The notes beneath the pieces are model-generated. The model ran no database searches and was not told the origin of the DNA. It worked only from the letters and a program-made list of their open reading frames with translations. A program made the position numbers and the translations under genes. Below are positions 1 to 44,681 of a stretch of 44,681 nt of DNA, piece after piece. The number at the start of each line of letters is the position of its first letter. Within the stretch, counting starts at the first letter, position 1. This DNA is from Okeania sp. KiyG1 (GTDB taxonomy: Bacteria; Cyanobacteriota; Cyanobacteriia; Cyanobacteriales; Microcoleaceae). The DNA is taken from contig NZ_BLZO01000135.1 of NCBI RefSeq assembly GCF_014132355.1, positions 1-44,681 on the forward strand, written 5' to 3'.

Positions 1-282
1 TAAAAATAGATTTAATTAGCAACTGATTAACTGCATAAATAAAACTTTGATTTGTACGTCCACCTAGATATTTGAGAATCAGAATGGAATGATAGACCAC
101 GTCTGAAAATATTTAATTGACTGAAGTTGGTCTAGGGAGGTCTGAAAGGAGAAATTCTAGGGTGTTTTTTTGTAATTCAAGGTCTAGTATGAAGAGGCAA
201 TATGGAAGAATTAAAGAATATCAAACCATAAGTTTTCTTTTAGTTTTGAGTGTCAACAAGTTATTTTAAGGAGAATTAAATC
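1..282. other. Leader region before the peroxiredoxin gene
   Basis: AT-rich non-coding sequence with no credible open frame. It should hold the promoter of the peroxiredoxin gene, but I see no promoter hexamers I would defend. A purine-rich AAGGAG at about 268-273 is the ribosome binding site of the next gene. Confidence 0.4.
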
Positions 283-882
283 ATGACAGACGAATGCCTG
301 CGTGTGGGCCAGGAAGCCCCAGATTTCACTGCTACAGCTGTAGTAGATCAGGAATTCGAGACAATTCAACTGTCTGATTATCGTGGTAAGTATATAGTTT
401 TATTCTTCTATCCCTTGGACTTTACTTTTGTTTGTCCAACAGAAATTACGGCATTTAGCGATCGCTACAAAGAGTTTGAGTCACTTAACACTGAAATTTT
501 AGGAGTTTCAGTAGACAGTGAATTTTCACATTTAGCTTGGATTCAAACAGATCGTAAATCTGGTGGAGTTGGAGATCTTAACTATCCACTATTATCTGAC
601 ATTAAGAAAGAAATTAGTTCTGCCTATAATGTCTTAGACCCAGAAGCAGGTATTGCTCTGCGTGGTTTGTTCATTATTGATAGAGAAGGTATTATTCAAC
701 ACGCCACGATTAATAATCTTGCTTTTGGTCGTAATGTTGATGAAACCTTGCGTACTCTACAAGCTATTCAGTATGTACAGGCTAACCCAGATGAGGTTTG
801 CCCTGCAGGTTGGAAACCAGGAGATAAAACTATGAATCCCGATCCAATCAAATCTAAGGAATTCTTTGCAGCTGTTAAATAA
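283..882 (+). CDS. Typical 2-Cys peroxiredoxin (AhpC/TSA family)
   Basis: Thiol peroxidase that reduces H2O2 and organic hydroperoxides in the cytosol; cyanobacterial members are usually recharged by thioredoxin. The 199-aa product has the usual length. The peroxidatic cysteine is Cys51 in FTFVCPTE and the resolving cysteine is Cys173 in EVCPAGW, which defines the typical 2-Cys class. The loop reads [13 protein letters not shown] and the tail ends SKEFFAAVK. The two elements linked to overoxidation sensitivity in this family are GGLG and a C-terminal YF; here they appear as GGVG and FF, so sensitivity could be retained or altered. ATG at 283 is preceded by AAGGAG about 9 bases upstream, which fixes the start. 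The gene stands alone and is followed by a long hairpin. Confidence 0.95.
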
Positions 883-929
883 ATTGATTTAGGCAGACTA
901 TAAAGTACCTACATAATTAACAAAAATGT

Positions 930-978
930 CAACTCCGACACTTTCTTAGATATTCTAGTTCTAAAAGTGTTGGAGTTG
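930..978 (+). terminator. Long hairpin after the peroxiredoxin gene
   Basis: Arms CAACTCCGACACTTT (930-944) and AAAGTGTTGGAGTTG (964-978) pair over 15 bases with one G:T wobble. It begins about 48 bases after the stop codon. No clean T-run follows, so it may be a terminator or a 3' stabilising hairpin. Confidence 0.55.
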
Positions 979-1042
979 TAAGTTTAGAGGATATTTCAAC
1001 ACATTAAAATTTTGAGTTTTAACTTTTAAATTAATCAATATT

Positions 1043-1606
1043 ATGCTAACTTCCTATGATTTTAGAGGTTTAATAAATCAACGTTTTTTCAAAATTTATT
1101 ACCTATTCCACCTATTAATAGTTTGGATAACGGAAAAAGAACGCCAGATTTTGAATTGCCAGATATCACAAATGGTAGATTAGTTCGTTTATCAGATTAT
1201 TGGGGGGTAAAACCTGTAATAGTTGCTTTGACTCGTATATTTACTGAGAAACAGTATTGTCCATTTTGTTTTCCTCATATTTTAGCTTTAAATAATAATT
1301 ATGAAAAATTTTAGAGCGGGAGTAGAAATATTAATGATTACGAGTACAGATAGGGAACAAAGTAAGGTTGTTGTCAGCGATCTAAGTTTAAAAATGCCTT
1401 TGCTGAGTGATTCTAGTTGTCAGGTATTTAAAAATTATCGAGTCGGTCAAGCTTTAGGAGCACCTCTGCCAGGACAATTTGTATTAGATAAACAAGGTAG
1501 ACTTAGTTATAAACATTTGTTTTCTTTTCTAGATCATAATGCTAGTGTTGAGGATTTATTTGATGTTTTAGATAATTATATAGTTGAGCAAAATGACTAT
1601 TCGTAG
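1043..1606 (+). pseudogene. AhpC/TSA peroxiredoxin-like gene with two frameshifts
   Basis: Three overlapping frames read as one thioredoxin-fold peroxidase-like protein of about 187 aa. ATG at 1043 gives MLTSYDFRGLINQRFF. The frame then moves at the T6 run near 1085 (one base missing) to ...LLPIPPINSLDNGKRTPDF. It moves again at the TTTT run near 1310 (one base extra) to ...RAGVEILMITSTDREQ. The two shifts cancel. A CPFC motif sits where the active-site cysteine is expected, and APLPGQFVLDKQGRL is typical of the family's last strand. Both breaks lie in homopolymers, so sequencing error is as likely as true decay. It lies just downstream of a genuine peroxiredoxin but is not a close copy of it. 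Confidence 0.7.
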
Positions 1607-1641
1607 CTGAATTATTTCTTAGTGCAAATAACTCTATTTTT

Positions 1642-1676
1642 GTAAGCATTCCGCAGGAAATGCTTACCTATTTTTT
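1642..1676 (+). terminator. Intrinsic terminator-like hairpin
   Basis: GTAAGCATT (1642-1650) pairs with AATGCTTAC (1659-1667) around CCGCAGGA, followed by a T-rich tract, placed 36 bases after the frameshifted peroxiredoxin-like gene. A related GTAAGCATTCCGCAGGAAAT occurs near 2497 without the second arm, so this hairpin also belongs to a dispersed repeat. Confidence 0.55.
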
Positions 1677-1770
1677 ATAGACTAATCTCGCAGGTAAATT
1701 TAGCCTGTGGTGTTGAAATATAGTCTGATACCCTATTATACCATTTTGATAAATTTTTGTTACCGAATAA

Positions 1771-1797
1771 TTAATAATTAATAATTAATAATTAAAT
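1771..1797. repeat. Heptad tandem array, unit TTAATAA
   Basis: About four units of TTAATAA, the last decaying to TTAAATA. Confidence 0.85.
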
Positions 1798-1890
1798 AAT
1801 TCGCGCCTTGAAGCCTCCCTTGATCGGGGAAATAAAGAAATAATATTTCCTTATATTCAATTCCGTAACGGTTAAAACCCGAGGTAATTA

Positions 1891-1918
1891 TCAATTATCC
1901 ATTATCAATTATCAATTA
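1891..1918. repeat. Heptad tandem array, unit TCAATTA
   Basis: Four units: TCAATTA, TCCATTA, TCAATTA, TCAATTA. Confidence 0.85.
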
Positions 1919-2230
1919 ATGAAAAATAGCTAGAGGATTTTTGGTTGTGCAGAGCGTAAAGTGTGGGATAAGTAAGTAGGGCAGGTCAATATAATCTAAA
2001 AGCACTGATATATCAAGCTTGAGCGCATTTTTGTCGCGGAGGGGGTGCAAATTTTTCAGCCTTTAAGACTAAAAAGTTAGGACGGGTGAGAGACACTTCC
2101 CAAAAAGATGCAGGTACAATTATTCCTCCTACTTTCGAGCGTCTTCCCACAGGAACCAACTTCCCACGCTCCCCACACTTCCTTGACGCACTACCAATTA
2201 TTCCTCCTACTTTCTCAGCTCTCCCCACCC

Positions 2231-2302
2231 TCCCCACAGGAACCACCCTCCCCACAGGAACCACCCTCCCCACAGGAACCACCCTCCCCACAGGAACCAC
2301 AC
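2231..2302. repeat. 18-bp tandem repeat, four copies
   Basis: Units of TCCCCACAGGAACCACCC begin at 2231, 2249, 2267 and 2285; the last ends CACAC. A diverged forerunner (CTTCCCACAGGAACCAAC) lies near 2145 between two copies of ATTATTCCTCCTACTTTC. The period is a multiple of three, so both strands show Pro/Thr- or Val/Gly-rich frames; these are artefacts of the repeat. Confidence 0.9.
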
Positions 2303-2337
2303 TTTCTTGACGCACAACCGGATTTTTTAAGAGTCAA

Positions 2338-2373
2338 CCCACCCCTAACCCCGACCGTGGAGGGGAGGGGAAG
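2338..2373. repeat. C-rich hairpin repeat (family H), copy 1
   Basis: CCCACCCCTAACC followed by GGAGGGGAGGGG. Related copies are near 19865, 33150, 37683 and 43982. Confidence 0.65.
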
Positions 2374-2940
2374 TCAGGAGGACCGAGTTAGAATGAATAG
2401 CTTGTATGCCATTTCTTAGTTCATAACTTATCTTATTAGTCAAAGGAACATCTCCTATAAAGTCTTTTGATCGCCCTTATTATTCGTAACATTCGTAAGC
2501 ATTCCGCAGGAAATACTGACTAATATTCTTTTTAAATTGGTATTATGCCATTTTGATAAATTTTTGTTACAAATGGTAGGGAGGTTGCATAAGGGCGTCC
2601 GTATATCAGAGGGAAGAAATAAGAAGGAAGAGGGAGTAGATATTGAAAAAAAGGTAAAAATGATTAGAGATAGCTATATAAAATAAATTGGAACAGCTAT
2701 TTTTAAGTATCTCCGTTCAAAATGCACTTTTTATAGCATTCTTTTTTTTACTGGTATTAGTCATATGCTCAAATTTTATACTGCAAATATTGCCAATTTT
2801 CATTATGGTTAAGTATCTTAGTTTTTCTGAGAAGAAGATAACTAAAATATCATTTATCTATTCAAGGAATTGAATGAATTTTATTATTTTTAGTTGCATC
2901 AGTTTTGAAAATTTTTAAGATATAAGAAAAGATAATAATT

Positions 2941-3203
2941 TTTTACCGAGAAATTGTGGTCTAAAACCTACCCTTTTAAAGGGATAAAAAAGAGAATATT
3001 CCTTATGTCAAGCCTCCTTATTGCAGAGGTACTGTTTTGCTAGCGCACAACTTTCCTAACGGAATGAAGGGCGCAAACGTTAACGCCCGCGACATGTTTG
3101 CGGAGCATGACAAACGGAAAGCGTAGCTCCTCCGGAGGAGGCTAACTGATAACTGTTAACGCAGTTCCTCCGGAGGAGGCTAACTGATAACTGAAATGAC
3201 TTC
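2941..3203 (+). repeat. Composite heptad-tailed repeat (family A) with palindromes
   Basis: Starts TTACCGAGAAATTGTGG and continues through ACCCTTTTAAAGGG, AGAGAATATTCC and CCTCCTTATTGCAGAGGTAC, all of which recur in the same order (inverted) at 25622-25735 and 28502-28640. The distal part has two TCCTCCGGAGGA palindromes (near 3130 and 3169), each followed by GGCTAACTGATAACTG. An extra segment with CGTTAACGCCCGCG separates the two parts. Confidence 0.7.
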
Positions 3204-3434
3204 TGCTATCTGCATAAGTATTTTTACACACAGTAAAATTTATATATCGAGGATGACTATATATGAAATTGTAAAATATTTACTTCCTTAGCGCAAGACT
3301 TTGCTAAATCCTAAAAATATAAATATTTTGTCTATAATAATATGTATTTTTCACAAAAAATATAGATTTAGTGATTTTTAACTAGGATAAATAAATTATA
3401 AAAAATAATTATAAATTTAAGAGATATTGATATT

Positions 3435-5866
3435 ATGCACCCAAATTCTTTATCTGATTCAGAATTAATATCTGAAAAGAAATTTTCTAAAATTTTGGCA
3501 GAAATATCTCTCAAAATTCGCCAATCATTGGAGTTAGACTATATCCTCAATACTGCTGTAGCAGTAGTACGAGATTTACTCAATGTTGACCGTGTTTTTA
3601 TATATAAATTTCAACCAGATGGTAGTGGTATTGTTGAAGTAGAATCAGTTAGCTATCAATCAAGATCGATAATTAATGAAGTTCTGTATGATCCATGTTT
3701 TAAAGAAGATTTAATCAATCTTTATAAACTTGGTCGTGTGAGTTCAGCTACAGACATTACTAACAGTAATCTGCCAACTTGTTATGTAGAATTATTACTC
3801 AGATTTCAAGTACGATCTATATTAGTAGTACCTATTTTACAAGGAGACGATCTATGGGGATTATTAATTGCTCATCACTGTATTGATGCTAGAGAATGGC
3901 AAAATTCAGAAATAGAATTACTACAACAATTATCAGTGCAAATGGCAATTGCTATTCGACAAGCAGAACTTTATCAACAACTGCAACAAGAATTGAAGCA
4001 ACGTCAGCAGGCAGAAACTAAACTAAGAGAAGTTAATAAACAATTAAAAGCAAAACTTACAGAAAATAAAATATACGCAGATATAGTTAAAAATATGCAA
4101 GTTGGTTTGCACGTTTGGCAGATGGAAGACCTGAATGATGTTAGTAGTTTTAGATTAAAAGCGACTAATCCTGCTGTTACTCATTTAACTGGATATGAAG
4201 AAAAAGAAATAATGGGCAAGCGAATTAGTGAATGTTTTCCTCACTTATTAAAGACTGACTTACCAGAAATTTATGCTGAAGTTATTCATTCGGGAAAAAA
4301 TAGAGATTTGGGTGAAATTGAATATTTTGAACAACGAATTCCTCATAGTATTTTTGCAGTAAAAGCCTTTCCTTTGCTGAATAATTGTGTGGGTATATTA
4401 TTTGAAAATGTGACAGTTCGTCAAGAAACAGAAAATGAGCTGAAAAGACAAAAAAAAGTCATGCAAATGTTGACTACAATGAATCCTGATGGAATTTTAA
4501 TTGTTGATACAGAAGGTGTAATTCAATTTGTTAATCCTGCAGGAGCATTGCTTTTTGGTCGTACAGAAGATGAACTAATTGGAAAAGCTTTTGGGTTTCC
4601 TTTAGTTGTGGGAGAAAGAGTAGAAATAGAGATAGTCAGACCATTGAATGAATTGCGCGTAGAAATAGGAATGGCTGAAATGCGACTTGGCAATATAATT
4701 TGGGAAGGAAAAAAAGCTTATCTTGCCTCTTTTAGAGATATTACTGAACGAAAACGTACAGAGAAAACCTTACGAGAAATGAATGAAGCGATCGCTCAAG
4801 AAATTCAGGAAAGAGAGCAAGCACAAAATCAATCTCAAGAAGCTAATAAAAAATTAACAAATTGGGTCAAAGCTTTAGAAAGTCGGAATCAAGAAATTAC
4901 CTTACTAAATAACATGATTGACTTACTTCAAGCTTGCTTTACTGTTGAAGAAGCTTGTCAAGTTATTCTGCCATTAATTCAAAATTTATTTCCCAATACT
5001 TATGGATCGGTATTTAAAATTAGTGATTCAAGAATGTTAGTTGAAGCCATTGCAAATTGGGGAGCAAAAATACCAGAAGAAACACTTTTTTCCCCCCATG
5101 AATGTATTGCTTTACGTCGGGGAGAAGTTCATTTTGTAGAGGATACTCAAACAGCTTTAACTTGTAAACATCTGCCACAACCATTACCTAAAACAACATT
5201 ATGTATACCGATTATGGCACAAGGCCAAGCCATTGGAGTTATTTCATTTTATTATCAAGAAAAACAAAAATCACAAAAGAAGAACATCAATTAGCGATAA
5301 CATTAGCTAAACAATTTGGACTAGCTTTAGCCAATCTCAAATTACAGGAAACTTTGAAAATTCAAAGCATTCGTGACCCTCTAACTGGATTATTTAATCG
5401 CCGTTACTTAGAAGAATTTCTGAATAGAGAAACTTACCGAGCTATTAGAACTGAAAAGCCTATTGGTATAATTATGATTGATGTAGATCATTTTAAAAGG
5501 TTTAATGATGAATTTGGTCATGCTGCTGGAGATATTATTCTCAAAAATTTAGGCTCTTTTTTAAAACAGAATGTTAGAGATTATGACATAGCTTGTCGTT
5601 ATGGTGGGGAAGAACTAATTATGATATTACCAGGAAGTTCTTTAGAAAGCACCGCAAAAAGAGCCGAACAAATCAGGAAAGAAATCAAACAATTATCTGT
5701 AGAATATGATGGTATACTGCTAAGTTCTATTACTGTTTCTTTAGGAGTTGCTTGCTTTCCCGAACATGGCAAAACTGGGGAAAAGGTGATTCAAGCTGCT
5801 GATGCTGCTCTTTATCAGGCTAAGTATGAAGGACGTAATCGAGTTGTAGTAGCTCCAAATTCTTGA
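3435..5866 (+). CDS. DXCF-cyanobacteriochrome GAF / PAS / PAS / GAF / GGDEF diguanylate cyclase, frameshifted
   Basis: Predicted light-sensing c-di-GMP synthase. The first frame (3435-5294, 619 aa) has GAF1 (about 15-180), a short coiled coil, two PAS domains (about 210-340 and 345-440), a second coiled coil and GAF2 (about 495-610). GAF1 has DPCF with Cys88 and TCYVELLLRFQV with Cys116. This is the second-cysteine DXCF motif plus the canonical bilin cysteine, 28 residues apart as in TePixJ. The GGDEF domain follows in the -1 frame and ends at 5866. It has RDPLTGLFNRRYLEE, the active site RYGGEEL and an RDYD inhibitory site five residues before it, so it looks catalytic and product-inhibited. 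The frames join at AAAAACAAAAA (5260-5270), where one base seems lost. The join is frameshift, slippage or sequencing error. Signalling direction and colour are unknown. Confidence 0.85.
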
Positions 5867-5883
5867 ATATTTTATTTATAGCA

Positions 5884-5918
5884 GGTAACAGGTAACAGGC
5901 AACAGACAACAGGCAACA
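5884..5918. repeat. Heptad tandem array, unit GGYAACA
   Basis: Five units: GGTAACA twice, then GGCAACA, GACAACA, GGCAACA. The same unit recurs at 17857-17891. Confidence 0.9.
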
Positions 5919-6062
5919 GTGGGAAAAACATTGCCCAGTCTAAAATTCATAAATTGAAACTAAATTTCCTAGAAATTTTGTTGGAAATCATTATAAGCTT
6001 CAGGTAAGTGGGAAACCACCGTCCTTTAAGCGAAGGTAAAAAATGGGTATTTTAATATTCCA

Positions 6063-6933
6063 ATGTCTAGGAAATTCAAGGCTGAATATAGTGCAGTTAA
6101 AATCCCCTTTCCAGAAAGATTAGTAGGTAAACATCTCAAGGAAGTTAGAATAATTCCTAGATATGATGCTAGGTTTTTTGAAAGCGTAGCTCCTCCACAG
6201 GAGGCAGTAGAATTTATTACAGAAGAACAACCACAACCAAAAGTAAAGTCTGACAATGCTTTAGCAGTAGACCTTGGTCTAGACAATAAGCGCAACTTGT
6301 GTATCAAACACTGGGTCATCATTTATTTTAGACGGTAGAAAACTTAAATCAATCAACCAGTGGTACAACAAAGAAAAATCGCTTATTGCAGTCTATAAAA
6401 GATAAACAAGGCATCAAAGGTTTAACCAAAAAGCAAGTTAGTATTACGGTAAATCGAAACAATAAAGTTAGGGATTACTTCAATAAAGCAGCTAGATATT
6501 TAATCAACTGGTGTACTGAAAACAAGATATTTACTTTACTATTGTTGTCGGTGTTAATCACCGAATCAAACAAAATATCAATTTAGGTAAAAAAACTAAC
6601 CAAAAGTTTGTACAAATACCACACCATAGTTTCAGGTTTAAGCTAAAAACTATGTGTGATAGATATGGATTAACCTATATAGAACAAGAAGAATCTTATA
6701 ACTCTAAAGCTAGTTTTTTAGACGGCGATCAGTTACCTGTTTACAATACTGATAATCCAAGTGAATACAGTTTTAGTGGCAAACGAGTCAAACGTGGTTT
6801 GTATAGAACTAAGCAAAAGAAATTGATAGATGCAGACTGTAATGCTGCTGCCAACATTGGAATCAAAAGCAACCTTATGGGGGTTTACCCCGGACAGATT
6901 AGAGGTATCTTTGGCTATACCATTAAGGGTTAA
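6063..6933 (+). pseudogene. tnpB: TnpB (IS200/IS605 accessory RNA-guided nuclease family), decayed
   Basis: Read across three frames this is a TnpB missing its N-terminal part. RuvC residues are visible in pieces: Asp in [10 protein letters not shown], Glu in YIEQEES and Asp in DADCNAAANIG. The run from SYNSKASFLDGD to KRVKRGLYR is typical of a TnpB subgroup without zinc-binding cysteines. Lesions: shifts near 6300, near 6380 and near 6535, where ACTTTACT looks like a 5-nt duplication. A 24-nt in-frame palindromic insert lies at 6183-6206, splitting RFFE from VEFITEE. The gene cannot make a full protein. Confidence 0.85.
6183..6206 (+). repeat. Palindromic 24-nt insert inside tnpB (family F)
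   Basis: AGCGTAGCTCCTCCACAGGA followed by GGCA, with hairpin CCTCC-ACA-GGAGG. It adds SVAPPQEA without changing frame. Nearly the same string with TCCTCCGGAGGA lies at 3116-3140. Confidence 0.75.
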
Positions 6934-6987
6934 ATTTGACGTGGATTTATCCGGGCAAATTTATGACCCTTAAGAATCCACGCGGAT

Positions 6988-7173
6988 TTATTGATCCCGT
7001 GGAGTGTCAAAAGAGGTTTGAGGAAATACATTTATATTACGATCAGAATAACGAGTAATGGCCAATAAAGGTAGTGTCAGAGTCAGTACAGCGATCGCAC
7101 ATCCCAAAATATTTGCAATCCTTTGAGGAGGTTCATCGTCCGAGTAACTGACAGGTTGACTATCTGATTCCAT
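6988..7173 (-). CDS. Small single-pass membrane protein, unknown function
   Basis: 61 aa with a polar acidic N-terminus (MESDSQPVSYSDDEPP) and one transmembrane segment, about residues 21-40 (ILGCAIAVLTLTLPLLAI), then a basic turn. I do not recognise a family. The last codons (D T P R D Q and stop) lie inside the right end of the neighbouring IS200/IS605 remnant, so the native C-terminus has been replaced. It is next to and on the same strand as the 120-aa gene and the cyclase upstream, at spacings of about 100 and 60 bases, so co-transcription is possible. No clear ribosome binding site is seen. Confidence 0.5.
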   Translation of the reverse strand: MESDSQPVSYSDDEPPQRIANILGCAIAVLTLTLPLLAITRYSDRNINVFPQTSFDTPRDQ

Positions 7174-7271
7174 ATTAAAAAAGCTTCTAAAAACTTAAAA
7201 TTGTTAGTAGTAATACTGAGTAGCAATACAAGTTGTATTATTATAATGGAGATTGCTCTAAACTTTTATTG

Positions 7272-7634
7272 TTAAAAACTACGATTTTTTTCAGTAACTT
7301 TGTCCCTAATCTCTTGAGCTGTTTGTGCCAGTACAAGAGATCTTTGACCCATACTTACAGGTAGTCTAGGTATATCTGCCAAAGAAGCACGAGATAAATC
7401 CAACAAAAGTTGACGGACTTTTTCTACCCATTCTAAAGAATCTGGAGGAATAACTTGGCCATCAGCTTTTTCTTGAATAGTTTTTGCTTTCTGTGCTAGT
7501 GGTAGAGCTTTGTCTGCAAGATTTTCTGGTAGTTTAGGCTTATCCGACAAGGAATTACGGACAACTTCAAACAATAATTGATGAACCTGATCTATCCACT
7601 CAGTATCTGAGTAGTGGGAATTTAAATTAGTCAT
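7272..7634 (-). CDS. Conserved two-repeat helical protein, unknown function
   Basis: 120 aa from ATG at 7634; an in-frame TTG at 7655 would add seven residues but is weaker. The protein is two copies of a roughly 45-aa unit. The first has EWIDQVHQLLFEVVRNSLSD ... KLPENLADKALPLAQKA and the second EWVEKVRQLLLDLSRASLAD ... RLPVSMGQRSLVLAQTA. Each is predicted to form two or three amphipathic helices, and no catalytic motif is seen. It lies 62 bases downstream of the CyaB-type cyclase on the same strand, so it may be co-transcribed with it. Function is unknown. Confidence 0.75.
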   Translation of the reverse strand: MTNLNSHYSDTEWIDQVHQLLFEVVRNSLSDKPKLPENLADKALPLAQKAKTIQEKADGQVIPPDSLEWVEKVRQLLLDLSRASLADIPRLPVSMGQRSLVLAQTAQEIRDKVTEKNRSF

Positions 7635-7696
7635 AACTAGGGCTAGTTTTTTCAAAATGAGAGCTAAAATTCTATTTTTATTTAGATAGAAATTAT

Positions 7697-10435
7697 TTAC
7701 TTTTCAGTTAAATTCCAGACTCCATCCCAATCTTTTGGAGGAAGCTCGGTCTGAAATAGCTGACAACGACCAAGGTGCAACTTAGCAGCTTTGTTGTTTG
7801 GATCGATTTTCAAGACTTCTTTAAATTCAGCTGCAGCCATGGCAAAAGCTTCTTTGATAGAGAGGTCTGTTAAATTTTTTTCTTTGGATGGTCTTGAGTA
7901 ATACTCTCGTCCTTGATGATAATGTTCAACTATATGGTGTTGTTGCTCAGTTAACTCTTGCTTCAGCTCGCCTTCCTTAAAGCCTAACAATTCGTATATT
8001 CTCACAGGCTTACTTTTTCCCTTCACAGTAATAAGGTCTAGTTCCCGAACCCAAAGCATATCTCTGTAAGGTTGATAAGTATTATCGCTGATGATCAGGT
8101 CTGTACCATACTGCTTGCTTGTACCTTCAAGGCGAGAAGCAAGATTCACACCATCTCCAATAGAAGTTAGCTCCATACGCTTACTAGAGCCAATATTACC
8201 ACTAACTACTTCGTCTGAGTGAATGCCCATACCAATCTTAATGGCCATTTTGTTCTTAGCTACACGCTCTTCATTGAAAATTTTCAGGCGTTGACGCATT
8301 TCTACAGCACTTTGCATGGCACACAAAGAATGATGTTCTAGAGGAGCTGGAGAGCCAAATACTGCCATTAGAGCATCTCCTATATATTTGTCAAGAGTAC
8401 CTTTGTATTTGAATACAGCATCTACCATCTCTTCAAAGTATTCATTCAGCATAGTGACAACCTCTTCAGCTTCCATACCTTCTGTCAAAGTAGTGTAGCT
8501 ACGAATATCACTGAAAAGCACAGAAACCTGTTGACGTTTTCCTCCTAAACCAGTATCGCCACTTGCTAATAATTGCTCTGCAACTTCTGGTGTCATGTAG
8601 CGATACATCAAGTTTTTCACTTGCTTTTCTCCAGTAATGTCCTCCATCACTACTAAAACGCCATTAACTTTCTCAAGGTCGCAAACATCAATCATAGAGT
8701 TAATTGACAAATTAATACTTTGAGGAGGCAAATTTCCCAGGGGTAACAAAGTTTGGTCTGGATAATACTGTTGGTATTCTTTAGTATAATTCGGAGAAAG
8801 GGCTAAATCTAGCCACCTAGAAAAGTCACCTTCCTTGAGACGTACTAATTCGCTTACAGATTTACCTGCTAATATATCTGTGTCACTAATGCCTAGTAAA
8901 TGTCTAGCACTTTCATTTGTAGCAATAACTTTGCCTTTTTGATCTGTAGATATTACCCCGTTGGTCAGACTCCGTAGAATATCCTTTTGTCTCTGTTGCT
9001 CTTGTTTAACTGTATCAAATAATTTAGCATTTTGGAGGGCCACACCTGCTTGAATATTAAAGGCCTTCATAAACTCTAAATCGTTGCGATTAAAACTGGC
9101 TTTCCACTGCTCTGGTGCTTCAGGCCAGTTGGCATGATTATATGGTGGATAATCTCCCTGTTTCTTTTTATTAATTAGCTGAGTTACACCAATTAATTCA
9201 TCGTCAGCATTAAAAACAGGCATACACAACAAACTACAGGTACGATAACCTGTTTTTTCATCTGTTTCCTTGGCTGTAACTGAGTGGGTATCTTTATAAA
9301 CGTCAAAAGGAATAAGTAGTGGTTCGCCAGATGTGGCCACCATGCCAGCAAAGCCTTTATCTTTAGCAATTCTGATTTCTGTGAGTTCTCCATTAATCGG
9401 GATTTTTGTCCATAGTTGACTTTTATCGTTATCTATGAGCCACAAGGTACTGCGGTCTGCGTTCATCAGTTCCTTGGCCTGCTCCATAACTTTTCCTAGA
9501 GTATCTTCTAAGTCTAGACTACTTTTGCTGAGGGAGTCTACAGCTTTCATTAGAGCTTCTGCTGCTCTCTGTCTTTGAGTTGCTGCATAAAATGACTTAG
9601 AGGATTCTAGAATTAGACTAATGGAAGGGGCAAATTCACGAAATACTCTTTCATCTTCTTGAGTAAATCCGTTGACATCTATTTTGTCTCCGAGTTGTTC
9701 ATATTTTTCGTGGTCTGGTTTGAACTTGTTTAGGAGTTGGACAACTGCGATTAAATCCCCTGTATCTTCTTTCAGTAATGGCATTACTACCATAGTATAG
9801 GTACGATATCCATTCTGTTTGTCAAATTTTTGTGCTGAAGCGGAACGTGGATCGTCATAGAAATCGTAGGGTATGTTGATTACTTTTTTCTCTTGAGCTG
9901 ATTCTCCTGCTATTCCTACATTGGCTGGAATTCTTAATTCTAAGAGTTTCCCATCTGCTCCTTTTGCTACTGTTGACCAAAGTTCATTTTTTTCTTCATC
10001 TAATAGCCAAATTGTTGTCCGGTCTGCGTTTAATAATTCTCCTGTTTTGAGGGTAATTGAGCGCAACATTTCATGTAGAATTGCATCAAATCCTTGAGCT
10101 TCTAACAAATTGTTGAGCATTCCCAGGGTTTGATTAACTGTCTTGAGCTTTTCTTCAACATCTTTAACCGCTTCAACAAAGGTTTCTTTTGTTAGGGGAG
10201 CTAGATAGCTTGAGAAACTAGACCCAGGATGAACTAATGCACTATTTTCGTTGACTTTTGAGTAACTTTTGGGGTTATCTCCATTATTACGATTATTTTC
10301 TGGATTATTATAAGTATTATTATCAGAGTAACTTTGAGGGTGAGACACCTGATGGTTGGGACCCTCTATAACTTCCACATCCTCTGTTGGGATTGTGTAC
10401 TCTGTTGCTATTTGGTTTGGAGATGCAGATGTCAT
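7697..10435 (-). CDS. cyaB: Class III adenylate cyclase, GAF-GAF-PAS-CHD-TPR (CyaB type)
   Basis: Makes cAMP from ATP. The 912-aa protein has the layout of Anabaena CyaB1/CyaB2: an Asn-rich leader (1-80), GAF-A (about 100-280), GAF-B (about 300-475), PAS (about 480-605), catalytic domain (about 630-815) and a C-terminal TPR-like helix pair (about 860-895). Metal ligands are Asp643 (FSDIRSY) and Asp687 (KYIGDAL). Lys683 and Thr757 take the base-recognition positions, and the Lys/Thr pair is the one described for CyaB1. Asn764 and Arg768 (GVNLASR) are the transition-state residues. GAF-A carries NKF...FTQEDE, fitting the NKXnFX3DE motif of cyclic-nucleotide-binding GAFs; GAF-B has NKK...FNRNDLE, a variant. 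No transmembrane segment, so cytosolic. All catalytic residues are present. Confidence 0.92.
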   Translation of the reverse strand: MTSASPNQIATEYTIPTEDVEVIEGPNHQVSHPQSYSDNNTYNNPENNRNNGDNPKSYSKVNENSALVHPGSSFSSYLAPLTKETFVEAVKDVEEKLKTVNQTLGMLNNLLEAQGFDAILHEMLRSITLKTGELLNADRTTIWLLDEEKNELWSTVAKGADGKLLELRIPANVGIAGESAQEKKVINIPYDFYDDPRSASAQKFDKQNGYRTYTMVVMPLLKEDTGDLIAVVQLLNKFKPDHEKYEQLGDKIDVNGFTQEDERVFREFAPSISLILESSKSFYAATQRQRAAEALMKAVDSLSKSSLDLEDTLGKVMEQAKELMNADRSTLWLIDNDKSQLWTKIPINGELTEIRIAKDKGFAGMVATSGEPLLIPFDVYKDTHSVTAKETDEKTGYRTCSLLCMPVFNADDELIGVTQLINKKKQGDYPPYNHANWPEAPEQWKASFNRNDLEFMKAFNIQAGVALQNAKLFDTVKQEQQRQKDILRSLTNGVISTDQKGKVIATNESARHLLGISDTDILAGKSVSELVRLKEGDFSRWLDLALSPNYTKEYQQYYPDQTLLPLGNLPPQSINLSINSMIDVCDLEKVNGVLVVMEDITGEKQVKNLMYRYMTPEVAEQLLASGDTGLGGKRQQVSVLFSDIRSYTTLTEGMEAEEVVTMLNEYFEEMVDAVFKYKGTLDKYIGDALMAVFGSPAPLEHHSLCAMQSAVEMRQRLKIFNEERVAKNKMAIKIGMGIHSDEVVSGNIGSSKRMELTSIGDGVNLASRLEGTSKQYGTDLIISDNTYQPYRDMLWVRELDLITVKGKSKPVRIYELLGFKEGELKQELTEQQHHIVEHYHQGREYYSRPSKEKNLTDLSIKEAFAMAAAEFKEVLKIDPNNKAAKLHLGRCQLFQTELPPKDWDGVWNLTEK

Positions 10436-11037
10436 AACAGTTTAATTAAATATTTTGGATGCTCTTTCTATGTAAGGCTTTTCAGTCCTTCAAGATCAAT
10501 TTGTTAATTAATATTAAGAATTGAGTGATTTAAAAATCATTCATATCTGTAGTGTAGTCTAACATAATTAAATTTTTACTCTTCTTTCAATAAATTTATT
10601 CTAAATATTTTTAGATAAGGTCTACTACAAAAGTTCTAAGTGTTAGCTTCAGGTTCTTCAGTTATGAAAATTTTTTTGACTTTTAACCCCTTAATTTAAT
10701 GCTAGCTCTTCAATAAGCATATTAATTTTGTTTGATAGTATAGAAGCTTATATCTTGCACTTGCTCAACCTTTAATTCATAATTATCAAAACTATCATTA
10801 CTAAAAGTTTCTAATTTATTCTCCACATAGAAGCAAGTTTTTATTTGTTGTTAAAATTGTGCCCTCTTGTTGTTTGATATTCATAATATAGCACAAAAAG
10901 TTGCTATTGATACTATGGATAGTGTTATATCTAAGTTGATAATTCAACATAATCTACACAATTTTTTGCCATTTGTTAAAGTCAATTGTTAATGTTATTC
11001 TATATTATTGTATTTTTAATAGAATCGGTATCATGGA
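10436..11037. other. AT-rich spacer between cyaB and recN
   Basis: About 600 bases with no supported gene, RNA or repeat family. It should contain the cyaB promoter (leftward) and the recN 3' end. Confidence 0.5.
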
Positions 11038-12798
11038 CTAAGAATCTCCTCCAGAACTAGAAATAGGTATAGTCAAATTTTGCCGACGTTTAGTAGCAGC
11101 TTCAGTTAAAAGAGATTCTGCAAAAGCTATAGCTTCTTGAGCTGGCCTACCACTAGCTAATTGTGCCAACTCTTCCCGGCGTTGATAATTATTGAGATTT
11201 TTAACTCTAACTATAGTCCGTACTTCAGAGTTTTGATTAGGTATTTCCTCAACTACTTGTTTACTGACATTAAAGTGATTATCAGCCATTGCAGCTACTA
11301 TGGGTTGATGGGTTACGCAGAGGACTTGATGTTTCCGACTAAGTTGATGTAGTTTTTCTGAAATGGCTGCTGCTACTCTTCCTGAGACTCCAACATCTAT
11401 TTCATCAAATACTAGGGTACCAGATCCTTCTATTTGAGAAAAACAAGCTTTCAATGCCAATAAAAATCGACTCATTTCTCCACCAGAAGCTATTGAGTTT
11501 AGAGGTTGTAGTGGTTCACCAGGGTTTGGACTGAAGCAGAATGTAATCTGGTCAGCTCCTGTAATTGTTGGGGTAGTGGGAGTAATTTGTACCTGAAATT
11601 TAACTTTTTCCATAGCGAGGGGTTTTAATTCCTCTACTAAGTGTGTCTCTAATTTAGCAGCGGCACTATGACGTTTTAAGCTAAGTTCGCTACATTTATC
11701 TTGTAATTGTTTTTGAGTTTCTAAGTATACTTTTTCGAGTGCTTCAACAGACTCTCCACCATCTTGTAATTCTTTGAGTTCTGCTTGTATTTTGTAATAA
11801 TAATTAATAGCTTCTTCTAGAGTTGGACCATACTTGCGACAAATTTGTTTAAGTTCTTGAATTCTTTCTTCTACATCCTGTAATCTTTGAGGATCGGCTT
11901 CTAATTCCTCGCCATAACTACTAATTTGTCGGCTAGCTTCAACAACTTGAGATAAAGCTTCATTAATCATTTCTAATACAGGTTGTAATGTGGAGTCGTA
12001 GTTTACCATATCGTTTAATATGGTTTCTGCTTCTCCCAGGAGGTCTGCTGCTGCTGAATTATCTCCTTGATTTTGATATAAAGCTTGATATATTTGATAG
12101 CTTTGATGTTGAAGTTCAACTGCATGACTAAGGCGTTGACTTTCTTGTGTTAATTGTTCTAATTCTTGAGGTTCAGTAAGATTAGATTTATCTAATTCTT
12201 GTACTTGATATTCTAATAAATCTATTCTTTGTAAACGTTCCTGCTCTGACTGACGACGATTTTCTAATGCTGCTTTGGCTTTTTGAGCTTTTTGGTAGGC
12301 AATACTTACTGCTTCTCGGCATTCTAGTAGGGGATGACTGCCATATAGATCGAGCCATTCCCTTTGGAGATTAAGATTTCCTAATTGTAGAGTTTGGCCT
12401 TGGGCTGTAATTTCTACTAGGCGATCGCGCAATTGGTCCATTATTTTGCGATTAACCAGAATACCATTGAGACGAGACCTAGTACGGAGAGAACTTTGGG
12501 CACAACTAATTTCACGGCTACACACTACTAATGTACCATCTACTGGGTCTATTTCTTGATTTCCTAACCATTTGGCCAGAGATGAGTTTAGCTCAAAGGT
12601 TGCTTCTAAGATAGCTCGTTTAGTTCCTGTTCGGATTACACGACGGTCTACTTTACCGCCTAGAGTTGCGTCAAGAGCATCTAGGATAATGGACTTACCA
12701 GCACCCGTCTCTCCTGTGAAGACATTTAGACCGGGACATAATTCTAGGTCTAGATGGTCTATAAGAGCAAAGTTGTTAATGCGAAGGGATATAAGCAT
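11038..12798 (-). CDS. recN: DNA repair ATPase RecN
   Basis: SMC-like ATPase acting early in double-strand break repair. The 586-aa product has the family's length and order: N-terminal head with Walker A GETGAGKS (residues 29-36), a long Gln/Glu/Leu-rich coiled coil (about 160-390), then the ABC signature SGGEMSRFLLALK and Walker B TLVFDEIDVGVSG, then VLCVTHQPIVAAMAD with the switch histidine. All key motifs are intact. ATG at 12798 gives MLISLRINNFALID, the usual start. A heptad array of about ten units begins only 18 bases upstream of the start codon, so expansion or contraction could change promoter or leader spacing. Confidence 0.95.
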   Translation of the reverse strand: MLISLRINNFALIDHLDLELCPGLNVFTGETGAGKSIILDALDATLGGKVDRRVIRTGTKRAILEATFELNSSLAKWLGNQEIDPVDGTLVVCSREISCAQSSLRTRSRLNGILVNRKIMDQLRDRLVEITAQGQTLQLGNLNLQREWLDLYGSHPLLECREAVSIAYQKAQKAKAALENRRQSEQERLQRIDLLEYQVQELDKSNLTEPQELEQLTQESQRLSHAVELQHQSYQIYQALYQNQGDNSAAADLLGEAETILNDMVNYDSTLQPVLEMINEALSQVVEASRQISSYGEELEADPQRLQDVEERIQELKQICRKYGPTLEEAINYYYKIQAELKELQDGGESVEALEKVYLETQKQLQDKCSELSLKRHSAAAKLETHLVEELKPLAMEKVKFQVQITPTTPTITGADQITFCFSPNPGEPLQPLNSIASGGEMSRFLLALKACFSQIEGSGTLVFDEIDVGVSGRVAAAISEKLHQLSRKHQVLCVTHQPIVAAMADNHFNVSKQVVEEIPNQNSEVRTIVRVKNLNNYQRREELAQLASGRPAQEAIAFAESLLTEAATKRRQNLTIPISSSGGDS

Positions 12799-12807
12799 TT
12801 ATTCAAG

Positions 12808-12988
12808 GAATTCAAGAATTTAGAATTTAGAATTTAGAATTTAGAATTTAGAATTTAGAATTTAGAATTTAGAATTTAGAATTTAGAATTACCTCTCGTT
12901 GAAAACGGATAGGATTGACGAACAGGAAAATTTTTATTTATTATCCCCTTAAAAAGGGAGGCTTTAAACCACAATATTTCGGTAAGAA
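12808..12988 (-). repeat. Composite heptad-tailed repeat (family A), copy upstream of recN
   Basis: On the minus strand it reads ACCGAAATATTGTGG, TTTAAAGCCTCCC, AAGGGGATAATAA, CAATCCTATCCG, GAGAGGTAATT, then the heptad array. Same order as copies at 38369 and 40541 but without the GGTCGA hairpin that those carry. Confidence 0.75.
12816..12889. repeat. Heptad tandem array, unit GAATTTA, about ten units
   Basis: Longest array in the window, just upstream of recN. The same unit (four copies) with the same flanks (TTCAAG on one side, ACCTCTC on the other) is at 40547-40574. Confidence 0.92.
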
Positions 12989-13254
12989 GGAAGAAGTGAA
13001 GATTACAATGTTTGCACTTTACTTTTATCCTGCTTCGCTCAAACATAATTTTTGAGTTTATGACTTTAATCTCTGACTAAAATTATGCCAGTAAATACTC
13101 TCTTTTCTTGGAGGTCTTCAAGATAAAATTATAATATACAAATCAGAAGAATACATTAAGGCTTGATTGGATTAGGGATATTTTTTTTATTTTGTTTATT
13201 AGTAGAATATCAACTATAGCAATATGATTTGAGTTGTGAGATATTGGAAACTTT

Positions 13255-13453
13255 GTAAGCATTCAGCCGTCAGCAATCAGCTATCAGCTATTGCTTTTAG
13301 TTTAAGATCAAAGCAATATTTAATTCTCTTACTACAAAAGTTGGCTCCTTTGCTATTAAAGTCTATATTAATTCAAACACTGTCTTTAAGGAGAGAATCT
13401 TGTTGCTGTTAACGCAGTTCCTCCGGAGGAGGCTAGCTGACAGCTAATAGCTG
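13255..13453. mobile_element. MITE-like element (family C), copy 1, with nested palindrome
   Basis: Begins GTAAGCATTCAGCCGTCAGC and runs through CTATTGCTTTTAGTTT and GAGAATCTTGTTGCTG to GCTGACAGCTAATAGCTG. Compared with copy 2, a TCCTCCGGAGGA palindrome is inserted between TTGCTG and CTGACAGC. The last bases of the right terminal repeat are missing. Confidence 0.65.
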
Positions 13454-13737
13454 CCCAAACAGCCATCAGCTATTTTAGTTGTTGATTCAACCAATTTTCC
13501 AAATCTACTATAGTTGCGCGCGTCAAAAATTTCATCACCTAAAATATCTAATTTTTCCAGAGATAACTGCTCTATCTGAGTCTGAACTTCTGGAGCTATT
13601 TCGTAAGCATTCAGCCGTCAGCCATCAGCTATCAGCTATTGCTTTTAGTTTAGGATAAAAGCTGTATTAATTGTCTTACTAAAAAAGTTGGTTCCCTTGC
13701 CCTTAAAGCTTATACTAATTTAAATACTCTCCCATAA

Positions 13738-13930
13738 TACCAATTTTATAAATTTTTGCTACAAATATTTGGACTATTTCTAGTAGTCAATAGTCAATAG
13801 TCAGTAGTCAGTATAAGTAGCTTTTATTATCATTTTTTGCCATGAAAAATCTATTAAGCGTAAATTTGTATCTGAATTAAACTACTTTAGTTGACTAAAC
13901 TATTCGTAACATTCTTTTTTCAAATTGGTA
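13738..13930. mobile_element. Element with TACCAATTT ends (family D), nested in family C
   Basis: Left end TACCAATTTTATAAATTTTT, right end AAATTGGTA. Removing it brings copy 2 of family C into register with copy 1. Solo matches to the left end lie near 1738 and 2545, and to the right end near 2525. It contains its own heptad array. Confidence 0.6.
13784..13811. repeat. Heptad tandem array, unit TAGTCAR
   Basis: TAGTCAA twice and TAGTCAG twice, inside the nested family D element. Confidence 0.85.
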
Positions 13931-15454
13931 TAAGAGAGAGTCTTGTTGCTGATAGCTGACAGCTAATAGCTGAATGCTTACGCTATTTCTCCAAACTTTC
14001 GGCGAATTTGACGTTTAATTAATATTCCTATTCCTTCTTCCCGTCCAATTTCGATTCCTTCCCTTCTCGCTAGAGAAATTTCTCCTTTTCTATCTCTAAT
14101 CAACTTTTCCTGTTTCTCTAATTCCTCTAATTATTCATTGTTTAAGTTCGCCTTATTCGCAATATTTAATGCTGCTTCTATTTCTGATACTTCTCCTAAT
14201 GAAGAGGTTACTACTTCTAATTTTGGAGCTGAAGTCAGAAAATATATCCATTTCTCACTCAGAGTTTCTAATCCTGATAATTATTTGTTAAATTTGGGTA
14301 ATTCTACAAACATTAATGTTAATTCCAGAACGATAATTAAATAATTATGCTTCTTCTTTAAGTCTAAACTTAGTAATAATTTTATCCGTTTTTTCAAATA
14401 AAACAAAGTCGGTAATTGTCAAAGCCACAAAAGGTTTCAACATGAGGTAACTTTCTCCTACATCTAATTGATTGCCATAAGCTTTAGCTAGGTTATAAAT
14501 TACTCGTTTTTCAAATTCTTCTACATTCAATACTTGCATTTCAATGATGACTGTCGAACCATTATCTAAAACTGCTTTTACATCTAAATAAGTTTCCTTA
14601 AGAGTATTAGTAACTCCAGGATTGTAAGGATTAATTATCTCTAGGGATTGAATAATATTTTGATTGTTATAAACTATCGCATTGAGAAAGCTAATCAGGA
14701 TGTTTTGACTGTGAATAGAACCAAAGATTTTTTTAAAGGCAAAGTCGGTTTTGGGGCTGATAAATTTCATTTAAGCATACCTCTTATCAATACTTTATTT
14801 GTAGCAAAAATACAGTGACAAGAGACTGAAGTTAACGAAGTCAGAAGTCAGTAGAAGCCAATGGTTATTCGCTCGTACAGAAATTATTTTTGTAACGAGG
14901 ATGCGTGAGCAACTCTCCAAAAATATTTCGCCTTAAAAAGCGGGGTTGAGCGACCCTTATGATTTTGATAAACTCAATAAATAACGGAAATTTGTTAACA
15001 AGTCTCACTTTTTGCCTCTAGGTGTAATACCAAATTCAAGAAAGATTGTTACAGTAAAATTCGGGGGTCAAAGGATTGGAAAATTGGCACTTGTTCTCTC
15101 TCATAACTAACACCTAACACCTAATACCTAACACCTAGAAATCAACCACTGTAGCAATATTTTATGAAAATGGTATGAGTCATCACTAATCAGTTATTAT
15201 AACAGTTGTTATTACTATTCTTGAGTTATGGAATAACTGTTTGCGTAGCACTCCGCAGGAGAAACAATCAAATATGAATAATCCACTTTCTTACTTCTGC
15301 TATAGTTTATGGTCAAATGAAATCAGAATTAAGATTCAGCAATCGAGAAAGAATTAAAATTATGGATAAAATGGCATTAAACTAGATTTGATCTACCTGG
15401 CAACTTCTACATTTTTTGAGGAAAATTTGTATGGGCTAATTTTTCTAATTATTG

Positions 15455-15600
15455 CTCTGCTGATTAAATCTAAAAGCATTGACAGATCAAAGAAAAGTGC
15501 CTTTTTGGAGTCGAAAAAAGTGCGCCTGTTTCAGTCTAAAAGGCTCAAAAAGTTAGTATTTTAGGCGCATAGTTGGGCAGAAAAATCATTCTTACAATTC
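15455..15600 (+). repeat. Dispersed repeat, copy 1 (inverted copy near 39635-39765)
   Basis: ATTAAATCTAAAAGCATT...GTCTAAAAGGCTCAAAAA...AGTTGGGCAGAAAAATCATT. The inverted complement of 39635-39765 contains the same anchors in the same order with moderate divergence between them. Confidence 0.55.
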
Positions 15601-15630
15601 TTACTTCTACCTCCTCGCTCCCAAGCCATT

Positions 15631-15658
15631 TCTCCTGTCTCCTGTCTCCTGTCTCCTA
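15631..15658. repeat. Heptad tandem array, unit TCTCCTG
   Basis: TCTCCTG three times, then TCTCCTA. Confidence 0.88.
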
Positions 15659-15809
15659 CTCCTACTAAAAGACTTTTTCAGCAAACCCTAATTAGTATAA
15701 CGTTTTGATAATTGAGTGCTAATAACTGATAGTTAAATGCTTACTCCTAGATAGATTATTTTTTGTCTATAATTTTAATAGATAAGTAAATTAGGTCAGA
15801 GGTAATGTT

Positions 15810-17147
15810 ATGACTCCAAATCCTGCGATAATGAAAGCTGTGGAGAATTTGGACTACCGTGTTACTGTGGGAGATGTGGCGGCTAAAGCTGGATTAGATG
15901 TGAAAGTGGCAGAACAAGGATTATTAGCTTTAGCTACAGATGCTGGTGGTCATTTACAAGTATCAGAAGCAGGGGAAATTGCTTATTTATTTCCTAAGAA
16001 TTTTAGAGGTATTTTAAGGAATAAATTCTGGCGGTTAAGATGGCGAGAATGGTGGGAGAAAGTTTGGCGAGTATTGTTTTATTTAATCCGGATTTCTTTT
16101 GGTATTTTGTTGATACTTTCTCTGGTAATTATACTGGTAGCTATTGCTATTATTGTGATTTCTCTTAATTCTAGTAGCGATAGAAATGACTCAGGTGGTA
16201 GGAGTAATAATTCCGGTGGCGGGATGATGTTTTTCCCTGGGTTTTGGTTTAATCCTAATTGGTTTTTGTTGTTTGATTGGGGTTATTACGACCGACCCTA
16301 CAGATATCAACGTCAAAGACAAGAATATCATTCTCAAGGTAAAAAAGATGGGATGAATTTTTTTGAAGCTGTGTTTTCTTTTTTGTTTGGAGATGGCAAC
16401 CCAAATTATAATTTAGATGAACGACGTTGGCAAGCGATCGCTACTGTGATTAAGAATAATCAAGGGGCGGTAGTTGCTGAACAAATTGCTCCTTATTTAG
16501 ATGATTTGGGTAAAGGTTATGCTTTGGAATATGAGGAGTATATTTTACCAGTATTAATTCGTTTTAATGGTCGCCCGGAGGTTAGTCCTGAAGGTCAAAT
16601 TGTTTATCATTTTCCTGAGTTACAAGCAACGGCAAAAGGGTGGAATTCTCAACCTATTTCTGCATTTTTAAAGGAAAAAATTTGGCGGTTTAGTGAAGCA
16701 ACTTCCGGTCAAATAATGTTAGCAACTGGGTTGGGTGCTGTAAATTTTGTTGGTGCTTTAGTTTTGGGTTCTTTGCTAGAAGATGGTACGGTAGCAGCTC
16801 AGATAGGAGGATTTATTTCTTTTGTTGAAGTTATTTATCCTCTTCTACTGGTTTATGGTGTTGGTTTTTTAGTTTTACCTTTAATTCGTTATTTTTGGGT
16901 AAAATGGCGTAATGGTAAAGTAGAGGCACGGAATCAACAAAGACAAAAAAGAGTTATTACTTTGAATCAAGCAGATAGTCAGTTAAAACAGAAAATTGAA
17001 TATGCTAAAAAATTTGCTAGTGAAACTATTATTGGTCGTGAAAGTTTAGCATATACAACTGAAAAGAGTATTCTAGAACAGGAAGCTGAACAAGCTGATA
17101 AAATTGATGCTGAATGGCAAAAAAGATTAAATCAATCAGATGCTTAA
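15810..17147 (+). CDS. Membrane protein with two winged-helix-like modules, unknown function
   Basis: 445 aa, complete. An N-terminal module (about 1-70) reads VTVGDVAAKAGLDVKVAEQG...LQVSEAGEIAYLFP. Then a basic Trp/Arg-rich stretch, a transmembrane segment (about 88-118), a Gly/Asn/Trp/Tyr-rich linker, and a second module (about 205-285) reading AVVAEQIAPYL...YILPVLIRFNG and PEVSPEGQIVYHFP. Two further transmembrane segments follow (about 310-365), with a charged coiled-coil tail. The modules match in layout and share the ending G-x-I-x-Y-x-FP, so they look like an internal duplication of a winged-helix fold used away from DNA. I recognise it only as a conserved cyanobacterial type and give no function. 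Confidence 0.8.
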   Translation: MTPNPAIMKAVENLDYRVTVGDVAAKAGLDVKVAEQGLLALATDAGGHLQVSEAGEIAYLFPKNFRGILRNKFWRLRWREWWEKVWRVLFYLIRISFGILLILSLVIILVAIAIIVISLNSSSDRNDSGGRSNNSGGGMMFFPGFWFNPNWFLLFDWGYYDRPYRYQRQRQEYHSQGKKDGMNFFEAVFSFLFGDGNPNYNLDERRWQAIATVIKNNQGAVVAEQIAPYLDDLGKGYALEYEEYILPVLIRFNGRPEVSPEGQIVYHFPELQATAKGWNSQPISAFLKEKIWRFSEATSGQIMLATGLGAVNFVGALVLGSLLEDGTVAAQIGGFISFVEVIYPLLLVYGVGFLVLPLIRYFWVKWRNGKVEARNQQRQKRVITLNQADSQLKQKIEYAKKFASETIIGRESLAYTTEKSILEQEAEQADKIDAEWQKRLNQSDA

Positions 17148-17186
17148 GATATTAACTGAAGTGCTTAAAATTGTGTTAGGTGGTAG

Positions 17187-17296
17187 GTCTTATACCAATT
17201 TTATGTGAGGAGGCATAGAATTAGGTATTTGCTGATAGGGGCTAGGTTTTGGGTTTTAGGTCTTATACCAATTTTATGTGAGGCGACACAGAATTA
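17187..17296. repeat. Direct repeat pair
   Basis: AGGTCTTATACCAATTTTAT followed by GTGAGG occurs twice, 70 bases apart (about 17187 and 17257), just after the membrane protein gene. Confidence 0.7.
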
Positions 17297-17368
17297 TCAA
17301 ATTTATTAACTTGTCTATCTCGATATACAGTTAACCCTGATCGAGATTTTATTCTATGCAACAAAGTC

Positions 17369-17599
17369 TTAATTTGGTGTCATTTTAGGGCGTTTAAATA
17401 TGAAGTAATTATTATCATTTTTTGAGTCATGGCGAATAGCTACTAATTCCCATCCTTCATTCCCTAAGTAATTAACTAACTCGTGTAATTCTCTGTCTTT
17501 CCAGTCTCGCCATTCTTGACCGTTGATATATATGCTAATCAGTTTATCTCCAAAAGGATAAGGACTAGCATCTACTAATATATATTCCCATTTTTGCAT
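17369..17599 (-). CDS. DUF4177-like small protein
   Basis: 76 aa: MQKWEYILVD...NGQEWRDWKDRELHELVNYL...GWELVAIRHDS...NYFIFKRP. The KWEY start, the central NYLGNEGWELV and the closing FIFKRP are the hallmarks of the DUF4177 fold, a small beta-sheet protein of unknown function. No signal peptide or membrane segment. It stands alone, convergent with the upstream membrane protein gene. Confidence 0.75.
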   Translation of the reverse strand: MQKWEYILVDASPYPFGDKLISIYINGQEWRDWKDRELHELVNYLGNEGWELVAIRHDSKNDNNYFIFKRPKMTPN

Positions 17600-18609
17600 T
17601 TGTTATCTAAAAATATAAAATTATAGAACCATTTTTTTTCTGCGAGAACTGTCTAGAGGTTTGAAGGCAGAATTAACATTATAAATCAGGTTTACTGATG
17701 TTTATTATGAAAAGAAGGTACAGGGAAATAGGTAAAAATTATCATCTCTTTTTTTCTACAAAACTTAGTATTATTTTAGATCTTCCTAAAGATGTCAGGA
17801 TGTTAGCCACTATAGCAATCGTATTTTATTTGTGTATAAAAATCTTACCGCTTTTAGGGAACAGGCAACAGGCAACAGGCAACAGGCAACAGGTGGGAGT
17901 TTCAGTTTTTTTATCTACTTTTTGATTACCCGCAACTTATTTAGGATTGCTGTATATCCCTTTAATTGTCAAGAACTCGAAAAATAGAATAAGGTAAAAA
18001 GGTTGAAATTTACCCTCATATTCACCATCTCCCCATCTCTCTTAATTTACAGAAATTCAACCAGGTGTGGGGTACAAAGATGCCCGCACTGGGAACGTCT
18101 AATTATTAATATTTGTACTTTATATATCACTGAATCTGCTGTAAGTACATAAATAGAAATCTCCAATCATCAAAAATAAAATCAATTTTTGTACTCTTAT
18201 TCATCAATTCTTTCCACCTATTCTGTACGGACGTACAACGTCTCTACCGCTTACTCCCTCTTTTGGAGGATATGCTTATATAGCTCCAAAATATATCCTA
18301 TATAGAGCAAATAAACTTTGGTTTAAAGGAAGAAGTTATATACTTTATTAAACTAAAAATACCTGTGATTATAGAATTATCATAAGAATTATCATCTAAA
18401 CCTAATCTGAAAAAAAGTTGTTTGAAAATGAGCTAATCAATAAAATTCTAGTTCTACCTAAATCAGGAGTATTTTTGTATTTCAAAAGCTTTAATTAAAC
18501 CAATCTAACTCTTTTATTTTTAGTAAAATCTGACTTTTTGAAATTTATTTCGTTAACAGTAGGATTTATTTACTTAGATTTAGAAAGAATGCCTAAATTT
18601 TATTTAGTT
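17600..18609. other. Gene-free spacer
   Basis: About 1 kb, AT-rich. It holds one heptad array and a CTGTACGGACGTACAACGTC motif near 18222 that recurs near 37050. A 75-codon frame at 17698-17925 reads through the heptad array and is not supported. Confidence 0.5.
17857..17891. repeat. Heptad tandem array, unit GGCAACA
   Basis: GGGAACA then GGCAACA four times. Confidence 0.9.
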
Positions 18610-19776
18610 TTAGCGTACATCAATTCTAGCTAAATTTGCACCTTGGTAATAATACAACAAAATCTGCTGGTAATTATATCCGTTCCGAGCTAAATTATAA
18701 GCTCCCCATTGACTCATTCCTACAGCGTGACCAAAACCTTTCCCCGTAATTTTGAAACTGCTGGGAATTTGTTGCCCTCCATCTTTATTAGGAGTAACTG
18801 TAAACCTGGTACTTTTTAATCCCAGAGCTGCTGTAATATCTGTACCTTGAAGAGTTTTAACTCCTGCATCCCCTAAAACTTTGATAGTAATAACACTATT
18901 GTGAGGAGTAGTAGTCTGAGGTGTCATAGATATAATATTTCCTACACCTGATATTCGCTGTTTCAATTCTGCTTGAGTAAATGATTCTGTCCATTCATAA
19001 ACTGGAGCATCTTGATCAAAGTCGGGAACCGCGCGGAGGTAAGGAAGTGGGTTTGACCAGACATCCTCTACATTTTCTGTGTGGCCTCCAGAGGAGGAAT
19101 GGAATAGGGCTAAAATAATTTGACCATTGTAGGTAAGCACTTGACCTTTAGTGGCATCAACAGCAGCATAAGTACCTGGAGACTCTGTTTTAATTCCTTG
19201 ATATACTTGCCATAGTTGGTCATTTCCTAAGTCATAGAAATTGTTACTATTTTCTTGACGCTTATTTAAAGCATAGGAGCGGGCAGCCACTGCTTGGGCC
19301 TTTAAAGCTTCTTGAGGCCAGTTGCCATTCATTTCTGCTCCAATAACACTATATAGATATTGTTCTATATCAACGTAATTGATAGCTGTAATTCCTGATT
19401 TGCTAGGGATAATGTGAGTACGTCCACGATACCAGCGATCGCCTATCCATACATAACCTTCTCCTTTAGGTTCGATCCACATTTGACCAGATACCCAGTT
19501 AGACAAAGCAACTTTTCCCGATTTTAATTCGGCGGTAAAGCCTTTCGTCGGCTGTAGTTCGCCAATAGCTCTACCCGCACCATCTCTAATTACGGCGCTT
19601 GTAGAACTTCCTACTTTAACTTCTTTCGCCCCTTCTTGAATGGCAATTCGCAAGACTAGGGAAGCTTGAGCAGGGGCGATCGCTAGTAACCAGAATAGAA
19701 TAGATGTCCACAAATAGTGTTTTAGTGGTTTAATGGAACGATTAATAACAGAAATAAATAGCAATCCAGAACTCAT
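18610..19776 (-). CDS. SpoIID/LytB-domain protein (peptidoglycan lytic enzyme family)
   Basis: 388 aa exported protein. An N-terminal membrane/signal segment (about 21-38) ends APAQA-S, a good signal peptidase I site. The SpoIID domain follows, with GAEMNGNWPQEALKAQAVAARSYAL (about 146-170), where Glu148 matches the catalytic glutamate of SpoIID. Next come HSSSGGHTENVEDVW (about 238-252) and, near the C-terminus, GKGFGHAVGMSQWGAYNLA, both family hallmarks. SpoIID trims peptidoglycan glycan strands during sporulation; in cyanobacteria a role in septal wall or cell-cell junction remodelling is plausible but inferred. The gene is monocistronic and divergent from rnz. Confidence 0.88.
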   Translation of the reverse strand: MSSGLLFISVINRSIKPLKHYLWTSILFWLLAIAPAQASLVLRIAIQEGAKEVKVGSSTSAVIRDGAGRAIGELQPTKGFTAELKSGKVALSNWVSGQMWIEPKGEGYVWIGDRWYRGRTHIIPSKSGITAINYVDIEQYLYSVIGAEMNGNWPQEALKAQAVAARSYALNKRQENSNNFYDLGNDQLWQVYQGIKTESPGTYAAVDATKGQVLTYNGQIILALFHSSSGGHTENVEDVWSNPLPYLRAVPDFDQDAPVYEWTESFTQAELKQRISGVGNIISMTPQTTTPHNSVITIKVLGDAGVKTLQGTDITAALGLKSTRFTVTPNKDGGQQIPSSFKITGKGFGHAVGMSQWGAYNLARNGYNYQQILLYYYQGANLARIDVR

Positions 19777-19830
19777 CAGATTTTAGATTTTATATTTAAG
19801 GTTAACTAAAATGTAGGCACAAGCCTTAAC

Positions 19831-19865
19831 GAAGTCAGAAGTCAGAAGTCAGAAGTCAGAAGTTA
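19831..19865. repeat. Heptad tandem array, unit GAAGTCA
   Basis: GAAGTCA four times, then GAAGTTA. It lies in the divergent spacer between the SpoIID-type gene and rnz and runs straight into a C-rich repeat. Confidence 0.9.
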
Positions 19866-19934
19866 ACCCACCCCTCGCCCCTCCCCTCCCAACCCACCCT
19901 AACCCCTCCGGTGGAGGGGAGGGAACTAGGGGAT
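19865..19934. repeat. C-rich hairpin repeat (family H), copy 2
   Basis: CCCACCCCTCGCCCCTCCCC, then AACCCACCCTAACCCCTCC-GGT-GGAGGGGAGGG; CCCCTCC and GGAGGGG form a stem. Confidence 0.7.
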
Positions 19935-20087
19935 TTGAGCAAACCTCCAAAAATATTGCGCCTTAAAAGGCGGGGTTTTCGACCCACATTATTTTGATAA
20001 TAAATTTCACAGGGTAAAATTAAAGAATAATTATCACTTGTGGATATAATTATCATATTTTTGAGTTTACTGAGGAATTTTGAAGTT

Positions 20088-21047
20088 TTGCAGGTAACTT
20101 TTCTAGGAACTAGCTCTGGTGTCCCGACGCGATCGCGTAATGTTTCGAGTGTTGCTTTACGTTTACCTCAACGGGGTGAATTATGGTTGTTTGACTGTGG
20201 GGAAGGAACTCAACATCAGTTTCTCCGCAGTGAACTTAAGGTCAGTCAACTGACTCGTATTTTTATTACTCATATGCACGGCGACCATATTTTTGGTCTG
20301 ATGGGGTTATTAGCTAGTTGTGGTTTGGGGGGGGGAATGTTAAAAGTATCGACATATATGGCCCCCCCGGAGCTGGAGAATTACTTGCAAGGTTGTATTA
20401 AATATTCTCAAACTCGTTTGGCTTATCCTTTGAAGATTTACCAATCTAGACCTGGTGTAATTTATGAGGATGATGAATATGTTGTTAGTTGTGGTTATTT
20501 AAAACATCGGGTTCCTGCTGTTGGTTATCGGGTAACGGAAAAAGACCGACCAGGACATTTTGATGTGGAAAAGGCTAAGGCTTTGGGTATTCCTCCTGGT
20601 CCTATATATGGGAAGTTAAAACGGGGTGAGTGGATTACTTTGTCTGATGGACGGAGAATTAGTGGGGCAGATTTATGTGGGGCACCTCAGATTGGCCGGA
20701 AGTTTGTTTATTGTACTGATACTGTTTTTTGTGATGGGGCGGTGGAATTGGCACAGGATGCTGATTTACTTGTTCACGAGGCTACTTTTTCTCATCGCGA
20801 TGCTGATATGGCTTTTCAAAGATTACATTCTACTTCGACTATGGCTGCACAGGTGGCTTTGGCCGCAGGTGCTAAACGTTTGATGATGACTCATTTTAGT
20901 CCTAGATATGCTCCTGGGAATCCGATTTTGTTGGATGATTTGCTACAGGAGGCCCGTGCTATTTTCCCTAATACTGATATGGCTTATGATTTTCTGAGTT
21001 ATGAAATTCCTAGTGTCGCTACGCGGAAGTCAAAAGTTAAAAGTTAA
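20088..21047 (+). CDS. rnz: Ribonuclease Z (tRNA 3'-end endonuclease)
   Basis: Metallo-beta-lactamase-fold enzyme that cuts tRNA precursors after the discriminator base. The zinc motif [21 protein letters not shown] and MTHFSPRY are all present. The reading frame is open from GTG at 20040, but homologues begin [22 protein letters not shown] at 20088 gives exactly that and has GAGGA about 12 bases upstream, so I choose TTG (319 aa). After ...[13 protein letters not shown] the last residues KSKVKS are encoded by a heptad array, so the tail is not ancestral. A tRNA-Leu gene lacking an encoded CCA lies about 300 bases downstream on the opposite strand; tRNAs of this kind are RNase Z substrates. 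Confidence 0.93.
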
Positions 21048-21048
21048 A
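21028..21048. repeat. Heptad tandem array, unit AAGTTAA, overlapping the rnz stop
   Basis: AAGTCAA, AAGTTAA, AAGTTAA, then AAGTCGT. It provides the last codons and the stop of rnz. Confidence 0.75.
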
Positions 21049-21052
21049 AGTC

Positions 21053-21081
21053 GTAGGGGCGAATGCCATTCGCCCCTACAA
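21053..21081 (+). terminator. AGGGGCGAA hairpin (family G), likely rnz terminator
   Basis: GTAGGGGCGAAT-GCC-ATTCGCCCCTAC is a 12-bp perfect stem six bases after the rnz stop, followed by AAAAG. The same family recurs near 38200, 42370 and 42700, so a mobile hairpin is serving as 3' end. Confidence 0.6.
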
Positions 21082-21360
21082 AAGCGAGTGCTAATTGGCG
21101 AGGAAACCTCAGAATGTAAGACGCACTTCATTACAGTCAAAAGTATTTATTTCTAATGGTTTGAGGATTTTGTAACCAGTTATTTCCGTCATCCTGTACT
21201 AGATGTGATTATGCTTCTCGATTAAAGGTGAAGAGCAAATCTTCTGAAATTCATTCTGTGAAGCACCCCAGGAGAATAAATTTAGAAGTTGCCTTTGATT
21301 TGTTTGGTTTGAAGTTTGAAATTTTTTTTCGGATGGCCAAATTTGATTTACGCTTGCGGA

Positions 21361-21444
21361 TGGGGGTGGTGGGACTTGAACCCACACGACTGTTAAGGTC
21401 AACGGATTTTAAGTCCGTAGCGTCTACCATTCCGCCACACCCCC
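21361..21444 (-). tRNA. trnL: tRNA-Leu (UAA), no intron
   Basis: The acceptor stem GGGGGTG/CACCCCC pairs fully, with discriminator A at 21361. Anticodon stem ACGGA/TCCGT encloses loop CTTAAAA (UAA anticodon, about 21407-21413). A long variable arm (class II) and GGTTCAAGTCC T-arm are present. The 3' CCA is not encoded. Many cyanobacteria carry a group I intron in this anticodon loop; here the loop is continuous. Confidence 0.96.
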
Positions 21445-22062
21445 GTTTTTATGTCGAGTGTTGAACTTACTGCATTTGCATAAAAAGCTCATTTCTTTAT
21501 TTAATCACAATGTTCAAATTTTTGGCAAGTCTTTTGAAAAAAAAATTTGAGACTCCTTGTAAAAGTTGGTAATGGGAGTTGCTCAAAAAGGGAAGACTAA
21601 AGATATTTGCTTGTTCTACTCGCGTAATGGTAGATGAAGATGAAAAACGTCGCTTTATGGGATCAAGATGCTCCCACTGCTGTTTCCCTTAACAAAATAA
21701 TTACAATAGACCACCACCAGGTATTTAAGGCTGGCCGAATCAATTTTCAACCTGGACTAAAGTTAAGGCTTGGCATACCATCGCGCATCTAGGCCGAGCT
21801 TTTATACATACTAGGGCAGCATTCTTGAACAAAAGAAGTAAAGAGGCAAGGACAGATATTCTCCTGAAAATAGATAGGATTTCTGGTTCACAGATTTTTT
21901 CTATCATAGAGATTTACTCAACTTCAGAATTTTTTTCTCAAAAAACTGAGTCCTGCCAAAATATGCAATAATTTGGAGGGTTGAGGGAAAAATAGCCATT
22001 CAACCAATAATATATTAAACAGAATACAATTAACTATTGCAATTTCTAAATAAATATTGTTT
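21445..22062. other. Spacer between tRNA-Leu and ndhL
   Basis: About 600 bases. I see no supported gene and no member of the repeat families. It is less AT-rich than other spacers between 21600 and 21800 and may be an old gene remnant, but no frame gives a recognisable protein. Confidence 0.4.
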
Positions 22063-22299
22063 ATGAACTTAGAACTAGACGAGAATCTGATAATCCTAAT
22101 TATTTATGCAGTCCTAGCAGGAACTTACCTTTTGGTAATGCCAGCTATAGTCTATGCTTACTTGAATATGCGTTGGTATGTTGTTAGTTCCTTTGAACGA
22201 GGCTTTATGTATTTCTTGATGTTCTTCTTCTTCCCTGGTATGTTAGTTTTGTCCCCATTTTTGAACTTTCGCCCCAAACGGCGACAAATTGAAGGTTAA
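22063..22299 (+). CDS. ndhL: NAD(P)H-quinone oxidoreductase (NDH-1) subunit L
   Basis: 78-aa thylakoid membrane subunit of the cyanobacterial NDH-1 complex (respiration, cyclic electron flow, CO2 uptake). Two hydrophobic segments (about 10-32 and 48-68) flank [21 protein letters not shown], the family's most conserved stretch, and it ends [13 protein letters not shown] start at ATG 22063; a TTG two codons earlier is less likely. The stop overlaps the next start (TAATG), so translation is probably coupled. The order ndhL - DUF3007 - trpA is recurrent in cyanobacteria. Confidence 0.95.
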
Positions 22300-22619
22300 T
22301 GCGACGAATTGAGGCCATTGGAATAAGTGTCGGTATTTTTGCTGCTGGTGGTATCCTTTACTTGATATTGCAGGTAGTAGGAGTAAATGGTGTAGATGCT
22401 GGTATCTGGACACAAGCAGTTTTGGTCGGTGGCTTGGTTGGCTGGCTACTGACCTATTTGTTTCGGGTTACTAATAGTAATATGACCTATAACCAACAGT
22501 TAAAGGATTATGAGGAAGCAGTGATCCAAAAGCGTCTGGAAGAAATGACTCCAGAGGAGTTGGCTCAGTTACAGGCAGAAGTGGAACAAGAAAGGGCAGC
22601 TCAGAATAAGCAGGAATAA
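22299..22619 (+). CDS. DUF3007 family membrane protein
   Basis: 106 aa. Two transmembrane segments (about 5-27 and 35-58) are followed by a charged helical tail (MTPEELAQLQAEVEQERAAQ). The start overlaps the ndhL stop by one base, so the two are one operon. The family is found in cyanobacteria and plastid-bearing organisms, commonly beside ndhL; an NDH-1-related role is suggested by context only. The stop is immediately followed by a heptad array. Confidence 0.88.
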   Translation: MRRIEAIGISVGIFAAGGILYLILQVVGVNGVDAGIWTQAVLVGGLVGWLLTYLFRVTNSNMTYNQQLKDYEEAVIQKRLEEMTPEELAQLQAEVEQERAAQNKQE

Positions 22620-22620
22620 C

Positions 22621-22662
22621 GAAGTCAGAAGTTAGAAGTCAGAAGTCAGAAGTTAGAAGTCA
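22621..22662. repeat. Heptad tandem array, unit GAAGTYA
   Basis: Six units alternating GAAGTCA and GAAGTTA, starting one base after a stop codon. Confidence 0.9.
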
Positions 22663-22751
22663 GAAGGGAAAATTGCTCATGGATAGTCAATGACCGACCA
22701 CTTCGTGTCTTATAACCCTAAGCAATTTTAAGTACCCCCATTGACCAAAAA

Positions 22752-22915
22752 ATAGGGTCTCAAGCCTCCCCTTGGCTCCGCCGCGAGCTACCGCTCTACA
22801 AGGGGATGAAAAAAAATCAAGTTCAATATTTCAATTCACTTTACTTTAACTAGAGGTACTGTTAACGCAGTTCCTCCGACAGGAGGCTAACTGATAACTG
22901 ATAACTGAAATGACG
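22752..22915. repeat. Composite repeat (family A), partial copy before trpA
   Basis: AAGCCTCCCCTTGG...CAAGGGGATGAAAA, then AGAGGTACTGTTAACGCAGT, a TCCTCCGACAGGAGG palindrome and three TAACTGA heptads (22888-22908), ending GAAATGAC as at 3203. It interrupts what is usually a short ndhL/trpA spacing. Confidence 0.65.
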
Positions 22916-22971
22916 GTGGGGTATTAAACCCGCAACAGAATAAATTATTTATCCAATATTGAAAATTAAAA

Positions 22972-23775
22972 ATGATTTCAGTTTCTCATCGCTTTGAATC
23001 TCTACGCAATTCGGAAAATGGTCGCCAGTGTGCTTTTATTCCTTTTATTACGGCAGGCGATCCAGATTTGGAAACTACGGCCAAAGCTTTGGAGGTATTG
23101 GATAATAATGGGGCCGATTTGATTGAGTTGGGTGTGCCCTATTCTGACCCTTTGGCTGACGGTCCAGTAATTCAGGCTGCTGCTACTCGTTCTTTGGAAC
23201 GGGGGACTACTTTGGAGTCGGTGTTGGAGGTGGTGCAGACGACGAGCAAAAAGTTGCGATCGCCAATTATTTTGTTTACTTACTATAATCCGATTTTGTC
23301 TCGAGGGGTGGAGAGCTTCCTGAAAAAAGTTTATGATGCTGGTGCTAGGGGTTTGGTTGTGCCGGATCTGCCGTTGGAAGAGGCGGATATTTTGTTAAAA
23401 CCTGCTGGGGATATTGGGGTTGAGTTGACCTTGTTGGTGGCTCCTACTAGCCCAAAAGAGAGAATAGAGGCGATCGCTCGTCAGTCTCAAGGGTTTATTT
23501 ATCTGGTGAGTGTGACTGGGGTAACGGGAATACGTAATCAGGTACAGACACGGGTTGAAGATTTGTTGGTAGAAATGCGAGGGGTGACAGATAAACCTAT
23601 TGGTGTTGGTTTTGGCATTTCTCAACCGGAACACGCTGTGCAAGTAAAGGAGTGGGGGAGTGATGCGGTTATTGTTGGTAGTGCGGTGGTGAAGCGTTTG
23701 GCAGAGGGGACGCCGGATGAGGGTTTGGAGGCGATCGGGCAGTTTTGCCGAAGTTTGAAGTCTGCTATTAGTTGA
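22972..23775 (+). CDS. trpA: Tryptophan synthase alpha chain
   Basis: Cleaves indole-3-glycerol phosphate to indole and glyceraldehyde 3-phosphate; works as an alpha2beta2 complex with TrpB, which is not in the window. 267 aa, TIM barrel. Catalytic Glu52 ([10 protein letters not shown]) and Asp63 ([10 protein letters not shown]) are present, as are [18 protein letters not shown] and the phosphate-binding GVGFGIS and VIVGSAVVK. Start ATG with no strong ribosome binding site. The gene is on the same strand as ndhL-DUF3007 but 350 bases away, with a repeat between. A heptad array begins just before its stop. Confidence 0.96.
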
Positions 23776-23822
23776 AGGAAGAAGGAAGAAGGAAGAAGGA
23801 AGAAGGAAGAAGGAAGAAGGAA
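23774..23822. repeat. Heptad tandem array, unit GAAGGAA, seven units
   Basis: Seven perfect GAAGGAA units starting at the trpA stop codon. Confidence 0.93.
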
Positions 23823-23994
23823 GACTGAAAATTAACTGTAGAAGAAGGGAAGTTGTAGGTAGTATGTCTGAACACCTAGTCCCTCTCTCAAAAATCTTGC
23901 CCCAGTGTTAAATAGATCGTAAAATTAAGAAATAATTATAAACTTCCGGTTGTGTTATGTAAGCCATTGTCCGGTAGTAGGGAGAAATGAAATT

Positions 23995-24930
23995 ATGAAT
24001 TATCGTCCAATTATTCTAGGAATTGTCGGTGATAGCGCTGCGGGTAAAACTACTTTGACTAGAGGAATTGCTCAAGTCTTAGGGCCAGAAAATGTGACTG
24101 TGATTTGTACAGATGACTATCATCGCTATGATCGAAAACAAAGGGCAGAAATAGGTATTACAGCCCTACACCCAGATTGTAACCATCTTGATATAATGCA
24201 GCAACATTTGACTCTGCTGCGTACTGGACAAGCAATTCTTAAGCCCATTTATAATCACTCAACGGGAAAATTTGACCCGCCAGAATATATTAAGCCTAAC
24301 AAGTTTGTGGTTGTTGAGGGACTATTGGGTTATTCGACTAGGGGGGCGAGAGATTGTTACGATGTGAAGGTGTACCTTGCACCACCAGAGGATTTAAGGG
24401 CGAAATGGAAGGTAAAACGGGATACGATGAAGAGGGGATATAGTGAAGAACAGGTTCTCAAAGAGATGGAAAAACGGGAACCAGATTCGGAGGAGTTTAT
24501 TCGCCCCCAGAGAAAATGGGCAGATGTGGTTGTTACTTTCTATCCTCCTTCAAATGATGAAAATAGCTCTGAACTTCATGTACGCTTGGTGCTTAGGCCA
24601 ACTATTCCTCACCCAGATTTTCTAGAGATTATTGGCCAAGGTAGTCCTAGTTTTCAGCCAGCAGTGCGTTTGGGGTTGGACCGGGATATGGGTAAACCGG
24701 TGGATGTTTTGGAAATTGATAGTCATGCTACTAAGGAACAGGTAAATGAGTTAGAGATGATTTTATGTCAGGATACGCCTTATTTAAAGGATTTTTGTTC
24801 GCCGAAAGGAGACCCAGATATTGGTAAGTTAGTTGGTACGACTGGGGAGGTGCTTCAAAGTTATCCTTTGGCTTTGACTCAGTTACTTGTTGCTTATCAT
24901 ATGATTAAGGCAACTAATATTTTTCAGTAA
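23995..24930 (+). CDS. Phosphoribulokinase-family P-loop kinase (paralogue of Calvin-cycle PRK)
   Basis: 311 aa from ATG at 23995, preceded by AGGGAGA about 9 bases upstream; an upstream in-frame TTG is not used. The P-loop is GDSAAGKTT (12-20), followed by VICTDDYHRYDR (36-47), KPIYNHSTGKFDPPE and VVEGLLGYST. These are phosphoribulokinase/uridine kinase family hallmarks. Canonical plant and cyanobacterial PRK has GDSGCGKST, where the P-loop cysteine pairs with the cysteine of VIC-x-DDYH for thioredoxin control. Here the first cysteine is alanine and only Cys38 remains. So I read this as a second, redox-insensitive PRK-like kinase, not the Calvin-cycle enzyme. Substrate is unproven. Confidence 0.85.
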   Translation: MNYRPIILGIVGDSAAGKTTLTRGIAQVLGPENVTVICTDDYHRYDRKQRAEIGITALHPDCNHLDIMQQHLTLLRTGQAILKPIYNHSTGKFDPPEYIKPNKFVVVEGLLGYSTRGARDCYDVKVYLAPPEDLRAKWKVKRDTMKRGYSEEQVLKEMEKREPDSEEFIRPQRKWADVVVTFYPPSNDENSSELHVRLVLRPTIPHPDFLEIIGQGSPSFQPAVRLGLDRDMGKPVDVLEIDSHATKEQVNELEMILCQDTPYLKDFCSPKGDPDIGKLVGTTGEVLQSYPLALTQLLVAYHMIKATNIFQ

Positions 24931-25027
24931 TATTTAGTTTTTAACTATCGTATTCTTGTCATGTGTTTTCTCACTAAAGTTTGGTTATATCGGTAGATTA
25001 ATATCAGTAAATATTGAAATATAAACT

Positions 25028-25615
25028 ATGCTGAATAAAGTTTCCGCCGAAGAATTTTATGATAATTATGCTATCAAATATGATGATGTTGTGTTTAAGG
25101 GTAAGTGTAATGCACAGCATTTGAATGAGGCGGTCAAAATATTCCATCGACACAATTATCATCAAGGTAAGATTTTAGATATAGGTTGTGGAACAGGGTT
25201 TCTAAGTGGATTATTGCAGGGAAATTTTGAATATACAGGGATTGATATTTCAGCTAATATGCTAGATTATGCAGCTAAAAGAGGTTATAAAACTATCCAT
25301 AAACCCATAGAAACTGCTTTGGCTGAAATTGATTCCCAGTCGTATGATTTTGTTTTTTGTTTAGGTTCATTGTATTTTGTTGAAGATGCTCAAACTGCAA
25401 TTGAACATATTTATCGGATTTCCCGCAAAGCTATTATAATCAGCATTGATGAATTGACAGAGGAATATATTAAAAACTTTACTGTTCCGGTTTATGACCA
25501 TTCAAAAATTTTAGTTGAAGATGCCATCGAAGATTATTTTATTATAGGCTGGACTTCTTCAAGCCAAGGTATTGATATCCGAACTCGCATGATTTATTTT
25601 GAACAGAAAAACTAA
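25028..25615 (+). CDS. SAM-dependent methyltransferase, tandem copy 1
   Basis: 195-aa class I methyltransferase. Motif I is ILDIGCGTGFLSGLLQG (about 51-67), followed by YTGIDISANMLDYA and YDFVFCLGSLYFVED. Three adjacent paralogues share length and order. Copies 1 and 2 are nearly identical in the middle (from RGYKTIHKPIETALAEI to about NELTEEYIKNF) and differ in the first 50 residues, which may set substrate choice. Substrate is unknown. Confidence 0.85.
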   Translation: MLNKVSAEEFYDNYAIKYDDVVFKGKCNAQHLNEAVKIFHRHNYHQGKILDIGCGTGFLSGLLQGNFEYTGIDISANMLDYAAKRGYKTIHKPIETALAEIDSQSYDFVFCLGSLYFVEDAQTAIEHIYRISRKAIIISIDELTEEYIKNFTVPVYDHSKILVEDAIEDYFIIGWTSSSQGIDIRTRMIYFEQKN

Positions 25616-25621
25616 GGTTTT

Positions 25622-25735
25622 TTCAGTTATCGGTTATCAGTACCTCTGCAATAAGGAAGCTACGAAAATACGGAATTCTCTTTCTTTTATCCTCTTAAAA
25701 GGGGAGGCGCATACCCACGATTTTTCGGTAATTGT
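25622..25735 (-). repeat. Composite repeat (family A), copy between methyltransferase genes 1 and 2
   Basis: CAGTTATCGGTTATCAGTAC, CTCTGCAATAAGGA, GGAATTCTCTTT, CTTAAAAGGGGAGG, GATTTTTCGGTAA, in the same order as 28502-28640 but with only two heptads. Confidence 0.75.
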
Positions 25736-25817
25736 TTAATAATATTTAACGTTTAATGTTGCGGATTAATTAGATTATATGGGATGGAAAATCTAAGTCA
25801 ATTTTGAGCTATAAATT

Positions 25818-26402
25818 ATGGTAAATAAAATTTCTGCTGAAGAGTTTCATGATGATTATTCTGCTAAGTATGATGATTTGGCAAAGGCTAGGAGTAATCT
25901 AAAGTTTCATAATGAGGCAGCTAAAATTTTTTATCAATACAATCATCATCAAGGCAGTATTTTAGATATTGGTTGTGGAACAGGGTTTCTAAGTGAATTA
26001 TTACAAGGGGATTTTAAATATACAGGTATTGATGTCTCAGCTAATATGCTAGATTATGCAGTCCAAAGAGGTTATAAAACTATCCATAAACCGATAGAAA
26101 CTGCTTTGGCTGAAATTGATTCCCAGTCCTATGATTTTGTTTTTTGTTTAGGTTCATTGTATTTTGTTGAAGATGCTCAAACTGCAATTGAACATATTTA
26201 TCGGATTTCCCGCAAAGCTATTATAATCAGCATTAATGAATTGACAGAGGAATATATTAAAAACTTTGTTGTTCCGGTTTATGACCATTCAAAAATTACA
26301 ATTGAAGATGCCATCGAAGATTATTTTATTATAGGTTGGACTTCTTCAAGCCAAGGTATTGATATCCGAACTCGCATGATTTATATTGAACCAAAAAACT
26401 AA
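25818..26402 (+). CDS. SAM-dependent methyltransferase, tandem copy 2
   Basis: 194 aa, motif I ILDIGCGTGFLSELLQG. Its C-terminal third (HSKITIEDAIEDYFIIGW onward) matches copy 3 while its middle matches copy 1, so it looks like a mosaic. The roughly 80 bases upstream (AATATTTAACGTTTAATG...TTAATTAGATTATATGG) are shared with copy 3, showing that the duplicated unit includes the leader. Confidence 0.85.
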   Translation: MVNKISAEEFHDDYSAKYDDLAKARSNLKFHNEAAKIFYQYNHHQGSILDIGCGTGFLSELLQGDFKYTGIDVSANMLDYAVQRGYKTIHKPIETALAEIDSQSYDFVFCLGSLYFVEDAQTAIEHIYRISRKAIIISINELTEEYIKNFVVPVYDHSKITIEDAIEDYFIIGWTSSSQGIDIRTRMIYIEPKN

Positions 26403-26493
26403 AGTAATGGTTTAATAATATTTAACGTTTAATGTTGTGGATTAATTAGATTATATGGAATGGAAAAGATAAGTCAATTTTGAACTATAAATC

Positions 26494-27078
26494 ATGGTAA
26501 ATAAAATTTCCGCGGAAGAATTTTATGATAATTATGCTGCAAAATATGATGATGTGGCAAAGAGACAGTCTAATGCAAATCTGCATAATGAGATGTTGAA
26601 AATCTTCCAAAAATACAATCATCATCAAGGTAGTATTTTAGATATTGCTTGTGGAACTGGACTTTTAAGTGAATTATTACAAGGAAGTTTTGAATATACA
26701 GGGGTTGATATTTCAGGTAAGATGCTGGATTATGCAGCTAAAAGAGGTTATAAAACTATTCACAAATCTATTGAAACTGCTTTAGCTGAAATTGATTCTC
26801 AGTCTTATGATTTTGTTTTTTGTTTAAGTTCATTGCATTTTGTCGAAGATGCTAAAACAGCAATTGAGCATATTTATCGAATTGCCCGTCAAGCTATTAT
26901 CATCAGTCTTGATGAGATGACAGAGGAATATATTAAAAACTTTGTTGTTCCGGTTTATGACCATTCAAAAATTACAATTGAAGATGCCATCGAAGATTAT
27001 TTTATTATAGGTTGGACTTCTTCAAGCCAAGGTATTGATATCAGAACTCGGATGATTTATGTTGAGCAAAACAATTAA
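26494..27078 (+). CDS. SAM-dependent methyltransferase, tandem copy 3
   Basis: 194 aa. Motif I reads ILDIACGTGLLSELLQG, with Ala in place of the first Gly of the GxGxG core found in copies 1 and 2; DIACGTG is seen in active enzymes, so activity is not excluded. The middle (IARQAIIISLDEMTEEY) has diverged, but the last 45 residues are almost the same as copy 2. Spacing to copy 2 is 91 bases without an intervening repeat. Confidence 0.85.
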   Translation: MVNKISAEEFYDNYAAKYDDVAKRQSNANLHNEMLKIFQKYNHHQGSILDIACGTGLLSELLQGSFEYTGVDISGKMLDYAAKRGYKTIHKSIETALAEIDSQSYDFVFCLSSLHFVEDAKTAIEHIYRIARQAIIISLDEMTEEYIKNFVVPVYDHSKITIEDAIEDYFIIGWTSSSQGIDIRTRMIYVEQNN

Positions 27079-27175
27079 ATTGAATTATAAATTAAGTAGT
27101 GATTTTTAGTTTACCTCCTGATAATTAAAAGGATGTACTGAACTAATATCACTACTTCTAAAAGACTATATTTTT

Positions 27176-27322
27176 TTAAAATAAGAAAGGTATGATTGAA
27201 GTGGGGGCAGGTATCATTTCACTACCTCTAAAATCTAGTAGTTGTACAATAATTAAATAGGCGATCGCTAAAGCTATAGAAATAGCTCCAGTAATAATAG
27301 CCACAATTTTTCCACGATCCAT
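27176..27322 (-). CDS. Small membrane protein, 48 aa, unknown function
   Basis: Reads MDRGKIVAIITGAISIALAI then AYLIIVQLLDFRGSEMIPAP and TSIIPFLF. ATG at 27322 is preceded by AGGAGAAAATT, a strong ribosome binding site at ideal spacing, the best in the window. One transmembrane segment (about 7-28) is followed by a short polar tail. The codon pattern and a HIP1 site (GCGATCGC) inside the frame support a real gene. It resembles the small one-helix proteins common in cyanobacterial membranes; I do not recognise which. Confidence 0.72.
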   Translation of the reverse strand: MDRGKIVAIITGAISIALAIAYLIIVQLLDFRGSEMIPAPTSIIPFLF

Positions 27323-27495
27323 AATTTTCTCCTGAGATTATATAAATAAAAAAATTAGTTTTTGTGGGTTGGGCTGAGGAACATTAGCATTTGCTCCGCA
27401 TTCCGTAGGGAAGCCGATCCCAAGGATAAACCCAACAGACAAAAGGAGTTTGTTGGGCTGCGCTAGCGCTTAACCCAACCTACGATATTATAACT

Positions 27496-28497
27496 TTAGC
27501 AATCAATACTTTTGAATTTTGACTTTTGACTTTTGACTTCTAACCCAGAACGTCTACGCAAAACCTCAACTAAAGTGAGAAAATCTTCTGGTAAAGGAGC
27601 GATCGCTGAAATTAACTCTCCAGAAACCGGATGTTGTAACTCTAGTCGCCAAGCATGAAGTGCTTGACCAGTTAAATTGACTCCTACCGAACGACCTTTT
27701 CCATAAATAGTATCGCCCACTATAGGATACCCTATTTTAGCACTGTGAACCCGAATTTGATGAGTCCGCCCAGTCTCTAACCGAAACAACATCATGGAAA
27801 AATTCCCCAAACGTTCCTGAACTTCCCAATGAGTAACGGCGACTTTTCCGCCTCTTTCTACTGGTGTCACTGCCATTTTTTTACGGTCTACCCGATGACG
27901 ACCAATAGGTAGGTCTATTTTGCCACTATCTGTTTTCGGACTACCATAAACCACTCCTAAATATTCCCGCCTTGCTGTTTTTGCTTGCAACTGTGCCTGC
28001 AAATGTTGATACGCTTGGTCTGTTTTCGCCACCATTATTGCTCCGGTGGTATCCTTATCCAAACGATGCACAATACCAGGTCGTTGCACCCCACCAATAC
28101 CCGCCAAAGAATCACAATGAGCTAAAAGTGCATTCACCAAAGTACCTTCAGAATGTCCGGGAGCTGGATGTACAACTAAACCTGCTGGTTTGTTGATAAT
28201 TAATAAAGCATCATCTTCGTAGAGAATATCCAGAGGAATATCATTAGCTTCTATTTCTAAAGGTACTGGTGGGGGAATAGTTAAAATAATCCGATCGCCA
28301 TACTGTACTATTACTTTTTTAGAAGTGCAGAGTTGGTCGTTTATTTTCACATTACCTTGGGATATTAACTTTTGAATATGCGATCGCGAGATATCAGGTA
28401 TTTGCTCAGATATCCAGACATCCAAACGCTGACTTATTTGCTTGACAAATTCACTCTTACTCTTTACTTCTAAAATTATTGAACCTTCATCAGCCAT
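27496..28497 (-). CDS. RluA/RluD-family 23S rRNA (or tRNA) pseudouridine synthase
   Basis: 333 aa. The S4 RNA-binding domain (about 22-75, QRLDVWISEQIPDISRSHIQ) precedes the synthase domain. The catalytic aspartate is Asp147 in GIVHRLDKDTTG; ETGRTHQIRVHSA and GDTIYGKG follow, all RluA-family motifs. The S4 plus RluA layout fits RluD-like enzymes, but the exact target uridine cannot be read from sequence. ATG at 28497. The C-terminal VKSQKSKFKSIDC is encoded by a heptad array, as in rnz. A family A repeat with its own heptads starts seven bases upstream. Confidence 0.9.
   Translation of the reverse strand: MADEGSIILEVKSKSEFVKQISQRLDVWISEQIPDISRSHIQKLISQGNVKINDQLCTSKKVIVQYGDRIILTIPPPVPLEIEANDIPLDILYEDDALLIINKPAGLVVHPAPGHSEGTLVNALLAHCDSLAGIGGVQRPGIVHRLDKDTTGAIMVAKTDQAYQHLQAQLQAKTARREYLGVVYGSPKTDSGKIDLPIGRHRVDRKKMAVTPVERGGKVAVTHWEVQERLGNFSMMLFRLETGRTHQIRVHSAKIGYPIVGDTIYGKGRSVGVNLTGQALHAWRLELQHPVSGELISAIAPLPEDFLTLVEVLRRRSGLEVKSQKSKFKSIDC
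27510..27544. repeat. Heptad tandem array, unit CTTTTGA, inside the pseudouridine synthase C-terminus
   Basis: CTTTTGA, ATTTTGA, CTTTTGA twice, CTTCTAA. It encodes the last residues of the protein on the minus strand. Complementary unit: TCAAAAG. Confidence 0.85.
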
Positions 28498-28501
28498 AAC
28501 T

Positions 28502-28640
28502 TGTCATTTCAGTTATCAGTTATCAGTTATCAGTTATCAGTACCTCTGGAATAAGGAGGCTTGAAATCTGAAATATTCTCTTTATGTTATCCCATTAAAA
28601 GGACAGGAGGCTTTAGACCAGAATTTTTCGGTAAAAATTG
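28502..28640 (-). repeat. Composite heptad-tailed repeat (family A), copy upstream of the pseudouridine synthase
   Basis: GTCATTT, four CAGTTAT heptads (28510-28537), CAGTACCTCTGGAATAAGGA, AAATATTCTCTTT, ATTAAAAGGACAGGAGGC and AGAATTTTTCGGTAA. Same anchors and order as 2941-3203 (opposite strand) and 25622-25735. Confidence 0.8.
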
Positions 28641-28764
28641 TTCTTGGGATAAAAACCCGATTAAACCTAAACTTAAGTATAAAATAACAAAATATCAAAT
28701 ATAGCACTACGCAAATAGGTTAGATAAATGCGGATGCGACCCCACGACGACCTTAGTCTCAAGC

Positions 28765-28807
28765 GGTCGGAACCCGGCGAGGTCTCCTCGCCATGGGAAC
28801 GCCGACC
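28765..28807. repeat. Double hairpin (family E), copy 1
   Basis: Outer stem GGTCGG/CCGACC, inner stem GGCGAGG-TCT-CCTCGCC. Copies 2 and 3 have GGTCGA/TCGACC instead, a compensated change. Confidence 0.8.
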
Positions 28808-28873
28808 AAGAGAGGGAATGCTGACTCCTTTTCGGGAACGCGCACCAAGCAGCTCAAAGTTAGTCAGGAATGA

Positions 28874-28915
28874 CTTTTAACTTTTGACTTTTAACTTTTG
28901 ACTTTTGACTTCTAA
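28874..28915. repeat. Heptad tandem array, unit CTTTTRA
   Basis: Six units mixing CTTTTAA and CTTTTGA, ending CTTCTAA, in the ilvH leader about 50 bases before the start. Confidence 0.9.
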
Positions 28916-28963
28916 CTTACGCGTAGCGCTATAGGTTGGCCAAAAAATCTACTGATTTAGAGA

Positions 28964-29488
28964 ATGAAACATACTCTTTCTGTTTTAGTTGAAGACGAAG
29001 CGGGAGTTTTGACCCGTATTGCTGGTTTATTTGCCCGTCGTGGTTTTAATATTGAAAGTCTGGCGGTTGGCCCAGCAGAACAATCTGGTGTTTCTAGAAT
29101 TACAATGGTGGTGCCTGGGGACGACCGTGTTATCGAACAGTTGACCAAGCAACTATATAAGTTGATTAATGTTTTGAAAGTACAAGATATTACTGCTATT
29201 CCTTGTGTGGAACGAGAGTTAATGTTAATCAAGATTAATGCTACTACAAATATGCGATCGGAAGTGGTTGAGATTGCAAATATTTTTCGGGCGCGGGTAG
29301 TAGACTTAGGTGACGACTCATTAACTATTGAAGTAGTAGGAGACCCAGGAAAAATGGTTGCCATTGTCCAAATGCTTGCTAAATACGGTATCCGTGAAAT
29401 TGCTAGGACAGGCAAAATAGCTTTAACTCGTGAGTCTGGAGTTAATACTGAGTTCCTAAAATTGAGAGCTTTGGAAGTAAAAATGTAA
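28964..29488 (+). CDS. ilvH: Acetolactate synthase small (regulatory) subunit
   Basis: 174 aa. Regulatory partner of the IlvB catalytic subunit in valine, leucine and isoleucine synthesis; confers feedback control by valine. The N-terminal ACT domain (about 1-75) reads [21 protein letters not shown]...[12 protein letters not shown], the classic IlvH opening. The C-terminal ACT-like half has RELMLIKI...[19 protein letters not shown] and ends near [11 protein letters not shown]. Length and order match the family, and no ilvB is in the window. Start ATG at 28964. Confidence 0.96.
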
Positions 29489-30109
29489 GTATTTTCTAGG
29501 ATGTAAATTAGGAAAGGGTTAATCCTATAGGATAGGGAATGGAAATTTAAGCTTTTCTCTCAGTTTCAAGACTATGACTTGTTTTTTTCAGAACCTAATT
29601 TCCCTTGATATTTTACTGATTTAATTTTTATCCTAATTCTAGTTATTTTCAATTAAATATCTTATCTTAAGTAATTACTCCTTTTTTGAGTGCAACCTCA
29701 TTAGAAGTAATTACTTTTTTTATTCAAAAGTTTTTTTGTTTATTAAATAAATCAAATAACAATCTCCTCAAGGATATCCCACCCTAAGACTCGTCAAAAT
29801 ACGATTTTTAGCTTAAAAAAAAATCGAACAATAGTTTTTTCACTTAATACAAAATTACTAACTTTTTTATCTTGCAAAATTACTCCCGGAACTTTACAAA
29901 GTCTCATGTAAAACTGGATAGTAAATTAAATAATCGCTTGTTATTAAAACACAAAACAAGTAGTTAAATTGTTTCAATTAATTATGAATTTAAACTACAT
30001 GATTTTGCTGATTTTTCGGGCAATATTTAATTACTAAAAACCTGAATTAACAAGGGAAATAATCCCTGTTTTTCAAGTACTGCAGTTTAAATTTACAACA
30101 CAACAAACC
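29489..30109. other. AT-rich spacer before the CAP/cadherin/RTX gene
   Basis: About 620 bases without gene or recognised repeat family. It is one of the few long spacers here with no heptad array, and should contain the promoter of the surface-protein gene. Confidence 0.45.
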
Positions 30110-32749
30110 ATGGCTACTACACTTCCTTCCGCTCAAGACCAATATATGCTCGAATTGATCAACAGAGGTCGAGCAAATCCTCAAGCAGAAGCAGATCGTT
30201 ATCTAGATGGAATAAATGGAAGAGATGGAGACCTAAATCAAGGAGTTCGCGCACGAGATACAATCACCACTGATGCAAAACAACCTCTAGCATTTAATCT
30301 CAACCTGAATACTGCTACTGAAGATCACGCTCAATGGTTACTAGATGAGAACAAGTTTCAACACAGAGGAGAAGGTGGTACAAACTCCAGACAACGTATG
30401 CAAGCTGCGGGCTACACATTCACAAACCCCTCTGGTAATGGGGAAAACCTTGCTTGGTTAGGAACAACAGGTACGCCCAACCTCACTACTTTTGTGAGGA
30501 GAAACTACGAAAACTTGTTTATTGACAAAGACTACCGTAACAGAGGACATCGTGTAACTCTGATGAATGATGACTTCCAGGAAATTGGAATTTCTTCACT
30601 ACAGGGACGGTTGACTTCTGGTGGTAGAACTTTCAACGCAGTGATGAGTGCCCAAAACTTTGCTTATTCGGCAGCGAGTGGCCCATTTATCACAGGTGTT
30701 GCCTACACTGATGCAGTCACTGATGACGATTTCTATACAGTTGGTGAAGGAATAGGCGGAATAACAGTTACAGCGGTTGATACAGAAAATAGTGCTAATA
30801 CTTTTACCACAACAACTTGGGAGTCAGGTGGTTATAGTTTAGATGTAGACCCAAATGCGACTTACGATGTAACATTCTCTGGGGATCTCGATGGGGATGG
30901 TCAGGCAGATGATACAGCAACTTATGAAGTTACTGTTGGTTCCGAAAACGTCAAACAAGATGTAGTCAGTGACAATTTACCTTCATCTACTCCCACCAAT
31001 AGCGCCCCCACAGCAGTAGAAATAGATAACGATACTATTGCCGAAAATAGTAACAATAATACAGTGGTGGGTAATCTAACTACTTCTGACTCTGATGCTG
31101 GTGATACTCACACTTATGAATTATTAAATGATGCTAATGGTCGTTTTGCTTTGGATGGAGACCAAATAGTAGTTGCTGATGGTTCTAAATTAGACTTTGA
31201 AAGTAATGAGACTCATAATATTACTGTGCGCACTACTGATGATGGTGGTGAAAGTTTCAATCAACGGTTGACTATTAATGTAAGTAATGTGGATGAGACC
31301 CCACCTAATAGCGCCCCCACAGCAGTAGAAATAGATAACGATACCATTGCCGAAAATAGTAATAATAATACAGTGGTGGGTAATCTAACTACTTCTGACT
31401 CTGATGCTGGTGATACTCACACTTATGAATTATTAAATGATGCTAATGGTCGTTTTGCTCTGGATGGAGACCAAATAGTAGTTGCTGATGGTTCTAAATT
31501 AGACTTTGAAAGTAATGAGACTCATAATATTACTGTGCGCACTACTGATGATGGTGGTGAAAGTTTCAATCAACGGTTGACTATTAATGTAAGTAATGTG
31601 GATGAGACCCCACCTAATAGCGCCCCCACAGCAGTAGAAATAGATAACGATACCATTGCCGAAAATAGTAATAATAATACAGTGGTGGGTAATCTAACTA
31701 CTTCTGACTCTGATGCTGGTGATACTCACACTTATGAATTATTAAATGATGCTAATGGTCGTTTTGCTCTGGATGGAGACCAAATAGTAGTTGCTGATGG
31801 TTCTAAATTAGACTTTGAAAGTAATGAGACTCATAATATTACTGTGCGCACTACTGATGATGGTGGTGAAAGTTTTGAGCAACGTTTAACTATTAATGTA
31901 AGTAATGTGGATGAGACTCCACCTAATAGCGCCCCCACAGCAGTAGAAATAGATAACGATACCATTGCCGAAAATAGTAACAATAATACAGTGGTGGGTA
32001 ATCTAACTACTTCTGACTCTGATGCTGGTGATACTCACACTTATGAATTATTAAATGATGCTAATGGTCGTTTTGCTCTAGATGGAGACCAAATAGTAGT
32101 TGCTGATGGTTCTAAATTAGACTTTGAAAGTGATGAGACTCATAATATTACTGTGCGCACTACTGATGATGGTGGTGAAAGTTTCAATCAACAGTTGACT
32201 ATTAATCTCAGTGATGTGGATGAGACTCCACCTGAGCTTGAAAACTTCCGTACTATGTACGGAGGTGACAGGAACGACCGTATGCGTGGCACAATAGGTA
32301 ACGATTTTATCAACGGTGAAGGTGGCAATGATGTACTCATTGGGCGCCCAGGTGATGATCTACTGAATGGTGGTCTTGGAAACGATCAGCTCAGAGGTGG
32401 TTCTGGTAACGATACTCTTATAGGAGTAGATATAACTTCTGCTCAACCTGGTTATAATGAGAGAGATGTTTTGCAGGGCAGTGCTGATGCCGATCTATTT
32501 ATCTTAGGGGATGATAGTCAAGTTTACTACATTGGAAATGGTGTAAAGGATTATGCTCGGATTGAGACTTTCAATGGTGATCAAGGCGATCAAATTCAAC
32601 TATCTGGAAGTAGTGGTGACTATACATTAGAAGAAAATGTTTCTGGATTGCCAACAGGAACTGCTATCTACAATAATGATGATTTGGTTGGTATTGTCAG
32701 GAATGTTAGAAATATGGATTTGAATAGCAGTGATTTTTCTTTTGTATAA
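30110..32749 (+). CDS. Large surface/secreted protein: CAP (SCP) domain, four cadherin-like repeats, RTX repeats
   Basis: 879 aa, no N-terminal signal peptide. Residues about 5-195 are a CAP/SCP domain (AQDQYMLELINRGRANPQAE, DHAQWLL, ENLAWLG, RGHRVTLMNDDFQEIGI). About 200-295 is a beta-sandwich with a DLDGDGQADDTATY calcium-type loop. Then come four near-identical 103-aa cadherin-like modules (about 297-708), each with IAENS, SDSDAGDTHTYELL, DGSKLDFES and ITVRTTDDGG. The C-terminus (about 720-780) has RTX nonapeptides such as GGEGNDVL and GGSGNDTLIG. Type I secretion with calcium-driven folding outside the cell is the likely route. Role probably in adhesion or sheath; inferred. No secretion genes lie nearby. 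Confidence 0.9.
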   Translation: MATTLPSAQDQYMLELINRGRANPQAEADRYLDGINGRDGDLNQGVRARDTITTDAKQPLAFNLNLNTATEDHAQWLLDENKFQHRGEGGTNSRQRMQAAGYTFTNPSGNGENLAWLGTTGTPNLTTFVRRNYENLFIDKDYRNRGHRVTLMNDDFQEIGISSLQGRLTSGGRTFNAVMSAQNFAYSAASGPFITGVAYTDAVTDDDFYTVGEGIGGITVTAVDTENSANTFTTTTWESGGYSLDVDPNATYDVTFSGDLDGDGQADDTATYEVTVGSENVKQDVVSDNLPSSTPTNSAPTAVEIDNDTIAENSNNNTVVGNLTTSDSDAGDTHTYELLNDANGRFALDGDQIVVADGSKLDFESNETHNITVRTTDDGGESFNQRLTINVSNVDETPPNSAPTAVEIDNDTIAENSNNNTVVGNLTTSDSDAGDTHTYELLNDANGRFALDGDQIVVADGSKLDFESNETHNITVRTTDDGGESFNQRLTINVSNVDETPPNSAPTAVEIDNDTIAENSNNNTVVGNLTTSDSDAGDTHTYELLNDANGRFALDGDQIVVADGSKLDFESNETHNITVRTTDDGGESFEQRLTINVSNVDETPPNSAPTAVEIDNDTIAENSNNNTVVGNLTTSDSDAGDTHTYELLNDANGRFALDGDQIVVADGSKLDFESDETHNITVRTTDDGGESFNQQLTINLSDVDETPPELENFRTMYGGDRNDRMRGTIGNDFINGEGGNDVLIGRPGDDLLNGGLGNDQLRGGSGNDTLIGVDITSAQPGYNERDVLQGSADADLFILGDDSQVYYIGNGVKDYARIETFNGDQGDQIQLSGSSGDYTLEENVSGLPTGTAIYNNDDLVGIVRNVRNMDLNSSDFSFV
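31000..32235 (+). repeat. Four tandem 309-bp repeats inside the surface protein gene
   Basis: GCGCCCCC anchors start at 31002, 31311, 31620 and 31929, exactly 309 bases apart (103 codons). The units differ at only a few bases, with most changes toward the end of units 3 and 4. Such identity means recent duplication or ongoing homogenisation. Confidence 0.95.
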
Positions 32750-33205
32750 ACCTCTAGTTTATTCTGAATTTATTTTATAGTAGTGGTGCATTTGATGATT
32801 TTGGTAAAGGTATGGTGAGCATTTTAGCCACCATCCACCACGACTATGAAGTCATATCGTGTCCGTTGGTATCGTTTGTGTAAAAGTTGGGGAAATATCT
32901 ATCGTCATACAAAGTTTTTCCTTCTCTTGTAGGGGCGTTAACGATAGTTATGTGCAAGCTTTCGGCCGTTTGCTGACGCATAGCTCCGCTTTATATGTTG
33001 CGGAGCAAAACGCCCCTACTTCTTCCCTACCTTCTCTATACAATACCGATGCTACCGGACATGATATTAGAAGTAATATCAAATCCGTTTAATTCGGCAC
33101 GTAAAAAATGTTCCATCTTCAACCATTACCAAATATTTCTCGATATTCCCCTCCTCGGAGGGGTTAGGGGTGGGTTCCCATCTCCCCATCTCCCCATCTA
33201 CCCAT
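32750..33205. other. Spacer with hairpin repeats
   Basis: No gene. It holds TAGGGGCGTTAACG...CAAAACGCCCCTAC (about 32930-33018, a diverged, interrupted family G hairpin with GCTCCGC/GCGGAGC inside). It also holds a family H C-rich hairpin (33150-33180) and a run of four 8-bp TCTCCCCA-like units (about 33180-33210). Confidence 0.5.
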
Positions 33206-36200
33206 CTACCCCTCAAGCAAATGATTTTTGTGCGAAAAGACCGGACTTTTTTCACTATTTTCCATTCTACCTTGAAGCCAATAAGTAACCATTTCTCCTC
33301 TACCTCTAACCGAAATATTTCCCCGTGGTTCTAATAAATATTTATCTTTTAAGAGTTGATAAGTAGCTTGGGTAACTTGAATTTTTCCAGGTATTCCACT
33401 TGCTTCCATTCGAGATGCCACGTTAACTGTATCGCCCCACAAATCATAAATAAACTTTTTAGTACCAATTACTCCTGCTACAACAGTTCCAGTATTAATA
33501 CCAATCCGAATTTGGAAAGGTTTTCCCAAGTCATTTAAAAACTTAGGAATTGCCTGCTGCATATCTATTGCCATTTCAGCGATCGCTTCTGCGTGGTCGT
33601 CTCTAGCTGCGGGTAAACCACCAACAACCATATAAGAATCTCCGATAGTTTTAATTTTTTCTAAATCATGTTTTTCAGTCAATTGATCGAAAGCTGAGAA
33701 AATTCGATTGAGCATATCAACTAATTGATTAGGAGGTATCCGAGCTGAAAAACCAGTAAAATCGACAATATCAGCAAACAAAATAGTCACATTTTCAAAC
33801 CGTTTAGCAATTGGATGTTGATTTTGTTTTAATTTTTCGGCAATCTTTGCAGGCAAAATATTCAACAATAAACGGTCAGATTTTTCTTGTTCTAATCTGA
33901 GCGCCCTCTCTGCAGACTTACGTTTTGTAATATCTTGAATTGTACCTTCATAGTAAAGTATTTCTCCCTCAACATTACGAACTACACGAGCATTTTCAGA
34001 AATCCAGATTATACTACCATCAACACGATAAGCCTCTGATTCAAAGGATGATATAGAACCATCTTTTTCAAGGGCAACAATAAACTCAGAGCGACGATTT
34101 GGCTTAACATATAGTTGTTGGCTAATGTCAGTCATCTGATTTTTCAACTCTGTTTCTGAGGAACAACCATACATCTTGACTAAAGCAGGATTTGCACTAA
34201 TGAAATATCCTTCTGGGGAAGTTTGAAATATACCCTCTGCAGTATTCTCAAAAATGCTACGATATTTTTCCTCGGCTCGTTGTAGCGCATCTAGTACCCG
34301 TTTGCGTTCTGTAATATTACGTGCCACCCAAATCACACAGTTATCTGGTAATGGTGAAATATTAGCAGTAAACCAAATTTCATTAGGATTAGGAAGAGGA
34401 GAATAGGGATAGGGAGGCGAGCTAGAAGATTTGTTGTAATTAGGAACTTTGCATGAGATTCCCCATAGAGAGTTAGGCTTTTGAAGATTGCCGTTCTGTG
34501 GATTTACAAGTAGACTATATTCTAAATTAACAGTTTCATGTGTATTCAGCACCCGCTGAATATTAATCATAAATAGGTTTGCTTGTTGAGGTGGCAAAAC
34601 TTCATAAACACTTTTACCAATCAATTCATTGATGGGACTATATAACACTTCTGAATTAGTAGATAAGATTTTGACATATCTACCTTTAGCATCGAAGACA
34701 GTAATTACATCAGTCATTGCCTCAAACAAAACCCGCAGTTCCGCTTCTGATTTTCTTAAGGCGGTTTCTACTCGTTGACGCTCTGTAACTTCCATCATTA
34801 ACAAACGATTTGATTCTTTGAGAGCAGCAGTACGTTCCTCAACCTTTGTTTCTAACTGTTGATTAGCTCTTTGCAAAGCTTCTTGTGCTTGTTTACGTTC
34901 TGTAATATCTTCAACAGTTCCTTCGTAACGAATTAACTGACCATCTCGGTCTCGCACAGCTCTAGCATTTTCAGAAGTCCAGATCAGACTACTATCTCGG
35001 CGATAAACTTGTGACTGATAGTTAACTACAATATCTTGCTCCTGTAGCATTTGCATAAGTTGAGATCGGCTTTCTGGATTACCGTAAAGTCGATGTTGTA
35101 AGGAGGTAAGGTTAGTAATCATCTCTTCAGGAGATTCATAGCCATAAATTCTAGCTAATGCGGGGTTAACGCTGATGAAGTAGCCATCGGGAGTTGCTTG
35201 AAAAATTCCCTCGACGGCATTTTCAAAGATAGTACGATATCTCTCTTCTGCTTGTTTTAGTGCTGCTTCTGCATCTTTGCGCTCGCTAATATCAATACCT
35301 ACAGCAAAAGCTGCTTTTCCTCCAGCGTATTTTTGGGAAACAATTAAATAATTGCGAGCAACGCCATTCACATGAGCAGATACTTCTCGACAGTCATCGT
35401 GAGCGGGACTAGCAAAAAATTGGCGCATAAATTCAGTAAATTCTTGGCTGGCTTTGAGAAAGCCAATGTTTTGACCAATAAAAGCTTCTTTCGGTAAATT
35501 GTAAGTTTCTGCTAAATGTTTATTAACTCCCAAGTAGTGTAAATCTGAGCTAATCCAAGAAACAATTCCTGGTACTGCTTCTAAAATAGCTCCTAACTGT
35601 TCTTGAGTTGCTCCAAGGTCTGATTCAGCTTGTCTGCGTTCGGTAATATCAATACCAACAACAAATGCAGCTTGATCGTGATTATATTTGCGAGCAACAA
35701 TTAAATAATTTTTGGTTTTATTGTGGTAATTTGAAATAATCTCAGAAGTTATTTCCTGCTGATAACTTGCAAAAATTCTTTAATTAAGGTATTAAATTCA
35801 GAGCTTTTATCTATAAAACCAATATCTTTGCCGACAAAATCTGTTCGTGGTCGGTTAAAGATATCAGCTAATTGTTGATTGACTTCAATATAAGTTAAGT
35901 CTGAATTAATCCATGAAACCATTCCAGGAACTGCTTCTAACGCTGTTTCTAGTTTTTCTTTAGCTGCTAAAAGATTTTGTTCTGCTTGTTTGCGTTCGGT
36001 AATATCTATGCCTACTATAAAAGCAGCTTGGTTTTTGTTGTACTTTTCTGCTACAACTAAATAATTTCGAGGTTCTCCATGAATTTGTGATACTATTTCA
36101 CCTGTGATTTCAGATTCAGAACTGGCAAAAAACTTCTCAACAAATTTATTAAATTCAGAACTTGTGCCTAAAAAACCAATATTTTTACCCATAAATTCTT

Positions 36201-36906
36201 CTCTGGGTATACCAAAAATATCAGCTAGCTTTTGATTGACTTCTATATAACATAAATCTGAACTAATCCAAGATACTGTACCTGGTACTGCTGCTAATAC
36301 TGTTTGTAACTGTTCTTTGGCATTTATTAGGTCATTTTCTGCTTGTTTGCGTTCAGTAATATCTATACCTACTACAAAAGCAGCTTTGTTTTTGTTGTAC
36401 TTTTCTGCTACAATCAAATAGCTGCGAGGTTCTCCATGAACTATTGATGTAATTTCACGACTTGTTTCTAAATTTGAACTTTCAAAAAATTCTTGTAGAA
36501 AGTTATTAAACTCAGAACCTGCTCCTAAAAAACCAATACTTTTGCCCGCAAATTCTTCTGTAGGCATACCGAACATCTCAGCTACCTGATGATTAACTTC
36601 TATGTAGCGTAAATCTGAACTAACCCAAGATACTGTACCTGGTACTGCTGCCAAAACTGTTTTTAATTGCTCTTGGGCTGCTTTTAGAGCTATTTCTGTT
36701 TGCTGATGTTGAACTATTTCTTGCACTAAGCGATCGTTTGATTCTTTGAGTGCTGCAGTGCGGTCTTCAATTATGATATTTAACTGATGCTCATTTAAAA
36801 TGCAGCTTGAATTTGCCGTTTTTAGTTCACTTACAGTTTGGCGCAGAGCAATTAACTCCTGAATCAATTCCTCTTTAGTTTTATCTTGGTCATTCATAAT
36901 TTTCAA
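33206..36906 (-). CDS. Multi-PAS class III adenylate cyclase, frameshifted
   Basis: One gene of about 1230 codons in two frames. The 5' part (35749-36906, 385 aa) has a helical leader and three PAS modules of the type AVPGTVSWISSDLxYIEVN. One base appears lost at the A5 run 35771-35775 (T5 on the coding strand), after SSEFNTLIKEF. The frame continues FASYQQEITSEII, finishing the third module, then a fourth, then three more PAS domains and a short coiled coil. The catalytic domain has ADIVDFTGF and IKTIGDSYMVVGG (metal aspartates), Lys in KIKTIGD, Asp in YDLWGDTVNVASR (adenine-type pair), and the Asn and Arg of VNVASR. No membrane segment. It likely makes cAMP if translated as one chain; without the join, the catalytic part lacks its sensors. 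Confidence 0.85.
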
Positions 36907-37682
36907 AGTTTATGATGATCTGGGAGTATATTAATTTACAGCAGATTCCATGTAAATGTGGCACAGTAGTTCAGAGTCCAAATAATGAAAGCTTATTTAA
37001 CACCCATACTCAGGATTGGAAAAACTATATTCTTTCCTACTCCTTACTCTGTACGGACGTTGCATGCAACGTTCCTCCCTGCTCTGTACAGACGTTGAAT
37101 TCTAGTCCCTACTTCATAAACCACCGAATACGCTGTATATCTAATAGTGTACTTTTTGAAATAAAATTGTTTTGATTCCTATTTAATTTGTGGGTAATAA
37201 ATATAATTGTTATTATCAATTAATACTAACTGTTGACGATAAATATTAATGATTTTCTCTCTCCTACGAGAATAGTGGTTTTAATTTAGGTAGAGTGGGC
37301 TTGAATAATTTTAAAATATTAAATTTTTTTCATTTAAATCCTCCTATTTTCTATTTTCAAACCACCCATACTAAAAATTAATTAAATTGACAAAGGTAAC
37401 AATTTAACAGTTGTTTATATTTAGATGTCAGGGAGTTATCTACCAGTCTATTCACTGATCTAGTAGACATTTCCTGATATAATTTGTATCAATGATGATG
37501 TTTTTTTCTGGTTTTATATTTGTGTATCCCTGATTTTGAGAAGATTACACATGAAGATGCCCCACGATAGTCAAAAACTAATAATATTCTAACACTCTCA
37601 AATCTTAATGTCAAAAATTGGCCATAACTCAGAAATAAATTGTTACTTTTAATATTCGGGTAATAGGTATAGTTGGGAGTGG

Positions 37683-37712
37683 GGAACCCACCCCTAACCT
37701 CCTGGGAGGGGA
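37683..37712. repeat. C-rich hairpin repeat (family H), copy 4
   Basis: GAACCCACCCCTAACC-TCCTGGGA-GGGGAAGAGGGG. Confidence 0.65.
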
Positions 37713-37838
37713 AGAGGGGAGTGGGGAGTGGGGGGTGGGGGAGTAGGGGAGTAGGGGAGTGGGTGAGTGGGGGAGATTAAATATTGAAGTAATTATAGAA
37801 TTATCAACATATACTATATAACCGGATTCACAATTACA

Positions 37839-37873
37839 GGGAACAGGGAACAGGGAACAGGGAACAGAGAACA
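37839..37873. repeat. Heptad tandem array, unit GGGAACA
   Basis: GGGAACA four times, then GAGAACA. Confidence 0.92.
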
Positions 37874-38043
37874 GGGATAAGTGTTTCACTTAGTTTAGAG
37901 CGGTTTTCATTGGGGTAGACTGTAGTAGGGACCTTCCATGGAACGTCCCTACAACCCACATTCCGCACGTCAAAATGTAGTATCCCAGACTAAGCATTTA
38001 AACCCTTGCCTGATAATAATTATGAAAATCATCGTAAAATTTC

Positions 38044-38357
38044 GGTAAGTGGGAAACCACCGTCTTTTAAGCGGTGGATGGAAACGACGGGCGCGGATTT
38101 TAATCCGTAGTCAAAAAATGTGTTATAATTAACCTTAAACTTAAAAAGTAGCCTCAATGGTCTTTTGGCCGGAGAGAGTAGTGGCAATTGACACCGCCTA
38201 GTAGGGGCGATTCGCGAATCGCCCCTACTGCTGCTGTATACGTACTACGGTACGGTACTGGCAATGTGGTTGTTGCGAGCAATGTGAAAATCGAGGTTTT
38301 AACCCGATTTACAACTCCTAGTCACGAATCCACGCGGATTTATCCCGTGGAGTGTCA
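38044..38357. mobile_element. Short non-autonomous IS200/IS605-type remnant (PATE-like)
   Basis: Shares the left module GGTAAGTGGGAAACCACCG (with hairpin CCACCG...CGGTGG, weaker in the other copy) and the right end CCACGCGGATTTATCCCGTGG-AGTGTCAAA with the tnpB remnant at 6002-7012. Between them, a frame with PERVVAIDTA and a stop may be the last codons of a tnpB, so this could be an internally deleted element. A palindromic family G hairpin (GTAGGGGCGATTCGC/GAATCGCCCCTAC) lies inside at 38201-38228. Confidence 0.65.
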
Positions 38358-38368
38358 AAGGTAAAAAT

Positions 38369-38545
38369 ACATATTACCGAAAAATTGTGGTTTAAAGCCT
38401 CCCCTTTTAAGGGGATAATAAGCGGTCGAGGGATGGCGAGGTCTCCTCGCCATATCCAATCGACCAAGAGAAGAAAAATTTTCATGAATTTGTCAATCCT
38501 CTTCTTTTCAAGGAGAGGTAATTATTCATTATTCATTATTCATTG
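38369..38545 (+). repeat. Composite heptad-tailed repeat (family A) carrying the family E hairpin
   Basis: TTACCGAAAAATTGTGG, AAGCCTCCCCTTTTAAGG, AGC + hairpin 38424-38465 (GGTCGA, ATGGCGAGG-TCT-CCTCGCCAT, TCGACC) + AAGAGAAG, GTCAATCCTC, TTTTCAAGGAGAGGTAATT, then three ATTATTC heptads (38521-38541). Confidence 0.8.
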
Positions 38546-38703
38546 TTGAAACAGGCTATTAATATAAATTCTCAAAAATAGAGGCTGTAATCCAAATTCT
38601 TCGTTAAAAATACCCTTGTAGTATGTTTGTGGTGCGGAATGTGGGCTACAAGATTTTGCTTGTGAAGATGTGGCTCATCAATTTGAAAACCGCTGTAAAC
38701 TCT

Positions 38704-39096
38704 TTATCTCACTGCAATACAGTCAATTTCTACAAGTACATCTTTGGGTAAGCGAGCAACTTCAACACAGGCACGAGCAGGGGCATTTTCGGGGTCGAAG
38801 TATTTACCGTAAATGGCGTTGACGGTGGCAAAGTCGTTCATATCTTTGAGGAATACGGTTGTTTTGACAACATTTGACCAAGTGGCACCTGCTTCGGTGA
38901 GTATAGCTTCTAGGTTTGCCATAACTTGTTCTGTTTGTTTACTTACATCCTCGGTGTAGACTATTTGATTGATTCTAGTATCGATCGCTATTTGACCGGA
39001 GACGAAAATCATTTGACCTGTGGCAGCGATCGCTTGATTATATGGGCCAACTGGTTCGGGGGCTTTGTCAGTTTTGATTATTTTGCGGGTTGTCAT
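38704..39096 (-). CDS. ridA: RidA family enamine/imine deaminase
   Basis: 130 aa. Hydrolyses reactive 2-aminoacrylate-type enamines made by PLP enzymes such as threonine dehydratase, protecting the cell. Family marks present: PEPVGPYNQAIAATGQMIFVS, the GQIAID loop, and APARACVEVARLPKDVLVEI with the substrate-binding arginine (Arg108) and neighbouring Cys110. Usual family length, start MTTRKIIKTDKAPEP. Monocistronic. Confidence 0.93.
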   Translation of the reverse strand: MTTRKIIKTDKAPEPVGPYNQAIAATGQMIFVSGQIAIDTRINQIVYTEDVSKQTEQVMANLEAILTEAGATWSNVVKTTVFLKDMNDFATVNAIYGKYFDPENAPARACVEVARLPKDVLVEIDCIAVR

Positions 39097-39210
39097 ATTT
39101 TGTTTTTTTTGTTAATTGATTATGGCTTGGTGTTGATGGCTAATAATTTTCAGCTTGATACATTTCACCATTTGGCATTATTGCATAATTAAAGTCTGTT
39201 TTTGTAACTT

Positions 39211-39530
39211 TAATGGTAAGCATTTAGCTGTCAGCACTTCAGCACTTCCCTGCGGGATGCGCTCGCATTCAGCTATTGTCTTTAGTTTGAGATAAAAGCT
39301 TTACTAATTGAGGTATAATTTATACTTACTACCAAAGTTTACTTTAAAGTCTATATTTATCAGGACTTACGCAGAGACTCTACATATAGGGAGGGCGAAT
39401 GCCATTTGCTAGCGCAGAGCTGCCGCTAACGCCCCTACAAATGGTGGTTGAAAAGTCAATTTGCGTAAGTCCTGTTTATATAAACTTCCTCATGAGAGCT
39501 GAGAGCTGACAGCTAATAGCTGAATGCTAA
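39211..39530. mobile_element. MITE-like element (family C), copy 3, with nested family B element
   Basis: Starts GTAAGCATTTAGCTGTCAGC, then CTATTGTCTTTAGTTTGAGA, and ends GCTGACAGCTAATAGCTGAA with ATGCTAAT (terminal repeat partly decayed). A family B element sits inside at 39361-39474. Confidence 0.7.
39361..39474. mobile_element. MITE with CAGGACTTACGCA ends (family B), copy 1
   Basis: 114 bp, ends CAGGACTTACGCA/TGCGTAAGTCCTG, direct flanks TTTAT (39356-39360 and 39475-39479). A GGGCGAATGCC...ACGCCCCTAC core lies in the middle. Confidence 0.85.
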
Positions 39531-39634
39531 TGTAGTTATATCAAATCCGGTAGCATCGGTATAAAATCTTTTGAAGTAGGAGTCAGGAGTCAGGATAAAT
39601 GGGAATTATAGAGGAGATAGTAGGAAGAATGAGA

Positions 39635-39765
39635 TATAGTGATTTTTCTGCCCAACTCTTGACCAAAATCCTAAGTTTTTGAACCTGAGACACCTAAAAA
39701 ATCGTACTTTTTGATACTTAAAAGACTAATTTTTTATCTGTAATGACTTTTAGATTTAATCAAAA
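39635..39765 (-). repeat. Dispersed repeat, copy 2 (inverted relative to 15455)
   Basis: TGATTTTTCTGCCCAACT...CACCTAAAAAATCG...GACTTTTAGATTTAATCA; complement of the anchors in 15455-15600. Confidence 0.55.
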
Positions 39766-39770
39766 AGCCC

Positions 39771-39798
39771 TAATTATTAATTATTAATTATTAATTGT
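39771..39798. repeat. Heptad tandem array, unit TAATTAT
   Basis: TAATTAT three times, then TAATTGT, directly after the dispersed repeat. Confidence 0.85.
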
Positions 39799-40540
39799 TT
39801 AATGCCATCATCTTGCTATTAAGTAGAACGGTGCAAAAAAACAGCAAGTTAGTAACGAAAAGTAAATTTGCTAAAAACTCTCTTCCTTTCTGCCTTCTAC
39901 CCTCTGCCTCCTGCCTTTTCATAACGATAATTTTCAACACCGACCTACTTATTCATCTATTTTTTGACCACAATGGGGACAAATTATAGATTTTTTATTT
40001 TGATTTGAAGCCCGTTTTTTTTCTATTTCTTCAGTAAAACCAGAAGCAACTATACCTGCTGGTAAAGCAAATATACCAACTCCTATTAATGCAACGATCG
40101 CCCCTAAAAATCTACCCAAAGGAGTAACAGGATAAACATCTCCATAACCTATAGTAGTTAAAGTGATAATTCCCCACCACATAGCAGCAGGAATATGAGG
40201 AAAATTATCTGGTTGAGCTTCATTTTCAGCGAAGTAAATCAAACTGGCAGAAGTTACTAATAAAACTAAACCAATAAATAAAGCAATAACTATCTCTTCT
40301 TGTTTTGACTTGATAACTTGACCAAATAATTTGACTGTAGTTGAATATCTACCAATTTTGAATAATCGAAATATTCTAAATAAGCGAAACGAACGAGTAA
40401 ATATTAGATTTGGCCAAAATAATGGTAAATAAAATGGAAGAATTGCGATTAAATCAATAATTGCTAAAGGTTTAACCATAAATCGTATTCTTCCCCATAC
40501 TGGATGTTTATATCCAGAAGCAACATTGGATGACCAAACC

Positions 40541-40722
40541 CTTCAAGAATTTAGAATTTAGAATTTAGAATTTAGAATTACCTCTCCTTGAAAATGGATA
40601 GGATTGGGTTAAAAGGATTTTTTTCTTCTCTTGGTCGATTGGATATGGAGAGGTTTCCTCGCCATCCCTCGACCGCTTTTTTCTCCATGAATGGAGAGGC
40701 TTTATACCTTAATTTTTCGGTA
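40541..40722 (-). mobile_element. Composite heptad-tailed repeat (family A) inserted in the channel gene
   Basis: Minus strand: TTACCGAAAAATTAAGG, AAAGCCTCTCC, AGC + hairpin 40633-40674 (GGTCGA...TCGACC) + AAGAGAAG, CAATCCTATCC, TTTTCAAGGAGAGGTAATT, four heptads (40547-40574), CTTGAA. The host gene fixes the borders to within a few bases: ...TIEYIL before and RVWSS... after. Confidence 0.8.
40547..40574. repeat. Heptad tandem array, unit GAATTTA
   Basis: Four units. Same unit, order and flanks as the ten-unit array at 12816-12889, so array length has changed between copies. Confidence 0.9.
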
Positions 40723-40969
40723 AAATATATTCTATGGTAAATATAATTACTGATATTAGTTCAAAGTTATCTAACCAGGTTTGGTATTGCTGATAAATCT
40801 CTTCTACTGTGGAGATAATTACAACTAGAATACTCATAAAAATCAATGTGATGATGCAGATTTTGAAGGTTTTGCTGTAAGTATCTCCGGGATTATCTAG
40901 CTCAATAATTTTAAATATTCGGCGTTTAATTTTGTAGAGCATTTTTCTAGATAAGTTTTGGAGTTATTT

Positions 40970-42294
40970 TCATTTTTTGCAGAGAATTATATAGTCATCT
41001 ATTATATGATGCGAGTCATAATTTTGTCCTAGATATTCACGTTGAAGTGGACTCATATATTTCAAAACTGGTAATGTCTTGACAAATTTTGAGAAATTTC
41101 CTCTTTCTTCTCTCATACCTGTTGAAGTCACATATTTATACCACTCTAATTTTAATCCTAATTCCTCAACAAACTTTTCAACTAATTTTTTTCTTGGATC
41201 GTATCTTCTTTGCGCTGCATATTATAAACTTTAAAAAATTTATTTATTTGAACAATTAACATTACAGAACCATCACTACTCAAACTTTCCTGAAAGATTT
41301 TTCGATAAACCTCGAAAGACTTTTTCTTTTCTGCTTGGTCAGCAAATAAACCATGAGAAATAACTATAAAGTCAAAGAAACTTCGAGGCAAAACTTTCGA
41401 TTGCTCGTTGTACGACAAAATATCAGTTGTATCAAATCGAAAATAAAGATTAGTTGGCATTCTTTGCTGTTCTATATATTGTCGCCAAAACTGAAGACCT
41501 CGATACTGAAATTGAGCTTGTTTTTCTAGGGAATAATAAGATATGTGCATCGGAGGGTTTACTAAAAAGCCACTACTACTTTGCAGAAATAAGGCTAATC
41601 CATAGGCTACTGTTCCCGGACCAGCAGCAATATCTAATATCTTCATTTTTGTTGGTAATAATCCACTTTTGTAGACAAAATACCAAGCTAAATAATTACA
41701 ATAAACATTATTTAAAAAATATTTCATAAAATAGACATGAGGAGTTAAGTTGAAGCCATAATCTGGATCGGCTCCACGCTTTAACCACTCTATATCTCTG
41801 TTAGCTTTTTCTAATTCTAGTTTTCGTTTTTTTTCAGGTATTCTTTCTATTTCGGTTTTGATATACTCTGCCAAACTTGATTCAAAATCTTCAAATATCC
41901 GTTCATTTATTCCAGTACATTGCAATAAATTTTCATCTTTTTCAATTAATTGAAAACTATTCGTGACAAAATCAATAAATTTTGGTTCTGGGGTCAATAT
42001 ATAGTCATCAAGTCGTCTAATTACTGGCTCGTCAAAATCAACTTTTAATTCTAATTCATCTAATTTGTAAACAGCTTTTCTCAGATGCTCGGTTAAACTG
42101 TTTATTTCTCTATCTTTGTCATGTAAAGATGCCTGAAATTTCAGCTTATCCTGATACAACTTTTCTAAGGGTGATAATTTAACTCCTGAATTTTGAATAG
42201 CTTTAAATATTTGATTAGCTTGAGCATTTTTGCCTTGTTTTAGGGCAAACCAAAACTTGAGAGAACGCCAAAAATTTGTGATGTAATTCTTCAT
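40970..42294 (-). CDS. SAM-dependent methyltransferase-like protein, frameshifted near the 3' end
   Basis: The 370-aa frame (41182-42294) has a helical N-terminus (FALKQGKNAQANQIFKAIQNS), long charged helices and a Rossmann domain from about 205: YFMKYFLNNVYCNYLAWYFV, then motif I ILDIAAGPGTVAYGLALFLQ and DFIVISHGLFAD. It stops at 41182, but the next frame continues KKLVEKFVEELGLKLEWYKY and PVLKYMSPLQREYLGQNYDS to a stop at 40970. One base is probably missing in the T7 run 41186-41192 (or nearby, up to 41218). Full length would be about 440 aa. Substrate unknown. Confidence 0.7.
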
Positions 42295-42338
42295 TAGTCA
42301 ATTCTGTCTGAAATTATTTAATTCCTCAATTATTTAGT

Positions 42339-42430
42339 CAGGACTTACGCATAACCACCATATATAGTAGGGGTGAACGGCCGTTCGCCCCTACAGATGG
42401 TGTATTATTTGATATTTTGTGTAAGTCCTG
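42339..42430. mobile_element. MITE with CAGGACTTACGCA ends (family B), copy 2
   Basis: 92 bp with direct flanks TTAGT (42334-42338 and 42431-42435). The core is GTAGGGGTGAACGG-CCGTTCGCCCCTAC, a near-perfect palindrome. Confidence 0.88.
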
Positions 42431-42514
42431 TTAGTGTTTGTATTAACTTTAGCGGGAGAATTTTGATAATTTATCCCTAGATTAAACTGTTGATTTATCT
42501 ATCTTTGTTATGTA

Positions 42515-42755
42515 CAGGACTTACACAGAGACTCTACAGCAGGGAATAGGGAATAGGGAACAGGGAATAGGGAACAGTGGAAGTGGAAAAAGTATTTATC
42601 TGTCTTACGGTTCATCATTAACATAAGTCAAACACCAACTCGTTTCTTGCTATAGAGATGGGGAGGGCGAATATCATTCACCCCTACAGATGAGGAAGGC
42701 GAATATTATTCGCCCCTACAGATGGTGGTTTAAAAGTCAATTTGCGTAAGTTCTG
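42515..42755. mobile_element. MITE with CAGGACTTACRCA ends (family B), copy 3, enlarged
   Basis: 241 bp, direct flanks ATGTA (42510-42514 and 42756-42760). It contains a heptad array and two GGGCGAATAT...CGCCCCTAC-type hairpin halves (about 42663-42720). Confidence 0.85.
42542..42576. repeat. Heptad tandem array, unit GGGAAYA
   Basis: Five units: GGGAATA, GGGAATA, GGGAACA, GGGAATA, GGGAACA, inside family B copy 3. Confidence 0.9.
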
Positions 42756-42783
42756 ATGTAAATATTCCTGAAACTTTGTAAGT

Positions 42784-42932
42784 ATTTCCCTATCAAACTT
42801 TTCTAGGGGCGATAATTTAGCTCCTGAATTTTCAATAGTTTTAAATATTTGATTAATTTGAGAATTTTTACCTTGTTTTAGGGCAAACTAAAACTTGATA
42901 AAATACCAAAAATTGGCGATTTAATTATTCAT
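42784..42932 (-). pseudogene. Duplicate 5' fragment of the methyltransferase gene
   Basis: Minus strand from ATG at 42932: MNN-stop-IANFWYFIKF-stop-FALKQGKNSQINQIFKTIEN then SGAKLSPLEKF. It aligns with the first 45 residues of the gene at 42294 but has two stops. It ends close to the border of family B copy 3, and its start overlaps the end of the radical SAM gene. Confidence 0.8.
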
Positions 42933-43803
42933 AAGTAAATCCTGCCTGACCTTCTTTAATTTCTACATCACTCAGTATTTCTACTAACTTAGATTTGAAA
43001 CTTTGATAATTGTTATTTTCATTATCGTACCACCAACTATACTTTTTTTTCATATCGATAGCCTCATTGCGAGTGCTGGCTATGAGAGAACGCTTATGAC
43101 TAGCATGAAACTCTTGAATTACAACTCTATCTACAAAATTTAGTTGTCTAATAAAATTTTCTTGTTCTTCTGGCAACGTCGGCAGTAAAGGAGTAATAGT
43201 AATAGAAAGTTTAGGCAAATAACCTGTTAAATCATTAATTGTTGTTTTAATTTTTTTCATGGCATTAACTCTAGCTTTAATACTAGGGGTTTGAGGCTCA
43301 AAATCTTTTCTAACTTTTTCACTACCAGTAGGGATACTCATATTAATTCTTAGGTGTTTAAATCGCTGTAAAATATCAATATCTCTAGTTATCATTGGGC
43401 TACGAGTTTGGATAACTAAAATTGGTTTATATTCCAACATTACTTCTAATAATCTACGAGTTAATTGAGTTTTAGATTCTATCGGTTGATAGGGGTCTGT
43501 TACACTACTCATATAAATACTAGGAGCTTTAGCAGGATTTTTCTTCTCCCATTTCAATAATTCTTTCTCTAAAACTTCCGCAGCGTTTTCTTTAATCACA
43601 ACCCATTTTCCCCACTCATTTCTCATTTTTTCATTAGGGCTAAAAGCTGCCGCATAACAATAGCTACAACCATATTGACAACCACGATATGGATTTAAAG
43701 TAAAGTCATAAGCTTTAATAAAACCACTAGCTTTATTCAATATCGATTTAGCATTTTGTGCATAAACATTAGCACTGCCAAAATTTTCACGAACTACTAA
43801 CAT
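42925..43803 (-). CDS. Radical SAM protein, spore-photoproduct-lyase-like (SPL) family
   Basis: 292 aa. The Fe-S/SAM motif is CQYGCSYCY (Cys42, Cys46, Cys49) after YDFTLNPYRG. MSSVTDPYQPIE, LVIQTRSP, RINMSIPTG and LSITITPLLPT are characteristic of this 'Rv2578c/SPL-like' radical SAM group found widely outside spore formers. The group resembles spore photoproduct lyase, but a DNA repair role is not shown for these members. Complete; ATG at 43803. Its stop codon overlaps the start of the methyltransferase fragment, which suggests these two genes were once adjacent and translationally linked. Confidence 0.88.
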   Translation of the reverse strand: MLVVRENFGSANVYAQNAKSILNKASGFIKAYDFTLNPYRGCQYGCSYCYAAAFSPNEKMRNEWGKWVVIKENAAEVLEKELLKWEKKNPAKAPSIYMSSVTDPYQPIESKTQLTRRLLEVMLEYKPILVIQTRSPMITRDIDILQRFKHLRINMSIPTGSEKVRKDFEPQTPSIKARVNAMKKIKTTINDLTGYLPKLSITITPLLPTLPEEQENFIRQLNFVDRVVIQEFHASHKRSLIASTRNEAIDMKKKYSWWYDNENNNYQSFKSKLVEILSDVEIKEGQAGFTYE

Positions 43804-44045
43804 ATTAGATACTAAAATAATATTTAAAAATTATCAAAATTCTAGATTAATTCAGTATTTTAAAGGCTAAAATTCTCATAAATCAAATGTAAGCATTCAG
43901 CTTTCAGCTATCAGCTATCAGCTATGAGTTATGAACTTATATCATAGTGATAAAAAAAACTTTCTCTTTCTTCTTCTTTCTTCCTCCTGGGAGGGGTTAG
44001 GGTGGGCTGACTCCCTGACTCCTGACTCCTGACTCCTTCCCTCTT
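43804..44045. other. Repeat-filled spacer before the radical SAM gene
   Basis: A solo left end of family C (GTAAGCATTCAGC at 43890) is followed by CAGCTAT heptads (about 43899-43926), a family H hairpin (43982-44008) and CCTGACT heptads (44014-44034). Confidence 0.7.
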
Positions 44046-44681
44046 TTATAGATTAATAATTTTATTTATTTCTGATGCTTTTCTAGTCCCTTCAGCAACT
44101 TTTAGCGTATACAAACTTGCTTCTGGAGTTACATATAAAGGAGTTCCCTCCAGTAAATGTTCAATTACCATTTTTGTATCTTTAGCAAATAAACCACGCC
44201 GCGCGCCCACTTCTATAGTTTGTGTTTTTTCTCCCTGCAATAGTTGGCCTTGTTTAGGAGTAAAAATTAATGTGCCTGCTTCCCCGTAAAGAGTAAAAGT
44301 GTTTTCTGAGAGCCAAAATGTTTCACCTTTGCCATAGACACTTTCCCCAATAACACCATTGCTAAATCTTAACTGGGCACTACACAAACAAGCATTATAA
44401 AGGTCTGCTTCAGTGTACCAAAATTGACTTTGGCAATTGACATTATCAACTTGACCAAATAGATCGGTAAACCTATGCAAACGAGAAAGCGCTCCCATAA
44501 AAGGAAAGCCAAATAATGAAGGCTGATAAGTCCATTTTACAGGTGCTGGCTGTTTAGAATTGATTGTAATGTAACGAGCGTAAAAGACTTTACCAATAGC
44601 TGATAAAGATTGTTTGATAGCATTATGGAGACCGCCAAGAAGCTCAATATGTTCGACGTGCAATAGCTTATTTTTCTTAGC
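44046..44681 (-). CDS. bvdR: Biliverdin reductase (Gfo/Idh/MocA fold), C-terminal part, cut by window end
   Basis: About 212 residues; the frame stays open to the window edge, so the N-terminal NAD(P)-binding domain is missing here. LLHVEHIELLGGLHNAIKQ, VFYARYITI, QPAPVKWTY, FGFPFMGALSRLHRFTDLFG, YGKGETF and GARRGLFAKDT match cyanobacterial BvdR (Synechocystis Slr1784 type) as I remember it. The enzyme reduces biliverdin to bilirubin with NADPH and affects phycobilisome pigment metabolism. A general Gfo/Idh/MocA oxidoreductase is the alternative. Confidence 0.82.
   Translation of the reverse strand, partial: AKKNKLLHVEHIELLGGLHNAIKQSLSAIGKVFYARYITINSKQPAPVKWTYQPSLFGFPFMGALSRLHRFTDLFGQVDNVNCQSQFWYTEADLYNACLCSAQLRFSNGVIGESVYGKGETFWLSENTFTLYGEAGTLIFTPKQGQLLQGEKTQTIEVGARRGLFAKDTKMVIEHLLEGTPLYVTPEASLYTLKVAEGTRKASEINKIINL

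Follow-up and report, generated by a model that had tools for sequence, protein, structure and literature searches.

The window, that is, the whole 44,681-nucleotide stretch from the marine cyanobacterium Okeania sp. KiyG1 that was analysed, carries six copies of a dispersed repeat (Table 1). The first-pass annotation had placed six repeats here and assigned them to one family with two body types, and copies were indeed found at all six places, three of each type (type 1 at 12811, 38374 and 40542; type 2 at 2943, 25617 and 28503). As proposed, all six have the ACCGAAAAATTGTGG-type end in common, together with a palindrome-containing CCTC... core, although end and core are diverged in some copies and most of all in that at 2943. 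An Rfam scan of the window returned tRNA only.

Table 1. Features of the six copies, in window coordinates.
Feature	Position	Strand	Details
Type-2 copy	2943..3200	+	target TTAC 2943-2946; element 2947-3200 (254 nt); ends AAATGAC
Heptad linker of 2943 copy	3028-3200	+	array interrupted by nested inserts
Type-1 copy	12811..12985	-	target TTAC 12982-12985; element 12811-12981 (171 nt); ends TTGAA
Linker of 12811 copy	12811-12893	-	~11 CTAAATT heptads
Type-2 copy	25617..25731	-	target TTAC 25728-25731; element 25617-25727 (111 nt)
Type-2 copy	28503..28634	-	target TTAC 28631-28634; element 28503-28630 (128 nt)
Linker of 28503 copy	28503-28544	-	4 ATAACTG heptads
Type-1 copy, best preserved	38374..38550	+	target/left cleavage TTAC 38374-38377; element 38378-38550 (173 nt)
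Putative left guide AAAG of 38374 copy	38394..38397	+	element +17 to +20; from sequence and the IS608 rule (PMC5934647)
Left palindrome of 38374 copy	38400..38415	+	starts 2 nt after left guide
Inner hairpin module GCGGTCG...CGACC of 38374 copy	38422..38465	+	
Putative right guide CAAT of 38374 copy	38494..38497	+	from sequence
Right palindrome of 38374 copy	38498..38518	+	9-bp stem
Linker with ATTATTC heptads, 38374 copy	38519..38546	+	right palindrome to cleavage site
Right cleavage site TGAA of 38374 copy	38547..38550	+	element's last bases; boundary type from empty sites
Type-1 copy with inner module	40542..40723	-	target TTAC 40720-40723; element 40542-40719 (178 nt)
Heptad linker of 40542 copy	40542-40582	-	

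A 24-base head pattern gave 720 matches (353 + 367, at most two mismatches) in the 10.98-Mb genome, and the reversed pattern, used as a control, gave none (0 + 0); the abundance of the head repeat is far above chance. The 210 heads studied are a biased sample of these ~720, comprising loci fetched as matches and ~1.16 Mb of longer stretches partly picked around head matches. The right palindrome was of type 1 in 129, of type 2 in 25 and assigned to neither in 56, and copies that could be read to the right end (114 of type 1 and 24 of type 2) are referred to as complete. Their elements measure 105–527 nt and 111–472 nt, respectively, and carry no gene, the coding space at these lengths being too small for a transposase. 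An optional inner hairpin module (GCGGTCG...CGACC) is present in 53 of the 114 type-1 and 4 of the 24 type-2 complete copies; this module and other nested inserts are the only parts that come and go within copies. Plasmid and phage collections, searched with one copy each, gave no match.

The element starts on the left with CGAAAAATT and ends on the right in TTGAA (type 1) or AAATGAC (type 2), with no terminal inverted repeats. Its far end had been described as a heptad array, but a second fixed end follows the heptads in all six copies of the window and in every complete copy (114 and 24). In type 1 this is T[N]TTGAA, or TTAA in nine copies, and in type 2 it is AACTGAAATGAC with at most two changes. 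The array was thought to be a usual tail; it is clean in four of the six window copies (broken at 2943, with ~2 degenerate units at 25617, where the end has decayed to AAAAAAC), but it is internal to the element.

The boundaries were defined from empty sites. Candidate empty counterparts were available for 23 of 192 heads, representing 18 insertions, with flanks compared over 20 + 20 bases. An insertion was called exact if TTAC is present in both the empty and the filled state and the next base of the empty site is the first base of the right flank, and near if a letter is changed at the target or junction. By reading, ten were exact, seven were near and one, being a nested inner repeat, was dropped. 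The eleventh exact case comes from the window, where the site of the 28503 copy is empty in named relatives. The 25617 copy is the same insertion as L126:7477 and was counted once, its site being empty in L122 and L123 and filled at the identical place in L126. At the 11 exact insertions (eight of type 1 and three of type 2; six between species and five at paralogous sites within the same genome) the empty site reads ...TTAC followed by the flank, and the filled site ...TTAC followed by the element (CGAA...) and then the flank, with no target duplication. Three of the seven near insertions have a TTAC target, and in the other four different letters stand there in one or both states.

From these empty sites it follows that the left TTAC is part of the target and that the element ends on the right in TTGAA or ATGAC. 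An interpretation as a classical MITE, moved by a DDE transposase and bounded by the short inverted repeats AATTACC and GGTAATT, is consequently extremely improbable: the left TTACC of type 1 and the GGTAATT after the right palindrome do resemble an inverted repeat, but GGTAATT is not terminal, the TTAC is target sequence and nothing is duplicated. The suggestion of a non-autonomous mobile element distinct from cut-and-paste elements with inverted ends is right. Separate movement of head, body and heptads, which the first-pass annotation had named as the outcome that would refute it, was not seen at the empty sites, where all three move as one unit. Together with insertion at TTAC without duplication, this constitutes an IS200/IS605 signature.

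The heptad array sits between the right palindrome and the right cleavage site, just inside the right end. One identical array is found in 17 copies before 16 different right flanks, and the array therefore travels with the element. Of the nine module-free copies with this array, six, each of 127 nt, are identical; the family has spread recently. At a single insertion common to three species the linker is 40 nt long in one, 34 nt in another and 27 nt in the third, so that the number of units changes in place. These observations bear on the earlier idea that synthesis primed at the target adds a heptad tail to a fixed head at each insertion. The constant head, the variable heptad number and the absence of inverted ends would suit such an element; the recurrent 3' end past the heptads, the array shared by 17 copies, the alteration of unit number in place and the junctions exact at TTAC leave it next to no probability.

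The first-pass annotation had asked whether the unit depends on the target or on the subfamily. It follows body type, being AACTGAT in 21 of the 24 type-2 copies (no unit was read in three) and mostly AT-rich in type 1, where it is only loosely tied to the head variant. Ten of the 11 exact empty sites show no heptad array at the target over the 20–30 bases examined; in the remaining one, L033, the element has inserted into another family copy, beside that copy's heptads. It could be argued that a short element inserts into pre-existing heptad arrays, as most period-7 arrays of the window (17 of 20) are not part of any of the six copies, L033 lies beside heptads and the near case L114 has AT heptads on the left side of the target. 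The remaining exact empty sites speak against this, as does the position of the arrays between right palindrome and end and not at the left end, and we regard it as very improbable. Junctions and shared arrays together rule out the heptads as target, the target-primed tail and the classical MITE.

The length of the linker changes by steps of 7 nt: in type-1 copies with TGAA it is 6 modulo 7 in 82 of 105, and a linker of 34 nt occurs in 58 of the 114 complete copies. The units echo the cleavage-site sequence, and in a second genus a heptad array of another unit (TCAACTG) occupies the same position in the element. Heptad arrays are common in the Okeania sp. KiyG1 genome. It is conceivable, if rather unlikely, that the array works as a single-strand linker of adjustable length, which the transposition machinery itself would make and trim and which would tune cutting at the right end. 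To our knowledge no IS200/IS605 element has such a feature, and we know of no heptads in IS608; its right linker is much shorter than that of the gene-less family. If linker length is functional, this opens the question of what distance from guide to right cleavage site is tolerated in single-strand transposition.

Four-letter guides lie beside the palindromes and fit the cleavage sites under the IS608 rule, TGAC/CAAG less well. On the left, all three TTAC/AAAG pairs are formed in 99 of the 114 type-1 and 17 of the 24 type-2 complete copies. On the right, the guide was located in 107 of the type-1 copies; TGAA/CAAT pairing is complete in 96 of them, one pair short in ten and two pairs short in one. 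Type-2 pairing (TGAC/CAAG) is weaker: it is complete in 9 of the 19 copies in which the guide was located, and in the other 5 of the 24 no guide was located. Swapping the guides between types breaks the pairing at position 4.

The left palindrome, which is the one covered by the covariation analysis, covaries: with 68 of the 111 distinct left ends aligned, it has 38 double-sided changes and a covariation score of 0.246, reached by none of 500 shuffles and higher than in slid versions. Two further counts are not outstanding, namely the number of further pair types (as high in 92 of 500 shuffles, and higher in slid versions) and that of pairs with double changes (as high in 10 of 500 shuffles, and higher in one slid version). 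The right palindrome is weak in type 2. When stretches of four window copies were folded as single-stranded DNA, only the copy at 38374 beat its shuffles (z -5.6; the others gave -0.01, 1.2 and 0.2).

A partner supplying the transposase was sought at 54 Y1 loci, some of them overlapping (all 24 own-genome matches and 30 of 141 from ten relatives), which were scanned for TTAC, AAAG and a hairpin, with some ends read by eye. None of these loci was recognised as holding a TnpA gene with ends of the TTAC/AAAG kind, the scan returning chance-like matches and the TnpB element of L177. The tnpA+tnpB element of the same genome (L164-L166) was considered as a partner and rejected; its ends, by reading, are TTAG/AAGC and TCAC/GAAG, with the same guide rule and other letters. 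Element matches of at least ~80 bases occur at L163/L173, L168/L172, L181, L205, L209, L212 and L217, which by our estimate is no more than the density of copies predicts. The copy at L181 lies near an 83-aa Y1 fragment. At L212 (genome G042) an open 159-codon Y1 frame has a type-1 copy at its 3' end, and in KiyG1 a copy lies near a broken Y1 gene (L168/L172), apparently at the same place; judged from sequence, this adjacency may be a lead and is not proof. In other genera, left ends of the same layout precede TnpB: all eight ORFs tested match OrfB_IS605, these having been picked from 40 fetched sites, many without such an ORF. Decayed TnpB-bearing relatives are present in the KiyG1 genome itself (L177 and L113). 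The gene-less L246-L248, L251 and L252 share the family left end, and no heptads were seen in the stretches examined of three of them.

The same genome also holds RAYT-like Y1 genes (weak PF01797 matches in frames of 181–226 aa; for example L170, with HYNPVHHRLV), and the repeats could in principle be REP/REPIN-like elements that owe their spread to a domesticated RAYT (TnpA-REP) and not to an IS transposase. Guides next to palindromes are a feature of both REP/RAYT and IS elements, REP having a GTAG-type tetranucleotide (PMC8266576). Here the GTAG guide is absent (the guides are AAAG, CAAT and CAAG), the unit is two-ended with left and right cleavage sites, the left ends resemble those of TnpB-bearing IS elements, and a search of 1.5 kb to either side of the RAYT-like loci L169, L170, L174, L176 and L182 matched no full copy. 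Spread by a RAYT is thus improbable.

The repeats most probably represent a gene-less IS200/IS605-type family of the PATE class, 105 to ~500 nt long and mobilised in trans by a Y1 TnpA, in which the heptads are an internal linker (probability roughly 0.88). We infer that a Y1 (HUH) TnpA supplied in trans would fold both subterminal palindromes on one strand and would cleave the left end 3' of TTAC and the right end 3' of TGAA in type 1 or of TGAC in type 2. The cut ends would presumably be joined into a single-strand circle, to be inserted 3' of a new TTAC selected through pairing with the guide AAAG. The heptads form a slippage-prone linker that is carried along during transposition and whose unit number shifts in place. 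No strand preference was found on the draft contigs, 14 of 28 neighbouring copies lying on the same strand and 11 of 33 agreeing in orientation with the sign of the GC skew. This result weighs against the reading, as do the 54 Y1 loci in which no matching TnpA was recognised, the weaker type-2 right ends, the four near cases with other target letters, the three window copies that fold no better than their shuffles, and a right linker much longer than that of IS608.

Puzzling repeats thereby become a defined mobile family, and its own guide letters tell which target it chooses. Small dispersed repeats and heptameric STRRs occur in the DNA of Nostoc and related cyanobacteria, and we know of no IS605-type ends for either. 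Tandem heptads and dispersed repeats, both observed long ago, are joined here, in that part of the heptads are an internal part of the element and spread along with it. In a literature search that mostly did not reach subscription journals, and is weak evidence of absence, no description of this family was recognised.

Among known systems, the cyanobacterial TnpB-only IS200/IS605 elements, which we take to be the IS1341 group, have left ends of the family layout (TTAC, then C..AAAG and a palindrome) but carry tnpB, the likeness being one of left ends. The BrickBuilt MITE of Porphyromonas gingivalis is likewise small and mobile and has tandem repeats in its interior, but it has a 23-bp unit, inverted-repeat ends and 19 copies in ATCC 33277 (PMC4596501). 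IS608 of Helicobacter pylori encodes TnpA and TnpB and has the left cleavage site TTAC, the left guide AAAG, pairs A+16:T-3 and A+17:T-4, a preference for C at +1, and a right cleavage site TCAA with guide GAAT (PMC5934647). Insertion at TTAC, AAAG and C at +1 are alike in the family, where the guide lies at +17 to +20, one base further in; the right end follows the same pairing rule with other letters (TGAA/CAAT and TGAC/CAAG).

The closest counterpart is provided by the PATEs of Haloquadratum walsbyi, of which 177 and 194, in six families, are described in two strains (PMC3119063). According to the accessible text they similarly lack terminal inverted repeats and target duplication, and have near-terminal palindromes, a non-coding length, small nested elements inside and ends in common with IS605-type transposons, a likeness that in the family here concerns the left ends only. 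They differ in belonging to another domain of life and in number, with 720 head matches of one family in one genome here, and that text describes no variable heptads separating their right palindrome from the end of the element (PMC3119063). On its sequence features the family would best be filed as a new, very abundant PATE-type family, a gene-less IS605 relative with the heptad array as a new twist. Gene-less IS605 relatives, known in detail from a haloarchaeon, would now extend to filamentous cyanobacteria, where a genome can hold hundreds of copies.

All six copies recognized in the first-pass annotation are present where it had placed them, and both ends of each were determined. Among named organisms, Okeania species are closest by a protein of the window, and Hydrocoleum and Trichodesmium are likewise close. 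The head pattern (24 bases, at most 2 mismatches) returned 720 matches in the 10.98-Mb genome of Okeania sp. KiyG1, versus none for the reversed pattern, and no strand preference was seen among the own-genome copies, on draft contigs. Across the 62 genomes surveyed in the family, a 28-base pattern with at most 3 mismatches matched 277 to 757 times in all six genomes of the own genus, 133 to 426 times in four genomes outside it (G004, G056, G057 and G058) and 0 to 4 times in each of the other 52. At the order level, 27 of 291 sampled genomes had a match (at most 2 mismatches), with counts in the hundreds limited to three genomes already in the family survey, KiyG1 itself (G000), G042 and G057, and 0 to 11 elsewhere. 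The layout of the element and other repeats of the window are collected in the table.

Layout of the element and coordinates of repeats in the window
Feature	Sequence or content	Place
Window		contig C135 of the 10.98-Mb genome
Target	TTAC	left of the element
First element stretch	CGAAWAATTNNGGTNT	directly after the TTAC target
Left guide	AAAG	right of CGAAWAATTNNGGTNT
Left palindrome	CCTCTCCTTTAAAGGAGA or variants	after AAAG
Inner hairpin module (optional)	GCGGTCG...CGACC	behind left palindrome; window 38422-38465, also within copy 40542-40723
Body	short, AT-rich	before right guide
Right guide	CAAT in type 1, CAAG in type 2	
Right palindrome		between right guide and linker
Linker	holds the 7-nt repeats (heptads)	between right palindrome and element end
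Element end	TGAA in type 1, TGAC in type 2	
Nested repeats	include CTCCTCCGGAGGAGGCTAACTGATAACTG or a close form, twice	window 3035-3190, inside heptad array of type-2 copy 2943
Period-7 arrays outside the six elements (examples)		window 1766-1801, 19831-19863, 22621-22666, 23774-23824, 37836-37877
Tandem repeats	four near-identical, 309 bp	window 30989-32233, within long frame 30110-32749
Tandem repeats	18-bp unit CCACCCTCCCCACAGGAA, about 4 perfect copies	window 2225-2300

The left flanks of 192 heads from the own genome and relatives were compared with loci lacking the element. Candidate empty counterparts were returned for 23 heads, corresponding to 18 insertions because some are common to several species. 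When compared over 20 + 20 bases and graded by reading, ten were exact (loci L002, L033, L052, L062, L067:17535, L076, L101:8842, L101:15966 with three counterparts, L121:9693, whose left flank is only 76-83% identical to its empty counterparts, and L126:7477) and seven near (L081, L082, L101:14295, L101:18312 with counterparts, L114, L125 and L190); the remaining candidate, L011, was dropped. An eleventh exact case comes from window copy 28503, whose site is empty in Okeania SIO2C9 (...TTTTTAC directly followed by AAGTTATGG). Window copy 25617, empty in SIO2B3 and SIO1I7 (...CATTAC followed by CTTAG), is the same insertion as L126:7477 and was counted once. Several relatives are empty at both window sites, which points to insertion and not loss. 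The comparison of empty with filled sites, proposed in the first-pass annotation for what it read as a fixed head with a variable heptad tail, gives filled sites composed of TTAC, element and flank in all 11 exact cases, six between species and five between paralogous own-genome sites, with neither duplication nor base loss. All four species with the insertion at L101:15966 have TCAA as its right end. The target of L033 is another family copy, next to that copy's heptads. The copies at L062:16008 and L114:185 (reverse-strand offsets) apparently share one TTAC position within a different repeat family (TTAC followed by TAGCCAGTTTATTTGTAAC), other genome copies of which are empty.

IS608 is cleaved at TTAC and TCAA, with AAAG and GAAT as the guides; A+16 pairs with T-3 and A+17 with T-4, and +1 is preferably C (PMC5934647). 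The pairing rule derived from these data joins cleavage letters 1, 2 and 4 with guide letters 2, 1 and 4, respectively. In the present element the left guide spans +17 to +20, with C as the base at +1. Right palindromes among 210 heads of the own-genome sample were of type 1 in 129, type 2 in 25 and neither in 56; 114 type-1 and 24 type-2 copies could be read through to the right end. All three pairs are complete at the left end in 99/114 type-1 and 17/24 type-2 copies, and at the right end in 96/107 and 9/19 of those with a located guide. Cleavage position 4 is A in one type versus C in the other, and the guide letter changes in step (T versus G); computed exchange of guides between the types loses this pair. 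An element carrying tnpA and tnpB in the own genome (L164-L166) obeys, by reading, the same rule with other letters. The family behaves as an IS200/IS605 element, with a putative acting TnpA.

Covariation in the left palindrome was assessed on 68 distinct left ends, with 500 shuffles and slid versions as control. Paired cells amount to 83.8%, and double-sided changes occupy 38 cells versus a shuffle mean of 15.2 (reached in 0/500 shuffles; 6 to 16 in slid versions). At 0.246, the covariation score lies above every shuffle and slid version. Pairs with double changes are weakly above chance (10/500 shuffles as high), and further pair types do not stand out (92/500). Folding of the 38374 copy gave z -5.6, with both palindromes and the inner module visible; folded stretches of three other window copies were no better than shuffles.

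Among linkers of at least 24 nt, the mean self-match at period 7 is 0.79 for the 107 of type 1 and 0.60 for the 22 of type 2; other periods from 3 to 11 give 0.18 to 0.44 and 0.19 to 0.28, respectively. The commonest type-1 length is 34 nt (58/114 copies); length is 6 modulo 7 in 82 of the 105 type-1 copies ending TGAA, and 0 modulo 7 in 12/24 type-2 copies. Any function of the linker is putative, since heptad arrays are widespread in this genome (of the 20 period-7 arrays in the window, 17 lie outside the six elements) and common ancestry within subfamilies accounts for part of the length mode. One identical array occurs in 17 own-genome copies before 16 different right flanks; nine of these are module-free, and six of the nine are identical throughout their 127 nt, which argues for recent spread with the array carried along. 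At an insertion common to three species, the linker measures 40, 34 and 27 nt and the whole element 134, 180 and 195 nt, which indicates that units as well as inner inserts are altered in situ.

Similar left ends in other genera were fetched at 20 + 20 sites, several of which have long frames behind them. All eight frames tested matched OrfB_IS605, seven also a Cas12f1-like TNB domain, and all four submitted to NCBIfam matched TnpB families. The own genome has decayed copies of a similar TnpB element at L177 and L113. In genus g9 of the family, a pattern search across five genomes gave 37 sites, 30 of which were fetched; at least two TCAACTG-like units lie within 260 bases from the left end in 17/30, and the end CAACTGAA or CAACTGTTGAA is present in 14/30. 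Some of the 30 loci are TnpB elements or are truncated at a contig end. In G042 (L212:1120-1944), an open Y1 transposase-like frame has a type-1 copy at its 3' end, and an own-genome copy (L168/L172) lies near a broken Y1 gene, apparently at the same place; together they offer a lead to the acting TnpA. The own genome also has a RAYT-like Y1 gene, about 200 aa long (L170, G000:C79:30323-30688), with no element copies matched within 1.5 kb.

The inner module follows the left palindrome in 53/114 type-1 and 4/24 type-2 complete copies, and L189 and L193 represent the same insertion without and with it in different species. The module can itself carry further inserts (L011). A small insert, AACTAGACAGTGCAAAGTTC...ACTCTCCAG, is seen inside the heptads of one shared insertion (L101:15967, L183:15427, L184, L185) and is missing from its G042 copy (L186).

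PATEs are described from Haloquadratum (PMC3119063), and the present family has the PATE features tested. The inner module recalls SMR-A elements, which strike PATE palindromes in Haloquadratum, and nested small elements occur in those PATEs as they do here. The new aspect is the heptad linker, kept in two genera with different units.
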